Shown in pieces: positions 1-64,000 of a stretch of DNA of 64,000 bases. The first letter of the stretch is position 1, and each line of letters starts with the position of its first letter. The stretch covers positions 199,556 to 263,555 of the forward strand of contig MELF01000017.1 in NCBI GenBank assembly GCA_001767525.1. Reading direction: 5' to 3'. Below the pieces are notes generated by a model, which had not been told where the DNA came from, searched no databases, and worked only from the letters and a program-made list of their open reading frames with translations. The translations under genes and the position numbers were made by a program. This DNA comes from Acidobacteria bacterium RIFCSPLOWO2_12_FULL_68_19 (GTDB taxonomy: Bacteria > Acidobacteriota > Vicinamibacteria > Vicinamibacterales > UBA2999).

Positions 1-1
1 G

Positions 2-313
2 ACGTACGTGTCGAGCGACGCAGGCTTCCTTCGGCTGCGCGCACGCGCACCGGACATCACGCTCCGGCGACCGCTCGTCGTTGAGATGGCCGTTGCTGGT
101 GAGGTCGTCGATCGGCGGGAGATTCCGGCGGGCCGCTGGCTGACCTACGACGTGCCGGTCCCTCGGCCGAGCTCCGCGCCGTTTCGGCGCATCGATCTGC
201 GGGCCAACCAGTTCACGACGCAGGAGACGCGGCTGGGCAGGCGGCGGGCCGAGCGGCCCATTGCCGCGATGATCGGCGGGATCAGGTGGATCTCGCTCGA
301 GGAGGTCCCGTAG
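2..313 (+). CDS. C-terminal end of an unidentified protein (partial)
   Basis: The reading frame is open at the left edge, so only the last 103 codons are visible; a GTG at position 8 is probably internal. The fragment is soluble-looking with alternating hydrophobic and arginine-rich stretches and ends in WISLEEVP. It shows no catalytic motif or membrane segment that I recognise. It runs convergently towards the UDP-sugar dehydrogenase with 17 nt between the stop codons. It may be the periplasmic tail of a larger membrane glycan protein, but that is a guess. Confidence 0.6.
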   Translation, partial: TYVSSDAGFLRLRARAPDITLRRPLVVEMAVAGEVVDRREIPAGRWLTYDVPVPRPSSAPFRRIDLRANQFTTQETRLGRRRAERPIAAMIGGIRWISLEEVP

Positions 314-330
314 CGACGACGGGCGTCGCC

Positions 331-1623
331 CTACAGGCGGAAGATGTGCGGCGCCTGGAAGCCCTTCAGGGCGTTCCGGGTATCGACGACGAGCGGATAG
401 CGGGCCACGATCGCACCGTAGTCGAATGCGCGGTGATTCGTGCAGATGACGGCACAGTCGACGCCGTCGCCCTGGTCTTCATGAACCGAACACAGGTTCA
501 GACCCCCGTGCTGCAGCTTCGGGATGTACGGGTCGGTGTAGCTCACGATGGCGCCGCGGCGATGCAGCAGCTCGAGAATATCCAGCGCCGGGGACTCGCG
601 GATGTCGCTCACGTCCTTCTTGTACGCCACGCCGAACAGGTGCACCCGCGAGCCGTTGATCGCCTTGCGCATGGTGTTCAGCGCCTCGCCGATCCGCTCC
701 ACCACGTAGGACGGCATCGACCCGTTGACGTGGCCCGCCAGCTCGATGAAGCGGCACTCGAATCCGTTCTGGCGCGCCTTCCAGGAGAGGTAGAACGGAT
801 CGATCGGGATGCAGTGGCCCCCCAGGCCCGGGCCCGGATAGAAGGGCATGAAGCCGAACGGCTTCGTGCTGGCGGCGTCGATGACCTCCCACACGTCGAT
901 GTTCATCCGGTGGGACATCAGGGCAATCTCGTTGACGAGTCCGATGTTCACGGCCCGAAACGTGTTCTCCAGCAGCTTGACCATCTCCGCCACCTGGGTC
1001 GAGCTGACGGGAACGACCGTCTCGATGATCGAGCCGTACAAGTCGGAGGCGAGCTCCGTGCTCAGCCGGTTCACGCCGCCGACCACCTTCGGAATGGTGC
1101 GCGTCGTGTGCGTGGCGTTGCCGGGATCGACGCGCTCGGGCGAGAACGCCAGGTGGAAATCGACGCCGGCTCTGAACCCACGCTCCTCGAGCGCCGGCTG
1201 CACCACCTCATCGGTCGTTCCCGGATACGTCGTCGACTCGAGAATGACGAGCTGCCCAGGCCTCAGGTGCGTCTTCACGGCATCCACGGCCTGCACGACG
1301 TACGACAGGTCCGGGTCTTTCGTCTTCCGCAGCGGCGTCGGCACGCAGATATCGACGACGTCCATGTCGCGGAGGTGCGACATGTCGGTCGTCGCCCGCA
1401 GCCGACCCTCGCGCACCGAGGCGGCGATGTCGTCGCTCGCGACATCGAGGATGTAGCTGCGGCCCGCGTTGATGGCATCCACCTTGGCCGTGTCGATGTC
1501 GAATCCGGTCACGTCGAAACCGTTCTTCGCGAACTCGGCAGCCAGCGGCAGCCCCACGTACCCGAGCCCGATGATGCCGACGCGCGCGGATCGATCGCGG
1601 ATCCTCTCCTTCAAGGTCGTCAT
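331..1623 (-). CDS. wbpA: UDP-N-acetylglucosamine/UDP-sugar 6-dehydrogenase (WbpA/WecC type)
   Basis: This NAD-dependent enzyme oxidises C6 of a UDP-HexNAc to the uronic acid. The N-terminus has a Rossmann motif, GLGYVGLPLA at about 19-28. The catalytic cysteine lies in GLGGHCIPIDP (Cys271), and TTYPGTTDE and SPERVDPG match the UDPG/MGDP dehydrogenase family. The length of 430 aa is typical. I chose the ATG at 1623; the frame is open further upstream but offers no good start there. It lies 11 nt after gmd, at the distal end of the operon. The family assignment is firm; the exact substrate (GlcNAc, ManNAc or a derivative) is inferred. Confidence 0.9.
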   Translation of the reverse strand: MTTLKERIRDRSARVGIIGLGYVGLPLAAEFAKNGFDVTGFDIDTAKVDAINAGRSYILDVASDDIAASVREGRLRATTDMSHLRDMDVVDICVPTPLRKTKDPDLSYVVQAVDAVKTHLRPGQLVILESTTYPGTTDEVVQPALEERGFRAGVDFHLAFSPERVDPGNATHTTRTIPKVVGGVNRLSTELASDLYGSIIETVVPVSSTQVAEMVKLLENTFRAVNIGLVNEIALMSHRMNIDVWEVIDAASTKPFGFMPFYPGPGLGGHCIPIDPFYLSWKARQNGFECRFIELAGHVNGSMPSYVVERIGEALNTMRKAINGSRVHLFGVAYKKDVSDIRESPALDILELLHRRGAIVSYTDPYIPKLQHGGLNLCSVHEDQGDGVDCAVICTNHRAFDYGAIVARYPLVVDTRNALKGFQAPHIFRL

Positions 1624-1634
1624 GGTCTTCCTGT

Positions 1635-3513
<1,879 letters not shown>

Positions 3514-3618
3514 GCGTGACTGGCGACAAGCGGCTCGGGAGCGACCAGATGCAGGCAAGCCTCACAAATCGTTCATTGCAAACGGCTGCGTCATCGTACC
3601 ATTTTTCGCGGAAGCGTC
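3514..3618. promoter_or_regulatory. Divergent intergenic region between rmlD-like gene and lhgO
   Basis: This 105-nt spacer separates two divergent genes and is more AT-rich than its surroundings. On the plus strand TTGCAA (3576-3581) and TACCAT (3597-3602) are a weak sigma70-like pair with a short 15-nt spacer, followed by a purine-rich GGAAG before the ATG at 3619. Nothing convincing is seen for the minus direction. The region must hold the lhgO promoter; the exact boxes are uncertain. Confidence 0.35.
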
Positions 3619-4719
3619 ATGGAGACATCCCGGATCGACATCGCCGTCATCGGCGCCGGCGTCGTGGGACTCGCCTCGGCGTGGTCCCTGGCGCGGCGCG
3701 GACACAGCGTCTGCGTCCTCGAACGCGAGCCGCGACCCGGCATGGCCACGAGCACGCACAACAGCCAGGTGATCCACGCGGGGATCTACTACCCCGCCGG
3801 CACGCTGAAAGCGCGCTACTGCATCGAGGGCGCCCGCATGCTGTACGAGTTCTGTGCCACGCACGGCGTGCCGTTCCGCCGCTGCGGCAAGCTCATCGTG
3901 GCGCGAGACGACGAGCGCGACGCGCTCGACGCCCTGCGGTCGCACGGCGAGGCGAACGGCGTCGAGGAACTCCGTCTCGTCGATCGGGCGTTCATCCGCG
4001 CGAGAGAGCCTCACATCCGCGCGTCGGCCGCCCTCTACTCGCCCAACACCGGCATCATCGAGGCGGACGCGCTCGTGCGCGAGCTCGTGAAGCAGTGCGG
4101 CGCGCACGACGCCGCGATTCTGCCCGGCTCGCCGCTCGTGGCGGCCGACGCCACCGGCGCCACGCTCGAGCTGCGGACGCCGGCCGAGACCATCGCCGCG
4201 CGCCTCGTCGTGAACGCTGCCGGGCTGTACGCCGACGAAGTGTCGGCGCTCCTCGGCGGCGAAGCGTTCCGCATCTATCCGTGCCGGGGCGAGTACGCGG
4301 AACTCGTCCCGTCCAGGCGCGCTCTGGTGCACGGCCCGGTGTATCCGCTACCGCACGCGTCGGGCCATTCGCTCGGGGTCCATCTCACCAAGACCACGCG
4401 CGGCAACGTGACGCTCGGCCCGACGTTCCGCTTCCAGGCCCGCAAGGACGACTACGAAGGGGATCGGCTTCCCGTGGAATCGTTCCTCGAACCGGCGCGG
4501 GAGCTGCTGCCGGAGCTGCGGCTGGAAGACCTGCGCCTCGGCGGCAGTGGGATCCGGCCGAAGCTGCATCCGCCCGAGCAGTCGTTTGCGGACTTCCTGA
4601 TCCGACGCGACCGGCAGTGTCCGCGACTCGTCCACGCCGCGGGAATCGAGTCGCCCGGCCTGACGGCATGCCTCGCGATCGGCGAGGCGGTCGCGGCCCT
4701 TGCGGCCGAGGTCCTCTGA
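3619..4719 (+). CDS. lhgO: L-2-hydroxyglutarate oxidase/dehydrogenase-like FAD oxidoreductase
   Basis: This DAO-family flavoprotein would oxidise L-2-hydroxyglutarate to 2-oxoglutarate. [15 protein letters not shown] (about 8-22) is the FAD-binding dinucleotide motif. [24 protein letters not shown] is the conserved active-site stretch of LhgO proteins (quoted by its start [11 protein letters not shown] and end LKARYC). Near the C-terminus [17 protein letters not shown] is the second FAD-contacting segment. At 366 aa it is slightly shorter than E. coli LhgO. It is oriented opposite to the glycan operon with its own upstream spacer, so it is probably metabolically unrelated. An activity on another 2-hydroxy acid cannot be excluded. 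Confidence 0.85.
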
Positions 4720-4738
4720 CAACGTGTTGTCGCCGGCC

Positions 4739-5629
4739 TCACATCCGGTCCGTCGGCGCAGCCAGCCTGGTCCTTCGCAGACGCAGCCAGCACCGCGCCG
4801 ACAGCAGCGTCCGCGCCAGCAGCCGCCGCGGCCACGAATGCGCGGCGACGTGCGTGGCGTAGTACAGGTAGGCGCTCTCGTGAAAGGCCTGAATCGCCGC
4901 CGCCCTGGCGCTGCGGCTCGACTGGCCGACGCGATGGACTGCGGTGGCGCCGGGGACGTATCGAACCTCGAAGCCACGGCTGCGCAGGCGGCGGCAGAGA
5001 TCCGCGTCCTCCCAGTAGAGGAAGTAGCGCTCGTCGAACCCCTGCACGGCATGCAGCGCGGCGCGGCGCGCCAGGATGCACGCGCCAGACAGCCAGTCGA
5101 CCTTGACGCTCGTCTTCCCCTTTCGCGCAGCCGCGGCGCTGATCACGTTGCGCCTCGAAACCGGCAGGCCCGGCAACGCGCGGCGCAGCAGCGTCGTGCG
5201 GCCGAAGAGTCCCGTGAACATGTCGGGATCGCCGCGGGCGTTGCCCTGCTCCGATCCATCGGGATCCAGAATGCGCGGGCCCGTCATCGCGCAGCTCTCC
5301 GAGTGCTCGAGCTCCCGCCGGAGCGACGCGAACGCGCCCTCCATGAGCCGACAGTCGGGATTCATGACGAGGACGAGCGGCGCCGACGTCGCCGCCAGCC
5401 CCTGGTTGACCCCGCGAGCGAATCCGACGTTCCGTTCGTTCCGGAGGAGCCGCACTCGCGGGCCGAATTCGCCGACAATGTCGCCGCTGCCATCGACCGA
5501 CGCGTTGTCGATCACGACGGCCTCCCAGTCGGCCGGGCCGAGCTCGTCGGCGACCGACCGCAGGGCGCGCCGGAGCTCAGCGCCGGCGTTGTAGTTCACG
5601 ACGATGGCACTGACGTCCGGCCTCGTCAC
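4739..5629 (-). CDS. Family 2 glycosyltransferase (rhamnosyltransferase-like)
   Basis: The fold is GT-A. The N-terminus VSAIVVNYNAGAELRRALRS is the nucleotide-binding start of GT2 enzymes, VIDNASVDGS and MNPDCRL supply the acidic donor-site residues, and FDERYFLYWEDADLCRRL is the conserved ED motif of WbbL-like rhamnosyltransferases. The start is GTG at 5629, overlapping the stop of the upstream GT2 by 4 nt, which yields 296 aa; the longer open frame upstream is a shadow. It probably adds one sugar to the repeat unit on the cytoplasmic face. Donor and acceptor are not deducible. Confidence 0.87.
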   Translation of the reverse strand: MTRPDVSAIVVNYNAGAELRRALRSVADELGPADWEAVVIDNASVDGSGDIVGEFGPRVRLLRNERNVGFARGVNQGLAATSAPLVLVMNPDCRLMEGAFASLRRELEHSESCAMTGPRILDPDGSEQGNARGDPDMFTGLFGRTTLLRRALPGLPVSRRNVISAAAARKGKTSVKVDWLSGACILARRAALHAVQGFDERYFLYWEDADLCRRLRSRGFEVRYVPGATAVHRVGQSSRSARAAAIQAFHESAYLYYATHVAAHSWPRRLLARTLLSARCWLRLRRTRLAAPTDRM

Positions 5630-6627
5630 GACGGCCTCCGCGCCAGCCCGGTGTCGAAGCGCTTCTCGCGCGCCTTCGCCGCCATCCAGCGCCGCTCGAG
5701 GTGCGCTTCGATGGCGCCCACCGGCACCGTTCTCGTCCGCTGCACCACTTGCCGCTTCCGCCACACCCGCGGCAGTCCGGCGAGGGCCGCCACCTTCGCC
5801 CTGAGGAACGTTCCGAACAGGCCGACCCGGGCGAAATACGCCGCCCCCGCCGCGTTGTAGATCAGATGACCCGGGAGCGTGCGCACGAGCAGCCCCGCGG
5901 GCGTGTTCTTCAGATAGAGCCACTCGACGTTCCGCTGGCCCTGGAACACGGCGAAGGCACTCACCCGACCGATCGTCGCGCTTCCGTGATGTCGCACGAG
6001 GGCGTCCGCCACGTACCGGCAGCGGTATCCCCGGAGGCGGGCGCGATAGGACAGATCGACGTCCTCGTGCGACGCGAAGAAGTCCTCGTCGAAGCCCCCC
6101 AGCTCGTCGAACACCGCTTTCGAGATCAGGCAGGCGGCGCCGCAGACGCCGAACACCTCCCCCGACTCGGCCGCCAGCTCCGCCGGCGCACCGTGATGGC
6201 GCTTGAACGCACCGCCCCAGCGGAGGAGTCCGTCGCCCGCGCTGTCGACAATCGCCGGGTCGTGCATGTAGACCAGGCGCGACGTGACGAGGAGGTAGCC
6301 CGCCTGCGGATCGATCCCCTCGCGCAGCCTCCGCAGCCACCGCGGGTCGGGGATGGTGTCGTTGTTGAGGAACGCCACGAAACGGCCGCGCGCCTCCCGC
6401 GCGCCGACATTGTTGGCACCGGCGAAACCCCGGTTCTCCGGCAGGGCGACGATCCGGACGTAGGGAAACCGCGCGCGCACGAAGTCCACCGTCCCGTCGG
6501 TGGATGCGTTGTCCACGAGGATGATCTCGGCGTCGATCTCCTCCTGAGCCGCGAGGGCCTCGAGGCAGGACTGGAGGTACTGCCGCCCGTTCCAGGTGGC
6601 GATCACCACCGACACGTCAGGCAACAC
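5626..6627 (-). CDS. Family 2 glycosyltransferase
   Basis: This 333-aa GT2 enzyme has VSVVIATWNGRQYL at the start, LVDNASTDGTVD and FLNNDTIPDP (DxD region), and a FFASHEDVDLSYRARLRG acceptor/ED motif. A moderately hydrophobic C-terminal part suggests peripheral membrane contact. Its start overlaps the 3' end of the GT4 gene by 11 nt and its stop overlaps the next GT2 by 4 nt, so three transferases are translated in sequence. The donor sugar cannot be assigned. Confidence 0.88.
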   Translation of the reverse strand: MLPDVSVVIATWNGRQYLQSCLEALAAQEEIDAEIILVDNASTDGTVDFVRARFPYVRIVALPENRGFAGANNVGAREARGRFVAFLNNDTIPDPRWLRRLREGIDPQAGYLLVTSRLVYMHDPAIVDSAGDGLLRWGGAFKRHHGAPAELAAESGEVFGVCGAACLISKAVFDELGGFDEDFFASHEDVDLSYRARLRGYRCRYVADALVRHHGSATIGRVSAFAVFQGQRNVEWLYLKNTPAGLLVRTLPGHLIYNAAGAAYFARVGLFGTFLRAKVAALAGLPRVWRKRQVVQRTRTVPVGAIEAHLERRWMAAKAREKRFDTGLARRPS

Positions 6628-7750
6628 GGCGATACACGTCCAGGGTCATGCGGGCCGTTCGCGCCCACGTGAACTGCCCGACGCGGCGCAGCCCCGCCTC
6701 GCGCATCTCGGCGCGGCGGCCGCCGTCGTTCACGACGTCGACGATTGCGCCCGTCCACGCGTCGCGTACCGTGGGGTCGAGGAGCAGCCCCGCCTCGCCA
6801 ACGACTTCCGGAATCGAGGCGGTTCCCGACGCGACGATCGGCGTCCCGCTCGCCATCGCCTCGACGAGCGGCAGCCCGAACCCCTCGTAGAGCGACGGAT
6901 ACACGAAGGCGATCGCGTGCCGGTATAGCGCGCGGAGCTGTCGATCGCTGACGCTCGAGACCTGCACGATAGCGGCGGCCTCGCCTGCCTCCGCCGCCAG
7001 CGCCCGCAGCGCTCCGCCAACGCCGCGGTCGGTGCCGACGAGCACGAGGGACACGGCCGCGCACGCGCCACAGTCGCGACGGGCCGCGAGCACCGCCTCG
7101 ACCAGCATCGGAAGGTTGCGCCGCTCGTGCAGATCACCAACGTGCAGCAGGAACGGCGGCGCCACGCCGGCCGGGAGCTCACCGGCGGGGCCAGGTTCGC
7201 TCGCCTGAAACGCCTCGTCGACGCCCGGAGGCGCCACGGTAATTCGTTCGCGGGGGATCCGGTACGCCGCCGAAATTTCCGACGCGGAAAACGCCGAGAC
7301 GGTCAGGATATGCGATGCCGCGTGCGCGCTGCCGCGGTAGAAGGCACGGCGCATCCAGTCGCGGCGATAGGGATACCACTGCGGATGCAGCTCGTAGCTG
7401 ACGTCGTGGATGGTGAGCACGGTCGGAACGAGCGACCAGAACGGGGCCGTGTACGCCGGCGCGTGAATCACGTCGACACGGGCGCGCCGCGCCGCCCGTG
7501 GAATGCCGACGAGGGTCCATCCGAGGTTGGTGGGAGGGTGGGGCGGTTCCTCGACGTGCCCCGTCCCTGGCGGCAGCGCGCTCGAGTCACGTCCGCCGAG
7601 CGCCACCACGTCGATCGGCTCGCCGAGGGCGAGCAGCCCGCGCACGAGACCCGCGACATAGCGGCGGATGCCCGGCGCCGGCGAGGCGAAGGCGCGGCCG
7701 TCGATCCCGATCCGGAGCCTGGCGCCGCCCGGTCGCGTCCTTACTCCCAC
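6617..7750 (-). CDS. Family 4 (group 1) glycosyltransferase
   Basis: A GT-B retaining transferase. The C-terminal donor domain carries FVYPSLYEGFGLPLVEAMASGTPIVAS, the E-x7-E signature of GT4 (key residues EGFGLPLVEAMA). The N-terminal domain has APGIRRYVAGLVRGLL and HAPAYTAPF. No ATG is available. I placed the start at GTG 7750; a GTG at 7765 is possible but lies within an inverted-repeat arm and has no Shine-Dalgarno sequence. It belongs to the transferase trio at the distal end of the locus. Confidence 0.86.
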   Translation of the reverse strand: MGVRTRPGGARLRIGIDGRAFASPAPGIRRYVAGLVRGLLALGEPIDVVALGGRDSSALPPGTGHVEEPPHPPTNLGWTLVGIPRAARRARVDVIHAPAYTAPFWSLVPTVLTIHDVSYELHPQWYPYRRDWMRRAFYRGSAHAASHILTVSAFSASEISAAYRIPRERITVAPPGVDEAFQASEPGPAGELPAGVAPPFLLHVGDLHERRNLPMLVEAVLAARRDCGACAAVSLVLVGTDRGVGGALRALAAEAGEAAAIVQVSSVSDRQLRALYRHAIAFVYPSLYEGFGLPLVEAMASGTPIVASGTASIPEVVGEAGLLLDPTVRDAWTGAIVDVVNDGGRRAEMREAGLRRVGQFTWARTARMTLDVYRRVA

Positions 7751-7844
7751 GGGCCACAGAGACACAAGAGCACAGAGGACAATTCTATGTTTCTTTCTCT
7801 GTGTCTCGGCGTCTCTGTGGCCTTCTGGGGCGTCTCTGTGGCCT
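7751..7844. repeat. Intergenic inverted/direct repeat element
   Basis: GGCCACAGAGAC (7752-7763) is repeated inverted as GTCTCTGTGGCC (7811-7822). CGTCTCTGTGGCCT then recurs directly at 7831-7844. Shorter CACAGAG/CTCTGTG pieces lie between the arms. The element sits between two minus-strand genes and can form alternative hairpins. It looks like a dispersed palindromic repeat and not a classical terminator, as no T-run follows on either strand. Confidence 0.6.
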
Positions 7845-7874
7845 GGGACGTTCCGGGTCTTGGCGGAACTGAGT

Positions 7875-9671
7875 CTACCGGATATCCATGTACAGCCGCC
7901 GGACGGGCCGGTTCAGCTCGGCGCAGACTTCCCGGATCCGGTGTTCGACGCTGCCGTTGATCGACTGGCTGCTCAGCACCACTTCGTCGATCGCGTAGGT
8001 CCGGAGCGTCCGCTCCAGCTCGTCGAGCGTGCCGCGCACCGGCACGCCCATGATCCACCGCTTCGTCTTCATCGGGTCGTCGTCGATGAAGGCGACCGGG
8101 TTCATCTTCCACATCGGATTGGCGCGCATCTCCCGGACGAGCGTCTGGCCGAATGCGCCGGCGCCGTACACGAGCACGCGCCGGTTCCGCTTGCTGCGCG
8201 TCGCCGCCACAAGGTTCATCGTCTTGAAGGACGCACGCGTGGCGACGACCGCGACCGCGAGCAGCAGGGCATCGAGCACGAAGACGGTCCGGGAGAAGCC
8301 GACGAGGCGATAGAGGTAGGCCGCCGTCAGGACCGACAGCAGCGAACCGAATCCGACGCCGCGCAGGACCGCCGCCACGTCGCGAAGCCCGAAGGTGGAC
8401 CACGACCGCTGGTACAGCCCGGATCCGTAGAGCGCGGCCAGCTTGCAGCCGAGCACGACCGGCAGCGAGGAGGTGAAGTACGGCAAGAAGATGTCCAGCG
8501 CCTCGTCCTCGAACCGGAGTCGGTACGCGAGGTAGTAGCAGACCGTGATCAGCACGAGGTCCAGCAGCACCTCAGCGGCGTGCCACCGGAACGCCAAGTC
8601 CTTGAGGAACGGCGCGAACGACGACTTCTGCAGCGCCACGAAATCTCCAGCGTCGTAGGCGGGCACGCGGGCCAGATAGATGCCCATCAGAACAATCCCC
8701 ACGCCGAAGGCGGCGACGAGCGGCAGCATCGGCTCCGCGCCGCGGCGCAGCACGAGCACCCAGGCCGTCGTGCCGCCGGCAATGCCGAGCAGGTAGAGAA
8801 TCCGGACGGCGCTCCGCTCGGAGAACCCCAGCGACACGAGCCGGTGCGAGACGTGATCGGTGCCGCCCTTGGTCGCCTTGCGCCCGGCGAGCCGGCGCAG
8901 CACGAGCACGAAGCCGGTGTCGAACAACGGTACGATGAGAATCAGCACGACGATCACGGTCGGGCTGATGAAGGCGAGCGGCGCGTTGTAGATCGGCACG
9001 AGCGACGCCGCACCGAGCAGGGCGCCGATGAAGAGGCTGCCGCAGTCGCCCATGAAGAGGCGGGCGCGGCTGCGGTTCCAGTACAGGAAGCCGAGCAGCG
9101 CCCCAGAGAGCGCCGTCAGCAGCACGACGAGCGTCGGTCCCAGGAACCCCGCCAGCAGGGCGGCCAGGAAGACGGCTGCGATGAGGCCGATGCCCGCCGC
9201 CAGGCCGTCCATGTTGTCGAGCAGGTTGAGCGCATGGCAGATGCCGGCGAACCAGACGGTCGCGACCAGCGTGTAGACCGACGGCAGCGCGCCCTCGGGG
9301 CCGACGCCCGCCAGGGCAAAGACGAGGAAGGCGCCGATCGCAAGCGACGCAACCAGCTTCGCCACCGGCGACAGCTGCAGGCGATCGTCCAGCACGCCGA
9401 CGACGAACATCGCGAGTGCGGCGAGCGGAACGGCCGACCACTCGCTGGCCGACGCCAGCAGGTCGGTGCGGAACCCGACGACCGCAAAGCCGGCCATCGT
9501 CGCTGCCGCGATGGCGATGCCCCCCATCGTCGGCGTCGGAGACGAGTGCCAGCGGTCCGGGCGGAGGGGAACGACCGCCCCGCGCGCGGTCGCCACCCGG
9601 CGCACCAGCGCGCCGCCCGCCAGGCTGCAGGAGGTGGCGACGGCGAACACGAGCACCAGAAGACCCATCAC
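7875..9671 (-). CDS. WecA/TagO-type polyprenyl-phosphate sugar-1-P transferase fused to a truncated FlaA1/CapD-like half
   Basis: Residues 1-320 are a multi-spanning PNPT enzyme that would start lipid-linked glycan assembly by moving a HexNAc-1-P to undecaprenyl phosphate: TPTMGG (46-51), NLLDNMDG (149-156), FMGDCGS (206-212) and DHVSHRL (272-278) are all intact. Residues about 360-490 add further membrane spans like those of FlaA1/WbpM. They are followed by a Rossmann domain, VLVYGAGAFGQTLV (499-512), running to the end at 598. The catalytic epimerase/dehydratase SDR domain of WbpM is absent. The second half is therefore probably regulatory or structural. The gene lies 4 nt from its upstream neighbour. 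Confidence 0.88.
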   Translation of the reverse strand: MMGLLVLVFAVATSCSLAGGALVRRVATARGAVVPLRPDRWHSSPTPTMGGIAIAAATMAGFAVVGFRTDLLASASEWSAVPLAALAMFVVGVLDDRLQLSPVAKLVASLAIGAFLVFALAGVGPEGALPSVYTLVATVWFAGICHALNLLDNMDGLAAGIGLIAAVFLAALLAGFLGPTLVVLLTALSGALLGFLYWNRSRARLFMGDCGSLFIGALLGAASLVPIYNAPLAFISPTVIVVLILIVPLFDTGFVLVLRRLAGRKATKGGTDHVSHRLVSLGFSERSAVRILYLLGIAGGTTAWVLVLRRGAEPMLPLVAAFGVGIVLMGIYLARVPAYDAGDFVALQKSSFAPFLKDLAFRWHAAEVLLDLVLITVCYYLAYRLRFEDEALDIFLPYFTSSLPVVLGCKLAALYGSGLYQRSWSTFGLRDVAAVLRGVGFGSLLSVLTAAYLYRLVGFSRTVFVLDALLLAVAVVATRASFKTMNLVAATRSKRNRRVLVYGAGAFGQTLVREMRANPMWKMNPVAFIDDDPMKTKRWIMGVPVRGTLDELERTLRTYAIDEVVLSSQSINGSVEHRIREVCAELNRPVRRLYMDIR

Positions 9672-9675
9672 GCTC

Positions 9676-11433
9676 TCAGCGGCCGGCGAGCCCCCCCCGA
9701 GTTCCCACCGCGTACGCCTGCGCCGCCGGCTGAACCCCAGCCACGCTGTCGCCGGCCTCCATCACGAACGGCCGTCTGCCCAGGATGCCGTCGCAGATTG
9801 TGTCCAGTCCGCGGGACGCCCCGGGCCGGAGCTGCTCCAGCCGCTCCAGCCGCAGCCGGTAGATGGGAAAGCCCGCCTTGGGGTCGATGAACGGAAGCGG
9901 GATCATGCGATTGAAGAAGAAGTGATAGGCGTAGCGCCGGGCGCGCACGAGCCGCGTCCCTTCCAGGCGGCCGGGGAACGGCAGCCCCGCGAGGATCCGG
10001 AAGTACTCGGAGGGCGAGCTGGCATCGTCGGTGAGGTCCTTGTTCCGGATCCATGCCTCCCCGGCCACGATGACCGGGAGCCCGATGCTCGTGAGCTCCA
10101 CGCCCATCTTCGTGCCGTAGATGATCGCCGCGTTGCACAGCGACATGAGCGCGTAGGTGCTCATGTCGCTCTCCGGCGGCACGACGAGGACGTTCGGCGC
10201 CAGCCGCGGGAGGCGCTTATGAAGCTCGGCGAGCACGGGCTGCCGCGACGGCGGAAACCCGCTGATCTCCGCCGGGTGCACGCGGATGAGGAGCTGGAGG
10301 TCCGGCCGCGTGGCGAAGTACTCGCAGGTCTGCACGAGCCATTCGAGCATGTCGGGGAACGCGTTCGCCGGATAGTGGAGCTGGGCGTCCCACGTCACGT
10401 TGGTCAGCAGGCCGATGGCCGGCTTCGATCGATCCAGACCGAGGTGCCGTGCGATCTCCTCCGGGTCCTGCCGGCGCGCGCGGTGGAACACGATCCAGTC
10501 GAACAGCCCGTCGCGGCGGCTCGACAGATATTTCGTCAACTCGCGATCCTGCGCCGGCGAGAGATCCAGCCGCTCCCAGTGCTCGCGCGGCTCGGTCATG
10601 AGCGTGTGATGGTACGTGTCGTCATGACTGAAGATGAATCGCCGCTTCCGGTACGCCACGTTCCAGGTGACGACGTGCACGCCTTCGCGCCGCGCCACGT
10701 CGCCGACGATACCCCAGGGCACGTAGATGCCGTGGGTCAGGACGGCCGACGAGAACGGCACGGCGCGCAGCAGGCGCCGCGACGCGAACGCGGTCAGCAG
10801 CGCCGACTCGAGATAGCGCCGCAGCACCGGCTCCGCGGTCGGCTCCGCGTCGAGCGAGCCCGCCGCAAAGAAGCGCAAGGCGCCGGCCCAGGCGTGTTCC
10901 CCGATCGCCAGATCGTCGAAGGTCAGCGTCCGAATCGCCTCGAGCGGCACGCTGGAGGCGAGGCGGCGCGCCTCGGCCCGATCATCGGGCCCCAACCACT
11001 CCGAGTAGCGGTGGACCGTGAGGCCGAGCTGCGCGTAGACGCGTTCGGCCGGCCACGTGCAGTCGCGGCAGAGATCGCGGCTCGGGCCGTGTTCGAGGAA
11101 TCTGGAGGCGTCCGGGTAGAGCGACGCCTCGCATTCCGCGCACGCCGTCATCGCACCGTCGCAGAGGAGCGCGTGGACCTCGGCGCCGCGGAGCGTCAGC
11201 GCGGCGGCGACCGCGCTCTCCAGCGTGACCGCGTGCGCGTAGGAGCCGATCGCGGTCGCCATCAGCACGCGCGGGCCGCCCTGGGCGGCGGCACGGGCCG
11301 ACGCCCACCCCGCCGGTTCCCCCGCCAGAACGCGGCGCCAGTCCGGGTAGGCGTCGAACCGCGCGTGATACCAGCGCCGGGCCAGGCGGGTTGCCCGCCA
11401 CAGGCCCGGGAATCTTCGGATTGCGTGCTTCAT
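9676..11433 (-). CDS. Capsule-synthesis-like glycosyltransferase (KpsS/LipB-like), Cys-rich
   Basis: This 585-aa cytoplasmic protein has features seen in capsule synthesis proteins: MATAIGSYAHAVTLESAVA near the N-terminus, a RVHPAEISG segment resembling the RPHP donor-site motif, and CNAAIIYGTKMGVELTSIG, comparable to the C-terminal sugar-nucleotide site of GT-B capsule enzymes. A CDGAMTACAECE...CRDC cluster may bind a metal. I chose the ATG at 11433, which overlaps the HAD gene stop by 4 nt, over the ATG at 11445. The family placement is moderate and the sugar specificity is unknown. Confidence 0.65.
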   Translation of the reverse strand: MKHAIRRFPGLWRATRLARRWYHARFDAYPDWRRVLAGEPAGWASARAAAQGGPRVLMATAIGSYAHAVTLESAVAAALTLRGAEVHALLCDGAMTACAECEASLYPDASRFLEHGPSRDLCRDCTWPAERVYAQLGLTVHRYSEWLGPDDRAEARRLASSVPLEAIRTLTFDDLAIGEHAWAGALRFFAAGSLDAEPTAEPVLRRYLESALLTAFASRRLLRAVPFSSAVLTHGIYVPWGIVGDVARREGVHVVTWNVAYRKRRFIFSHDDTYHHTLMTEPREHWERLDLSPAQDRELTKYLSSRRDGLFDWIVFHRARRQDPEEIARHLGLDRSKPAIGLLTNVTWDAQLHYPANAFPDMLEWLVQTCEYFATRPDLQLLIRVHPAEISGFPPSRQPVLAELHKRLPRLAPNVLVVPPESDMSTYALMSLCNAAIIYGTKMGVELTSIGLPVIVAGEAWIRNKDLTDDASSPSEYFRILAGLPFPGRLEGTRLVRARRYAYHFFFNRMIPLPFIDPKAGFPIYRLRLERLEQLRPGASRGLDTICDGILGRRPFVMEAGDSVAGVQPAAQAYAVGTRGGLAGR

Positions 11434-12149
11434 GTGGACACGCATCGACCTGCGTGCGGCTGCGCGCCCCGCGAGCTGCCGTCGATGAGGGCGACAAACT
11501 CCCCTGCCGCCGGCAGCTCCTCGAACGCGCGCCAGGGATCATACGCCCGCAACTCCTCCAGCGTGTAGCCGCCGGTGGCGACCGCAATCGTACGGGCGCC
11601 TATCGCCCCAGCACACTCGATGTCGTGGGGCGTGTCGCCAATGACGAAGACCCGGTCGTCGGCCACGGGGGCAGTGCGGCGGGCCAGCTGCAATGCGCGC
11701 GCCGCAATCGCCGAACGCGCCCCGGCGTCCTCGGCGAACGCGCCGTCCGGGAAGTACTCGATCAGCCCGAAGTGGGTCAGCTTGGCGCGCGCGCCGCCGC
11801 GCGTGTTGCCTGTCAGCAGGTACGAGCGGACGTCCGACCGGTCGCGCAGCTGTTCGAGAATCTCACGCACGTTGGGGAGCACGTACCCGGCCTTGCGTGG
11901 AAGGCTGGCCGGCAGCAGCTCCTCGTACCGCCGCACGAGCCGCTCGACCAGTGCCGGATCGGGTGCGACTCCCAGGAGCTCGAACGTCTTCACGGCAATC
12001 TGGTAGTCGGTGAGCCCGGCGGTACGCACCTGTACCTTCAGATCGAACTGGCGGCCGGTCAACTCCTGGACCGAGTCGTTCCACGCGTACATGCCGGCCC
12101 GCCGCGTCGTGATGAGCGTGCCGTCGATGTCCCAGAAGAGGACCGTCAT
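11430..12149 (-). CDS. HAD-superfamily phosphatase
   Basis: This 239-aa HAD hydrolase has motif I FWDIDGTL with both catalytic aspartates, motif II near YLLTGNT, and motif IV VFVIGDTPHDIECA. It has a helical cap between motifs I and II, as in phosphoglycolate phosphatases. ATG 12149 overlaps the transketolase stop by 4 nt. Its place behind a transketolase, a CMP-sugar transferase and a NeuB-like synthase suggests removal of phosphate from a sugar- or ulosonic-acid-phosphate intermediate, as in the Kdn or Kdo pathways. That substrate is inferred. Confidence 0.8.
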   Translation of the reverse strand: MTVLFWDIDGTLITTRRAGMYAWNDSVQELTGRQFDLKVQVRTAGLTDYQIAVKTFELLGVAPDPALVERLVRRYEELLPASLPRKAGYVLPNVREILEQLRDRSDVRSYLLTGNTRGGARAKLTHFGLIEYFPDGAFAEDAGARSAIAARALQLARRTAPVADDRVFVIGDTPHDIECAGAIGARTIAVATGGYTLEELRAYDPWRAFEELPAAGEFVALIDGSSRGAQPHAGRCVST

Positions 12150-14116
12150 ACGAACTGAGAGATTCCCCGGCTGGGCCGCCGCTCGACGGCGCCGCGAAAC
12201 GCGCGGGCGAGCGACGCGATGTCGAGCCCGTGATGGGTCAGCACTTCGTCGTTGGTGCCGCATTCAGGAAGCTCGGTGACGCCCAGCCTCGCCACGCTCG
12301 CTGGCGGATCGAGGGCGAGCTCCGCGACCGCGGCAGCAAGCATGTCGCCCTGACCGCCACGCACGTAGTGGTTGTCGAGGGCGACGACGGCGCGGCGGCG
12401 TCCGATGGCTTCCGCCAGCCACACGGGATCGACCCTGTTGAGCCATGGCAGGTTCACCAGCCGTGTGGTCGCCTCCGTCGTCCGTTCCAGCTCCTCCGCC
12501 GCGTGCCAGGCGTTCGACAGCAACCATGGCCCGTAGCCGAACACGACGAGGTCCTCGCCGTCCCGGACGATCCACCCCCTGCCCGGTCGCACGTGCTGGC
12601 CGGCGGGATAGCGAAACGGCACGGGCCACTTGACCGAGACCAGCCGCAGGTAGGCGCTCTCCCTGGCGGTGTCGATGAAGTACTCCACCAGCGCGTGCAC
12701 TTCGGCTTCGAGGCACGGCTCGGCCATCACGAGGTGCGGCACCGACGCCAGCGCCGCGATGTCACGAACCGACTGGTGTGAGTGACCGGGGCCGCCCGGC
12801 AGCAGGCCCGCCAGCGACCCGACGTAGACCACCTTCGAGCCCTCGCTGCACTGGTTGTAGATCTGCTCGTTCGGCCGCGCCGCGAGAAAGCAGGCGAACG
12901 AGTGCGCAACCGGCAGCGCGCCGCGCCGCGCCATGCCGCAGGCCATCGACACCATGTCTTGCTCGGCGATGCCGCACTCGACGAACCGGTCCGGGTACTT
13001 CTGCGCGAACGGGACGAGCCCGCAGTCCTTGATCAGATCGGCGTCGAGCACGACGAGACGCGGGTGCCGATCGCCTTCGCGCAGAAGGGCATCGCGGTAC
13101 GCCGTCAGCAGGTTCTCGGTGACGCGCGGCTCGCGGCGCGCCGGCCGCTGTCCGGCAACGGTGGCGAGGACGCCGAGCCCCGCTTCCCTGAAGGTCTGGA
13201 CGGCGCACGCGAGGAGCTCCCGCGAACCGCGGGCATACTCGTCCTCGGTCGGCGCACCGGAGTGGTAGGCGTACAGCTCCCCCGCCTCGAGCGCGGACCC
13301 TTCCATGAAGGACACGCCCTTTCCCTTGATGGTGTCGGCGACGATCGCTTTCGGCCGGTCGGTGATGCGATCGAGGCTGCGGAGCGTCGCCTCCAGCGCG
13401 CGCAGGTCGTGGCCGTCACAGCGGGTGACGTGCCAGCCGAACGCCCGGAGCTTCGCCTCGAGGTCGCCCAGGTCGCTCACCTGCGCAACCCACGTGTCGG
13501 ACTGAATCTTGTTGTGATCGATGATGACGACGATTTCGCCGAGCCCGGCGCGTGCGGCGGAGGCGAGCGATTCCCAGAACTGCCCTTCCTGGAGTTCGCC
13601 GTCGCCGGTCAGCACGAAGATGCGGCGCGGTCGCCCGACGAGACGGTTCGCGATCGCCATCCCCTTCGCCTTCGACACACCCATCCCGAGCGAACCGGTG
13701 TTCGCCTGGATGTAGGGGGTCTCGACGTGCGGATGCCCGGGGAGCCCGTGCAGCCGGCGCAGCGCGTCGATCTTGTCCTCCGGCAGCAGCCCGAGCCCGA
13801 CCAGCACGGCATAGAGCGCCGGGGCATCGTGTCCCTTCGACGAGAAGAAGATGTCGCACGCGTCCGGCCCCTTCTCGAGGTCGCGGAGTTCGTTCAGAAA
13901 CAGCCAGCTCATGATGTCGAGCGAGCTGAAGCTCGTGCCCATGTGTCCCGACCACGCGCGCGCAATCATGTAGAGCACGTTGATCCGAGCCAGCGCCGCG
14001 AACGCGCCCGCCTTCTGCGCCGCCGGAAGCTTCGCGCCGAGCAGGCGGCGGAACTCCGAGACGGGGACGCGGACGAGATCGTCGCTCGTTACCTGATCGA
14101 GTTGCTGTTCGCCCAT
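12146..14116 (-). CDS. Transketolase (single-chain, cluster-associated)
   Basis: Thiamine-diphosphate enzyme moving two-carbon ketol units. The TPP/Mg motif GDGELQEG (171-178) runs to DHN (200-202), and the catalytic glutamate sits in ECGIAEQDM (Glu385) of the pyrimidine domain. A third domain follows to residue 656, so all three transketolase domains are present in one chain. No glycolytic or Calvin-cycle neighbours occur; it is coupled to a HAD phosphatase and a CMP-sugar transferase. A dedicated role in making or altering an unusual sugar precursor is therefore likely (inference). Its start overlaps the preceding gene by 28 nt. Confidence 0.85.
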   Translation of the reverse strand: MGEQQLDQVTSDDLVRVPVSEFRRLLGAKLPAAQKAGAFAALARINVLYMIARAWSGHMGTSFSSLDIMSWLFLNELRDLEKGPDACDIFFSSKGHDAPALYAVLVGLGLLPEDKIDALRRLHGLPGHPHVETPYIQANTGSLGMGVSKAKGMAIANRLVGRPRRIFVLTGDGELQEGQFWESLASAARAGLGEIVVIIDHNKIQSDTWVAQVSDLGDLEAKLRAFGWHVTRCDGHDLRALEATLRSLDRITDRPKAIVADTIKGKGVSFMEGSALEAGELYAYHSGAPTEDEYARGSRELLACAVQTFREAGLGVLATVAGQRPARREPRVTENLLTAYRDALLREGDRHPRLVVLDADLIKDCGLVPFAQKYPDRFVECGIAEQDMVSMACGMARRGALPVAHSFACFLAARPNEQIYNQCSEGSKVVYVGSLAGLLPGGPGHSHQSVRDIAALASVPHLVMAEPCLEAEVHALVEYFIDTARESAYLRLVSVKWPVPFRYPAGQHVRPGRGWIVRDGEDLVVFGYGPWLLSNAWHAAEELERTTEATTRLVNLPWLNRVDPVWLAEAIGRRRAVVALDNHYVRGGQGDMLAAAVAELALDPPASVARLGVTELPECGTNDEVLTHHGLDIASLARAFRGAVERRPSRGISQFV

Positions 14117-14862
14117 TGTGCCTCGTAGGGAACCTGCGGAACCGGCGGCAGCGCCACCTCGCCGTCGGCGATCAGACGCTCGGCGACGATCCAGTCGTGC
14201 CGGTCGTTGATATCGAACCCCTCGTACCCTTCCGTGAAGAACGGCACGAGCACGTCGCCGGCGATCGTACGCCGCTCGAAGACGACGCGCGTCCAGGCGA
14301 TTTCAAGCGATGCATTCTGCACGTACACGGAAGGGAGCGCCTGGTAGGGCGTGCTGTGCCACGGTCGACCTCTCGGCGCCCCCGCGAGCAGCGGCGACAT
14401 GCGATCGCCGTCCACCACCCACATCTTGCCCGGGTGTTGGCCGCACTTCTCCACGGCCCTCAGCGAGTCGACGCCCTCCTGCGCGAGGAAGCGGGCCCAT
14501 GCGCGACGGACCGTGGCGGCGGTGCGGAACGGGCTGGTTGGTCGCAGAAGGCTGAAACAGTCCCATCGGCGCCCCCGGCGGGCGAGCTCGGTGAGCGTAT
14601 GCTCCACCCATTCGATGTCCGGCGAGGTGTCGCCCGCCAGTTCCGCCGGTCTCAGGAATGGCACCTCAGCGCCGTAGTGCCTGGCGATCGCGGCGGTCTC
14701 CTCCGAGTCGGTCGAGACGATGACGGACTCGAATACGCCGCTCTCGATCGCCGGCGCGACCGTGTAGGCGATGACTGGGTGGGGCCCGAGCTGCCGTACG
14801 TTCTTGCCAGGCACCCGTTTCGAGCCATGCCGTGCGGGAATCAGCGCAACCGCGGAAGGCAT
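14089..14862 (-). CDS. CMP-nonulosonate (acylneuraminate) cytidylyltransferase, NeuA-like
   Basis: It activates a 2-keto-3-deoxy sugar acid with CTP. ALIPARHGSKRVPGKN at residues 6-21 is the CTP-binding signature, followed by VSTDSEE and LLRPTSPFR, both conserved in NeuA/PseF/LegF proteins. The length of 257 aa is normal and there is no second domain. It overlaps the aldehyde dehydrogenase stop by 1 nt and belongs to a block with a NeuB-type synthase 2.3 kb upstream. The exact acid (Neu, Leg, Kdn or another) is not determinable. Confidence 0.87.
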   Translation of the reverse strand: MPSAVALIPARHGSKRVPGKNVRQLGPHPVIAYTVAPAIESGVFESVIVSTDSEETAAIARHYGAEVPFLRPAELAGDTSPDIEWVEHTLTELARRGRRWDCFSLLRPTSPFRTAATVRRAWARFLAQEGVDSLRAVEKCGQHPGKMWVVDGDRMSPLLAGAPRGRPWHSTPYQALPSVYVQNASLEIAWTRVVFERRTIAGDVLVPFFTEGYEGFDINDRHDWIVAERLIADGEVALPPVPQVPYEAQWANSNSIR

Positions 14863-16367
14863 CAGACCTGAGCCGGGTTGTGGTTGATATAGACCGTCTT
14901 CAGGTCCGAGTACACATCGAGCGCCTGCGTCCCCGCCTCGCGCCAGCCGTTGCCCGACTGCCGCAGGCCGCCGAACGGCATGTGGGGCTCGCTGCCGTAG
15001 GTCCCGCCGTTGACGATGGCGACGCCCGACTGAATCCGGCCGATGAATGCCATGGCGCGGTTGAGGTTCCTCGTGTGAATCGACGCGGTCAGTCCGAATG
15101 GCGAGTCGTTGGCGAGCGCGATCGCCTCCTCGAAGTCCTTGACGCGATACAGGCAGGTGATTGGACCGAACAGCTCGCTCCTCGAGATCTCGTCGTTCGG
15201 GCCGACGTGTTCGATGATGGTCGGGGCCACGAAGAAGCCGCCGCCGTACCGCTCACCCGTCAGCCGGTGGCCTCCCGTGAGCACGGACGCGCCGGCGGCC
15301 CTGGCCCGCTCGACGGAGGCGAGCATCGACGCCATCTGCGCTTCGTTGATCACCGGGCCGTAATCGTCGGTGTCGGCCGTACCGATCTTCAGCTGCGTCG
15401 TCGCATCGACGAACATCTGCTTGAAGCGCTCGTACACCGCGTCGAAGACGACGATCCGGCTGCCCGCGGCGCACCGCTGTCCGGCATTGCTGAAGGCGGA
15501 GCCGAGCGCCCATGTGACCGCAGGCTGCAGGTCGGCGTCGTCGCAGACAATCAACGGATTCTTGCCGCCGAGTTCCAGGCACGTCTTCGCCAGGCGGCGC
15601 CCCGCGGTCTCGGCGATCCACCGCCCGACGTCGCAGGAACCGGTGAAGCTCACCACCGCCACGTCGGGATGCTCGACGAGCGGCGCACCGGCCTCCTCGC
15701 CGAACCCGTGCAGCGTCGTGTAGACGCCGTCGGGCACACCCGCCGTACGCGCGAGCACGCCGAACGCCCACGCCGACAGCGGGGTGTCCTCGGCCGCCTT
15801 CAGGATCGCGGCGTTGCCGCAGAGCAGCGCCGGAAACGCCTTCCAGGCCACGTTGGCGATCGGCGTATTGGCTGCAATGATGAGGCCGGCCACGCCGAGC
15901 GGCTGCCGCAGCACCATGGCCGCCTTGTTCGGCGCCGCGCTGGTGGTCGTCTGACCGTAGAAGCGGCGTCCCTCGCCAGCGACGAAGAAACCCATCTCGA
16001 TGGCGGCATCGGTCTCGCCGAGCGCATCCTTGTGCGACTTGCCCGTCTCTCGGGCGACGAGTGCGGCGATGGCCGTTCTGTGCTCCCGCATGAGGAGCGC
16101 GATCTGCCGCAGGATCTCGCCGCGCCGAACGGCGGTGGTCGCCGCCCAGGAGGGCTGGGCCGCTCGGGCGGCCTCGACCGCCGCCCGCACGTCCTCGATC
16201 GTCGAGCGGGCGACGCGGCAGATCGCACGCCCCGTGGCCGGATCGATCTTCTCGAAGGTACGGCCGCCGACGGCGAGGGCATCGTGCCCGCCGATGTGAT
16301 TGGGAATCACCGACGGAATGGCGCCAAGGTCGTTGTGCGCCGGCCGCGTGGCGGGCGAGGCGGTCAT
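14862..16367 (-). CDS. NAD(P)-dependent aldehyde dehydrogenase
   Basis: This full-length ALDH of 501 aa has the oxyanion asparagine Asn167 in AANTP, the general base Glu265 in CLELGGKNP, and the catalytic Cys299 in SNAGQRCAAGS. It oxidises an aldehyde to a carboxylate. Setting it between a NeuB-like synthase/SDR pair and a CMP transferase suggests a sugar aldehyde or a small aldehyde made in the same pathway, but nothing in the sequence fixes the substrate. Succinate-semialdehyde- or vanillin-type ALDHs are the closest general subclass by motif. Confidence 0.86.
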   Translation of the reverse strand: MTASPATRPAHNDLGAIPSVIPNHIGGHDALAVGGRTFEKIDPATGRAICRVARSTIEDVRAAVEAARAAQPSWAATTAVRRGEILRQIALLMREHRTAIAALVARETGKSHKDALGETDAAIEMGFFVAGEGRRFYGQTTTSAAPNKAAMVLRQPLGVAGLIIAANTPIANVAWKAFPALLCGNAAILKAAEDTPLSAWAFGVLARTAGVPDGVYTTLHGFGEEAGAPLVEHPDVAVVSFTGSCDVGRWIAETAGRRLAKTCLELGGKNPLIVCDDADLQPAVTWALGSAFSNAGQRCAAGSRIVVFDAVYERFKQMFVDATTQLKIGTADTDDYGPVINEAQMASMLASVERARAAGASVLTGGHRLTGERYGGGFFVAPTIIEHVGPNDEISRSELFGPITCLYRVKDFEEAIALANDSPFGLTASIHTRNLNRAMAFIGRIQSGVAIVNGGTYGSEPHMPFGGLRQSGNGWREAGTQALDVYSDLKTVYINHNPAQV

Positions 16368-16401
16368 CTGTACATCATACTGGCGCGGCGGGCGGCGCCC
16401 G

Positions 16402-17214
16402 CTACCAGGCCGTGAATCCGCCGTCGACGCGGAGCTCGTGGCCGGTGACGTACGCCGACGCGGACGACGCGAGAAACAGGAGCGGTCCTTTCAGGTCTGC
16501 CGGCTGCGCCATCCGGCCGAGCGGCACGCGCGCCACGTACTTCGCCCGGAACTGCTCGTCCTGCCCGCCCAGCACGCCCCCGGGCGAGAGCGCGTTGACG
16601 CGGACGCCGCGCGAGCCCCACAGCGTCGCGAAGTACCTCGTCATGTTGACGAGCGCCGCTTTCGAGGCCCCGTAGGCGGGCGACTTGAGGAACGGCAGGT
16701 TGCCGGGCATGTGATCGTAGAACCGCTGGTCCGGGGAGACCGACCCGTACAACGATCCGATATTGACGATCGCGCCGTTCCCCCTCGCGGCCATCCTTCC
16801 GCCGACGACCTGGGTGACCTGGAACGCCCCGAGGAGGTTCACCTCCACCATCCGCCGGAACTGATCGATCGCCAGATTCTCGATGGACGCACGATCGGAG
16901 CCCGCATCGGGCGGCTGGTCGATACCCGCGTTATTGACGAGCACCGACGGCTCGCCCAGCCGGCTGATGACCTCGTCGAGCGCGCGCTCGATCGACCGTC
17001 TCTCGGTCACGTCGCACTCGATGCGGCGCATCCGGTCGCCCGCCCGTTCCGACAGCGCTTGGTAGTTGGCGGAGACGGGCGCGCCAGCCAGATCGAGCGC
17101 CCCGACGCGGGCACCCGCGTCGACGAGCGCCTCGGCCCAGACCGGGCCCAGCCTGCCGCAGGCGCCGGTCACGACGGCGATCTGGTTGTCGAGTCGGAAG
17201 GAGCGGTCGCTCAC
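16402..17214 (-). CDS. Short-chain dehydrogenase/reductase
   Basis: This classical SDR of 270 aa has cofactor motif VVTGACGRLGPVWAEAL, NNAG in VLVNNAGID, a catalytic serine in NIGSLYGS and Tyr/Lys in YGASKAALVN, and ends in VDGGFTAW. The start is GTG 17214, joined to the NeuB-like gene by a 4-nt GTGA overlap; the longer upstream frame is a shadow. SDRs closely linked to NeuB-type synthases are known in several nonulosonic-acid clusters, where they reduce or oxidise a keto-sugar. The role here is inferred. Confidence 0.86.
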   Translation of the reverse strand: MSDRSFRLDNQIAVVTGACGRLGPVWAEALVDAGARVGALDLAGAPVSANYQALSERAGDRMRRIECDVTERRSIERALDEVISRLGEPSVLVNNAGIDQPPDAGSDRASIENLAIDQFRRMVEVNLLGAFQVTQVVGGRMAARGNGAIVNIGSLYGSVSPDQRFYDHMPGNLPFLKSPAYGASKAALVNMTRYFATLWGSRGVRVNALSPGGVLGGQDEQFRAKYVARVPLGRMAQPADLKGPLLFLASSASAYVTGHELRVDGGFTAW

Positions 17215-18287
17215 GAACGCGCGAGCTCGCGGTTCGGCTCGCTGAGCACCTCGAAGGACAGGAAGTCGTCCTCGTAGAGCGCCTTCAGCGTCACACGGCC
17301 GAGCACCTTGTCGAGCTCGTAGGGCGGAATCCCTCCGCCGGGAGACTTCATGACGATGTCCGCAGGACCGAGGATGTGGCCGGACGGAAGGTCGCGCGCC
17401 ACGACGAGGCTCTTGCCCATCTTGACGATCGGCGCCTTCTCGCTCTCGTAGATCTTCTTCACGCCGTTGCCGAGCGCCCGGCAGGTGCGATCGAGGTCGC
17501 GAATCATCTTGCGCAGACCGACCGGCTCCAGCGAGAACGCATGGTCGGTTCCCTTCATCGCGCGATTCAGCGTGAAGTGCTTCTCGACGATGCGCGCGCC
17601 GAGCACGTAGGCCGCCACGGGCATCGCAATCCCGTTGTCGTGGCCCGAATACCCGATGACGGCGCCGGGGAACCGCTCGCGGTACTGCTCCACGACGCGG
17701 AGATCCAGCTCCTCGAAGGCGGCCGGATAGCCCGCCGTGCACTGGAGGAGCGCCAGCTGCGGGTTGATCGGCATGATCGTGTCGTAGGCGCGCTGCACGT
17801 CCTCGATGAGCGCGCCGCCCGTCGAGAGGATCATGGGCTTGCCGAACCGGGCCACGTGCTCGAGGAGCGGCGTGCTCTTGAGGTCGCCGGAAGCAATCTT
17901 GTACGCGGGCACGTCGAGGGTGGCGAGGAAATCGGCGCTCGTGATGTCGAACGCGGTCGCGAAGAAATCGACCTCGAGCTGCCGGGCGTACCGCTGCAGC
18001 TCCTGGTACTCCTTCAGGCCGAATTCGAGGAACTCACGGTGCTCCCCGTAGGTCGCGCCGAAGCTGTTCTCATTGTCGTACGGCTTGTTGTATGCCGCGC
18101 GTGTATAGAGCCCGCGGTTGTCGCGCTTCTGCAGCTTGACGGCATGGACGCCCGCCAGCTTCGCCTCGTGGAACAGTTCGCGCGCCTTCTGCAGGCTCCC
18201 CTGATGGTTGTGGCCGATCTCCGCGATGACGTAGCACGGCGTGTGGTCGCCGACTTCATGCCGCCCGATTCTCAGTGTTCCTGCCAC
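17211..18287 (-). CDS. NeuB-family nonulosonate synthase (first copy)
   Basis: It condenses phosphoenolpyruvate with an aldose to give a 2-keto-3-deoxy sugar acid. The TIM-barrel residues are present: IAEIGHNHQG, VKLQKR, YKIASGDL, LSTGG, LLQCTAGYPA, GYSGHDNG and VEKHFTLNR. A C-terminal antifreeze-like SAF domain starts near SLVVARDLPSG. The 358-aa length matches NeuB/SpsE. It starts the compact block of SDR, ALDH, CMP transferase, transketolase and phosphatase. It is clearly divergent from the second NeuB at 27.2 kb, so the two likely have different substrates. Confidence 0.88.
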   Translation of the reverse strand: MAGTLRIGRHEVGDHTPCYVIAEIGHNHQGSLQKARELFHEAKLAGVHAVKLQKRDNRGLYTRAAYNKPYDNENSFGATYGEHREFLEFGLKEYQELQRYARQLEVDFFATAFDITSADFLATLDVPAYKIASGDLKSTPLLEHVARFGKPMILSTGGALIEDVQRAYDTIMPINPQLALLQCTAGYPAAFEELDLRVVEQYRERFPGAVIGYSGHDNGIAMPVAAYVLGARIVEKHFTLNRAMKGTDHAFSLEPVGLRKMIRDLDRTCRALGNGVKKIYESEKAPIVKMGKSLVVARDLPSGHILGPADIVMKSPGGGIPPYELDKVLGRVTLKALYEDDFLSFEVLSEPNRELARS

Positions 18288-18297
18288 CTTCCCGCTC

Positions 18298-19221
18298 CTA
18301 CAGCTGAACGACCGGTCGCAGCTGCGCGACCAGCTGGTCCCACCCGTAGCGGCTGTGCGCGACCTCGCGGGCCGTCAGACCGATGCGCCGCGTCTCATCG
18401 AGGTCCGGCAGCCGGTCGCACCGGCTGATGTCGATCACGTTCGTCATGTGCACGAGGCCCGCCGGCGAAAAATCGTCCAGGTTCGTGACGACCGCACAGC
18501 CGCTTTCCATCGCGGCGTTCACCGTCGTGTTGTTCGCGCGCAGCCCCTTCTCGAAGAACGCGGCGACGAACGTGCAGTCCATCAGATGGTTGTACACGGC
18601 CGTATCGGAGAGATAGCCCATGAAATACACGTGCCGATCGAAGATCGACTGCAGCTCTTCGAACCGGACGACGAACGACCCGTCGAAGCTCGTGTTCTCG
18701 TGGAGCGCCGTGGAGACGTAGACCGAGTAGCTCTTGCCCGTCGCCTCGAGCAGGTCGCGGAGCCGCCGGTACAGCGGCACGCGAATCTTGTGCGCCATCC
18801 CAAAGGTGAAAACCGAGAGGTCCGTACGCTGGTACCGCTGCGGACTGAGAATCGTGCCCGGGCAGAACATCTCCTGCAGGTCGGGCCGCGCCGGGCGCAG
18901 CATCCTGGCGAGCTCCGCGTTGGCGACCGAGACGCGCGCCGCCGCCCCGAGCAGCCGCAGCTCAATCGCTGCGCCGTCGAACGCATGCAGGAACAGCTCG
19001 AAGCGGCCGGCGTGACGTCGCCCCCAGGCGTCGAGATTGGCGGCATCGGACTCGCTGAACTCGGACAGCTTGATCGAGAGCAGCGGACGGCGGTACTCGG
19101 TCAGCGCTCCGTCGCGGATGCCCACCACCGGGAGGCCGAGATGCCGCGCCAGGATCATGTTGAATTTCGCGATCCCACACGTCCACGGATTCAGGTGGTA
19201 TCCGGCGACACAGTCAATCAT
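18298..19221 (-). CDS. Putative glycosyltransferase (GT-B-like)
   Basis: This 307-aa cytoplasmic protein begins with CVAGYHLNPWTCGIAKFN, like many group-1-type transferases, and contains NTTVNAAMESGCAVVTNLDD, comparable to the donor-binding E-x-GxxVV segment of GT-B enzymes. Overall similarity to GT4 is weak, so a distant family is possible. The ATG at 19221 is preceded by a GAGG Shine-Dalgarno. TACAAT at 19250-19255 on the minus strand could be a -10 box in the 50-nt gap, without a clear -35. Confidence 0.6.
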   Translation of the reverse strand: MIDCVAGYHLNPWTCGIAKFNMILARHLGLPVVGIRDGALTEYRRPLLSIKLSEFSESDAANLDAWGRRHAGRFELFLHAFDGAAIELRLLGAAARVSVANAELARMLRPARPDLQEMFCPGTILSPQRYQRTDLSVFTFGMAHKIRVPLYRRLRDLLEATGKSYSVYVSTALHENTSFDGSFVVRFEELQSIFDRHVYFMGYLSDTAVYNHLMDCTFVAAFFEKGLRANNTTVNAAMESGCAVVTNLDDFSPAGLVHMTNVIDISRCDRLPDLDETRRIGLTAREVAHSRYGWDQLVAQLRPVVQL

Positions 19222-19271
19222 CGGCCCTCGACAATGATGGGGAGCGCCTATTGTACCGCACGCCCCGAAAT

Positions 19272-20993
19272 TCAGGCGAAACACGGCAGCCCGAACCGCG
19301 CGTCGATCCTGGTCGGCTCGCGGTCGACGGCGACCAGCACGCGGAACCGCGGCTCGTCGTCGACCGTGATCGTGCCGGCATCCCGGTACCGTTCGCCGAG
19401 GTACCGCGACACGAGCGGGTACTGTTCGCCGAAGAGCCCGAGCTCCTCGATCTCGGCGATCACCACGGGTACCGACTCGTGTGACAGCCGTTCGAGCGCG
19501 CGCCGCTGGAACGCCTCCGACCTGTAGAGCGACAGCTTGAACAACGCCTGACCCGCCGCAAAGCGGCGCCTGGCGTACACGTGGATCTCGTGCACCGGTC
19601 CGATCCCGAGTACGCGGTCGTCGGGACGCGTGCACTCGGCCACGTACCGGGCGGCGCGCAGCGTGCCGTGTTCGTCCCCGTCCGTCCAGACGGCCGGCGG
19701 GACGCGCCCCAGCTCCTCGCGCACGGCCCGATACCGCCGTAGGGTGTCCTCCCACGATTCGGTCAACCCGCCCGTGCGGAGCTCGTGGGCGACCTCGGAG
19801 ACGACGACACTCGTGCCGAGAACGACCACGAGCAGCGCCACCGGCACCGCCACGACGACCCGGCGGACGATCGCGGAGGTCCACAGCGGCGCGGTTCCGG
19901 CAACCCACGCCGCCAGCAGCGCGACGGCAACGACGACGTCGCCGAACCGTTCGGCGAGATTCGCCCGGAGGAACGACCTGTTCCCGAGCACGGCCATGAC
20001 GAGCAGTCCGATCGCGGTTGCGCGGGCGTCCCGGGTGAGCCGCGTCCCACGCCGCCACACAAGGCGACAGAGCAGCACCACGGCCGCCACGACCGGCACG
20101 GCCCAGAACACGTAGTACGTGACTGCTTCCAGATTCGAGCGCGCAAGAGGCGCCGACCAGTCCAGCGGCTGGAGCGTCAGGTTCGTCCGGCCCTGTTCGG
20201 CCGCGACGCTCTCGGCGGCGTCGCGCACGTATTGCGGCAGCCCCTCGTATATCTGGACCCACGCCGCGGAAGGCAGCAGGCACGCGGCCGCCAGCGCCAC
20301 ATAGACGGCCGTGTGTCGCGCCGCGAGCCGCCATCGATCGAGATCCCGCGCGAGGAGCGCGGTGACGAGGGCGCCGGCAACGTAGATCCCGAGGTCGTGG
20401 CGGAACAGCACGGCCGCGGCGGTGAGGAGGGCGCCCAAGCCAAGGCGCAGCGACGTCGGCTGGCTGGCGGCGGCCCGGACGAGCCACACACCGAGCGCGA
20501 GCACCAGAACCTTCGGGTAGTTGTACAACTTCGGCACCGTGGTGACCGCCACTGCCGCCGCGAGGAGCGCCACCGACCATCGCCGGGACAGGTCGAGAGC
20601 GAGAAGGAACACGAGGACATCCGCGAGCGCCAGCAGGCCGACCGTGAGGTACGCCTCCGACAGCAGCGTGCGCCCGCCGAGCTGCTGCGCCCAGGCAGAG
20701 GCCGCGTAGGTGAGCGCCGGCCATGCGCCCCGCAGCTCGGCGTCGACGAAGTCGCGCAGCGGCTGCTCGCCCGCGAGCAGGCTGTCGGTACGAACGAGAT
20801 AGATGAAGTGATCGTTGTCGAAGCCGCCCAGCGCGCCGCCGAGCGCGTTGAAGCGGAAGAGGAAGGCCACGGCGCCGACGGCGCACGCGCCGATGGCGGC
20901 CAGCGCAATCCGGCGCGCATTCCACCATCGTCGCCCGCCCGCCTCGGGCGCGCGCGAGGTCGAGACCCGTGAATCAGGAGCGCCAGTCGACAT
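19272..20993 (-). CDS. Polytopic membrane protein, GT39/ArnT-like glycosyltransferase
   Basis: The protein of 573 aa has about ten hydrophobic helices between residues 28 and 405 and a soluble C-terminal domain of about 165 aa. Immediately after the first helix comes GGFDNDHFIYL, an acidic pair placed as in GT-C transferases that use polyprenyl-phosphate sugars. This suggests sugar transfer on the periplasmic side, possibly to modify the glycan after flipping. I see no Wzy-type signature. Its start overlaps the upstream gene by 20 nt. Confidence 0.6.
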   Translation of the reverse strand: MSTGAPDSRVSTSRAPEAGGRRWWNARRIALAAIGACAVGAVAFLFRFNALGGALGGFDNDHFIYLVRTDSLLAGEQPLRDFVDAELRGAWPALTYAASAWAQQLGGRTLLSEAYLTVGLLALADVLVFLLALDLSRRWSVALLAAAVAVTTVPKLYNYPKVLVLALGVWLVRAAASQPTSLRLGLGALLTAAAVLFRHDLGIYVAGALVTALLARDLDRWRLAARHTAVYVALAAACLLPSAAWVQIYEGLPQYVRDAAESVAAEQGRTNLTLQPLDWSAPLARSNLEAVTYYVFWAVPVVAAVVLLCRLVWRRGTRLTRDARATAIGLLVMAVLGNRSFLRANLAERFGDVVVAVALLAAWVAGTAPLWTSAIVRRVVVAVPVALLVVVLGTSVVVSEVAHELRTGGLTESWEDTLRRYRAVREELGRVPPAVWTDGDEHGTLRAARYVAECTRPDDRVLGIGPVHEIHVYARRRFAAGQALFKLSLYRSEAFQRRALERLSHESVPVVIAEIEELGLFGEQYPLVSRYLGERYRDAGTITVDDEPRFRVLVAVDREPTRIDARFGLPCFA

Positions 20994-22062
20994 CGATCCG
21001 CCGAAGCGCTCGGAGATCGAGCGAGGTGAACTCGGCCGCTCCGACGCGCGTCCCCGCCAGCCGCGCGATCAGCAGGTGCGGCCGGAGCTGCGCGTCGTCG
21101 GCGTAGACGGCGACCGTCGGCACGCCCATGAACGGGGTGAGCCAGGCCAGACCGCCACAGGTGCCCAGGAAGTAGCTGGCGTGGGCGGCCAGCGCCGACT
21201 GGATGCCCAAGTTGGTGCGGGGGGTCATCCATTCGCGGGCGCTGAGGACGCCCGGAATGCCGTCGAACACGTAGTCACGGTGATCGTCGACGGCGAGGCC
21301 GGTCTCGAGCACGACAACCGGCGTGCGGGTCGCGACGGTGCGCACGAGCGACCGCAGCATGTCGACGTTCTCCTGCGTCCCGGGAAGGGCCGTGCCGCTG
21401 TAGACCTTGACGGCGACGTATTCACGCGGCAGATCCGCGAGCGTCGGGCGCGGAGGTCTCGGCATCGGCGCGAAATCGGCGCGCGTGAGCAGAAAATCGA
21501 TCGGCAGGTTTCCCTGCCAGACGTCGCGAAACAACCGGAACAGCAGCGACGGGTGAAGCACGGCGGCGGCCGACGCCCCGTTCACGCGCTGCAGGAGCCA
21601 CTGGTCGAGCCGACCGGGACGCGACTGCTTCCTTCCGCCTCCCTCCTCCGCCGCCTGGCGTGCCTCGTTGCGGGCGGCGAACTCGCCCGGGGACAGCAGG
21701 TCGAACAGGTCGACATACCGTGCAGCAATTCCCTCGTACCAGTGCTCGACGCCGCCGCGCGAAACCACCGTCAAGCGTTCCGGCGCCACGTGGTACCGAT
21801 CCTCCACCCAGCGGAGGAACGGCAGCCAGTACAGCGCTTCGTAGCCGACTTCGCCCAGCCACGGACCGGCAACAATCGGCCGGCGGCCGGAGACGAGGCT
21901 CGCAATCTCCTGTTCGACCTCGTGCGCCGCCGCGAGCATGGCGCGCTGCTCGGCCGCGCGCGTGCGGCGGCGCGCCAGGCGCACGAGCGGCTTGTGGATG
22001 CCCAGCAGCCGCACAATCGCCTTGCGACTCAGGTTGCCGACCGCCGTTGCGAGCTGGGGCAC
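20974..22062 (-). CDS. Uncharacterised GPW-module protein (copy 1, stand-alone)
   Basis: This 362-aa soluble protein is one of five copies in the window of a module I cannot name. Conserved blocks are GPWLGEVGYEALYW (66-79), SRGG (101-104), LHPS (169-172), YVAVKVY (215-221), TGLAVDDH (254-261) and LGTCGGLAWL (299-308). The last block resembles the GT-x-G-G donor-site turn of GT-B enzymes with a small-residue-rich loop. A basic N-terminal helix precedes the module. The context and the fusion of two other copies to GT-B domains suggest a glycosyltransferase; this is inferred. Confidence 0.7.
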   Translation of the reverse strand: MPQLATAVGNLSRKAIVRLLGIHKPLVRLARRRTRAAEQRAMLAAAHEVEQEIASLVSGRRPIVAGPWLGEVGYEALYWLPFLRWVEDRYHVAPERLTVVSRGGVEHWYEGIAARYVDLFDLLSPGEFAARNEARQAAEEGGGRKQSRPGRLDQWLLQRVNGASAAAVLHPSLLFRLFRDVWQGNLPIDFLLTRADFAPMPRPPRPTLADLPREYVAVKVYSGTALPGTQENVDMLRSLVRTVATRTPVVVLETGLAVDDHRDYVFDGIPGVLSAREWMTPRTNLGIQSALAAHASYFLGTCGGLAWLTPFMGVPTVAVYADDAQLRPHLLIARLAGTRVGAAEFTSLDLRALRRIDVDWRS

Positions 22063-22072
22063 GAATCGGCCG

Positions 22073-23191
22073 CTACGCCGGAGCCGCGGCGGGAATGTAG
22101 GTGCGGATGACGTCCGCGACGATATCGATCTGCTGTTCCGTCAGCTCCGGAAAGATCGGCAGCGACAGCACCTCGCGCGCGAGTCGCTCGGCCACTGGAA
22201 AGTCGCCGCTGCGGTAGCCCAGATCGCGGTAGGCCGGCTGGAGGTGCACCGGAATCGGATAGTGGACGGCTGTCTGCACGCCGGCGTCCGCGAGCCGGGC
22301 GCGCAGCGTGTCACGCTGTGCCGTGCGAACGGCATACACGTGAAACACGTGGCGCACGCCGTCGCGATCGCGCGGGAGGGACACCGCCGTGTCGCGCAGC
22401 CGCTGAGCGTAGAATGCTGCGTGCGCGCGCCGCGCCTCGGTCCAACCCTCGAGGTGGCGCAGCTTCACGTCGAGAACGGCGCCCTGCAGGCCGTCCATTC
22501 GATAGTTGAAGCCGCGCACCGCGTGCGTATAGCGCGTCTGCTCGCCCCAGCTTCGCAGGAGCCGGACCCGCGCCGCCAGCTCGGGGTCGCTGGCCACGAC
22601 CGCGCCCCCTTCGCCGACAGCGCCGAGATTCTTCGTCGGATAGAAGCTGAAACAGCCGAGCGTGCCCATCGATCCGCACCGGTGTCCCCGGTACTCCGCG
22701 CCGTGCGCCTGACACGCATCCTCGATGACGGCGATCCCGCGGCGGCGGGCGATCTCGAGAATCGGATCCATGTCGGCGGGCTGGCCGTAGAGATGAACCG
22801 GCACAATCGCCTTGGTCCGCGGGGTGACGGAAGCTTCGAGCCGTGCGGGATCCATCGTGCAGTACGTGTCGTCGACATCCACGAACACCGGTCTCGCCCC
22901 CGCATACTCGATGGCCGCGACGGTCGCGATGAAGGTGAACGGCACGGTGATGACCTCGTCACCAGGCGAGACGCCTGCCGCCAGCAGCGCCAGGTGCAGG
23001 GCGCTCGTGCCGCTATTGACGCCGATCGCCTCTTTCGTGCCGCAGTACGCCGCAAACGCCTGCTCGAAGCTCGACACCGCTGGCCCCAGCGCGTACTGCC
23101 CGCCGTCGAGCACACGCTGCGCGGCGGCGTCGATGTCGGCCTTGATCGACCGGTACTGGGCCTGCAGGTCGACGAGGGGAACGCGGGTCAC
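22073..23191 (-). CDS. DegT/DnrJ/EryC1-type sugar aminotransferase
   Basis: This PLP enzyme transaminates a keto-sugar nucleotide. The PLP lysine is Lys187 in FSFYPTKNLGAVGEGG, with SGTSALHLAL, VPFTFIATV and EDACQAHGAEYRG as family blocks. Its 372 aa are complete. The GTG at 23191 overlaps the methyltransferase stop by 4 nt; the longer frame upstream belongs to other genes read out of phase. It probably makes an amino-deoxy sugar (for example a 3- or 4-amino-6-deoxyhexose). No matching dehydratase other than gmd is present in the window. Confidence 0.88.
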   Translation of the reverse strand: MTRVPLVDLQAQYRSIKADIDAAAQRVLDGGQYALGPAVSSFEQAFAAYCGTKEAIGVNSGTSALHLALLAAGVSPGDEVITVPFTFIATVAAIEYAGARPVFVDVDDTYCTMDPARLEASVTPRTKAIVPVHLYGQPADMDPILEIARRRGIAVIEDACQAHGAEYRGHRCGSMGTLGCFSFYPTKNLGAVGEGGAVVASDPELAARVRLLRSWGEQTRYTHAVRGFNYRMDGLQGAVLDVKLRHLEGWTEARRAHAAFYAQRLRDTAVSLPRDRDGVRHVFHVYAVRTAQRDTLRARLADAGVQTAVHYPIPVHLQPAYRDLGYRSGDFPVAERLAREVLSLPIFPELTEQQIDIVADVIRTYIPAAAPA

Positions 23192-23850
23192 ACCTTCTCC
23201 AGCACGAGCACGCGCCCTTTGTGGCCCCAATCCATCCTGGCCTCCAAATCGAGCCGCGACCGGCATCCCTCGAGGACGAACAGCAGTCGCAGCAGGTCCT
23301 TGTTGAGCAGCGTGATGTGCGTCGGATCGACGTCGAACTGGGTGGTGAAGTCGAGCAGGTTCGCCGGCTGGGGATGGAAGCGCGTCGTGACATAGATGAA
23401 CTTCGAGCTCATCCGCGTCATGTTGGCGACGGCCTGTCGGACCTGGAGCACGGTGAGGTGCTCGAGCACTTCGCGACAGATCACGAGGTCGTACGCATTG
23501 GCGGGCTTCACGGCCGGGTCGGTGACCTGTCCGACGGTGATGCGGTCGCGCACCTCCGGGGTCGCCAGGCGCCGGCTGCTGTCGGCGAAGTCGATCCCCT
23601 CGACGTCGAGGCCGATCTCCCAGAGCAGGTGCATCAACGCGCCGGGACCGCAACCGAGGTCGAGTACCTTCTTCGGCTGGAACACCTCCTTGATCAGAAA
23701 GGGGTTCTTCGCCTCGATCCGGCGCCGCGTCTCGAGCGAGTAGTTGTTGCCCTCGGCGCGCCAGTCCCCTGTCCAGTAATCGGCGTCGTAGTGCCCGGAC
23801 GCGACGGCCTTCTGTCCGTGCACCTGCGCTTCGAACTCGTCGATGTTCAT
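23188..23850 (-). CDS. Class I SAM-dependent methyltransferase
   Basis: This 220-aa enzyme has SAM-binding motif I VLDLGCGPGALMHLLWEIG and an acidic motif II in VEGIDFAD. Motif IV DLVICREVLEHL is followed by a Phe/Tyr-rich C-terminal half. ATG 23850 overlaps the upstream nucleotidyltransferase stop by 4 nt. It is of the UbiG/Methyltransf_23 type frequent in glycan clusters, where it methylates a sugar or sugar nucleotide. The acceptor is unknown. Confidence 0.82.
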   Translation of the reverse strand: MNIDEFEAQVHGQKAVASGHYDADYWTGDWRAEGNNYSLETRRRIEAKNPFLIKEVFQPKKVLDLGCGPGALMHLLWEIGLDVEGIDFADSSRRLATPEVRDRITVGQVTDPAVKPANAYDLVICREVLEHLTVLQVRQAVANMTRMSSKFIYVTTRFHPQPANLLDFTTQFDVDPTHITLLNKDLLRLLFVLEGCRSRLDLEARMDWGHKGRVLVLEKV

Positions 23851-24329
23851 TTCCTCCACCCCACGCCGCGGGGCGGAGCGGAAGCCCCGGGCTGGTTCTG
23901 CTGCACCGCAAACTGCTCGAGGATCCGGCTGGAGGAGTCGAGCATCGTATCCAGATAGACGATCTCGATGCCGTGCTCCCGGCAGATGGCGACCTGCTCG
24001 GCCGGCAGCCGCCCGTCCCAGTCCTTCCCCTTCACGTAGTAGCGCGGCCGAAGCTCGCGCAAGACGGTTTCGGTGTCGAAGGGATTGACATGCGTATACG
24101 TAATGTACCGGATTGCATCGACGATCGCCGCACGCTGGTCTTCCGGCAGCAGCGGCGGGTGCTTGGTCCGTACGTAGCGGTCGGAGGCGATGTTGCACAA
24201 GAGCGGCACGCCGAGCGCAGCCGCCGCCCGGAAATACTCGATATGCCCGCGGTGCAACGGATCGAAGGCGCCATCGACCATCGCGACGCGGCCCCGGTAC
24301 TCCTCGAGCGCCTCGAATGCGACGATCAC
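23847..24329 (-). CDS. HldE/TagD-type sugar-phosphate nucleotidyltransferase
   Basis: A 160-aa nucleotidyltransferase: VDGAFDPLHRGHIEYF (18-33) has the H-x-G-H active site and YYVKGKDW is the downstream conserved block of RfaE-C/HldE and glycerol-3-P cytidylyltransferases. The start is GTG 24329, overlapping the epimerase stop by 4 nt, which fits the local pattern better than the longer frame to 24416. It would activate a small phosphorylated sugar (heptose-1-P, glycerol-3-P or similar) with ATP or CTP. No kinase or heptose isomerase accompanies it here. Confidence 0.8.
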   Translation of the reverse strand: MIVAFEALEEYRGRVAMVDGAFDPLHRGHIEYFRAAAALGVPLLCNIASDRYVRTKHPPLLPEDQRAAIVDAIRYITYTHVNPFDTETVLRELRPRYYVKGKDWDGRLPAEQVAICREHGIEIVYLDTMLDSSSRILEQFAVQQNQPGASAPPRGVGWRK

Positions 24330-25462
24330 GACCGGACCAGCAGCCCCTTCGCGCTCAGCTCGTCGAACGCACGATCGAAGAAGTCGACCGCCACGTCGGG
24401 CGTCGTGCGCGCCCACTCGATGAGTTCGGCGAACCCCTCCTGGAGCGATACTTTCGGCCGGAACCCGAGCGTCGTGACCGCCCGCGAGATGTCGGCGGTG
24501 TTGTGCCGGATGTCGAACCGGCGGCCCGTCTGGGTGACGAGCGGCTCGATCTCGGTGCCCAGGAGGCGACCAAGCAGCCGCGCGATCTCGAGAATCGTCA
24601 CGGTCTCGCCCGAGCCCACGTTCACGGGCAAGAAATCGGCGCCGCTCTCCTCGAGCATCAGCACCAGGCAGTCGACGACGTCGTGGATCGACACGAAGTC
24701 GCGAAGCTGGCCGCCGTCCTCGAAGACCACCGGCTGCCGCCCGTTCAGCAGGCGGCTCAGCCAGATCGCGGCGACGCCTGCGTACGGGTTGCTGAGGCTC
24801 TGACGCGGCCCATACACGTTGAAGAACCGCGGCGCGACGGCCGGAATTCCGTACGTCCTTCCGATGAGCAGCACCATCTCCTCCTGGTGGTACTTCGTCA
24901 TCGAATAGATGTTGTCCCGGTAGAGCGGCTTGTCCTCCGGCGTCGGCACCGAGACGACGCTCGCCCGGCAGACCGGGCAGCGCTGCTCCCAGTCGCGCGA
25001 GGCCAGTTGCGCTTCAGGCCGAATCGACGGCGCCACCACGCCGTGGGCCTCGCACCGGTAGGCGCCCTCCCCGTAGACGCCGATCGAGGAGGCCACGAGC
25101 ACCTTCTGCACCCGGTGCTTCGCATTCACCAGGATGTCCAGCAGGAGCGCCGTGCCGCGGGTGTTCACGTCCACGTAGCGGTCGACCTGATACATGCTCT
25201 GGCCGACGCTCACCGCGGCGGCAAAGTGCACGACCGCGTCCGAGGCGAGGACGAGCGGTTCGAGCACGAACCGATCGCGCACGTCGCCGCGGACGTACTC
25301 CGCCCGCGGGTTGGCGTAGGACGGCCACGCGCCCGAGCGGTGGACCTGCGGCTCGAGATTGTCGAGCACCCTCACGCAGTACCCGCGAGTCAGCAGCGTG
25401 TCGACGAGGTGCGACCCGATATACCCGGCGCCCCCCGTGACCAGAACGTTTCTCATCTCCAC
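24326..25462 (-). CDS. NDP-sugar epimerase of the dTDP-L-rhamnose 4-epimerase (WbiB) type
   Basis: This extended SDR of 378 aa has VTGGAGYIGSHLVD, VASSIGVYGEG, the YSMTK Tyr186/Lys190 pair and RFFNVYGPRQSLSNPYAG. A distinctive insertion between the serine and tyrosine sites carries four potential metal ligands: Cys137, His140, Cys162 and Cys165 (RCEAHG and RCPVCR). That insertion is characteristic of WbiB-like dTDP-rhamnose 4-epimerases. The usual donor-forming genes rmlABC are not in the window, so they must lie elsewhere or the substrate differs. Confidence 0.82.
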   Translation of the reverse strand: MEMRNVLVTGGAGYIGSHLVDTLLTRGYCVRVLDNLEPQVHRSGAWPSYANPRAEYVRGDVRDRFVLEPLVLASDAVVHFAAAVSVGQSMYQVDRYVDVNTRGTALLLDILVNAKHRVQKVLVASSIGVYGEGAYRCEAHGVVAPSIRPEAQLASRDWEQRCPVCRASVVSVPTPEDKPLYRDNIYSMTKYHQEEMVLLIGRTYGIPAVAPRFFNVYGPRQSLSNPYAGVAAIWLSRLLNGRQPVVFEDGGQLRDFVSIHDVVDCLVLMLEESGADFLPVNVGSGETVTILEIARLLGRLLGTEIEPLVTQTGRRFDIRHNTADISRAVTTLGFRPKVSLQEGFAELIEWARTTPDVAVDFFDRAFDELSAKGLLVRS

Positions 25463-25469
25463 TCCTGAC

Positions 25470-25494
25470 GGGGTCAGACCCGGGGTCTGACCCC
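25470..25494. repeat. 25-nt perfect palindrome overlapping a stop codon
   Basis: The 12-nt arms GGGGTCAGACCC and GGGTCTGACCCC flank a single central base. The palindrome covers the last codons and the TGA of the downstream-ending GPW-module gene, so its C-terminal residues GVRPRV are encoded by the repeat. It lies in the short gap before the epimerase start and may also act as a transcription attenuator. It resembles REP-type palindromes found in multiple copies in other genomes. Confidence 0.75.
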
Positions 25495-26487
25495 AATCTC
25501 GTGCACGTCTAGCAGATCGCCCGCGCCGATGGCCGTGAACGCCGATGCCGCCATCTGCAGGTGCGACCGCGCGAACCCGTCGGCGTCACTGTAGTACGCC
25601 ACCGATCGCACGCCGTAGAACGGCGCCAGGTACGCAAAACCTCCGTAGGTGCCCACGAAGGCGTCCGCATGCGCCACGATGGCGCTCTGGACCAGCAGGT
25701 TCTGCGACGGAGCGGCCACGCCGGCCACATCCACGACGCCGTACGTCGTCACCGGACAGGCGCCGTGGTCGTCGATCGCGACGCCTGTCGACAGCGACAC
25801 GACCGGGCCGCGTTCGGCGAGCCGCGCCAGTTCCTCGCGCACGAACGCCCGGTTGACCGCCGTCGCCGGAAAGCAGTCGTTGAAGTAGAACTTCGCCGCG
25901 ACGTACCGCTCGGGCAGGTCCAGGCCAGCCGGGCGGCCCGGACGCTCCAGCCGCTGGTACTTCGCATGCCGGTGAATCCACTCTTCGTCGAGATGGCGCC
26001 ACCAGAACGGGTTCATCAGATCGTACATGACGGACGGGTGCAGCACCTCCGTGCCTGCCGGCAGCGAGGCGCGCACGCGGTCGAGCAGTTGCCGCTCCCG
26101 CTCGGTCAGGCGCGTCTGCTTCTGCTCGCCGACCTCGCCGACGTGCGCCTGGTGCCACTGCCTCACGACGTTCGGCGGCAGGTAGTCGAACACGTCGTAG
26201 TACCGGCCCGCGGCCGGCGCATACCAGGACCATGTACCCCCGCGCGAAAGGACCGCCAGCCGCTCGGGCGGCACGTGAAACTCCGATGCGAACCAGCGCA
26301 GGAACGGCGCCCAGTAGAGGATCTCGAAGCCGACCTCACCGAGCCACGGGCCCGCCAGAATCGGCCGGCCGCTCGATGCCAGCGCCGCGAGGCGGCGCCG
26401 GATCCGCGCGCCCCTGTACCGGCCGACCGGACCGGCCGCGCGGCGGCGAACCTCGCGCGGGATCAGCCGCCGGAGCGGACGCTGCAC
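25474..26487 (-). CDS. Uncharacterised GPW-module protein (copy 2, stand-alone)
   Basis: This 337-aa protein keeps the same ordered blocks as copy 1: GPWLGEVGFEILYW near 48-61, LSRGG, LHPSVMYDL, YVAAKFYF, STGVAIDDHG and FVGTYGGFAYLAP. An arginine-rich N-terminus precedes the module. Start GTG 26487 is a best guess, because no clear Shine-Dalgarno is visible and the open frame continues to 26634. Its 5' end is only 29 nt from a divergent gene. Function is unknown; a glycan-transfer role is inferred from context. Confidence 0.68.
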   Translation of the reverse strand: MQRPLRRLIPREVRRRAAGPVGRYRGARIRRRLAALASSGRPILAGPWLGEVGFEILYWAPFLRWFASEFHVPPERLAVLSRGGTWSWYAPAAGRYYDVFDYLPPNVVRQWHQAHVGEVGEQKQTRLTERERQLLDRVRASLPAGTEVLHPSVMYDLMNPFWWRHLDEEWIHRHAKYQRLERPGRPAGLDLPERYVAAKFYFNDCFPATAVNRAFVREELARLAERGPVVSLSTGVAIDDHGACPVTTYGVVDVAGVAAPSQNLLVQSAIVAHADAFVGTYGGFAYLAPFYGVRSVAYYSDADGFARSHLQMAASAFTAIGAGDLLDVHEIGVRPRV

Positions 26488-26516
26488 GACCCCGTTACAA
26501 TCGGTCTTGCGCCTGT

Positions 26517-27209
26517 ATGGTTCACGCTGTCGACGACACGCAGCCCCGCCGCGCGCCCGCCGCGCTGCCCCAGGTGACCCTGGTGGCGATCGACGGCACG
26601 AGGAATTCGGCGGCCACCGAAGCGTCGCTCGCACGAGCGAGCGCGGAACTGACGTTCGGGCACGTGCTCTTCTTCGCTCCGGGCAGACCGAACACCCGGC
26701 CGGAGCTGTACGAGCGCTGCGAGTGGATCGAGATCCCGCCGAAGTCGCTCAAGGAATACAACCAGTTCTGCCTCGCGGAACTCCACGCCTACATTCGAAC
26801 CAGCCACTGCCTGACGGTGCAGTCGGACAGTTACATCGTCAATCCGGCGGCGTGGGATGACGAGTGGCTGCAGTACGACTACATCGGCGCGCCCTGGCCC
26901 CCGGGCCACAGTGGAACCGAGTATCGCGTCGGCAACAGCGGGTTCTGTCTGCGTTCGCGAAGGCTGCTTCAGGCAACGTCGACCCTGCCGGCCGACTCGT
27001 ACGTCTGGCGCGGCAAGCTGAAACAGAGCTGCCGGGACGATGTGATCACCTGCGTGATGTATCGGCCACGCCTCGAAGAACTGGGGCTGCGCTTCGCGCC
27101 GGTCGGCGTCGCCGCCAGATTCGCGTTCGAGAGCCCGACTCCGGAAGCGCCGGCGCTGAACGGACAGTTCGGCGTCCATCAATACCGCAGGCGGAGCCGG
27201 ACACCCTAA
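26517..27209 (+). CDS. DUF5672-like protein
   Basis: This 230-aa protein contains VTLVAIDGTRN, TVQSDSYIVNPAAWDDEWL and YIGAPWPP, then VGNSGFCLRSRRLL and a late FGVHQY, the order seen in DUF5672 proteins of glycan clusters. An acidic QSD motif and the invariant WDDEW/D-Y-I-G-A-PW suggest a GT-A-like sugar-nucleotide site. It stands alone on the plus strand inside the minus-strand operon and ends convergently 35 nt before the second neuB. A weak GC-rich hairpin (27209-27239) separates the two ends. Confidence 0.7.
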   Translation: MVHAVDDTQPRRAPAALPQVTLVAIDGTRNSAATEASLARASAELTFGHVLFFAPGRPNTRPELYERCEWIEIPPKSLKEYNQFCLAELHAYIRTSHCLTVQSDSYIVNPAAWDDEWLQYDYIGAPWPPGHSGTEYRVGNSGFCLRSRRLLQATSTLPADSYVWRGKLKQSCRDDVITCVMYRPRLEELGLRFAPVGVAARFAFESPTPEAPALNGQFGVHQYRRRSRTP

Positions 27210-27244
27210 GCCGCCGCCGTCACCGCGCTGATGGCGGCTCGCGG

Positions 27245-28312
27245 TCACGATTCCGCGAGCCCCTCGATGTCCTCGACCCGGAGCACGTGGTCGGCCTCCA
27301 CGGCCCGCGTGAGCCGGCGACCGACAACCTCCTCCAACCGCTCGGGCGACAAACCGGTGCCCGGCTTCTTGATCGCGAGGTGTTCCCTGGCGAGGCGCGT
27401 GCCGGCGGGAAGCGCCGTGCTCGCGACAAGGCTCCGCGTGAAGATCTGTCGCAGCGGGGCCTTCTCCCGCGCGGCGGCGTCCTTGTCGACCGGGTTGGCG
27501 CGCATTCGCTCGATGAAACGGACGCCGTCGACCAGCTGCCGCAGCTCAGCCGGAGTGAGCGAGGCCACCACATCCGGCCCGAACATCTCACGCGAGAGCG
27601 CCACGTGCACTTCCAGCAGGTCGATCCCCATGGCCGCCGCGGCCAGTCCCGCATAGATCGTGGCCGAATGGTCCGACAAGCCGACCCAGCCGCCATACCG
27701 CTCGCGGTAGTGAGGGATAAGGTTCAGGCCGACCTGCTCGGGTGGACAGGGGTACACCGTGGTGCACTGCAGTACTCCGAGGGGAACGCCCCGCGACTTC
27801 ACCCTCGCCACCGCCGCATCGATCTCCGCCAGCGGGCTCATGCCGGTTGACAGAACGACCGGGATGCCCGTGCGCAGCGCTCGTTCCAGCAGATGGACGT
27901 TCGAAGTCTCGCCGGAGGCGATCTTCCAGAACGGCTGGCCGATGCGCTCCAGCAAGTCGATGGCTTCGACGGAGAAAGGCGTCGACACGAACAACACGTT
28001 TCGCTCCAGGCAGTGGCTCGCCAGGCCGCGCCACTCGTCCTCGCCGAACTCGGTCCGCTTCCAGTACTCGTACCGCGAGCGATCCTGTCGGCTGAATGCG
28101 ACCCTGAAGGGCTCCGACGGCGTGCTCTCGGCGGAGGCGATGTGCGTCTGAAACTTCACCGCGTCGGCGCCGGCGTCGGCAATGGCGTCGACGAAGGCGT
28201 GGGCCAGGCCGAGACTCCCGTCGTGCGTGAGGGCCACGTCGCCCATGATGAGACAGCGGCCGTGCCCGAGCTGGGCGATGGAGGGATGGTCGGTCGTCCT
28301 GGAATAGGGCAT
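27245..28312 (-). CDS. neuB: NeuB-family nonulosonate synthase (second copy)
   Basis: It would condense PEP with an N-acylhexosamine to a nonulosonic acid. The barrel motifs GDVALTHDGSLGLA, VKFQTH, WKIASGET, LSTGM, LQCTTVYPCPPE, GLSDHSATIYAG and LEVHVALSR match LegI/NeuB more closely than copy 1. A SAF domain begins around SLVASTALPAGT and ends with a GTGLSPE segment. Length 355 aa. With the NeuC-like epimerase and the NeuA fusion at 41-44 kb it completes the minimal three-step set for a CMP-nonulosonate. The precise product is not known. Confidence 0.88.
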   Translation of the reverse strand: MPYSRTTDHPSIAQLGHGRCLIMGDVALTHDGSLGLAHAFVDAIADAGADAVKFQTHIASAESTPSEPFRVAFSRQDRSRYEYWKRTEFGEDEWRGLASHCLERNVLFVSTPFSVEAIDLLERIGQPFWKIASGETSNVHLLERALRTGIPVVLSTGMSPLAEIDAAVARVKSRGVPLGVLQCTTVYPCPPEQVGLNLIPHYRERYGGWVGLSDHSATIYAGLAAAAMGIDLLEVHVALSREMFGPDVVASLTPAELRQLVDGVRFIERMRANPVDKDAAAREKAPLRQIFTRSLVASTALPAGTRLAREHLAIKKPGTGLSPERLEEVVGRRLTRAVEADHVLRVEDIEGLAES

Positions 28313-29560
28313 CTAGACCTCGTTGACCTGATGCGAGCGAGCGGCAGCGCTCCGGCCCGCCAGGAGGCTACCGGCGTCCGCCGGATCGAGCGCCCGCAAG
28401 TCCGCGACGGCGAAGCGGCCGGCGCCGAGCTTGTGGTACGCGCGCATCGCGACCGCGATATGCGCGTGCAGCCACTGCGGGTCGACGAACAGCGCCGCCG
28501 TGTCGACGCCGAGCCGCGGCGCGAGCCACGTCATGCCGCCGCACGTCCCGACGAAGGCGCGCGCGCCCGCGGCAATCTGCGTCTGCACGCCGAGATTCGT
28601 CCGCGGCGTCATCCAGGGGCGGGCGCTGATGACGTCGGCGCCGTCGAACCGGTAGTCGGTATGGTCGTCTTCGAGGATGAGGCCCGTATCGAGCAGCACG
28701 ACCGGGAGGCGCTCCGCCAGTCCCGATACGATGCTCCTGAGCACGCCCCGAACATGCGGTGTGTCCGGGAGCGACTGCGCGCCATAGAACTTCACGGCGA
28801 TGTACTCCCGCGGCAGGAGCGCCGGATCGATGATCGGCGCGGCGACATGCGTGGTGAACCGCGTGTGCGCGTCGACGAATCCCATGGCCCGGTGTCCGGA
28901 CCAGTACAGCGTGAACAGCCGGTACATCAGTCCGGGGTGAATGACGTCGAACTCTCGGGTCCCGAGGCGCCCGGCCACGGCCGCGAGGATGTCGGCGTCG
29001 AGCGCGGACGGCTCGAAATGCTTGGTGAGACCCCGCTCGACATTGCGGCGCGCGAACTCGGCGGGATCGATGTGATCCCAGACCTCGACATACCTGGACG
29101 CCACGCCCTGATACCAGCTGGCCACGCCGCCGCGTGAGACGGCGACGAGACGGTCCTCCGGGAGATGGAACGCGGCTTTGACCCAGTGGAGGAACGGCAC
29201 CCAGTAGAGCGTCTCGAATCCCACCTCGGAGATCCACGGTCCTGCGACGAGGAGGCGCCCCCGTCCGACGATCGTCTCGAGCTCCTCTTCGATGTCCCAC
29301 ATCGTCCGGAAGAAGCCCCACTGCTCCTCGAGCTGGCGCTTCCGCCGGAGTGTCGTGCGCACGGGACGCCGGACGCGGCGGAACCAGCGCTTCACGACGT
29401 TGACCACGTCGTCGCGAACGCCCTCGCCGGCGCGGCGAACGCCGTGGCGCGCATCCGTGACCCCTTCCTGGCTCACCTTCGCCGCCCATCTGAGGCGACC
29501 GGTCACCTGCCGCAGCCGCTTGCGCGCGAGGTTGCCCGCCGCGCCCGGCCAGCTCGTCAC
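28313..29560 (-). CDS. Uncharacterised GPW-module protein (copy 3, with basic N-terminal extension)
   Basis: 415 aa: a lysine/arginine-rich region (about 10-75) is followed by the module, with GPWISEVGFETLYW (107-120), SRGG (142-145), IHPGLMYRL, YIAVKFYG, DTGLILEDDH (291-300) and FVGTCGGMTWLAP. GTG 29560 overlaps the stop of the upstream fusion gene, which itself ends in another copy of this module. The two copies are therefore adjacent, suggesting local duplication. No known family was recognised. Confidence 0.7.
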   Translation of the reverse strand: MTSWPGAAGNLARKRLRQVTGRLRWAAKVSQEGVTDARHGVRRAGEGVRDDVVNVVKRWFRRVRRPVRTTLRRKRQLEEQWGFFRTMWDIEEELETIVGRGRLLVAGPWISEVGFETLYWVPFLHWVKAAFHLPEDRLVAVSRGGVASWYQGVASRYVEVWDHIDPAEFARRNVERGLTKHFEPSALDADILAAVAGRLGTREFDVIHPGLMYRLFTLYWSGHRAMGFVDAHTRFTTHVAAPIIDPALLPREYIAVKFYGAQSLPDTPHVRGVLRSIVSGLAERLPVVLLDTGLILEDDHTDYRFDGADVISARPWMTPRTNLGVQTQIAAGARAFVGTCGGMTWLAPRLGVDTAALFVDPQWLHAHIAVAMRAYHKLGAGRFAVADLRALDPADAGSLLAGRSAAARSHQVNEV

Positions 29561-32220
29561 GTCCGGAGACCCTCCAGGACCGGCGAGGCGGCGCCGAAGC
29601 CCAGTCGCACGACGTCGACCGCACGGATGTCGAGCTCGACGAAGGCGCCGCACCGGAGCCCCGAGAAGACGCGCTTGGCCACTTCGAGGTGGTCGAAGCG
29701 AAAGCCCGAAGCGTGGGAGTAGAACGCCACGGTAGGAGTTCCGACGAGCGGCGCGAGATAGCAGAAGCCGCCGTAGGTGCCGACGAACGCCTCCGCGTGC
29801 CTGATGACCTGCGTCTGCACCGCCAGGTTGTCGATCGGGCGCATCAGGTGCTCGACGGTGTGGATGCGCCCCCTGAGCTCGGATGGAAAGTCGTCGTGAT
29901 CGTCGTACCGATCCGCCGTGTTGAGCAGCACCACGTCGATATGCCGCGCCAGGTCTGCGAGGAACTTCGCCGCAAACGCTCTGTTTGCCGCCGTGGACGG
30001 GAGCGCGACGTTGCCGTAGAACTTCGCGGCCACGTAGCGCGCGGGGAGCTGCCCGCGCAGCGCGAACGGCTCCATGGGCGGCAGCGGCGCGAAACTGGTG
30101 AACGTCTCGACGATCGTGACCGGGGCGCGCTGGAACCAGAAGTGCTCGAAGAGCCGGTACATCGCCGATGGGTGCAGGATCTCGGCGCCGTGGAAGCCTC
30201 GTGCGGCGGTCACCCGCGCGATGACCTCCCGGTCGAAGCTCGATACGTCGAGGTGCTTCATCCTGCCGGACTGCTCTCGAATCCGCTCCTCGTTCCGCCG
30301 GCGGAACTCCTCCGGCGTGTAATACGACAGGATGTCTTCATAGTTGGCCGTCAGGTGCGAATACCACGGTCCAGCCCCGCCGCGCGAGATGACCACGAGC
30401 TGCTCCGGATCGAGCTTCCCGTACGTCTTGGCCCAGGCGAGAAACGGAATCCAGTACAGGAGCTCGAACCCGGTTTCCGACAGCCACGGTCCGACGAGAA
30501 TCGGTTTGTCGCTCCGGCCGAGCAGCGTGACGAGCTCGCGCGTCTCGAGGGCCTCCGGGACGTCCCAGACCCACGACCGTTTGGCTGGATCGCGCTGGCG
30601 CCCGGGCTTCGGAGTGAGCGCCGACGGCGGAGGCGCCGCAACGGCGGACGGGCGCCTCGACCGGAGCTGGTGGATGGCGAATCGTTTGAGATCCCCGAGC
30701 ACCCGGCGCTTCCACCACTTGTAGTCCTTGCGGACGCGATTGAGGAGGTGCCTCCACCACAACTGGGTGCGCGTGCGCAGCGCGAGCAGCGCCGCGGCCG
30801 CGTACAACGGCGCCCGCAAGAAGAGATCGCCCCAACCCTGGCGCTCCGGCGCCGGCGGCGGCGCCGCGACGACTCGCTCGAGCTCGTCGACGAACAGCGG
30901 CGTCGCCGCCACCTCGGCGCCCATCGGACGCACGAACATCACGGCGAAGTCTCGCGACCGTGGATCGACCTCTCCCTCGGCTCTTAGCGACTCGGCGAGC
31001 AGTCGTGTGTGCTCGTCGAGCGACCGCGCAGCGCGCAGCAGCCCGTTGAGCAGGTACCGGAAGTGGAGCGTGCCCTCCTGATTCCTGGCCGAGATATCCG
31101 GCAGCAGGACGGTATGCGCGGGTCGTCCTACGACGGCCGTCTCGAGGAACGCGCTCGTATTCAGCCCGACGACGGCGGCGCTGTAATAGAGCGAATCGAA
31201 GTAATCCTCCTTCGACTCCGGGTCGACCGGATGGGCGCCCCAGAACGCCACGCCCCGGTACCCGGTCAGATCGATTCCGTGCCACTCCTTCAGACGGGCC
31301 GGATGCGGCCGGACGAGAATGCCGATGTCCTGGAGCCGCGGGTCGTCGCTCGACCGCAGCGCCTCGATCCAGTCGAGGACGAACGAGGGTTCATGGGCCG
31401 TGTTGTGGAAGAGCGCCGAGCAGATATACAGCACGAACGGCTTGTCCGGCGGGAGTCCGACGCGCTCGCAGAACGCCTCGCGGCTGCGCGACGGTCGGCG
31501 CCCCCACCACTGGTCGTAGCACTGCGCGCCCGTGACGATGACCTTCTCCGCAGGCACGCGGTGCATGTCGATGGCCTCGGTACGCTGCACGTTGTTCCAC
31601 ACGATCACCGCGTCCGGCATGAACCGCAGCAGCGACTTCGTCGAGAGGTGATCCCAGCTGCAGACCGGGAGCACCGTGCGCAAGCCCAGCGCCTTGGCGG
31701 CGCGCACGTGGTCGATTTGCGGCGATCCCAGATCGACCAGTGGCGTGACGAGCACCGCGTCGGGCTGATACGCCGCCATGAACCGCTCGGTCGCCGTCAC
31801 GGGCGGCAGCGCGCGCTCGAACGCCCGGAGGAGGCGCGCCAGCCGCTGGCGGCCGCGGTCGCTCCCGAAGAACGACAGCCGGACGAGCGCGAGCACGAGG
31901 CCCGGCGTCCGCTGTTTGGCGCGCGCCAGCAGATGTGGCGTGGTCGCGTACTGCGGCTCGAGGTAGCGCAGGTAGTCCAGTCCGTGTCGGATCCGCCGCG
32001 TCAGATCGAACCAGGCGCCGGCGTTCCGGACCGGCGACTCGCCCATCGAGAGCTGCTCGGGATATCGCGCCACCAGCCGCTCGACCATCTGCCGGCCCCC
32101 CATGGACTCTTCGACGTCGGCGACCATGTGTACGCGGTGCCCGCGCCGGGCCAGTTCTTCGATGGCGGACTCGAAATTCCGCAGGTACGTCCAGTGGCGG
32201 GCAAAGAACAGCAACTTCAT
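29557..32220 (-). CDS. Two-module protein: GT-B-like module fused to GPW module
   Basis: 887 aa. Residues 1-455 form the recurrent GT-B-like module: N-terminal TYLRNFES, CSWDHLSTKSLL (187-198), VWNN (207-210), TGAQ (230-233), RPHP (304-307), YFDSLYYSAAVVGLNTSA (340-357) and LHFRYL. RPHP and the NTSA/E-x-x-VVGRP region resemble TagF-type and capsule GT-B enzymes. A basic, alanine-rich linker (455-555) leads to a GPW module (575-887) with GPWLSETGFELLYW and FVGTYGGFCYLAP. The ATG at 32220 was chosen because every paralogue starts at this point. It is probably a bifunctional glycosyltransferase. Confidence 0.75.
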   Translation of the reverse strand: MKLLFFARHWTYLRNFESAIEELARRGHRVHMVADVEESMGGRQMVERLVARYPEQLSMGESPVRNAGAWFDLTRRIRHGLDYLRYLEPQYATTPHLLARAKQRTPGLVLALVRLSFFGSDRGRQRLARLLRAFERALPPVTATERFMAAYQPDAVLVTPLVDLGSPQIDHVRAAKALGLRTVLPVCSWDHLSTKSLLRFMPDAVIVWNNVQRTEAIDMHRVPAEKVIVTGAQCYDQWWGRRPSRSREAFCERVGLPPDKPFVLYICSALFHNTAHEPSFVLDWIEALRSSDDPRLQDIGILVRPHPARLKEWHGIDLTGYRGVAFWGAHPVDPESKEDYFDSLYYSAAVVGLNTSAFLETAVVGRPAHTVLLPDISARNQEGTLHFRYLLNGLLRAARSLDEHTRLLAESLRAEGEVDPRSRDFAVMFVRPMGAEVAATPLFVDELERVVAAPPPAPERQGWGDLFLRAPLYAAAALLALRTRTQLWWRHLLNRVRKDYKWWKRRVLGDLKRFAIHQLRSRRPSAVAAPPPSALTPKPGRQRDPAKRSWVWDVPEALETRELVTLLGRSDKPILVGPWLSETGFELLYWIPFLAWAKTYGKLDPEQLVVISRGGAGPWYSHLTANYEDILSYYTPEEFRRRNEERIREQSGRMKHLDVSSFDREVIARVTAARGFHGAEILHPSAMYRLFEHFWFQRAPVTIVETFTSFAPLPPMEPFALRGQLPARYVAAKFYGNVALPSTAANRAFAAKFLADLARHIDVVLLNTADRYDDHDDFPSELRGRIHTVEHLMRPIDNLAVQTQVIRHAEAFVGTYGGFCYLAPLVGTPTVAFYSHASGFRFDHLEVAKRVFSGLRCGAFVELDIRAVDVVRLGFGAASPVLEGLRT

Positions 32221-32271
32221 CCAGGTGCTCCAGCTATGGCCACGGACTGACACGTCGGCATGTGAGGCCAG

Positions 32272-34116
32272 TCACAGCGGGTGGCGCACGCCTCGACCGA
32301 CCGCGCTCTCGGCGCGACGCGCCAGGCGCTTGGCCGCCACCCCGGCGGTACGGAACGCCTTCGCGACTCTCCTGCTCGCCCGCCGAATCCGCCTGCGCCC
32401 TTCTCGAGAAGATTCGTACCAGACGCGGTACGCGCCCCGGCCCATCCGCCGGAAGCCGCTCATCGCGACGGTGCGCCAAGCCTCGCGAACTCTGAACGCC
32501 AGCGCCCATGCGCGGATCGCGGTCGTGACGAACGGCCGGACCCCGTACACCCAGAGCGGCCGATCCTCCGCCAGCGCTCTCGCCATACACGCCAGCACGA
32601 ACGCGGGCGGACCGAGAGGAGTCCACCACCACCGGGCGTCGCGTGGAAGGGGACGCGGAAGACGCGCCAGTTCCTCGATCGCACGCGCGAACACCGGAGC
32701 CGCCGGAGTGTCGATCCCATGCGGACGAACGAACCATCGCACGAACTGGTCGCCGGCCGCGCCGGCGCTCCTGTCGTCGGCAATCTGCGCCAGTTGTCGA
32801 ACGTGCTCGTCGAGGCTGGCGGCGGCCCGGACCAGCCCCGCGCCGCCGACGAGGTACTGAAAGTGGAGCGTGCCTTCCTGCGCGTGGACGAACTCGGCGG
32901 CCCGAACCGTGAACACCGGCCGTCCGACGATGGCCGCCTCGACTTGCGCGCTCGTGTTGATGCCGACGACCCCGGCGCTGTAGTACAGCGAGTCGAAATA
33001 GTCGCGGCGGAAATCCGGGGCGTTCGGGTCCGTTCCAATCGGCGGCCAGAGCGCGGTGTCGCCGAAATCGGTCGCCTCGAACGCCCGCCACTGGCGGGCG
33101 TTGGCAGGATGCGGCCGCACGAGCACGCCGAGCCGCGCCACCGCCGGGTCGGCGCTCGCACGGACGGCCGCCACCCACCGTTCGGCGAACGGGACCTCGT
33201 CGGGCGCGATGAACACCGAGGAGCCGACGTAGAGCACGAACGGGCGGTCGGGATCGAGTCCGACCATCCGGCAGAACTCCTCCCGCGACCGGCTCGGCCT
33301 TGCCTCGAACCACCGGTCGAAGAGCTGCGCGCCGGTAATGACGACCTGCTCGGGCGCAACGCCGTGCAACTCGACCGCCTCGCGCTTCTGCGCTTCGTTC
33401 CACAGGACGACGTGGTCCGGAATGACGCGGATGAGCCCCTTGCTCGTCAGATTGTCCCAGCTCGCCACGCACAGCGCGCTGCGGAAGCCGAGTCGGCGGG
33501 CGCACTTGATGTAGTCCACCTGCTGCGATCCGAGCTCGATGAGAGGCGTCACCAGCAGCAGGTCGGGATTGTGCTCGCGGACGAATGTCTCCAGCGCCCG
33601 GTTGGGCGGGATCAGGTGCTCGATCGCCGAGAGCGCGCCAGCGAGCGCTCTCCGCGCCACGGCGCTTCCGCCAGCCACGAGACGGATCCAGCGGCGATAG
33701 ACGTGGGGCACGCGCTTTTCGGCGCGCCCGCGCAGCGCCGCGGCATTTGCGAACACCGGATCGAAGAACCGGACGTAGTCGAGGAGAAGGCGGACCGTCG
33801 TCGCAAGGCTCTCCCACGCTTGCTCGCGTCGGTCGCGCGACCAGAGCGATGCGGCCGGCGCGCCGCTGCGCGTCGCCTCGCGGTCGCCCCGGGCGAGGAA
33901 GTCGCGCACGCTCTCCGGCCGCTCCGGCGTCGGACCGCAGGTCACGCGGGGCGAGCGCTCGGCCAGCCGTCTGGCGGTCACGTCTTCGCCGAGCTTCGTC
34001 CGGCTCACCTCGAACGCGACGTGCACGTCGTGGCCGGCCGCCGCCAGCGCCTGCAGCCCTTCGTCGTAGTACCGCACGAAGCCCGGGTGGAGCATCACGA
34101 ACAGGATGCGACTCAC
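32272..34116 (-). CDS. GT-B-like module protein with basic C-terminal tail
   Basis: This 614-aa protein has one complete GT-B-like module: HPGFVRYYDE at the N-terminus, SWDNLTSKGLIR, VLWNEAQKREAVELHG, TGAQLFDRWF, RPHP and DYFDSLYYSAGVVGINTSA. The C-terminal 100 residues are lysine/arginine-rich with hydrophobic spacing, as expected for peripheral membrane binding. GTG 34116 overlaps the stop of the TIGR04372-like gene by 4 nt. The open frame upstream of it is a shadow. Substrate unknown. Confidence 0.75.
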   Translation of the reverse strand: MSRILFVMLHPGFVRYYDEGLQALAAAGHDVHVAFEVSRTKLGEDVTARRLAERSPRVTCGPTPERPESVRDFLARGDREATRSGAPAASLWSRDRREQAWESLATTVRLLLDYVRFFDPVFANAAALRGRAEKRVPHVYRRWIRLVAGGSAVARRALAGALSAIEHLIPPNRALETFVREHNPDLLLVTPLIELGSQQVDYIKCARRLGFRSALCVASWDNLTSKGLIRVIPDHVVLWNEAQKREAVELHGVAPEQVVITGAQLFDRWFEARPSRSREEFCRMVGLDPDRPFVLYVGSSVFIAPDEVPFAERWVAAVRASADPAVARLGVLVRPHPANARQWRAFEATDFGDTALWPPIGTDPNAPDFRRDYFDSLYYSAGVVGINTSAQVEAAIVGRPVFTVRAAEFVHAQEGTLHFQYLVGGAGLVRAAASLDEHVRQLAQIADDRSAGAAGDQFVRWFVRPHGIDTPAAPVFARAIEELARLPRPLPRDARWWWTPLGPPAFVLACMARALAEDRPLWVYGVRPFVTTAIRAWALAFRVREAWRTVAMSGFRRMGRGAYRVWYESSREGRRRIRRASRRVAKAFRTAGVAAKRLARRAESAVGRGVRHPL

Positions 34117-35042
34117 AGCGCGCGATCCGCCTGGACTCGGGCCAACCGTCCGTCGCCGATGAATCCGCTCGCCCCGTCCCACTCGGCCACGTGACGGACA
34201 TGTCCCATCGCGACACCCGCGTCCGCCACCGCCCGGCGGAATCGGATCTGGGCCTCGCTGTCGCGCCAGCCGGCGCGGACGCCCTCCACCATCTCTCGCG
34301 CCGCCTCGGTGATCTCGGCGGCGTTGGTGGGCCGATAGCCGTAATTGCGGGTGTTGTGGAAGTAACCTTCGGCCAGCAGGTCCCGGATTGCGAGCGCCCG
34401 GCCGGTATCCAGGTCCACGACCGTGGACAGGGTGAAGACGCCATCGCGCCGCACCGGATAGGCCGTGAAGGCGTCGCGAGCGTCGATTCGCAGCGACGGC
34501 GTATGACCCATCAACGCGGTCTGCTGCAGCTCGGCGCTGCTGCACACCACAAAGGCGCTCGCCAGGAGCAGGTACGTATCGAGCAACGGCGTTCGCCGTG
34601 GGTTTGAAGCCAGGTCCAGCACACCTGGTCCGCGCAGCGGTCCCGCCACGGGGTCGCCGATGCGCACGATCCGGAAGCCTTCGGCGGACAGGAGATCGAT
34701 GGCGCCGGACAATCGGTCGGCCCGCCGCTGGATTTCGACTGCGACCATCGGTTGTCCCGGGACGACTCCACACTCGGCGGCGAGCCGGCGGCCTCGCTGC
34801 TCGTCGTCCGGGGGGAGGCGGATAGGCGCTGCACCGGCGATGGTCCGCCGGTTCCAGCGCGGCACGACGCCCCGCTGTTCTTCGACCGCCGACCGGCGGA
34901 GCGCACGATCCGCCGAGCGCCGCAGGTGCGTCCGGACCTGGTACGGCAACCGCTCGTCGCCCGCCTGCCGCCGCAATTCGCGGTGCCACTCGCGCCAGAA
35001 CGACGCGGCGAGCACGTGCAGGCGGGGGGACATCGCTGTCAT
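34113..35042 (-). CDS. TIGR04372-like putative glycosyltransferase
   Basis: 309 aa. The C-terminal half follows the TIGR04372 pattern: LLDTYLLLASAFVVCSSAELQ (site of the S-S-x-x-x-Q turn), a block ending in FTLSTVVDLDTG, a RDLLAEGYFHNTRNYGY stretch, and TNAAEITEAAREMVEG near the end. These proteins are predicted glycosyltransferases of surface glycans. The start could be ATG 35042 or 35033. A 146-nt spacer separates it from the upstream gene, so a promoter or processing site may lie there. Confidence 0.68.
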   Translation of the reverse strand: MTAMSPRLHVLAASFWREWHRELRRQAGDERLPYQVRTHLRRSADRALRRSAVEEQRGVVPRWNRRTIAGAAPIRLPPDDEQRGRRLAAECGVVPGQPMVAVEIQRRADRLSGAIDLLSAEGFRIVRIGDPVAGPLRGPGVLDLASNPRRTPLLDTYLLLASAFVVCSSAELQQTALMGHTPSLRIDARDAFTAYPVRRDGVFTLSTVVDLDTGRALAIRDLLAEGYFHNTRNYGYRPTNAAEITEAAREMVEGVRAGWRDSEAQIRFRRAVADAGVAMGHVRHVAEWDGASGFIGDGRLARVQADRAL

Positions 35043-35188
35043 GTCGAGATCAACCGTTCACGCTTCTCGCTTCCGGGTGCTGGGTTCGTGTTCGGGGTTC
35101 GGTTCAGAGTTCGGGGAACGCGAACCGAGACGCACAGAACCCAGAAGTGCGAACAACACGCTGACGACCCCGCTGCGGGTGTCCGACC
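35043..35188. repeat. Intergenic GTTCGGG-type repeat region
   Basis: The spacer holds irregular tandem copies of GTTCG/GTTCGGG between about 35082 and 35116, with TGGGTTC (35081-35087) mirrored as GAACCCA (35137-35143). No open reading frame of its own is convincing. The array could form a long imperfect hairpin between two minus-strand genes. I see no clear promoter boxes. Confidence 0.5.
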
Positions 35189-37330
35189 TCAGCCCGACGG
35201 GTTCTCTCCGCGGCCGCGAAGACCCAGTCGGTGCGTGAGCATCAGCACCTCGTACACCGCGCGGCGCGCGGCGCGCCGTATCCTCCCCCACGCCGCACGG
35301 GCGCCGACGAGGGTGTGATAGACCGCGTGATGGTAGTAGTGCTTGGTCTGCTTCTTCAGCCAGAACAGGCGGTTGATGACGCGGCCGAGCGTATGCGAGG
35401 TTTCCGTCTTGCGGAAGTGCCGCCATCCGTAGGTGACCTGGTACCGCAGGAGCATTCCCACCCATTGCCGCCGCGTGAGGCCGAGCGGATCCGGATCGCG
35501 GGTCGCGTACTCCCGCCACAGCACGACGGTGTGCTGCAGCCACGGCGGCCAGGAGAACCAGCGCGGTCTCGCGTCCGGCAGCATCAGGGTCGTCTCTTGC
35601 CGCTCGATGCTCGTGCCGATCGACTGTCGGCGCGACCAGAGGACCTCGCGCACCTGGCGGATGCGTCCCTGCAGGGTGAGCTCGGTGACGAGCAGCCGGT
35701 CTGGACGCAGCACCGGCCGGAAGACGCCGGCCCGCTGCAGTCCATCGATCCGTATCAGCCCGTACACCATGTCGCCGGCGCCCACGCTCTCGCGGCAGAA
35801 GTACTTCCATCGGGCATCGAAGTCCTCGTACGCCGCGGTGTCGAACAGACGCGGGCCCTTGTCGATCTCCTGCCCGTTCGGAAGCACCCGCCGGGTCACC
35901 GGATACGCCAGCACGGCGCCCTCATCGGAGTCGAGCTCCGCGACGAGCCGTTCGAGCCACCGTGGATGCCACCAGTCGTGGTCGCTCACCCACGCGAAAT
36001 ACTCCGCGGACGGCCACTCCCGCGCGGCCGATTCGGCGACTTCGCGCCAGGTCGCAATCATCGCCTGCCGCACTCGGTGCCTGAGGTACCGCAGGCGGGG
36101 GTCTCGCTCGACGAACCGCCGCGCAACCGCTTCGGTGTCGTCGGTCGAGGCGTCGTCCAGCATCAGGAGCGCGAAATCCGTGTATGTCTGCGCCAGCAGC
36201 GACTCGAGCGCCTGCGGCAGTTGTGCGGCGTTGTTGTACAGCGTCATCCCGAGCACGACGCGAGGGCCACCGGCACTGCGGCTGGACGCTGCCGGCCGCG
36301 GCCGGGCAGCGACGGCGCGCCGCTCGAACGCCGGGGCCAGCCGGCCGACCAGATGCCGGTACCTCGGTTCGGCGGACGCATGGGGTCTGTCCGGCGTCTT
36401 GGGCGGTCGCTTCACCGCTCTCATGTGGTCGGTGTCGAGAACCGCCACCTCGGTTAGCTCGTAGGCGTCCGAGAGAGCCAGGCTGACGCTCGTCAGCTGC
36501 GCGTTGTACGGGGAGCGCTCCCGGTTCAGGCTGTACAGCAGAGGGCAGCCCGCCGTCGCGGCCATCGACCCGTACCCGCGGACCTGCGCGTCGGTCATCT
36601 CCTGGAACGACGCCATGTTGACCGTCAGGTCGAGCGGCAGCACGGAAACGTGCCGACACAGGAAGTTGGGCACGAACAGGAAATCGGCCTCGCGCCAGTC
36701 GTCGATAGCCGACCTGTCGGACGCGCCGCCGAACACCAGCCGCGCGTCGGGAAACATGGCGCCGAGGTAGGTGGCCGAGAACAGGAACAATTCCGGCAGG
36801 TCGACGATCACGTAGGTCGTGTGGGGAAAGAGGGTCTTGAACTGATACGCGAACCCGCCCCATCCCGCACCGATCTCGCAGACGACCGGCCGGTCGAGCC
36901 CTCGGACCGCGTCGAGCACGCCGCCGCGCTCCATGCCGATGAAGACTTCGTAGAACTTGAGCGTATCGACGTTGAACAGACGTCCATCGATGGCGTAGCC
37001 GAACCCGCCGAGTGAGGGCGACTCCGGCACGAGCAGGCTGTCGCCGCCGAGGGCGCGCAGAGCCCGCAGGCGCTCCTCGAAATGCTCCCGCCGGCCGTCG
37101 CGCTTGTCGCGGTAGTCGTACGGGCGCACGTTGGTGACGTGATACGCGTGGTGCCGCAGCTTCTTCACGATGAGCGGCGAGGCGTCGATCAGGTACTCGA
37201 TGTACTCGAGCTCTTCGGTCCAGTAGGCGCTTGGAGTTCCGTCGGCGCCAGCGGGCTTCATCGCCAGCACGGCGTCACGGGCGCGCTGGTAGGACGCCAA
37301 CGCCGCCGTCACTCTCGGGTCCTCCGTCAC
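35189..37330 (-). CDS. Fusion of NanM-like sugar O-methyltransferase and family 2 glycosyltransferase
   Basis: 713 aa. Residues 1-335 match putative sugar O-methyltransferases (TIGR04371/NanM type): LGGFGYAIDGRLFNVDTLKF, CEIGAGWGGFAYQFKT (151-166, SAM site) and LPLDLTVNMASFQEM. Residues 356-580 are a GT2 domain: VVLGMTLYNNAAQLPQALES, LDDASTDDTE and YFAWVSDHDWWHPRWLE with the DxD-like SDHD (449-452). The C-terminus is basic and aromatic. GTG 37330 overlaps the deacetylase stop by 4 nt; the longer frame is a shadow. It could add and methylate one sugar as a coupled step. Confidence 0.85.
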   Translation of the reverse strand: MTEDPRVTAALASYQRARDAVLAMKPAGADGTPSAYWTEELEYIEYLIDASPLIVKKLRHHAYHVTNVRPYDYRDKRDGRREHFEERLRALRALGGDSLLVPESPSLGGFGYAIDGRLFNVDTLKFYEVFIGMERGGVLDAVRGLDRPVVCEIGAGWGGFAYQFKTLFPHTTYVIVDLPELFLFSATYLGAMFPDARLVFGGASDRSAIDDWREADFLFVPNFLCRHVSVLPLDLTVNMASFQEMTDAQVRGYGSMAATAGCPLLYSLNRERSPYNAQLTSVSLALSDAYELTEVAVLDTDHMRAVKRPPKTPDRPHASAEPRYRHLVGRLAPAFERRAVAARPRPAASSRSAGGPRVVLGMTLYNNAAQLPQALESLLAQTYTDFALLMLDDASTDDTEAVARRFVERDPRLRYLRHRVRQAMIATWREVAESAAREWPSAEYFAWVSDHDWWHPRWLERLVAELDSDEGAVLAYPVTRRVLPNGQEIDKGPRLFDTAAYEDFDARWKYFCRESVGAGDMVYGLIRIDGLQRAGVFRPVLRPDRLLVTELTLQGRIRQVREVLWSRRQSIGTSIERQETTLMLPDARPRWFSWPPWLQHTVVLWREYATRDPDPLGLTRRQWVGMLLRYQVTYGWRHFRKTETSHTLGRVINRLFWLKKQTKHYYHHAVYHTLVGARAAWGRIRRAARRAVYEVLMLTHRLGLRGRGENPSG

Positions 37331-38301
37331 GCGTCCTCCCGAGAGAAGAACTCGGCCGGCGGCGGCTCGGCCGCCGTGTACGGGGGCAGGTCGCGCGTGT
37401 CGATCCGCGGCAGCTCGTAGGGGTTGTCGCGGCCCAGCTTCACCCGTCGCCGGACCGTGTTGAACGCGAGCGAATAGCCCGACTCGCGCAGGATGCGCGG
37501 CGTGTCGCGCGTGTAGGTGTGCGGCCCACCCCACGGGTAGCAGAACGGAACAGTGGCCTGCCCTGTGAGAGCGCGGATCCACGCGACCCCTGAACGAAGC
37601 TCGTCTGCCTGCTCGCCCGGCGACAGGCGCGCAAGCATGCGATGGCTCCGCGTATGGTGTCCGAACGTCATCCCCACGGCGGCCATCTCCTGAATCATCC
37701 CCGGGTTCAGGTACAGGCGCCTGGCAAACGCGTCCGACTCCCCGACGTGGCGCGCGAACAGTTCTTCCAGCACGCGCTCGGCTTCGACGAACGGCAGCTG
37801 GTGGCTGACGAAGTGCTTGATCGCCCGGGCGTCCTCATCCTCCCAGGGAGCCACGCCGAAGACTTCCGGGCTGGCCGTGCGGGGAATTCCCGGCGCAGCA
37901 CAGGCCTGGAGCACCGCCCGGCTGAACGCCTCGACGCCGAGACGCGCGAGCAGCAACTGCACCTTGTGAACGGCGAGCAGCCGCGGCGACGCGCCGCAGG
38001 CGTCCTGCGAGAGGAAGAACGTGCCCCGCAGCCCTCGAGCCTGGAGCAGCGGCAGCACCGTCTCGTAGTGATCGATCAAGCCGTCATCGAAGGTGAGGAG
38101 GACGGCGTTCGGCGGCAGGCTCGCCTCGCGGTTGAGCGCCGCCTCGAAGCGCGGCAGGTCGATGATGGAATACTGTCCCTGCAGCCAATCGAGCTGTCGA
38201 GCGAAGAGCTCCGGCGCCAGCGCGCGAATCTCTGGAAACGCCGTCGCCGCGCTGTCCCGCACGTAGTGGTACATCACGACGAGGCACGTATGGCCGCTCA
38301 C
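37327..38301 (-). CDS. Polysaccharide deacetylase (CE4/NodB fold)
   Basis: It removes N- or O-acetyl groups from a glycan or lipid-linked sugar. The 324-aa protein has the catalytic motif LLTFDDGLIDHYE (metal Asp pair), the metal histidines in FGHHTRSHRML, and the late CYPWGGPHTYTRD motif. No signal peptide is evident, so it may act in the cytoplasm on a lipid-linked intermediate. It starts at GTG 38301 with a 4-nt overlap with the formyltransferase and is coupled to the methyltransferase/GT2 fusion. Confidence 0.87.
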   Translation of the reverse strand: MSGHTCLVVMYHYVRDSAATAFPEIRALAPELFARQLDWLQGQYSIIDLPRFEAALNREASLPPNAVLLTFDDGLIDHYETVLPLLQARGLRGTFFLSQDACGASPRLLAVHKVQLLLARLGVEAFSRAVLQACAAPGIPRTASPEVFGVAPWEDEDARAIKHFVSHQLPFVEAERVLEELFARHVGESDAFARRLYLNPGMIQEMAAVGMTFGHHTRSHRMLARLSPGEQADELRSGVAWIRALTGQATVPFCYPWGGPHTYTRDTPRILRESGYSLAFNTVRRRVKLGRDNPYELPRIDTRDLPPYTAAEPPPAEFFSREDA

Positions 38302-39095
38302 GCCCGCCGCTCCGTCATGACGACGAGCGACAGCCTGGCGTCGCGGGCGGCCTTGTCGCGAAGGTAGTCGTCAATCATCCCGGTCTCGACATTCGCGTAC
38401 AGGCGGCGTACGGCCGAGGCTGAGAAGTCCGCGCGTCTGTACACCCGCCCCTCGCCGGCCTGCGCGACGGCCTCGACGCCGCCGACGCCCATGGCGAGCG
38501 CCGCGTCGCCGAGGGCACGCGCCGCAGCCACGATCGTCTTGTTGCCGATGTCGTGCGGCCCGTCGCCGGACCGGATATCCGGCCGCACGTGGGCGATGAT
38601 CGGACCGGTGTCGACGCCCGCGTCGAGGAAATGAATCGTCGCGCCGCAGTACTCCGGCTCGCCGTTGACGAGCGGCCAGAAGTTGGTGCCCGCGCCCCGG
38701 TAGTACGGCGACAGGCCGAGGTGGATGTTGATGATGCGTCCGGGAAAGCTGTCGATGAGCGGCAGCTTCAGCATACCGGTCCCGAACACGAGGACGACAT
38801 CGGGCTCGAGCCGGCGCATCACCGCGAGCTCGTCCGGGTCGTTGCAGCCGCCCGGCGCCACCGCTCGCGACGGCGGCGCGACGGCGGCCGCGTCGGCGAA
38901 GTAGGCCTCCTCGGACGCGTCGCGGTCCGCGAAGTGACGCCTGATCACGCACGCGTCCTCGTCGGACGCCGCGTAGGTGAGCGGATCGAACGCTTTCCGC
39001 TCCCGCCACACGCAGGCGACCTCGAGCCGCGACGCGAGGCTGTTCGCCACCCACGTGTGGCGTCGGAGAGAGCTGGTCAGCACGATCGCCCGCAT
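38298..39095 (-). CDS. Formyltransferase-family protein (sugar N-formyl/methionyl-tRNA formyltransferase fold)
   Basis: This 265-aa N10-formyl-THF-dependent transferase has INIHLGLSPYYRGAGTNFWP with the catalytic Asn and His of the formyltransferase family, and the late acidic residue in FLDAGVDTGPIIAH. It lacks the Fmt C-terminal tRNA domain, so it probably formylates an amino sugar (as VioF or WbkC do). An amino sugar could be provided by the DegT aminotransferase or liberated by the adjacent deacetylase. A 14-nt inverted-repeat arm directly precedes its ATG. Confidence 0.84.
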   Translation of the reverse strand: MRAIVLTSSLRRHTWVANSLASRLEVACVWRERKAFDPLTYAASDEDACVIRRHFADRDASEEAYFADAAAVAPPSRAVAPGGCNDPDELAVMRRLEPDVVLVFGTGMLKLPLIDSFPGRIINIHLGLSPYYRGAGTNFWPLVNGEPEYCGATIHFLDAGVDTGPIIAHVRPDIRSGDGPHDIGNKTIVAAARALGDAALAMGVGGVEAVAQAGEGRVYRRADFSASAVRRLYANVETGMIDDYLRDKAARDARLSLVVMTERRA

Positions 39096-39096
39096 T

Positions 39097-39155
39097 GGAC
39101 CGCTATGCGGCTCGATGCGCGAATTCTGTACTCATTGTGACCCGCATAGCGGTCC
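39097..39155. promoter_or_regulatory. Perfect 14-nt inverted repeat before the formyltransferase start
   Basis: GGACCGCTATGCGG at 39097-39110 is mirrored perfectly as CCGCATAGCGGTCC at 39142-39155, with a 31-nt AT-richer loop. The proximal arm ends 1 nt before the ATG of the formyltransferase, where a Shine-Dalgarno sequence would be expected and none is seen. It may be a paired operator or an RNA hairpin controlling initiation. Confidence 0.6.
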
Positions 39156-39157
39156 CA

Positions 39158-39174
39158 GGCGCGCGACGCGCGCC
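39158..39174. repeat. 17-nt perfect palindrome
   Basis: GGCGCGCG and CGCGCGCC flank a single A. It lies between the inverted repeat at 39097-39155 and the terminator-like hairpin at 39193-39233, so three separate dyads are packed into 140 nt of spacer. Its role is unknown. Confidence 0.55.
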
Positions 39175-39192
39175 AAGAGGTACTGGCGGCCG

Positions 39193-39233
39193 GCCAAGGG
39201 CTCTGCCGGAACATCAAGGACGGAGCCCTTGGC
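39193..39233 (-). terminator. Terminator-like hairpin after the GT-B gene
   Basis: GCCAAGGGCTC (39193-39203) pairs with GAGCCCTTGGC (39223-39233) around a 19-nt loop, directly beyond the stop of the GT-B gene read on the minus strand. No T-run follows, so it is either an attenuator, a Rho-assisted site or a processing hairpin. It marks one of the few real breaks in the operon. Confidence 0.5.
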
Positions 39234-39237
39234 TGGG

Positions 39238-40953
39238 TCACTCACCCTGGTTGCCCGGCAGCTGGCCTCGCCACAGTCCCATGACGTAGAGAACGCGATA
39301 GACGGTCACGGCGATCCGGTGACGCGCTTTGCGCATGGTGCTCTTGACCACCTTGCCGGCCCGCATCGCCGTGTCGCGGCGGCGCCGCCAGGTCTTGCGC
39401 TGCATCTTGTCGCGCTGCCGCTTCTCCTTCTCGCGCTGGCGCGCCGTCATCGATCGGGAGGTGGTGGCCTCGTGCTCGTCCCAGGCATCGGCGCGCTCGT
39501 CGTTCATCAACCACCGCCCCAGGCCGACACGCGACCACGCTGCGGCGGCGGTCACCGGCGGACCGAGCCAGAGTCTCGGGGCGAGCGACGGATCGACGCC
39601 CGCCCCCTCGCGGTGCAGCCCCTCGAGCGCGTCCGCAAATGCCGGCGTGGCCGGCGTGTCGAAGCCGCCGGGCCGCACGAACGTCTCGAGGAACTGCCGG
39701 CTCCGCCGGTCGCGCGACCCGTCGAGCGCCACGGCCTCGGCCAACTGCACGAAGTGCGCGTCGAGGTCGGCAGCCGTTCTGAGCGGGCCTCCCCGGTCCC
39801 CCGTGAGGTACCGGAAGTGAATCATCTCCTCCTGATGCATCCGGTACTCGGGCAGCGTGAAGGTCAGCACCGGCCGCCCGACGATCGCCGCCTCGACAAA
39901 GGCCGTCGTCACCAGGCCAATCACGGCGGCGCTGTAGTACAGCGAGTCGAAGTAGTCGTCCCGCGACTCCCGGTCGATCGGGTTCCGGCCGTGAAACGCG
40001 ACGTTCGTGAACCGGTCGAGCCGGACGCCGTTCCATTCCTTCACCCGCTCGGGATGCGGGCGCACCAGCACGCCGAGGTCCCGCAGCTGCGGATCCGGAT
40101 GGCGGCGCAGCGCTTCGATCCACCGCACGACCAGCGTCGGCTCAGGCGGCTCCGGCGTCGGCGTGAGAGCGGAATGCACCCACAACACGAACGGACGGTC
40201 CGCCCGCAGGCCAACCGCGCCGCAGAACGCCTCGCGGCTGCGCTCCGGCGTGCGCGTGAACCACTGGTCGTAGCACTGGGCGCCGGTCAGGACCACGCGA
40301 TCGGCCGGCAGCCCGTGCATCTCGATCGCCTCCCGCCTCTGCACGTCGTTCCAGACGATCACCTGGTCTGGCGCAACATGGATGAGCGCCTTGCTCGACA
40401 GGTGATCCCAGCTGAGGATGGCGGCCGACACCGGCAGCTTCAGCGCTCGCGCCGCCTTCAGCAGGTCGAGCTGCTGTGAACGCGAGTAGGTCAGGGCGAT
40501 GAGGACGAGCACGTCTGGTCCGTGGCGGCGCAGGTAGTCCACCATGCGCTCGCTCGTCGGCATGAGGCGTTCGAAGCGCGTGAGCGCGGCGCGGGTGCCG
40601 CGGCGGCCGACGACCGGCGCGTGCGCCGCCCACCGGACGATGCGGGCCGTGCGCTCCTCGGCGCGCACCCGCAGCTTGTCCGGGTACCGCGGCTCGAGGG
40701 CACGCACGTAGTCGAGCGCTACGCGCATGCGTCGGGCTGCGTCGAACCACGGCTCGTCCTCGAGCGACGGCATCAGGTCCCACGTGACGCCGGGATGCTC
40801 GGAGGCCAGACGCGCGACGAGCTGCTCGCCCCCGAGCGCCTCCGGCTCCTCCGCCGCCAGGTGGACCCGGTGCCCCCGCGAGGCGAGCTCCCGCACGACG
40901 GAATCGAAGTTCCGATACTGCGCGAAGTGCAATCCCGCGAAGAGAACCTTCAC
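39238..40953 (-). CDS. GT-B-like module protein with lysine/arginine-rich tail
   Basis: 571 aa. The GT-B-like module shows QYRNFDSVVRELASRGHRVHL, LSWDHLSSKALIHV, VWNDVQRREAIEMHG, TGAQCYDQWF, RPHP and DYFDSLYYSAAVIGLVTTA; here the usual N-T-S reads V-T-T. The last 90 residues are extremely basic (repeated KR/RK, then a short hydrophobic helix YRVLYVMGLW), which suggests membrane docking. It is followed by the hairpin region 39096-39237. Closest in motif detail to the N-terminal half of the 887-aa fusion. Confidence 0.75.
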   Translation of the reverse strand: MKVLFAGLHFAQYRNFDSVVRELASRGHRVHLAAEEPEALGGEQLVARLASEHPGVTWDLMPSLEDEPWFDAARRMRVALDYVRALEPRYPDKLRVRAEERTARIVRWAAHAPVVGRRGTRAALTRFERLMPTSERMVDYLRRHGPDVLVLIALTYSRSQQLDLLKAARALKLPVSAAILSWDHLSSKALIHVAPDQVIVWNDVQRREAIEMHGLPADRVVLTGAQCYDQWFTRTPERSREAFCGAVGLRADRPFVLWVHSALTPTPEPPEPTLVVRWIEALRRHPDPQLRDLGVLVRPHPERVKEWNGVRLDRFTNVAFHGRNPIDRESRDDYFDSLYYSAAVIGLVTTAFVEAAIVGRPVLTFTLPEYRMHQEEMIHFRYLTGDRGGPLRTAADLDAHFVQLAEAVALDGSRDRRSRQFLETFVRPGGFDTPATPAFADALEGLHREGAGVDPSLAPRLWLGPPVTAAAAWSRVGLGRWLMNDERADAWDEHEATTSRSMTARQREKEKRQRDKMQRKTWRRRRDTAMRAGKVVKSTMRKARHRIAVTVYRVLYVMGLWRGQLPGNQGE

Positions 40954-40989
40954 TGGACCGTTCCCATCATCTTCTGTTCGGACGACCCA

Positions 40990-42675
40990 CTAGCGCCTGC
41001 GCCCGATCACGCGAAGGTTCTTCCCGTAGGCGCCGGCGTTGACGAAGAACTGCAACAGATCCGCGATCTCCTCGACTCCTTCGTCGCGCTTCCCGTGCAC
41101 TTCCCGGCGGTACCAGAGATAGTCGACCAGATCGAGCCCTTCTGTCGCGAGATACTCGGTGCGCAGTCCTTCCCGCCGCAACAGGTCGCGGATGCTGGAA
41201 GGCGTGTAGTAGTTCAGGTGGTGCGTCGGCCAGATGAAGTGCGCATCCTTCCCCATCAACAACCGTGACGCCGAGTCGTAGTTGGGCACGTACAGGAAGA
41301 CGATGCCGCCGGGCCTCAGCAACCGAACCGCCGCGCGCAGCGTGCCCACCGGATCGAGCAGATGCTCGAGGACGTCGAACAGACAGACCGCATCGAAGCT
41401 GGCCGGCTCGAATCCGGCGTCGTCCAGGGCGACGTTGCGAAGGTCGAGTCCCCGGCTGTGTCCGTACTCGACCGCCGACGGATTGAGGTCGAGACCGACA
41501 CCGTCCCACCCGCGATCGCGCGCCGCCTCGACGACGAACCCCGTGCTGCAGCCGACATCGAGGATTCGCGGGCGCGAGGCGCGCAGATGCCGCGCCATGA
41601 TGTCGACGCGCTCGCGGCCGAACCGCTCGACGCGGTACTGGTGGCTGCGAATGCCCAGGTCGCGGACGATCTCCTGATACTCCGCCGAGCGGTACACCGT
41701 CTCGTAGTGCGCCTCGTCGAAGGTGGGGGTGACGTACACCAGATCGCAGGCCGCGCAGCGCACGATCCGCATGTGATCCTTCTCGAGCTCGAGCGCCGCG
41801 TCGGCCACGCCGCAGGTGGGACACCGACGCGGCGTCAGCAGGTCGTCCGGAATCCTCCCGTGAATCCGCACGAGCTCGTCGATAGGGTGCGTCCGCTTGG
41901 CGATCAGCTGTTTGTAGGAGTCGCCCGGCCGGAGCTGGGCAACGTCCACTTTCCGGTACTCGGTCGGGCGGCGGTACCGAATCCGGAGCGGGCCGTCGCC
42001 GAGCAGGAGATCCACGAGCGCCAGATCCTCCGAGTCGTCGACGTCGATCGACTCGCCGGCCGCCATCACGAGCGGGCGGCAGTCGTCACCGTAGAGCGAC
42101 CCCCGTTCCAGTACCCGCGTCCGGACGGCCAGCACCGCCGGTCCGTTCCTGGCGTAGATGCGCGGCTTGTCCTGGCGGCGGGTCACCGAGGCGTCACCGA
42201 GGTAGGGACTGAGCCGCTCGCCGTCGAGACGCATCACCGAGACCGGTGTGAATTGATGCGGCACCTCCACCACGCTGACGATCGAATCGGCGCCGGTCTG
42301 TTCGAGCATGTCGATCGCCCGGTCGATGTGCTCCGCGCGGCGGAGCGGCGAGGTCGGCTGCAGCAGCACGACGGCGTCGGCCGAGAATCCCTGGCGCGCC
42401 AGCTCGCGCGCGGCGTGCTGGAGCACCGGCAGCATCGGCGTATCGTCGGCCGCCAGCGCGGCCGGACGGAGGAACGGCACCTCAAGGCCGAGCGCGCGCG
42501 CCGCCTCCGCGATGGCAGGATCGTCCGTGCTGACCACGACGCGCGTCAGCCGCGTGCTGGCGCGCGCCGCCTCGGCCGTGTAGGCCAGCAGCGGCCGGCC
42601 CGCGACCGGTGTCAGGTTCTTGCCCGCAATCGCCTTCGAGCCGCCGCGCGCCGGTACGACGCCGAGGATCTTCAT
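40990..42675 (-). CDS. Fusion of NeuA-like CMP-sugar synthetase and SAM methyltransferase
   Basis: 561 aa. Residues 1-230 are an acylneuraminate cytidylyltransferase: VVPARGGSKAIAGKN (7-21), STDDPA, LLQPTSPLRR. After a linker comes a four-cysteine zinc-ribbon, Cys285/288 (RCPTCG) and Cys307/310 (RCAACD), then a class I methyltransferase with DVGCSTG (373-379) and FDVLEHL. The ribbon plus Methyltransf_23 fold is common in sugar C-/O-methyltransferases. ATG 42675 overlaps the NeuC-like stop by 4 nt. A methylated CMP-nonulosonate could result; this is inferred from fusion and position. Confidence 0.85.
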   Translation of the reverse strand: MKILGVVPARGGSKAIAGKNLTPVAGRPLLAYTAEAARASTRLTRVVVSTDDPAIAEAARALGLEVPFLRPAALAADDTPMLPVLQHAARELARQGFSADAVVLLQPTSPLRRAEHIDRAIDMLEQTGADSIVSVVEVPHQFTPVSVMRLDGERLSPYLGDASVTRRQDKPRIYARNGPAVLAVRTRVLERGSLYGDDCRPLVMAAGESIDVDDSEDLALVDLLLGDGPLRIRYRRPTEYRKVDVAQLRPGDSYKQLIAKRTHPIDELVRIHGRIPDDLLTPRRCPTCGVADAALELEKDHMRIVRCAACDLVYVTPTFDEAHYETVYRSAEYQEIVRDLGIRSHQYRVERFGRERVDIMARHLRASRPRILDVGCSTGFVVEAARDRGWDGVGLDLNPSAVEYGHSRGLDLRNVALDDAGFEPASFDAVCLFDVLEHLLDPVGTLRAAVRLLRPGGIVFLYVPNYDSASRLLMGKDAHFIWPTHHLNYYTPSSIRDLLRREGLRTEYLATEGLDLVDYLWYRREVHGKRDEGVEEIADLLQFFVNAGAYGKNLRVIGRRR

Positions 42676-43841
42676 ACGACGGACTGGGCGAACACCAGGC
42701 GCTTCTGGACCGACAGCGGGACGCGCGCGAGCAGATCGGCGATGCGGCCGCCTGCCTGCCCGTCCCCATAGAGCGGATCCGATCGGTACCGTCCGTGCGC
42801 GAGCTGCTGCCGGACCGCCGCGACGATCTCGTCGCGGTTGTAGCCGACGTCGACCACGTTCGGCCCCCGGTCGCGCCCCCGTTGACGCGTGCCGATGTTC
42901 ACCGTCGGCACGCCGAGGAACGCGCCCTCCCGGATCGGCGCGCTCGAGTTGCCGACGACGCACCCGCACGACAACATCAGACGGACATACGTGTCGATTG
43001 GAAAATTCTTGTAGAAGCGGATGTACCTCGGCTGCCGTTTCTCGCGGAACGTGCGCATCCCGGTGGCGATCTCCTCGGAGCCGGCGTCGACGTTCGGCCA
43101 GAGCATGATGGTGGGCATCTCCAACTGCTCGAGCGCCATCAACGTCTCCCAGATCTGCTCCTTCCCATGGCCGTACTCCGTCGTCACCGGGTGCTGGTTC
43201 ACCAGCAGGAACGGACTGGCCGGATCGACGTGGGCGCCGACGCCTTCCCGCGTCAGCCATTCCGCGTGCGGGATGCCGTCCTCGCCGCGCACGATTTCCG
43301 CGACCAGATCGATCCGGGGACACCCGACCACGTGCACCGTCTCGGGCGGCTCTCCCATGCGGACGATGCGTTCGCCCGCCGCCGCGTTGGCGGGAAAATG
43401 GACGTGCGCCAGCTTCGTGACGGCGTGACGGATGCTCTCGTCGATGGTGCCGCTGATCTCGCCGCCCATCGTGTGCGCCACCGGAATGTTCATGTAGGCG
43501 GCGGCCACGGCCGTCGCCATCGTCTCGAAACGGTCGCCGACGCTCATCACGACATCCGGCTTCAGCATCTCGAAGATCGTGGGGAGCTCCAGCAGGCCGA
43601 GGCCCGTGGACTTGGCCATGGTCGCCGGCGTCTCGCCCTCGACGATCATCGTGACGCGCGCTGCGGCCGTGAATCCGTCGGCCTCGATGAGGTCGACGAC
43701 CGACCCGAAGCGATCGAGCAGCGCCGACGCCCCGACGACGAGCTGGAGCTCCAGATCCGGATGTGCATCGATGGCGCGCATGGCCGACTTGATGCTGCTG
43801 TAGTTGGCGCGCGAACCGATGAAGACGCAGACTTTACGCAC
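42672..43841 (-). CDS. neuC: UDP-GlcNAc 2-epimerase (hydrolysing, NeuC/LegG type)
   Basis: 389 aa. VFIGSRANYSSIKSAMRAI, SVGDRFETMATAVAA, AHTMGGEISGTIDESIRHA and GNSSAPIREGAFLGVPTVNIG are the diagnostic blocks of hydrolysing UDP-HexNAc 2-epimerases that free ManNAc-type sugars for a NeuB synthase. The start is set at GTG 43841, preceded by GGGAG at good spacing; an ATG at 43853 would add four residues. It overlaps the preceding GT-B gene by 8 nt. Together with the second neuB and the NeuA fusion it forms a nonulosonate route. Confidence 0.88.
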   Translation of the reverse strand: MRKVCVFIGSRANYSSIKSAMRAIDAHPDLELQLVVGASALLDRFGSVVDLIEADGFTAAARVTMIVEGETPATMAKSTGLGLLELPTIFEMLKPDVVMSVGDRFETMATAVAAAYMNIPVAHTMGGEISGTIDESIRHAVTKLAHVHFPANAAAGERIVRMGEPPETVHVVGCPRIDLVAEIVRGEDGIPHAEWLTREGVGAHVDPASPFLLVNQHPVTTEYGHGKEQIWETLMALEQLEMPTIMLWPNVDAGSEEIATGMRTFREKRQPRYIRFYKNFPIDTYVRLMLSCGCVVGNSSAPIREGAFLGVPTVNIGTRQRGRDRGPNVVDVGYNRDEIVAAVRQQLAHGRYRSDPLYGDGQAGGRIADLLARVPLSVQKRLVFAQSVV

Positions 43842-46800
43842 GATTGCTCCCATTCTTATCCGCTCGCTGGAAGACGACGGTCGCCACGAAGTACCGGACG
43901 TGGCGCACATTGCGCAGGATCACCCTCGGAAGGCGGCGGACGCCGCGCGCCGCCCGCTGCGCCAGATGTGGGCCGCGCCGGCCGCTCGCCCGTGCCGCCC
44001 GCTTCAGTTCGTCGAACACCGTCCGGGCCGAGTCGTCGTCTGCCGCTTCGGCCGCCGGCTGCGCGTCGGCGCTCCGCAGCTGTTCGACTCTCATCCATCC
44101 CCACATCGCGACGGCGATCGGCCAGACGAGCAGCCGCAGCGCCCGCGACGCCACCCTCTCGGGACTGGGCGTCGCGCCCTTCCAGCCGATCTGGGCAATC
44201 GTCTCGGCCAGCACGGGCGTACACGCCGTCGTCAGCCCGTGCGGCCGGATGAACGAGGCGACGAACCGCTCGGTCTCGCGGCGGATGACCTCCGGGTCGC
44301 GCAGTACCGCCGCCAGCTGGTCGACGTGTTCGCCGATGGAGCCGGCGACCCGGAGGAACCCGCCGTTCTCGGGACGGAGGTAGCGGAAGTGAATGGTGCC
44401 GTCCTGCGTGCCGGCGAACTCGGGCGACAGAATCGACAGCACCGGCTTGCCGAGGATCGCCGCCTCGATCATCGCGCTCGTGTTGATGCCGACGACGGCC
44501 TGACAGTAATAGAGCGAATCGAAGAGCGACGCCCGTGCCGCCTCGGCCGCCGGGGTGTACCTGGCGCGAGGCCAGATCGCCACCGGACCGAGATCCGACA
44601 GATCGGCCGTGATCCACGCGTCGGGATTGAACGGATGCGGGCGCACGAGCACCGCCGCGTTCCGGAGCACCGGATCGGCCGCCGCACGCAGCCCTTCGAC
44701 CCACCGGCGGACGAACGGCACCTCGTGCACCGACCGCGCGATGAACACGGACGACCCCGTGAACAGGACGAACGGCCGGTCGTCGGGCAGCCCCACCATC
44801 CGGCAGAAGTCCGCCCGCGACACACTCGGCTCGCGGTCGAACCAGCGGTCGAACAGCTGCGCGCCGGTCATGATGACGCGCTCCGGCGGGATACCGTGGA
44901 GCTCAACGGCTTCGGTCTTCTGATGCTGATTCCAGACGGCGACCGCGTCGGGCTCGACGCGCATGTGCCCCTTGTTCGTCAGGTTGTCCCAGCTCGCGAT
45001 ACCGGCAATGACGGGAATGCCGGCCGCGCGAGCCGCCCGCACCGTGTCGACCTGATCGGAGGCGGCATCGACCAGCGGCGAGACGAACACGACGTCCGGC
45101 TGCTGGTCGGCGAGGAAGCCACGCACCCGGCGGCTCACCGGCACGGCGCGCTCGATTGCCTGGAGCAGCCGCAGGAGGCGCGCCAGCCGAGGCGGCCCGA
45201 GTGACCGGATGCGGTCGAGCGGCCTCAGCAGCGCCGGCAGCACCTTCCGGTACATGCGGTTGCGCAGCACGGGCGTGTCGGCAAATCGCGGATCGAGATA
45301 CCGGACGAAGTCCATCGTGCCGCGCACGGCGCGCGCCAGCGGCGTCCACAGATCCCGGCGCTCCGGTACCACCCCGGCGATGGCGATTCGCGCGTCGTCA
45401 ATCAACTCGAGGCGCGCGTGTTTCCGTTCGCGCAGCGAATTGACCGCCACCGACACGGTGTGGCCCTGGTCGGCGAGCAGACGCAGCGTCGAGTCGTAGT
45501 AGCGCAGGTACTCCGGCGAGGCCATCGTGAACAACACCCTGAGCCGGCAGCCAGGGACGAGCACCTCTTGCCCGGTGCGTTGCGCCTGGCGCCGGCGCGC
45601 CGCCACGAGCGCGAGCCCGGTCCACGGCCGCAGGAGCACGCGTCGCGCCCGGAGGGACATCGATGCGGGCTGCGGCAAGGGCGGCGAAGCCGCCGCCCGC
45701 GTCTCGATCGCCTCCACGAAGCGCTCCGCCGCTGGCACGTGCAGTCCATGCGGCCTGACGAACGACTCGACGAACGCCCGTCCCTTGGCGGCGTCGTGCG
45801 TTCCGCGAACCGCGCGGCCCACCTGCTCCAGGTGTTCATCGAGGGTCCGGCCGACCGACAGCAGCCCGCCGTTGACGTTCTTCAGGTGCTGGAAGTGCAG
45901 CGTCCCCTCCTGCTGGTTCGAGAATTCCTCGGCCAGCACGGTGAAGACCGGACGCCCGACGATGCCCGACTCGATGAGCGCGCTGGTGTTCACGCCGACG
46001 ACGGCGACGCTGTAGTACATCGAGTCGAAGTAGTCGGCCCGCGCCTGCCGGTCCACCGGGTTGGCGCCCGAGGGAGGCCAGATGGCGACCGCTTCCGCAG
46101 GATTGAACTCCCGCCACTGCTCGGCGTTCTGCGGATGCGGCCGGATGAGAATCGCGGCCCGGCGCAGTTCCGGGTCGGCGGCGGCTCGCATCGCCGCAAT
46201 CCAGCGGCGCACGAATCCGACTTCGTAGGGCGCAATGAACGGCGACGAGCAGAGATACAGCAGCAGCGGGCGATCGTCCGGGAGTCCCACTGTGCGGCAG
46301 AACTCCGCTCGCGGGACGCTCGGCTGCTGCGCGAACCAGGCGTCGTACGCCTGCGCACCCGTCACGATGACGCGCGCCGGATCGACGCCGTGCAGCTCCG
46401 CCGCCTCATGACGCTGCATCTCGTTCCAGACAATCACGTAGTCCGGCACTTCGTGGATGAGTCCCTTGGTCGTCAGGTGATCCCAGCTGCCGACCCCGAG
46501 GACGGTGCGAATACCAAGCCGCCGTGCGGCGCGCACGTAGTCCACCTGGTGCGAGCCGAAGTACAGCAGCGGCGTCAGCAGCAGGAGGTCGGGGCGCTCG
46601 TCGACGAGCAGGCGCTCGGCGGATTCACCGGGCGGGATCGCCCGTTCGAGCCACGCGACGAGCCTCCGCCACACGCGCAGCGCGGAGCGAGAGCCGATGA
46701 CCGGCACTCGCGGCAGGTGCGCCGCCACTGCTGGCGCCTGGCGCTCGGCGCGCGCGCGCAGCGTCGGCGAGCGGTCGTATCGCGGATCGAGGTACCGCCA

Positions 46801-47052
46801 GCAGTCGAGCGACAGCCGCAGAGAGTTCCCCAGCGTCTGCCACGGCGAACTCTGGCGGATGGGCGCGTACGCGTACGAAATGCGCTCCGGGTAGTCGCGG
46901 GCCAGCGCTTCGGCGATGCGGAGCCCGCCGACGCTGTCTTTCCGCTCGGCCACCAGATGCAGGTGATGGCCGCGCTCGGCAAGCAGACGCAGCGCGGGCT
47001 CGAAGTTGCGGAGGAACCCGAAGCTCCCGACCGAGAACAGAATCCGAGTCAG
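43834..47052 (-). CDS. Tandem GT-B-like double module protein
   Basis: 1072 aa. Module 1 (1-455): FLRNFEPALRLLAERGHHLHL, SWDHLTTKGLIH (189-200), VWNEMQ, TGAQAYDAWF, RPHP (304-307), YFDSMYYSVAVVGVNTSA. Module 2 (503-955) repeats every block: YLRYYDSTLRLLADQGH, SWDNLTNKGHMR (687-698), RPHP (804-807), LFDSLYYCQAVVGINTSA. A 50-residue basic linker joins them and a basic tail follows. The only start that fits the paralogues is CTG at 47052, which overlaps the previous stop (CTGA). It probably transfers two sugars in succession. Function is inferred. Confidence 0.75.
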   Translation of the reverse strand: MTRILFSVGSFGFLRNFEPALRLLAERGHHLHLVAERKDSVGGLRIAEALARDYPERISYAYAPIRQSSPWQTLGNSLRLSLDCWRYLDPRYDRSPTLRARAERQAPAVAAHLPRVPVIGSRSALRVWRRLVAWLERAIPPGESAERLLVDERPDLLLLTPLLYFGSHQVDYVRAARRLGIRTVLGVGSWDHLTTKGLIHEVPDYVIVWNEMQRHEAAELHGVDPARVIVTGAQAYDAWFAQQPSVPRAEFCRTVGLPDDRPLLLYLCSSPFIAPYEVGFVRRWIAAMRAAADPELRRAAILIRPHPQNAEQWREFNPAEAVAIWPPSGANPVDRQARADYFDSMYYSVAVVGVNTSALIESGIVGRPVFTVLAEEFSNQQEGTLHFQHLKNVNGGLLSVGRTLDEHLEQVGRAVRGTHDAAKGRAFVESFVRPHGLHVPAAERFVEAIETRAAASPPLPQPASMSLRARRVLLRPWTGLALVAARRRQAQRTGQEVLVPGCRLRVLFTMASPEYLRYYDSTLRLLADQGHTVSVAVNSLRERKHARLELIDDARIAIAGVVPERRDLWTPLARAVRGTMDFVRYLDPRFADTPVLRNRMYRKVLPALLRPLDRIRSLGPPRLARLLRLLQAIERAVPVSRRVRGFLADQQPDVVFVSPLVDAASDQVDTVRAARAAGIPVIAGIASWDNLTNKGHMRVEPDAVAVWNQHQKTEAVELHGIPPERVIMTGAQLFDRWFDREPSVSRADFCRMVGLPDDRPFVLFTGSSVFIARSVHEVPFVRRWVEGLRAAADPVLRNAAVLVRPHPFNPDAWITADLSDLGPVAIWPRARYTPAAEAARASLFDSLYYCQAVVGINTSAMIEAAILGKPVLSILSPEFAGTQDGTIHFRYLRPENGGFLRVAGSIGEHVDQLAAVLRDPEVIRRETERFVASFIRPHGLTTACTPVLAETIAQIGWKGATPSPERVASRALRLLVWPIAVAMWGWMRVEQLRSADAQPAAEAADDDSARTVFDELKRAARASGRRGPHLAQRAARGVRRLPRVILRNVRHVRYFVATVVFQRADKNGSNRA

Positions 47053-49388
47053 GCGTGTACCTTCTGCGACAGACGCACGCGCTTGAAGCGGCGCGCACGC
47101 TCGACCGTCACCGTCCCCCATCCCCCGGTCTCCGACGCTGCCTGGAGGCGATCGACCTGGTCCACCGGGAGCCGCTCGCTGTGATAGACCGTCGCCGGCA
47201 CGCCATAGGCGGCCGCGAGAATCGCCAGATCGCCGTAGGCGCCGAAGAAAGTCCGCGCCCGGGCGAGCGCCCGTATCTGGCGCGACAGCGGCAGCCCGTC
47301 GACACGAACCACCTCGGCCTTGGCCGACACCTGCGCGACGACCGTCTTCAGCAGGCTGTCGTTCTCCTCGGTCAGGGGGAGCGCAGCCGTGAACTCCGCG
47401 CTCAGGGCGACGAACGACGACGGAAGTCCGTCGCCGGGATCCGGAGGCGGCGTCAACCGCTCGTGACGCAGGACGTCGCGCAGCAACTCCAGCGCGCGGT
47501 CGCCGTCCAGTCGACGCACCGTTCGAAACAGCAGAAACGGATGCAGGACGTGGTACTCGGAGAGATCGAAGGCTCGGGCGGCGCGCTCGACGGCATCCTC
47601 GTCGAACGGCGACATCACCGACTGCTTCGGGTTCTGCTCGCTCTGGGGCACCGTCCGCCGCTGCCAGTGCTCGAGCTCGGCTGCCGAGTACACACTCCGG
47701 ACATCGAGGAACCGCTGCCCGAGCGGGCCGTACCACTCCCGCAGGCCGCTTCCCGTCAGGACGATCAGGCGCTCGGGCGGGAGACCGTAGGTTGCCACGA
47801 CCCAGCGCAGGAACGGAATCCAGTACAGCAGCTCGTTGCCGACCGTGTCGGCCCAGGGCCCGACGAATACGGGGGCCGTGCTGTCCTGGATCTCCTCGAG
47901 CGCGATCTTCACCGGACGCAGCGACAGGGAGGTGCCGATGACCGTCGCGTCCACCGCCGTCTGCCTGGCGACCCGGCGGCGCTGCAGCCACCGAAGGAGC
48001 GCGCGGCGCAGGGGGGGATAGAGAGGATTGTCCGCCTGCGGCTGCTTGCGGATGGCCGCCGACCGCTCGATTTCATCGGCGAGGATCGGCGACACCGCAC
48101 GCTCGACGCCGTACGGGCGCAGGAACTGCTCCGCGAACGTCCGGCTGCGCGCCGATGATGCGGGCTCCTCGCGCAGCACGGCGGCGAGCTGCCGGTGGTG
48201 CTCGGCGAAATCGCGCGCGATCGTGGCCAGCCCGCCATACGACTCCACGAGATAGCGAAAGTGGATCGTGCCGACCTGTCCCTCGTCGAATCCGGGAATG
48301 AGCAGCGTGTGCACGGGCCGGCCGACGATCGCCGCCTCGAGCATGGCGCTCGTGTTCAGGCCCACGACCGCGTGCGCGTGATGGACCGAGTCGAAGAGCT
48401 CCTGGTCGCTGCGCCGGCTGGCGTCCAGCGACAGGCCGACGTTGTCCAGATCCGAGAGGTCGACCGACGCCCACGATCCACGCACTGCCGGATGGGGGCG
48501 TACCAGAATGCCGCACGTGCGCACAACCTCGTCGGCGGCGGCGCGAAGGGAATCCGCCCAGCGGCGCACCAGCTCCACTTCGTTCGGGCCGGTCAGCTGG
48601 GACGATCCCAGATAGAGCACCATCGGACGTGCCGGGTCCAGGCCGAACTCCGCGAAGAAACGTTCGCGGGAGGTCGACGGCCGGCGAGCGAAGAAATCGT
48701 CGAAACGAGCCGCACCCGTAATCGCGACGGTTCCAGTCGGGCAGCCGTGCAGGTCGATCGCTTCCCGCCGCTGGATGTCGTTCCAGACGAGCACCCGATC
48801 GGGGCGGATCCGCATCAGCCCCTTGTTCGTGAGGTTGTCCCAGCTGAACGGAATGAAGACGATGGGCACGCCAAGCCGGTGCGCCGCCTTGACGTAGTCG
48901 GTCTGGTAGGACTGGAACGTCACGAGCGGCGTCACCAGGATGAGATCCGGACGTTCCTCCCGCAGAAACGCCTCGAATCCGGGGTCGGTCGGGATGAGCT
49001 TCTCGCAGAGCGCGAACGCCCGCGCCACGAGCGTCCAGTGCCGTTTCACCCACGGATGCCGCTCGCAGTACAGCACGAACTCGGTGGGCGCAATCTCGTA
49101 GGCCCGGCGCACGAGCCGCGTCGCGTCGGCATAGCGCGGGTCGAAATACCGGACGTAGTCGCGCGCGCCGCGCAGCAGGTCGACGAAGTCCCGCCATTCG
49201 TCGACCCGTGTCGTCGGATTCACGCGCCCGGAAATGCGCGGGTGTTCCACCGATTCCGGCAGCTCGAAGGTGCCCTTCCGCAGCTTTCCCGCCAGACAGA
49301 TGTCGTGGCCGCGGTCGGCAAGGATGGTGAGCGTCCCCTGAAAGTTCCGGATACGACTGACGGCGCCGATGAGGAACAGGATCTTCAT
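47049..49388 (-). CDS. Two-module protein: GT-B-like module fused to divergent GPW module
   Basis: 779 aa. GT-B-like module 1-445: RIRNFQGTLTILADRGHD, SWDNLTNKGLMR (182-193), VWNDIQRREAIDLHG, RPHP (297-300), LFDSVHHAHAVVGLNTSA (331-348). The C-terminal GPW module (about 505-779) is the most divergent of the five: GPWADTVGNELLYW keeps GPW and the E, but SRGG is replaced by TGSG and the late G-T-x-G-G turn by GAYGD (716-720). ATG 49388 overlaps the GT2 stop by 4 nt. It may have altered or lost activity in the second half. Confidence 0.74.
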   Translation of the reverse strand: MKILFLIGAVSRIRNFQGTLTILADRGHDICLAGKLRKGTFELPESVEHPRISGRVNPTTRVDEWRDFVDLLRGARDYVRYFDPRYADATRLVRRAYEIAPTEFVLYCERHPWVKRHWTLVARAFALCEKLIPTDPGFEAFLREERPDLILVTPLVTFQSYQTDYVKAAHRLGVPIVFIPFSWDNLTNKGLMRIRPDRVLVWNDIQRREAIDLHGCPTGTVAITGAARFDDFFARRPSTSRERFFAEFGLDPARPMVLYLGSSQLTGPNEVELVRRWADSLRAAADEVVRTCGILVRPHPAVRGSWASVDLSDLDNVGLSLDASRRSDQELFDSVHHAHAVVGLNTSAMLEAAIVGRPVHTLLIPGFDEGQVGTIHFRYLVESYGGLATIARDFAEHHRQLAAVLREEPASSARSRTFAEQFLRPYGVERAVSPILADEIERSAAIRKQPQADNPLYPPLRRALLRWLQRRRVARQTAVDATVIGTSLSLRPVKIALEEIQDSTAPVFVGPWADTVGNELLYWIPFLRWVVATYGLPPERLIVLTGSGLREWYGPLGQRFLDVRSVYSAAELEHWQRRTVPQSEQNPKQSVMSPFDEDAVERAARAFDLSEYHVLHPFLLFRTVRRLDGDRALELLRDVLRHERLTPPPDPGDGLPSSFVALSAEFTAALPLTEENDSLLKTVVAQVSAKAEVVRVDGLPLSRQIRALARARTFFGAYGDLAILAAAYGVPATVYHSERLPVDQVDRLQAASETGGWGTVTVERARRFKRVRLSQKVHA

Positions 49389-50326
49389 TGGGACTCGGCG
49401 GCCGCGGTCCTCTGGCGGCGGCCCAGCGGCGTGCGCGCCAGGATCTGTCGCCACCAGGCCTCGTCATGCACCAGCTCGCGCACGAGCGAGTGCCAGAAGA
49501 ACAGCACCGCATACCAGCTCCCGGCGATCCGGCCGAACGCCGGCCGGCCGGCGCCGCGCGCGCCGAAATCCCAGAGCAGCAGCGCGACATGCTGCACGAT
49601 GGGCGGCAAATAGGTGTAGAGCGGCGGGCGCGCCGAAAACAGCATCTGACGCTGCCGCTTCAGGCTGAAGTTGCCGGCGACCTCGCGGTACCACAGCATC
49701 TCGGCCGCGTGCCGGAACGTACCGAGAAGCGTCAGCTCGATGAGCAGCTGCCGATCGGGCGCCAGCACGCGCCGGAAGACGCCAGCCCGGACCATCGCGC
49801 TGATCCGGAACAGGCCGTAGACGGCGTTGCCCGCCGTCAGGTACGTGATGGCCCGACGCAGCCGGTGCGCCGGATTCGCCATGCCGACGGTTTCGAACCG
49901 GCGGGTCACGACGCGGCGGTCGTCCCGGGAGTAGATCCGCTGCATCTGGGGGTACGCCACGACGACCTCCGACCGTTCATCGAGCGCCGGCACCAGCACT
50001 TCCAGCCAGCGCGGATGCCAGATGTCATGGTCGCTGATCCACGCGAAGTACTCGCTCTCGGGGTACCGCTCGCGGGTGCGGAGGAATGCCTTCCGCCAGT
50101 TGCCGATCATGCCGAGCCGCACGTCGTTCGCCTCGTACGTGATCCGGCGATCGAGCGCCGCATACGCGTCCACAATGGCGCGCACCTCGGGAGACGGATG
50201 GTCGTCGACGATATGGAGTGCGAAGTCGGGGTACGTCTGCGCAAGCAGCGACTCGAGCGTGCGCGCGAGCGTATCGGGCCGGTTATAGGCCGCCATGCCG
50301 AGGATAACGCGAGGACCGGCCGTCAT
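49385..50326 (-). CDS. Family 2 glycosyltransferase
   Basis: 313 aa. VILGMAAYNRPDTLARTLES opens the GT-A domain, VDDHPSPE is the nucleotide-site acidic segment and YFAWISDHDIWHPRWLE carries SDHD, the metal-binding motif shared with the GT2 half of the 713-aa fusion and with the gene at 51.4 kb. The three are clear paralogues. ATG 50326 overlaps the methyltransferase stop by 4 nt. The C-terminal third is aromatic and basic, probably membrane-adjacent. Confidence 0.85.
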   Translation of the reverse strand: MTAGPRVILGMAAYNRPDTLARTLESLLAQTYPDFALHIVDDHPSPEVRAIVDAYAALDRRITYEANDVRLGMIGNWRKAFLRTRERYPESEYFAWISDHDIWHPRWLEVLVPALDERSEVVVAYPQMQRIYSRDDRRVVTRRFETVGMANPAHRLRRAITYLTAGNAVYGLFRISAMVRAGVFRRVLAPDRQLLIELTLLGTFRHAAEMLWYREVAGNFSLKRQRQMLFSARPPLYTYLPPIVQHVALLLWDFGARGAGRPAFGRIAGSWYAVLFFWHSLVRELVHDEAWWRQILARTPLGRRQRTAAAESQ

Positions 50327-51447
50327 ACGAGCAGCCGTCGCCACCCGACCAGGTGCGCCGCCTCCGGCGTGTGCCCGGGCTCACCGCGTGGCGGCACCGG
50401 GTTGGGCCAGAAGAGGCGCTCGATCGCCTGCCAGACGTTGCGCGCCTCCTCGGCCGCGCCGGCCGGCAGCGCCGAGTAGAAATACCGGGAACCGACATCG
50501 AACGCCCGCTGCACGTGCGCGGAGACCCGGTCGGCGTCCATGTGGCGGAGCGCCATCACGTCGAGCGTCAGATCGACGCGCGGAGGGCGCAGCGCCGGGA
50601 GCGCTCTCTCCGGCACGAAGACGAAGTCGGTCGTCTCCCACTCCCGCCACACATCGTCCGGTGCCGCGGGGTCGAACACGCAACAGCGGGCCGCCGGGTA
50701 GACCGTCATGAGGTACACGGCGGAGAGAAGGAACAGATCGGGCACGCCGGTCATCACATAGGTGACGTTCGGACACAGCGTCTTGAACTGGTAGGCGAAT
50801 CCGCCCCAGCCGCCGCCGATCTCCCAGACGAGGCGCCGGGCGGCCGGCCGGCGAAATTCCGGCAGCACAGCCGCGTCCTGGAGCGCGGCCAGCACATGAA
50901 AGTGGCGGAGCGTGTCCTCGTTGTAGCGCTCGCCGGCCCTCAGATAGCCGAACCCGCCGAGCACCTTCGGTTCAGGCACCAGCAGGTCGACGCGCAACTG
51001 CTTGCGCAGGACCGCCAGCTCGCGCCTCAGCCGAGCCACGAGATCACCGGACGGGTCGTCATAATCGGCCGCCCGGACGCCGCTCAGCGGCTCGCACCGG
51101 TGCCGCAGCGTGCCGATGGTCTCGGGTGTGGCCTCCCACAGATGGGCGAGCGCGGTGACAACCTGCTGCTCGTGCGCCGTGAGCGGTGCCGCGCCGCCGG
51201 TCCGCTCCGACATCCGCCGGGCCCAGTCGCGGACGAACCGATAGTGCTCGTACGCCTTGGCGGCGATGGCGGCCAGCTCGAGACGCTCCGCCTCGCGCCG
51301 CGCGGCCGCCTGCTGACGGCGCACCAGACGTTCCGCTTCCCCCCGCTGCTTCGCGGCGAGGCGCTCAGCCCGCTCGGCGGCGCGCGCGGCCCGCCGGGCG
51401 TCGGCGGCCTGCGCGCCGTCCACCGTATCGACCTCCGTCTTCACCAC
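50323..51447 (-). CDS. NanM-like sugar O-methyltransferase with coiled-coil N-terminus
   Basis: 374 aa. Residues 10-60 form an Ala/Arg/Glu-rich coiled coil. The methyltransferase part has LGGFGYLRAGERYNEDTLRHF, WEIGGGWGGFAYQFKT (208-223), VDLTLDVMAL and a final HLVGWRRLLV. The same order, including the segment with PETI and SG-V-AADY, recurs in the C-terminal half of the 846-aa fusion, so this looks like a detached copy of that half. GTG 51447 lies 1 nt after the GT2 stop. It likely O-methylates a sugar of the glycan. Confidence 0.8.
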   Translation of the reverse strand: MVKTEVDTVDGAQAADARRAARAAERAERLAAKQRGEAERLVRRQQAAARREAERLELAAIAAKAYEHYRFVRDWARRMSERTGGAAPLTAHEQQVVTALAHLWEATPETIGTLRHRCEPLSGVRAADYDDPSGDLVARLRRELAVLRKQLRVDLLVPEPKVLGGFGYLRAGERYNEDTLRHFHVLAALQDAAVLPEFRRPAARRLVWEIGGGWGGFAYQFKTLCPNVTYVMTGVPDLFLLSAVYLMTVYPAARCCVFDPAAPDDVWREWETTDFVFVPERALPALRPPRVDLTLDVMALRHMDADRVSAHVQRAFDVGSRYFYSALPAGAAEEARNVWQAIERLFWPNPVPPRGEPGHTPEAAHLVGWRRLLV

Positions 51448-51448
51448 A

Positions 51449-52408
51449 TCACGGATCGGTGATGGCGCTCCGCGACGGCCGCCCGGACGCCGGCCGCCAC
51501 CGCGCCATCCGCGACGCGACCTTGACCCGCCAGTCCGATTTCGGCCGAACCACATCGCGAACGATGGACCACCACAACTGCATCGCGGCGTAACGCACGG
51601 CCGCCAGCCGACCGAATGCGGGCCTGCCGCTCCCGCGCACGGCGAAGACCCACAGCAGCGCCGCCCAGTGCTGCAGGTGTGGCGGAAGATGGGCATGGAA
51701 CGGCACGCCGCCGGGGAAAAACGCCTTGAGCTGCCGCCGCAGGTCGAACTTGCTGATGAACTCGCGGTACCAGAGCACTTCCGGCACCTGCCGGAACTGG
51801 CCGAACAGCGCCAGCGCCAGCAGTACGTAACGGTCGGGGAGAATCACGCGGCGGAAGACGCCGGCCGCCTCGAGCGCCTCGGCTCGCACGAGACCGTAGA
51901 TCATGTCGCCCGACCGCATGTATCGCGCGGCCCGCCGCATCCGTTCGGCCCGGCTGCTGATGCCGAACGTCTCGAAGACCTTGACCTTCTCGGTTGTACG
52001 GGCCCCCTGGGAGGTGAGCTGTACGTTGTGCGGATAGGCCAGCACAACCTCCGGATGCGCGTCGAGCACCGCCACCATCTCCTGCAGCCAGCGTGCATGC
52101 CAGACATCGTGATCGCTGACCCACGCGAAGTACTCGGACTGCGGGTACAGCCGCCGCGCCCGATCGAAGACGCGCCGCCAGTTGCCGATCATGCCGAGGC
52201 GCGTGCCGTTCGCCTCGTACGTGATGCGCGGAAATTGACCCGCGTACCTCTCGACGATCGCCGCCGTCTCGCGCGAGGCGGCATCGTCGACGATCACCAG
52301 CGCGAAATCCTGACAGGTCTGCGACAGGAGTGACTCTAGCGTCCGAGGCAGCGCATCGGGCCGGTTGTACGCAGGCAGTCCCAGGACGACGCGCGGCGAG
52401 GCGCTCAT
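51449..52408 (-). CDS. Family 2 glycosyltransferase
   Basis: 319 aa. VVLGLPAYNRPDALPRTLES, IVDDAASRETA and YFAWVSDHDVWHARWLQ define the same GT2 subgroup as the gene at 49.4 kb; RLGMIGNWRRVF is likewise shared. ATG 52408 overlaps the preceding fusion-gene stop by 4 nt. The genes from 49.4 to 54.9 kb alternate GT2 and NanM-like methyltransferase, which suggests duplication of a two-gene unit. Donor unknown. Confidence 0.85.
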   Translation of the reverse strand: MSASPRVVLGLPAYNRPDALPRTLESLLSQTCQDFALVIVDDAASRETAAIVERYAGQFPRITYEANGTRLGMIGNWRRVFDRARRLYPQSEYFAWVSDHDVWHARWLQEMVAVLDAHPEVVLAYPHNVQLTSQGARTTEKVKVFETFGISSRAERMRRAARYMRSGDMIYGLVRAEALEAAGVFRRVILPDRYVLLALALFGQFRQVPEVLWYREFISKFDLRRQLKAFFPGGVPFHAHLPPHLQHWAALLWVFAVRGSGRPAFGRLAAVRYAAMQLWWSIVRDVVRPKSDWRVKVASRMARWRPASGRPSRSAITDP

Positions 52409-54945
52409 ACGCGAAGCCGTCTCCAGCCCAGGAAGTACGTCCGTTCAGCCGCACCCTCGCCGGAGGGCAGCGACAGCCGGCGTGCGAGCGACTCCGGGGC
52501 GCAGACCGGGTGCAGCCAGTACAGACGATCGAGAGCAGGCCGCACCGGCGCCGTGAAGGAATCGCCGGGATCGCCGGGCGGGCAGATCGAGAACACGTAC
52601 CGGGAGCCGAGATCGTATGCGCGCTGCAGGTGCAGGCCGACCCGCGATGGGCTCAGGCGTTCCAGCGCCATCAAATCGACGGTCAGGTCGAGCGACGGCG
52701 GTGTCAGGCCCGCCACGGCGCTTTCAGGGGCGAAGGCGAAGTCGACGGCGTCCCAGTCCCGCCAGAACGACGCCGGAGCCGCGGGATCGTAGAACCGGAA
52801 CCGGGCCGCGGGAAAGAGCGTCATCAGATACACGGCGGAGAGCAGAAACAGTTCCGGCCGGCCCGTGATCAGGTAGGTGACCTCGGGGCACAGCGTCTTG
52901 AAGTGATAGGCGAACCCGCCCCATCCGCCGCCGATCTCCCAGACCGTCCGCCTGGCCCCGCCGCGAAACTCCTTGATCAGCGCGGCGTCTTGCAACAGCG
53001 AGATCACCCGGAAGAACCGCAGCGTATCCTCGTTGTACCGCCTGCCGCCGCTGTTGAAGCCAAAGGCACCGAGCGCTGGCGCCTCGTCGACCCACAGCGC
53101 GCCGTCGCCGCGCGCGAGGAGCCGCCGCAGGTCGCGTTCGAAAATGAATCGTACCTTGTGGTCGACGTGCTCGTAGTCGGCCGCAGACACGCCGGTAATC
53201 GGGGCCGCCTGCCGGCGCAGCGCAGCAATCGTCTCCGGTCCTGCGCTCCACAGCGGTTCGAGTGCCGCCAGCATGCGCTGCTCGGACGGCGTCACGCCGT
53301 CCACGACCGACATCGCGTCGCGCAGGCGGCGCACCTCGTCCCGCACGCGGAGGTAGTGGCCGAACGCCCGGGACGCGGCGTCGGCCGCCCAGGCTGCCTC
53401 CGCTGCCGCCGCCCGCTCACGGGCGCCGCGCTGCTCCTGATCGAGGCGCTTCGCAATCGTCCGTTGTTCCTCCGAGTCCTCCTGCGCCTGCCGCGCCGTC
53501 TCGACGGCCGCTGCGAGCCGGCCAAGCGCAGGACGCGCGAGGAGAGCCCACCACGTCCCGTGACGCAGCCGGCGCCGGCGGCGGGTGGCGGTCGCCTCGA
53601 GTGCGGCGACGAGCCGGGGCGTCGCGGGCTCGTCGATCCCATGCGGCCGTACGAAGGCTTCGACGAACCGCCGGCCCGGCTGCGCCGCGGCGGCGGGATC
53701 CTGCAGGGCCGTCTCCAGCTGGGACACGTGCTCGGTCATGTCTGACGCGACGTGCAGCAATCCGCCGTTGACCTCGCGCAGATGTCGAAAATGTAGCGTG
53801 CCACCCTGCGTGTTGCGGAACTCCGGGGCGAGCAGCGTAAAGACGCCGCGGCCGACGATCGCGCTTTCGATGAGCGCGCTGGTGTTGACGCCCACCACGG
53901 CCGCGCTGTGGTGGATGGAATCGTAGTAGTCGGCACGCGTGTCGTCGTCCACGGGGTTGCCCCCGCAGCGCGGCCAGACGACGACATCGTCGAGGTCGCT
54001 GAGATCGACGTCCTGCCAGCGCTCCGCGTTCTGTGGATGCGGCCGCACGAGCACGCCCGCGCGTCGCAGCGCTCCGGACGTGCGGATGTCCCGCACCCAC
54101 TGCCGGACGAACGGCAGCTCGTGCCCCGCGATGAACCGCGACGAGCAGAGATACAGCACGTACGGCCGCCGCGGATCGAGACCGACGCGGGCACAGAACG
54201 CCTCGCGCGACGCGCGGGGCCTCCAGGTGAACCAGTGGTCGTACGGCGCGGCGCCGGTCACAACGACGCGTTCGGCGGGAACGCGATGGAGGGCGACCGC
54301 CTCGACCTTCATCGGCTGATTCCAGACCGTCACGACATCAAGGACGTCGTGAATGAGGCCTTTGTTGGTGAGATTGTCCCAGCTGTAGACGCACAAGCCC
54401 ACAGGGATGCCGAGCGCACGGGCGGCGCGGAGGTATTCCGACTGCGGAGACCCGGGCTCCACGAGCGGCGTCACCAGGACGAGGTCGGGCCGGCACTCGC
54501 GGATGAAGGCGGTGATCGCCGGGTCGGGAGGCAGCGCGCGGTCGCAGGATCGCAGGAGCCATCGCAGCAGCGCCCGACCCGAACGGTTGTCCGCGAGGCG
54601 CCGCCAGCCGCGCGAGGCGGCGAACACCGGCGCGTTCTGCTCCGCTCGCCACCGCAGCTTCGACGCGTCGCGGTATTCCGGCCGGAAATAGCGGAGGTAA
54701 TCGAGCCCCCTGCGCAGCTCGAGGCCAAGGAGGGACAGGCGCGTCTCCGCCGCCGATGGGGGAACGGCCGTATGCATGATGGCGGGACAGCGGCGGCAGA
54801 GGCGCCCCATCACGTCGGTCGGGTCCAGCACCTGATGCATCTCGGCGACAACGTGCACGTGGTGTCCACGTTCGGCCAGCAGCCGCAGCGTGGACTCGAA
54901 ATTCCGCACGTACACCGTGCTGCGCATGAAGAACAGGATGTTCAT
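52405..54945 (-). CDS. Fusion of GT-B-like module and NanM-like O-methyltransferase
   Basis: 846 aa. GT-B-like module 1-450: VYVRNFESTLRLLAERGHH, SWDNLTNKGLIH (188-199), VWNQPMK, TGAAPYDHWF, RPHP (301-304), YYDSIHHSAAVVGVNTSA. A coiled-coil linker (about 475-545) leads to the methyltransferase (550-846) with WEIGGGWGGFAYHFKT (669-684), LDLTVDLMALERL and FLGWRRLRV. The ATG at 54945 overlaps an FkbM remnant's stop by 4 nt. Its first 45 nt match the start of the truncated gene at 58.1 kb at 39 positions. A transferase that also methylates its product is likely. Confidence 0.8.
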   Translation of the reverse strand: MNILFFMRSTVYVRNFESTLRLLAERGHHVHVVAEMHQVLDPTDVMGRLCRRCPAIMHTAVPPSAAETRLSLLGLELRRGLDYLRYFRPEYRDASKLRWRAEQNAPVFAASRGWRRLADNRSGRALLRWLLRSCDRALPPDPAITAFIRECRPDLVLVTPLVEPGSPQSEYLRAARALGIPVGLCVYSWDNLTNKGLIHDVLDVVTVWNQPMKVEAVALHRVPAERVVVTGAAPYDHWFTWRPRASREAFCARVGLDPRRPYVLYLCSSRFIAGHELPFVRQWVRDIRTSGALRRAGVLVRPHPQNAERWQDVDLSDLDDVVVWPRCGGNPVDDDTRADYYDSIHHSAAVVGVNTSALIESAIVGRGVFTLLAPEFRNTQGGTLHFRHLREVNGGLLHVASDMTEHVSQLETALQDPAAAAQPGRRFVEAFVRPHGIDEPATPRLVAALEATATRRRRRLRHGTWWALLARPALGRLAAAVETARQAQEDSEEQRTIAKRLDQEQRGARERAAAAEAAWAADAASRAFGHYLRVRDEVRRLRDAMSVVDGVTPSEQRMLAALEPLWSAGPETIAALRRQAAPITGVSAADYEHVDHKVRFIFERDLRRLLARGDGALWVDEAPALGAFGFNSGGRRYNEDTLRFFRVISLLQDAALIKEFRGGARRTVWEIGGGWGGFAYHFKTLCPEVTYLITGRPELFLLSAVYLMTLFPAARFRFYDPAAPASFWRDWDAVDFAFAPESAVAGLTPPSLDLTVDLMALERLSPSRVGLHLQRAYDLGSRYVFSICPPGDPGDSFTAPVRPALDRLYWLHPVCAPESLARRLSLPSGEGAAERTYFLGWRRLRV

Positions 54946-55046
54946 CTCGCTGTGGATTGGATGTCGTCCCGCACGAAGACGCCGTACCACATGGCGAACG
55001 CGCCCACCTTGGTTTTGAGGACGATTCTCGAGTCGAGCCGGAGACC
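54942..55046 (-). pseudogene. C-terminal remnant of an FkbM-type methyltransferase
   Basis: The last 34 codons, GLRLDSRIVL...AMWYGVFVRDD, align with the very end of the 823-aa GT-B/FkbM fusion (GFRLDSKVVS...AIWYGVFVRDG). Their stop overlaps the next ATG by 4 nt exactly as the intact gene's stop does at 58.1 kb. No SAM motif or FkbM core lies upstream in any frame, so the gene is broken. Confidence 0.7.
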
Positions 55047-55305
55047 GGACGAAAAGACAGGAATGTATCGCGTCCTGCACGACTTCGAGTGGGGCCATCT
55101 TGCACAGGTATCGCCGAACGAGATCGCGCTTGATGCCAAGCACCCGGACCGCCTGCCGCCCGACCACAGGCACGACACGCTGAAGAACCGCATGGGTGTC
55201 TGGCATCCGAAGGAAGGATCATGCGTCTCGGCACAGCCCCTCCCCGATGCGGCACAGCCGCCGACGCATCGGCGTGGCGCATGAAGAAGAATTCGCATAC
55301 GTGAG
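55047..55305 (-). other. Interrupted gap with possible unknown gene fragment
   Basis: About 260 nt without an intact gene. In one minus frame (about 55060-55206) the translation VLGIKRDLVRRYLCKMAPLE is protein-like, not shadow-like, with K, I, Y, M and C residues, then runs out of frame into the FkbM remnant. It may be the tail of another deleted gene. No promoter or terminator is evident. Confidence 0.4.
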
Positions 55306-56832
55306 TCACGGCCCGTGACCGGCAGCGTTCGTCCTCCGCGCCGCGCGGTCCCGCTTGAGGCCCTTCATCGATCGTTTCCGGCGCGGCTCGAGGACCGACG
55401 CCACCACTGCAGGCAACAACGAGAGATAGCGTGCGCTCGTCGACGTCCGCATCGGAAGCGGCGCCGGCACACTGCACAGATCTTCGATCGCTTGGACGAG
55501 ACGAGGCGTCGCCGGCGTATCGAGCCCGTACGGCCTCACGAACATTTCCACGAATCGAGAGAACTGTCGACTCACCTCAGGATCCGGCCTGAGCGCCTCG
55601 GCGAGCTGCTCCAGATGCTCATCGAACGACCGCGCGACCCGCAGGAACCCAAACTCGTGATTCACGAGGTAGTGAAAGTGAACCGTGCCTTCCTGTGTCT
55701 CCTTGAAGCGTTCGTCCAGTATGGTCAGCGCCTTTCGCCGAAGGATGGCGGCGTCGATCAGCGCGCTCGTGTTGATGCCGACGACCGCGGCGGCGTGATG
55801 GATGGAGTCGAACAGGTCCTGTCTATCGGCGGAGGTCATCGGGTTCGCACCGTCGCGTGGATACATGACGAGGTTGTCCGGGCAGTCGTTCCGGAGCGGC
55901 ACCCAGCAGTGCACGTTCTGCGGATGTGGCCGGATGAGGACGCCAGCGCTCCGCAGCGCCGTATCGGTGGCGGAGCGTACGCGGGAGATCCATTCACGCG
56001 CGAACGTCGATTCGTCCGACGAGATGAACGTCGACGAGCCGACGTACAGCACATACGGCCGGGAGGCGTCGAGGCCGATGCGGCCGCAGAACTCGCGTCG
56101 GTCGCTCGGGATCGACGTGAACCACTGATCGTACGCCTCGGCGCCAGTCACCACGACGCGGGCAGCAGGCACAGCATGGATCCGAACAGCCTCGTCGGCC
56201 TGGAGGCGATTCCACACCGCCACCATGTCGGGCATGACGCAAATCTGCCCCTTGTTCGTGAGATTGTCCCAGCTATGTACGAGTAGCGCCGTGCGGATGC
56301 CAAGCGCCCGCGCCGCCTTGACCAGTTCGGTCTGCGGCGAGCCTAGGTCAACCAGCGGCGAGACCACGAGCACGTCGGGACGGACCCCACGGAGGTACTC
56401 GACGACGGCACGGTCCGGAGGAGCAGCCCACTCGAGCCCATGGCATATCCGCGCAAAAGAGCGACCGGAGGCGAACCGCCGGACAAGCGGTAACGCCGTG
56501 ATGTGCCGCGCCACTACCGGCACCCGCGCCGCCGCACGCTGGCGCAGCTTCGCCGTGTGCCGGAACTCCGGCCGAAAGTAACGGGCGTAGTCGTGCATGC
56601 TGCGGATCCAATTGACCCATGGTGTCCAGAACACCGACGGAAAGGACCGCACGTCGCACTGAACGCCGTGCTGCGTCTCGTACTCGTGGAGCAGCACACT
56701 TGCTTCACTCTTTGCCTTCTTGAGATGGTTGAAGAGGAGCTGAACCTCATGCCCGCGCTCCGCCAGTAGCCGGATTGTGGAGTCGAAATTCCGCAGGTAG
56801 CCAGGGTGAGCGAGCGAAAACAGGACGTTCAT
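55306..56832 (-). CDS. GT-B-like module protein (stand-alone)
   Basis: 508 aa with a single module: HPGYLRNFDSTIRLLAERGHE, HSWDNLTNKGQICV, VWNRLQADEAVRIHA, TGAEAYDQWF, RPHP, LFDSIHHAAAVVGINTSA and VHFHYL. A short basic tail follows. It is coupled by a 4-nt overlap to the GT32 gene, and this pair lies between two halves of a disrupted fusion gene. Codon and base use look slightly less GC-rich than in the flanking fusions, though I did not compute this. Confidence 0.75.
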   Translation of the reverse strand: MNVLFSLAHPGYLRNFDSTIRLLAERGHEVQLLFNHLKKAKSEASVLLHEYETQHGVQCDVRSFPSVFWTPWVNWIRSMHDYARYFRPEFRHTAKLRQRAAARVPVVARHITALPLVRRFASGRSFARICHGLEWAAPPDRAVVEYLRGVRPDVLVVSPLVDLGSPQTELVKAARALGIRTALLVHSWDNLTNKGQICVMPDMVAVWNRLQADEAVRIHAVPAARVVVTGAEAYDQWFTSIPSDRREFCGRIGLDASRPYVLYVGSSTFISSDESTFAREWISRVRSATDTALRSAGVLIRPHPQNVHCWVPLRNDCPDNLVMYPRDGANPMTSADRQDLFDSIHHAAAVVGINTSALIDAAILRRKALTILDERFKETQEGTVHFHYLVNHEFGFLRVARSFDEHLEQLAEALRPDPEVSRQFSRFVEMFVRPYGLDTPATPRLVQAIEDLCSVPAPLPMRTSTSARYLSLLPAVVASVLEPRRKRSMKGLKRDRAARRTNAAGHGP

Positions 56833-57836
56833 TCGGCCGGGGGTGTGCTCAGCGACTTCTGGAGCCGCTTGCGTTCCGCGCGCTCGAGCTTCCCCTGTCT
56901 CTCTAGGGTCTCGAGCCGCAGCGTCAGGCGGTCGATTCCGCGGTCCAGCCGCCCGAGGCGTCTGTGAATCTGCTCTAACATGTGCAGCTTCTTCGCGATC
57001 CTGAGGAGTGCCGGTATGATGCCGAGCTCACGCCGCTCATTGCCGTGGAACTGATCGCCCGACTGGGCATTCGCCGAAGACTCCGGCTGGCCGTATCTCG
57101 ACGAAAGCTCCTGCAGCCGTGCGCGTAGCTGCCCGGTATCGGACAGCTTCAGCACCGCGTTCACCTCCCGCACGACACCCAAGAGTTCGTTCTGCATCTC
57201 GCGGAGCCGCTCTTCGGCCACCCGCGCCGCCTTGCGAAACCCCTCCTCGTCCTTCCACGAACGCTCGACGTGATGAATCGCGAACGCCCGCGACCGCTGC
57301 TCGACGTTCAGAGGATAGAACACCCACGGCTCGAAGACCTTGACCTCGGGATGTCCGAGGAGGACGCGGTTCATCAGAAGTGGACCGGTTGCTTCCTTGT
57401 CGTACCCGTGACACTCGCGCGGGCGGCATGCCCGAATGACTTCCAGCACGATGGGGTGCTGCGGCACGGCGCCGATCACGGCGTTGTTGGCCGATCCGAG
57501 CTTCGTATCCGCTACGAAGAAATCGAGGCCGTTGATCAGCTTGTCGATCGGCCGTAGACATTCGATGTCGGTGTCCACGTACACGCCGCCACTCGCATGG
57601 ACGACCTCCAACCGAAGCATGTCCGAGCGCTCGACCGGATTGCGCAGGCGGTCACGAATCTCGGGCCTTATTAGCGTGGCGGGCAGATTCTCCTCCGTCC
57701 AGAGCCGGAATTCCCAGTCCGGATGGTGCTCCGTCCACGTCTCGCGATACCGCACGAATTCATCAGGCAGCGGCCTTTGGCCGAGCCACACCTGATGAAT
57801 GATCTTCGGAATCATCCCTCCCATTCTGGCCATCAC
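56829..57836 (-). CDS. Family 32 glycosyltransferase (DXD sugar-binding, OCH1-like)
   Basis: IPKIIHQVWLGQRPLPDEF is the GT32 opening, WEFRLWTEENLP and SDMLRLEVVHASGGVYVDTDIECLRP contain the DxD (DTD) donor site. The C-terminal 120 residues are a predicted coiled coil (KLERAERKRLQ). Start candidates are GTG 57836, which overlaps the remnant's stop, or ATGs at 57833, 57824 and 57815; the last gives the family-typical MIPKII. It adds a hexose or hexosamine, often in capsule assembly. Confidence 0.86.
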   Translation of the reverse strand: MMARMGGMIPKIIHQVWLGQRPLPDEFVRYRETWTEHHPDWEFRLWTEENLPATLIRPEIRDRLRNPVERSDMLRLEVVHASGGVYVDTDIECLRPIDKLINGLDFFVADTKLGSANNAVIGAVPQHPIVLEVIRACRPRECHGYDKEATGPLLMNRVLLGHPEVKVFEPWVFYPLNVEQRSRAFAIHHVERSWKDEEGFRKAARVAEERLREMQNELLGVVREVNAVLKLSDTGQLRARLQELSSRYGQPESSANAQSGDQFHGNERRELGIIPALLRIAKKLHMLEQIHRRLGRLDRGIDRLTLRLETLERQGKLERAERKRLQKSLSTPPAE

Positions 57837-58099
57837 ATGAGGCGCGGCGAGTAGAGCGCCAGCCGCACATCGCGGCCAAGCAATCCCCAGCCGCTGTCCC
57901 GGGGTTCGTTGTCCCTCTCAGCAAAGCTCGGGTATTCGCTGGCAAGCTGTCGGGCGATGCCGATTGGATCCAGCTGGAGGCACCTGGAGGTGCCGCGGAA
58001 CGCGATATGGACGTGATGGCCGCGATCACAGAGCAGGCGCAGCGCCGAGTCGAAGTTCCGGACGTACACGGTGCTCCGCATGAAGAACAGGACCTTCAT
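57833..58099 (-). pseudogene. Truncated N-terminal fragment of a GT-B-like module
   Basis: 88 codons: the start MKVLFFMRSTVYVRNF and the segment through GWGLLGRDVRL align with residues 1-80 of the intact modules, then the sequence breaks off in unrelated residues and stops. The SWDN, RPHP and NTSA blocks are all missing. ATG 58099 overlaps the intact fusion's stop by 4 nt. Its 5' 45 nt match the start of the 846-aa fusion gene at 39 positions. Confidence 0.78.
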
Positions 58100-60567
58100 C
58101 GTCCGGCTCCGTGACCGTCTCGCACGAACACGCCGTACCAGATCGCCTGCTCCCCCCTCCTGGTCGTGGAGACGACCTTCGAGTCCAGCCGGAACCCGTG
58201 CCGCTCGAGCATGCCGGTGACAGCGTCGGAAGCCGGGGTCGCCACTTCCACGAGCATCGATCGCAGAGCCTGCGACGACAGGGTGCACGAGGCGCCCTCG
58301 AGCACGGCCAGCTCTCCTCCGTCGACGTCGAGCTTGATGTGCGTGGGCGGCGGCAGATGCAGCAAGTTGACGACGTCATCCAGACGGAACGTCATGACCG
58401 GCTGCTCGTACCGGACCGGACCGTCACCGGACGCGCCGGGACCCAGGACGTGGCGGGCAGCGCCAGGTTCCAGATTGCGAAGCCCGAGGACGGTCATGCC
58501 GGTGACGCTCGAGAGCGCCACCGGGACGGGCGTCACCTGCCCGGCTACTTCGTTGAGGACGACGTTGGCGCAGAGCGTCGCCACGGTTGCGTAACTCGGC
58601 TCGAATGCGACCACCCGCGCGCCGCCGTCCGGCTTCTTCGCGGCGACGAGGGAATAGGCGCCCACGTTGGCGCCGATGTCGTAGAGCACGTCCCCCTGCC
58701 CGATGCTGTCGTGGATCCACTCGATCGTGAACGGCTCCTTGCTGCACGCGCGCAGCCGGAACTCCTCGGCGTCGGTCATGACGCGCATGTAGATGTCCGC
58801 GTGCGCGTAATCGAGCTTCCGCGGCCTGGTGGCGGAATGCAGCTCGATGTACGACAACGGCGGGAACTCGTCGAAGGTGGCGCGAAGGAAGCTCCTCCGG
58901 TCCACTTCGCCCAGCCGGCGGAAGCCCGCGACGAGGGCCGGCATGGTCTGCAGCTCCTTCGCCTGGTCGGCGGCAGCCCGCCGGGCGCGCTTCTCGGCCT
59001 CCTCCAGCGCCTGCTCCGCGCGCCGCGCCCGCTCCTGGGCGTCGCGGGCGCGGCGCTTGACCTTGCTCAGCACGCGCTGCGCCGCCTGAGTCGAGGCCGC
59101 GATCTCGGCCTCGCGCTCGAGCACGGCGGCGCGGCGAGCCAGCCGCGGGCGGGCGAGCGGCGCCCACAGGGGCTCCCGATGGCGCCGCGCCGGCCGGCGC
59201 GCGAGCCGCTCGAGCGCGTCGACCAGACGTGGGGTCGAGGGCGCATCGATCCCGAACGGTCGGACGAACGCCTCCACAAAGCGTCGCCCCCGGCCGTCGT
59301 CCTCGTGCGGCGTCTGCACGGCTGACTCCAGCTGCGCGAAGTGCTCGGCGAAATCGTGCGCCTCGTGCACCAGTCCGCCGTTGGCGCTGCGAAGATGGTG
59401 GAAGTGCAGCGTGCCGTCCTGGGTGTCCCGGAACTCCGGCGCGAGCACCGTGTAGACCGGACGCCCGAGAATGGCGCTCTCGATCTCGGCCGTCGTGTTG
59501 ACGCCCACGACCGCCGCACTGTGGTAGATCGAGTCGAAGTACGCGCTGCGCGTCTCGATATCCACCGGAGCTGCCCCCGCCGGCGGCCACACGGCGATGT
59601 CGCCGAGACTGCTGAGATCGACGTTCTGCCACTGGTCCGCATTCTGCGGGTGCGGCCGCACGAGGATTCCCACGCGCCGAAGCGCCGCCGAGGGCGACTG
59701 GCGAACCTGCGCCGCCCAGCTGCGGACGAACGGCACCTCTTCGGGAGCGACGAATTTCGACGAACACACGTACAGGAGGTACGGCCGATCGGCAGGCAGC
59801 CCGACGCGTGCGCAGAACGCCTCCTGCGTCGTACTGGGGCGCCAGTCGAACCAGTGGTCGAACGCCGCCGCGCCCGTCACGGCCACACGGCGGGCGGGAA
59901 TGGCGTGCAGCGTCATGGCCTCGTGTTTCATCGCCTCGTTCCACACGGCGACGAGGTCGACCGGCCCGTGGATCAACCCCTTGTTGGTCAGGTTGTCCCA
60001 GCTGGCGACGCACAGCGCGGTTCGCACGCCAAGCACCCGGGCGCTGCGGATGAACTCGGTCTGGGGGGAGCCGGGCTCGATGAGCGGCGTGACCGCGAGC
60101 ACGTCGGGGCGCGCCTTGGCGACGTAGGCGTCGATGGCGGGGTCGCGCGGGATCGCACGATCCATGAGCTGCAGCGATCGCATCAGCAGCGTCCGCCCGA
60201 GCGGAGTGGCCGTGAACCCCTGCTGCGCCCGATCGAGGATCGCCGGCGCCACCTCACGCGTGGCGCGCTCCCGGAGCTTCGGCGCGTCCCGGTACTCCGG
60301 CGCCAGGTACCGGAGGTAGTCGACGCCCCGGCGCAGTTCGCGCGCCAGCAGCCCCCATCCGTCCGTCCGCGCCGGAATGTCGCCGCAGGAGAAGTTCGAG
60401 TACTGCTCGGCCAGGCGCCGGGAGACGTCGATCGGATCGAGCAGCGGGTGTCTCTCTCTGTTCTGATAGGCGACGTGCACGCGGTGTCCGCGCTCGCACA
60501 GCAGCCGGATGGTCGATTCGAAGTTTCGAACGTATCCGGAATGACGCATGACGAAGAGCAGTCTCAT
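58096..60567 (-). CDS. Fusion of GT-B-like module and FkbM-type methyltransferase
   Basis: 823 aa. GT-B-like module 1-455: GYVRNFESTIRLLCERGHR, SWDNLTNKGLIH (189-200), VWNEAMKHEAMTLH, TGAAAFDHWF, RPHP (304-307), YFDSIYHSAAVVGVNTTA. A coiled coil (about 476-541) connects to an FkbM methyltransferase (557-823) with DIGANVGAYSLVAA (630-643) and THIKLDVDGGE (742-752). Start ATG 60567. It probably transfers a sugar and O-methylates it. Fusion of these two activities is not one I know from a characterised enzyme. Confidence 0.82.
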   Translation of the reverse strand: MRLLFVMRHSGYVRNFESTIRLLCERGHRVHVAYQNRERHPLLDPIDVSRRLAEQYSNFSCGDIPARTDGWGLLARELRRGVDYLRYLAPEYRDAPKLRERATREVAPAILDRAQQGFTATPLGRTLLMRSLQLMDRAIPRDPAIDAYVAKARPDVLAVTPLIEPGSPQTEFIRSARVLGVRTALCVASWDNLTNKGLIHGPVDLVAVWNEAMKHEAMTLHAIPARRVAVTGAAAFDHWFDWRPSTTQEAFCARVGLPADRPYLLYVCSSKFVAPEEVPFVRSWAAQVRQSPSAALRRVGILVRPHPQNADQWQNVDLSSLGDIAVWPPAGAAPVDIETRSAYFDSIYHSAAVVGVNTTAEIESAILGRPVYTVLAPEFRDTQDGTLHFHHLRSANGGLVHEAHDFAEHFAQLESAVQTPHEDDGRGRRFVEAFVRPFGIDAPSTPRLVDALERLARRPARRHREPLWAPLARPRLARRAAVLEREAEIAASTQAAQRVLSKVKRRARDAQERARRAEQALEEAEKRARRAAADQAKELQTMPALVAGFRRLGEVDRRSFLRATFDEFPPLSYIELHSATRPRKLDYAHADIYMRVMTDAEEFRLRACSKEPFTIEWIHDSIGQGDVLYDIGANVGAYSLVAAKKPDGGARVVAFEPSYATVATLCANVVLNEVAGQVTPVPVALSSVTGMTVLGLRNLEPGAARHVLGPGASGDGPVRYEQPVMTFRLDDVVNLLHLPPPTHIKLDVDGGELAVLEGASCTLSSQALRSMLVEVATPASDAVTGMLERHGFRLDSKVVSTTRRGEQAIWYGVFVRDGHGAGR

Positions 60568-60597
60568 CGGCCTGAGCGGGAGCGTCGGCGACGCGTG

Positions 60598-61422
60598 TCA
60601 GCGGCGTACGAACAGGACATCAGCAACCCGCGGAAAGGCGCCCGGCGGGCGATGCTCGACGACCTCCGCCACTTCGTAATCGAGACGCTGCATGAACGCC
60701 GTGACGGCGCCGACGCGTGGATCGGCGGCGTCGGCCTCGATCAACTCCGTGTACACCTCGCACGGCGACGACGACAGCACCTCCGCCGCGCCGGCCAGCA
60801 CCTTGTCCTCGACGCCATCGACGTCGAGCTTGATCCGGGTCGGCCTGGCCAGACCCGTCACGCGCACGAGATCGTCCAGCCTGAACGTCAGCACGTGCTC
60901 GACGGCGGCCGGCGTGAAGGGGCGCCGCGCGTAATCGAGCGGCTCGCCGACGGTGTGCGACGCGCTTCCGGCGCCGAGGCGCGACCGGTGGAACGGCCGC
61001 ACGCCTGTTTCGTCGAACAGCGCGACCTGCAGCGGCGTCACGACGTTGCCGAGATCGTTCGCAAGGATGTTGCGAACGAGCGCCGCAAAGCTGTCGAACG
61101 CCGGTTCGACGGCGATGACCGGCACGCGTCCCCCGTGGAGACGGGCGGCGACGAGCGAGAGGCCCCCGATGTTGGCGCCGATGTCCAGGAAGACGTCGGA
61201 GGGGCCGAACGAAGCGAGCCACGTGACGAGCGGCGCCTGCTGCACGCGCCGCCGCCGCGCCCGCTTGTACTCGGAGATCGATCCGAGGTTGAAGCGGAGG
61301 CCGTCCTGGTCCTCGAAACCCGCGGTCGCCTGCAGCTCTTCCAACAGGCGCAGGCGGAACCTGATCGGCAGGGTGGCGGCCTCGTCGATGAGGAGCCGAA
61401 GCTTCTCTTCCCCCGCCCTCAC
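60598..61422 (-). CDS. FkbM-family SAM methyltransferase
   Basis: 274 aa. FLDIGANIGGLSLVAARLHG is the SAM site, VIAVEPAFDSFAALVRN motif II, TRIKLDVDGVED the late acidic motif and VLTFRLDDLV a further family block. It is an independent paralogue of the FkbM half of the 823-aa fusion. GTG 61422 gives a complete family-length protein. A likely O-methyltransferase for a glycan sugar, next to the exporter genes. Confidence 0.84.
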   Translation of the reverse strand: MRAGEEKLRLLIDEAATLPIRFRLRLLEELQATAGFEDQDGLRFNLGSISEYKRARRRRVQQAPLVTWLASFGPSDVFLDIGANIGGLSLVAARLHGGRVPVIAVEPAFDSFAALVRNILANDLGNVVTPLQVALFDETGVRPFHRSRLGAGSASHTVGEPLDYARRPFTPAAVEHVLTFRLDDLVRVTGLARPTRIKLDVDGVEDKVLAGAAEVLSSSPCEVYTELIEADAADPRVGAVTAFMQRLDYEVAEVVEHRPPGAFPRVADVLFVRR

Positions 61423-61443
61423 CTCACGCCGCCCCCACGGCGT

Positions 61444-61725
61444 TCACGCATCCGTGCGCGCGTCGCTCCTGCGTCTTGCGGCAATCTTGCTCGCCCGCCG
61501 GCGCCGGAGGCGGGCATGGTCCCGAGCCTCGGCGACGGTCGCCGCAGCCCCTTCGATGCGCGTGCGCGCATCCCGGGCCGCCGCCCGCAACTCGCGCACG
61601 GCGCGGCCGTACGCCTCGAGGACGGCCCCGGCGGCGACGCCCGCCCCACTGTCTCCTTCGCGGGCGCGACCGACGCGATCGAGGAGCGCCAGGACGGCGT
61701 CGAACCGCAGGTCTGGCTGGTTCAC
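61444..61725 (-). CDS. Small Ala/Arg-rich coiled-coil protein
   Basis: 93 aa beginning with GTG 61725, whose first bases overlap the stop of the ABC permease (GTGA), the same join used throughout the operon. The protein is highly helical and charged, with heptad-like AVRELRAAARDARTRIEGAA and a basic tail. It resembles the linkers between modules of the large fusions. No family was recognised. It may be a genuine small partner of the methyltransferase or a remnant of a larger fusion. Confidence 0.55.
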   Translation of the reverse strand: MNQPDLRFDAVLALLDRVGRAREGDSGAGVAAGAVLEAYGRAVRELRAAARDARTRIEGAAATVAEARDHARLRRRRASKIAARRRSDARTDA

Positions 61726-62606
61726 AGACGATCGATCGTCGACGATTCGTTGGCGGTGAAGAACCAGATGCCGGCCGCCATCGCCACGACCGCAATCCCG
61801 AACGAGGTGGCCAGCGGAAGGAGCGGCAGCTCTCCGACGCCGAGGACTCCCCACCGGAACGCGGCGACCACCGAGGCCATCGGATTGATGAAGATGAGCC
61901 ACCGATGCTCGGGCGGCACCAGCGAGATCGGATAGAAGACCGGCGTCAGGTACATCCAGAACTGCATGAAATAGCGCAGTCCGAACCGTGTTTCCTTGTG
62001 CCGTGCCTGGAAGACGCACGTCCAGAGGATGACGCTCAACGCGCAGAACACGGTGAAGACGCTCATCAGCAGCGCGACGAGCAGGCTCGGCCCTACCCTG
62101 ACGTAGAGCACGCCGTCCTTCCAGAGATAGAAGAGCGCGACGAGCGTCAGCAGCACCATGTAGATGAGGAAGTAGGCCGCCGCCGGCGCGACCGATGCGA
62201 TGGGTGAGATCAGCCGCGGGAAGTACAGCCGCTTGATGAGGCTCTTGTGCTGGTCGAGGCACTTGGTCCCGAAGAGGATCGATCGGTCGAACAGGCTCCA
62301 CGGCACGAAGCCGGTCATGAAGAACAGCACGAACGGCACGCCGTCGGACGGAAGCCGCAGGAGCCCGCCGAACACGAAGCCGCCCACGAGAATCGGGAAG
62401 AGCGGCCGCGCAAACAGCCAGAAGATCCCGAGCGACGTGCCTTCGTACAAATCCTTCACCGTGCGAACGGCCAGGAACCACAGCAGCCGGCGGTACCGCC
62501 AGAGCTCGATCGCCCGGGCGGCGGTCCCTTCCCGGGCCGGCTCGATGACCCAGGTTTCGGTCTCGCCCGGCCGGTCGATGGCTGCACCGTCAGAAGCGCG
62601 CGACAC
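61722..62606 (-). CDS. wzm: ABC-2 polysaccharide export permease (Wzm type)
   Basis: 294 aa, six predicted transmembrane segments, with the conserved LWYRRLLWFLAVRTVKDLYEG-type cytoplasmic start (seen here as YRRLLWFLAVRTVKDLYEG) and the late FYPISLVPPEHRWLIFINPM motif of TagG/Wzm permeases. It moves lipid-linked glycan across the inner membrane with the Wzt ATPase. GTG 62606, preceded by AAGGGG, overlaps the ATPase gene by 17 nt. It indicates ABC-dependent export and not a Wzx/Wzy pathway; no Wzx or Wzy was found. Confidence 0.9.
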   Translation of the reverse strand: MSRASDGAAIDRPGETETWVIEPAREGTAARAIELWRYRRLLWFLAVRTVKDLYEGTSLGIFWLFARPLFPILVGGFVFGGLLRLPSDGVPFVLFFMTGFVPWSLFDRSILFGTKCLDQHKSLIKRLYFPRLISPIASVAPAAAYFLIYMVLLTLVALFYLWKDGVLYVRVGPSLLVALLMSVFTVFCALSVILWTCVFQARHKETRFGLRYFMQFWMYLTPVFYPISLVPPEHRWLIFINPMASVVAAFRWGVLGVGELPLLPLATSFGIAVVAMAAGIWFFTANESSTIDRL

Positions 62607-63879
62607 CCTGCACCCCTTCCGGCTGCTCGTCGGGCCGCTGGAACCTCCAGCGGAACTGCGGCGTCAGATAGCCGGACGCCCGGACGTCCTTTTCGCGGCG
62701 CGCCTTTCCGTCCGGCGCGTACACGATGAAGGAGAGCGGCTCGCCCATGATCACGTACTGGCGGCGTCCCTCGCCTTCGCGCGCGACGGTCAGGCTGGGC
62801 ACCACGCTGTAGGTCATCTCGTTGAAGAAGCGGTGGGGCAGCCGCATCAGCGCCTCCCACATGCCGCCGGTTCTGAACAGGCGCATCCCCAGCGGATCGG
62901 CCGTGCGGAAGACCAGCTGCCCGCGCGCCCGCACGTCGTACGCCGCGCAGGCGCACAAGTGATCCTCGAGCAGTTCGAACCGCATGCGGAGATGCGTAAT
63001 CTCGTCTGTCGGCATCCCGCGCACTTCGCGGCCGTCTTCGGTGACGACTCTCACGTCGTGGATGACGGCAAACCGGTTGAGGTGCCGGCCGCGCTCGGAG
63101 CCGGTCAGACCGCGCGCCCAGATCGAATTCTGATAGTCCGCGACGACTTCTTCCGAATCGCCGAACCCCACGACGCGTCCGGCGTTCAACCAGAGCGTCC
63201 GATTGCACACCCGCACGATCGCCTCCATGTCGTGCGACACGAACAGGACCGTGAGCCCTCGTGCCGCTTCCTGCTTCACGCGCTCGAGGCAGCGCTCCTG
63301 GAAGCTCTCGTCGCCGACCGCCAGGATCTCGTCGGCGAGCAGGATCGACGGCTCCATGTTGATGGCGACCGAGAACGCCAGCCGCAGATACATGCCGCTC
63401 GAGTAGTGCTTGAGCGGCGTATCCACGAACTTGTCGACTTCGGCGAACTCCAGGATCTGGTCGAACCGGCGCGCCACGACGGCGCGGGGAACGCCCAGCA
63501 TCGCGGCGTTCAGGAAGATGTTCTCCCGAGCGGACAGATCCGGATCGAATCCGGCGCCCAGTTCCAGCAGCGACACGACCCGACCGCTGCCCGTCACCCG
63601 GCCTTCGGTGGGCGCGACGATCCGCGCCAGGATCTTCAGCAGGGTGGTCTTGCCGGCCCCGTTGGCGCCGATCACCCCGATCACGGTGCCGGGTTCGACG
63701 GTGAGCGACACGTCGCGGAGTGCCCAGAATTCGCGCGCCGGCTCCCTTTCCTGACCGTTCGCCGACCTCCGTCGAATCCGGGCGGCCAGCCGGCGCACGA
63801 TGCCGGCCGGCGTTCGCTCCTCGGCGCTGCTTCCAAGCTCGTAGCGCTTCCCGATTCCCTCGACGACGATCGCGTTCAC
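62590..63879 (-). CDS. wzt: ABC polysaccharide export ATPase with C-terminal glycan-binding domain (Wzt type)
   Basis: 429 aa. Walker A GANGAGKT (71-78), signature HYSSGMYLRLAFS, Walker B SILLADEILAVGD and the switch histidine in VLFVSHDMEAI. Residues beyond about 250 form an extra beta-rich domain of the Wzt_C type that binds the terminal modification of an O-antigen, which would couple export to a chain-end cap such as a methyl group. GTG 63879 overlaps the upstream stop by 4 nt, preferred over GTG 63888. It pairs with Wzm. Confidence 0.88.
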   Translation of the reverse strand: MNAIVVEGIGKRYELGSSAEERTPAGIVRRLAARIRRRSANGQEREPAREFWALRDVSLTVEPGTVIGVIGANGAGKTTLLKILARIVAPTEGRVTGSGRVVSLLELGAGFDPDLSARENIFLNAAMLGVPRAVVARRFDQILEFAEVDKFVDTPLKHYSSGMYLRLAFSVAINMEPSILLADEILAVGDESFQERCLERVKQEAARGLTVLFVSHDMEAIVRVCNRTLWLNAGRVVGFGDSEEVVADYQNSIWARGLTGSERGRHLNRFAVIHDVRVVTEDGREVRGMPTDEITHLRMRFELLEDHLCACAAYDVRARGQLVFRTADPLGMRLFRTGGMWEALMRLPHRFFNEMTYSVVPSLTVAREGEGRRQYVIMGEPLSFIVYAPDGKARREKDVRASGYLTPQFRWRFQRPDEQPEGVQGVARF

Positions 63880-64000
63880 GTGCGCCACCGGGTGGGATCG
63901 CCCACCGCCGAATCCCGTTTGGCTGCCGGCACGACACCGGCCAAGTCCACCAGGGGCGGCACCGCATCCCAGGAGAAATCCAGATAGGTGCGCCTGGCGC
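63876..64000 (-). CDS. C-terminal end of an unidentified protein (partial, probable glycosyltransferase)
   Basis: Only the last 41 codons lie inside the window; the frame stays open to the right edge. The visible ARRTYLDFSWDAVPPLVDL resembles the C-terminal helix of GT4 enzymes, where an arginine/aromatic-rich helix follows the donor domain. Its TGA overlaps the GTG of wzt by 4 nt, so it belongs to the same operon. The glycosyltransferase assignment is weak. Confidence 0.5.
   Translation of the reverse strand, partial: ARRTYLDFSWDAVPPLVDLAGVVPAAKRDSAVGDPTRWRT

Follow-up and report, generated by a model that had tools for sequence, protein, structure and literature searches.

Bacterial polymers are usually described as the products of a handful of transferases, and to our knowledge only few legionaminic- or pseudaminic-acid transferases are known. 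Among described systems, KpsC, WbbB and KrkA (families GT107, GT99 and GT140) are polymer builders with two transferase modules and CMP-ulosonic acid (Kdo) as donor (PMC12887879), while the TagB-domain transferases GtfS and TFUB4_00887 of T. forsythia move derivatives of pseudaminic (Pse) and legionaminic acid (Leg), respectively (PMC6388019, PMC7439481). The locus studied here, within a 64,000-nucleotide stretch of an Acidobacteriota genome (hereafter the window), resembles the KpsC group in having several transferase modules per protein and, as we infer below, CMP-ulosonic acid donors, but it differs in carrying about ten modules rather than two, together with a second, GT9-like family. It likewise differs from T. 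forsythia, where one such enzyme is found per cluster, as opposed to 6–12 copies with fixed fused partners.

Nine full modules of ~470 residues, complete and intact, lie on the minus strand between 29.6 and 60.6 kb of the window, together with one fragment (Table 1). They align over ~470 columns, with ~65 invariant positions, and the ordered motifs by which the initial annotation had recognized nine complete copies and a fragment proved nearly invariant: among 179 full-length members, SWD was present in all, RPHP in 172 and GxNT[ST] in 163. Searching the genome with a nine-module profile returned the nine copies, the fragment (57.7 bits) and, 21 kb past the window end, one more full copy, the tenth (C17:284942-286381, 433 bits), with no further matches. 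Thus, the ten instances originally counted were recovered as nine plus a fragment, but a further full copy lies outside the annotated span, and the fragment itself is not a functional module instance but belongs to an I/G junction that has been duplicated (189 bp, 72%, E 2e-26). Recent tandem amplification was rejected as an explanation, given that the window copies are 37–59% identical to each other, compared with 66–77% between orthologues from different genera.

Table 1. Features of the locus (window coordinates).
Feature	Coordinates	Strand	Evidence or remark
Rest of NeuB1 cassette: 589-aa unknown protein, HAD hydrolase, transketolase-like, cytidylyltransferase, aldehyde dehydrogenase, SDR	9676..17214	-	
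PseF-like CMP-NulO cytidylyltransferase	14089..14814	-	TIGR03584, 102 bits (cut-off 206)
NeuB1, nonulosonic acid (NulO) synthase	17211..18287	-	TIGR03569, 288 bits (cut-off 400)
Stand-alone GPW transferase	20974..22062	-	
RfaE-domain-II/TagD-like nucleotidyltransferase	23847..24329	-	TIGR02199, 67 bits (under cut-off)
Stand-alone GPW transferase	25474..26487	-	structure-modelled
NeuB2, NulO synthase	27245..28246	-	TIGR03569, 302 bits (cut-off 400)
Stand-alone GPW transferase	28313..29560	-	
Module A (30803-32220) + GPW GT9-like transferase domain (29560-30513)	29557..32220	-	profile alignment
Module B, partnerless	32272..34116	-	profile alignment
Module C, partnerless	39238..40953	-	profile alignment
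NeuA-like cytidylyltransferase + methyltransferase fusion	40990..42675	-	PF02348, PF13489
NeuC, UDP-GlcNAc 2-epimerase	42672..43853	-	TIGR03568, 379 bits (cut-off 236, exceeded)
Double module, one protein: D (45636-47052) + E (44125-45549)	43834..47052	-	profile alignment
Module F + GPW domain	47049..49388	-	
Module G + NanM-like sugar O-methyltransferase	52405..54945	-	TIGR04371, 38 bits (cut-off 44)
Spacer with FkbM C-terminus remnant	54946..55305	-	one copy of duplicated I/G junction
Module H, partnerless	55306..56832	-	
GT32-type glycosyltransferase (Gly_transf_sug, DXD)	56829..57815	-	accompanies H in inserted piece
Fragment, copy of G start	57833..58099	-	second arm of duplicated I/G junction
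Module I + FkbM methyltransferase	58096..60567	-	PF05050, TIGR01444
Wzm-like ABC-2 permease (61722-62606) + Wzt-like ATPase (62590-63888)	61722..63888	-	PF01061, PF00005

The fusion partners had been named correctly for A, F, G and I, as had the D-E double, which also occurs in four other loci (L019, L020, L024, L025). The suggestion that partners are interchangeable, however, did not hold, as each module lineage retains its own partner across genera, with 18 changes of partner domain observed on a 179-leaf tree versus 52–61 in shuffles. Indeed, the gene order A-B-C-DE-F-G-I, with identical partners, recurs in a relative from another genus (G258), in which the orthologue of A is 67% identical and carries the identical fusion and that of B is 70% identical across the module; no orthologue of H was found there. 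Even peculiarities are shared between the two genomes: the GxNT residue N354 is replaced by V in both C proteins, and the GPW domain of F, which lacks part of its C-terminal half, is retained in this reduced form. Because the set, its order and the fused helper domains are kept in this relative, each copy probably has its own fixed job. The expansion is also not peculiar to this genome, since 6–12 copies are usual where the family occurs (7 of the 8 other genomes counted, from several phyla); one scan yielded ~300 module relatives.

An AlphaFold2 model of one module (pLDDT 93.6, pTM 0.92) matched many GT-B chains with VIA Z scores of 20–23 over ~300–346 residues, in agreement with the GT-B character first proposed. 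We are therefore confident of the predicted fold and consider the module a putative GT-B glycosyltransferase outside any curated Pfam family. As the initial annotation had anticipated, no known family could be assigned: searches of Pfam, NCBIfam and PHROGs gave no curated home for the module proteins beyond a remote match to NF046086 (BFO_1060 glycosyltransferases), the sole curated family matched by most module members (62 of 70 relatives, E up to 1e-3, best 9e-13). This match is partial, covering a single stretch (approximately residues 148–271) with 20–49 bits against a curated cut-off of 200 bits; the best score (48.8 bits) belongs to the double protein D-E, and a genome-wide search found nothing above the cut-off. 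BFO_1060 lies at ~1.13 Mb in T. forsythia strain 92A2 (interpolated from locus tags in PMC7014623), next to the glycosylation cluster at 1,135,922-1,166,078 (PMC6120980), and, judged solely from this map position at the cluster edge, is likely GtfS; a literature search for BFO_1060 by name returned nothing. NF046086 probably includes GtfS and TFUB4_00887, both GT-B-type transferases that, like the module, carry an HP motif and are encoded in loci for NulO glycans. Pfam models of bacterial sialyltransferases and capsule Kdo transferases did not match any module protein at E 0.1. Of the motifs of bacterial sialyltransferases, HP is found within RPHP. The D/E-D/E-G motif is absent, with no alignment column showing it in more than 5 of 179 members, which speaks against a NulO transferase. 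Sequence searches of solved structures with 9-row and 70-row profiles gave chance matches only, and a viral fold library and plasmids yielded nothing specific.

The GPW partner, rather than modifying a residue, is better described as a second transferase, from an undescribed GT-B family resembling ADP-heptosyltransferases. Its model matched GT9 folds, best heptosyltransferase II (1psw, Z 14.5 over 237 residues, 3.6 Å), followed by 3tov (Z 13.8), with TibC at Z 11.6, but unlike these enzymes GPW has its own N-terminal GPWxxExGxExLYW-like signature. PF01075 was matched by 1 of 47 members (E 4e-4) and by none of the others, and no solved relative was found by sequence. Homology between GPW and the module was rejected given their dissimilar profiles. 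Among 297 genomes from the phylum, GPW was found in six, exactly those with modules.

In all six of these genomes a true NeuB lies within 5 kb of a module, against a background of 82/297 (Fisher p 4e-4, kinship ignored), and NeuB was also present in 20 of 23 genomes carrying only distant homologues (p 2.5e-10, kinship ignored). More broadly, each of the 15 module genomes checked has a NeuB scoring above 70 bits. It mostly lies a few kb or less from a module, but in two of these genomes none was seen nearby. Cyanobacterial, alphaproteobacterial, Desulfobacterales, Gemmatales and Auribacter genomes carry one or two modules amid NeuB1, NeuA2, ALDH, SDR and transketolase genes; parts of the NeuB1 cassette recur next to single modules. 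Module-bearing strains include the cultured Tistlia consotensis (L057). Searches of the literature for acidobacterial NulO glycans, or for transketolase in NulO biosynthesis, found nothing relevant, and Rfam detected no RNA family within the window.

Given the presence of NeuB in every module genome checked and the small loci among NulO-synthesis genes, this context points to CMP-NulO as the donor. The fold match to the Kdo transferase WaaA (in the Z 20–23 range) and the remote likeness to NF046086, with its probable Pse and Leg transferases, favour the same reading, although the NF046086 match is partial and far under the cut-off. The inference is limited by NeuB being commonplace in polysaccharide loci, and proximity to NulO genes is no proof of the donor, since SpsB, a TagB-domain protein of the B. 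subtilis Leg locus, is dispensable for Leg transfer (PMC7439481). Nor does the fold alone inform on the donor, the nearest folds being UDP-GlcNAc 2-epimerases. On balance, we find it fairly probable that the modules are position-specific CMP-nonulosonic acid transferases building a complex glycan. The NeuC/NeuB/NeuA-type enzymes would make the CMP-activated sugar (a sialic-, legionaminic- or pseudaminic-type acid, or another ulosonic acid close to these), which each module would transfer onto one particular acceptor of the growing glycan at the cytoplasmic side, with one fixed slot per copy. GPW would add a second sugar, probably from an ADP- or other NDP-activated heptose-like donor; the RfaE-domain-II/TagD-like nucleotidyltransferase may be the source of an ADP- or CDP-sugar donor. 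Module–GPW fusions would add two residues, the fused NanM or FkbM methyltransferases would serve to cap each newly attached residue or to decorate it, and the glycan would probably leave through the Wzm/Wzt-type transporter. The earlier idea of an assembly line, in which each protein fills and modifies one position of a long repeat unit, is compatible with such fixed slots and partners.

Alternatively, the modules might transfer ordinary UDP-, GDP- or TDP-sugars and merely be housed in NulO-making loci. UDP- or GDP-dependent MurG (Z 21), PimA and PglA are among the best fold matches and the locus contains many other sugar genes, but the constant presence of NeuB, and a link to it that holds at single-module loci in several phyla, including a cyanobacterium (L086) whose module directly adjoins NeuB, make this rather unlikely. 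We regard as improbable that the modules are TagF/TarL-like enzymes using CDP-glycerol or CDP-ribitol to build a teichoic-acid-like phosphodiester polymer. TagF/TarL enzymes have an HP motif and a phosphate turn similar to the module's RPHP and S/T-rich turn; the fold matches include TarL with CDP-ribitol (Z 20.6); and in 16 of 43 genomes a TagD/RfaE-type nucleotidyltransferase recurs in the neighbourhood of modules. Yet the likeness to TagF suggested at the outset extends to the fold and not to the sequence profile, as Glyphos_transf did not match any module protein in Pfam at E 0.1 and the TagF-type WHG motif occurs in just 4 of 179 members, SWD presumably sitting in its place (a lead only). 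The genomic company also differs: the window's nucleotidyltransferase scores higher with RfaE domain II than with glycerol-3-phosphate cytidylyltransferase, and the single-module loci L078, L080 and L086 have NulO genes without such an enzyme. Finally, NeuC and WecB-type epimerases are the closest folds (Z 22–23), but NeuC/WecB-like 2-epimerases or hydrolases are a very improbable identity for ten diverged copies fused to transferases or methyltransferases, which suit transfer better than sugar-nucleotide supply, in a locus with a separate true NeuC whose profile shares just the phosphate-turn stretch, i.e. a fold-level kinship.

Returning to NulO transfer, it is conceivable, if doubtful, that such loci make a widespread undescribed glycan class: a single large heteropolysaccharide rich in ulosonic acids, in which every position has its own module. 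Up to about ten position-specific NulO transferases would build it, with fixed fused methyltransferases and in conserved gene order, along with several GPW enzymes that resemble heptosyltransferases. As single-module loci exist, donor specificity is testable in a minimal system. If our reading is true, the family, which has no Pfam entry, would supply many candidates for NulO transfer that differ in specificity, and uncultured Acidobacteriota, along with other soil, groundwater and marine bacteria, would make unusually complex ulosonic-acid glycans.

Nine ordered GT-B-like modules and one fragment had been described between 29.6 and 60.6 kb in the initial annotation, which interpreted them as a modular assembly line. 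Alignment confirmed the modules: all nine (A-I) are complete and encoded on the minus strand, with about 65 invariant positions in common. Searching the whole 4.2 Mb genome with a profile of the nine modules recovered all of them and the fragment, and otherwise matched only one further copy (J), located outside the window. SWD, WN, E215, G231, R301, H385 and F431-R433-P434 were near-invariant in 179 full-length members, and these key residues are present in all nine window modules. In the GxNT motif of module C, V replaces N, as it does in the orthologue of C. Given the retained key residues and this shared substitution, none of the nine modules looks inactive, judging from sequence.

An AlphaFold2 model of the module, built from a 70-member alignment (pLDDT 93.6, pTM 0.92), grouped with GT-B enzymes in Foldseek and VIA-align, so that the earlier fold assignment was right. 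The nearest folds were WecB/NeuC-type epimerases (Z 22-23), followed in VIA-align by MurG (21), TarL with CDP-ribitol (20.6) and WaaA (20.1), values too close to one another for the donor to be selected from the fold. No convincing Pfam family was found for the modules, with a single sub-threshold Glyco_transf_4 match, on G, and PHROGs gave no match for any module. The one consistent remote NCBIfam relative was NF046086 ('BFO_1060 family glycosyltransferase'), matched by 62 of 70 members with E up to 1e-3, with scores of 20-49 bits (cut-off 200) confined to one stretch. From its map position, BFO_1060 is probably the strain-92A2 orthologue of Tannerella forsythia GtfS/TFUB4_00887; GtfS is a Pse5Am7Gra transferase and TFUB4_00887 transfers a Leg derivative, both being TagB-domain GT-B enzymes in a nonulosonic acid (NulO) locus (PMC6120980, PMC6388019, PMC7439481). 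The modules are a real, coherent and large undescribed GT-B family, with a second undescribed family, GPW, as partner.

A single scan across 84,980 species genomes yielded 314 coding places for the module. Acidobacteriota MAGs predominate among the best 68, which also include Chloroflexi, Acidimicrobiia, Alphaproteobacteria, Desulfobacterales, Gemmatales, Auribacter and a cyanobacterium. Of the eight genomes in which copies were counted, seven carry 6-12 and the cyanobacterium a single one; double-module proteins recur among the loci, and one locus (L035) encodes a protein with three. Within the window's phylum, the true family occurs in only 6 of 297 genomes, with at least five copies in each, and full-strength GPW in exactly the same six. 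In several Acidobacteriota MAGs a distant, NF046086-like single-copy homologue (59-134 bits) precedes the array by a few kb.

No Pfam family is dedicated to GPW. The window has three free-standing copies and two fused ones; across the best 68 loci there are 103 copies, of which 41 are fused behind a module. The GPW model is a GT-B enzyme (pLDDT 94.8) whose nearest folds are heptosyltransferase II (Z 14.5) and TibC, and an RfaE-domain-II-like nucleotidyltransferase (23847) could supply the GPW donor. In protein F, a stretch of the C-terminal half of the GPW domain is missing, as it is in the orthologue from G258, a genome of another genus of the same family; this shared loss indicates a conserved degenerate form, perhaps non-catalytic.

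The proposal that partners are interchangeable was not borne out, as the same partner is seen in the nearest relatives from other species: GPW for A and F, a second module for D, NanM for G, FkbM for I and J, and none for B, C and E. On the 179-leaf tree partner state changes 18 times, versus 52-61 in 200 shuffles. One real instance of partner change is the methyltransferase-GT2 fusion (see table), though in another family. G258 retains nearly every gene of window 14.1-60.6 kb in the same order (50-84% identity), including A-B-C-DE-F-G-I. Orthologous modules are 66-77% identical versus 37-59% among the window copies, which, with the kept order, shows the copies to be old, distinct and retained; this fits one function per slot. 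G258 lacks counterparts of module H and its neighbouring GT32 gene; there, I leads directly into G. The repeat flanking H and the GT32 gene in the window (72%, E 2e-26) consists of the FkbM domain end and the start of G, and the two genes probably represent a lineage-specific insertion via a duplicated I/G junction.

Features of the window and related loci, with window coordinates unless a contig or locus is named
Feature	Coordinates	Remarks
Cassette	9676-18287	589-aa unknown protein, HAD hydrolase, transketolase-like protein, PseF-like cytidylyltransferase, aldehyde dehydrogenase, SDR, NeuB; parts reappear next to single modules in several phyla
573-aa protein	19272-20993	No Pfam match; no G258 counterpart
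306-aa protein	34113-35033	No Pfam match; homologue at same place in G258, 54%
Methyltransferase-GT2 fusion	35189-37330	G258 counterpart matches GT2 half only
GPW of protein F	47049-47890	
Probable insertion with H and GT32 gene	54946-58099	Flanked by 189-bp direct repeat
Module fragment	57833-58099	One arm of the direct repeat
Tenth module copy (J)	C17:284942-286381	Same contig, 21 kb past window; FkbM-like domain follows
Second region with several NeuB homologues	C47:33312-51202	Same genome; no modules
Distant module homologues (others also)	L033:6007-8133, L036:5558-7330, L039:5739-7298, L041:5756-7300	

Regarding the donor, the window encodes two NeuB, a NeuC above the curated cut-off and two NeuA/PseF-like cytidylyltransferases, together with a PseC/LegC-like aminotransferase and a LegB-like dehydratase, both below cut-off. 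A true NeuB lies within 5 kb of a module in all six module genomes of the phylum, against a background of 82/297 genomes (p 4e-4, shared descent ignored). Of 23 genomes that have distant homologues alone, 20 also carry NeuB (p 2.5e-10, shared descent ignored), within 25 kb in 10 of those 20, and NeuB is present in 15/15 module genomes examined across phyla. The clearest evidence of association comes from five small loci (L086, L080, L078, L065, L074), in which one or two modules sit amid NulO-type genes (NeuB1, SDR, aldehyde dehydrogenase, CMP transferase and transketolase, the set being incomplete in some). Together, these associations make CMP-NulO the most likely, and a probable, donor. Against it count the lack of a D/E-D/E-G motif in the module family and the dispensability of SpsB, from the B. 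subtilis Leg locus, for Leg transfer (PMC7439481). The 9676-18287 cassette suggests an unusual CMP-ulosonic acid pathway.

Under a CMP-NulO donor, the modules would place NulO residues on set acceptors, GPW domains would add a heptose-like residue, the fused methyltransferases would modify the newly added residue, and a Wzm/Wzt-type pair would export the product. KpsC, WbbB and KrkA provide a precedent for multi-module proteins using CMP-ulosonic acid donors (PMC12887879). The module expansion itself is old and slot-specific.
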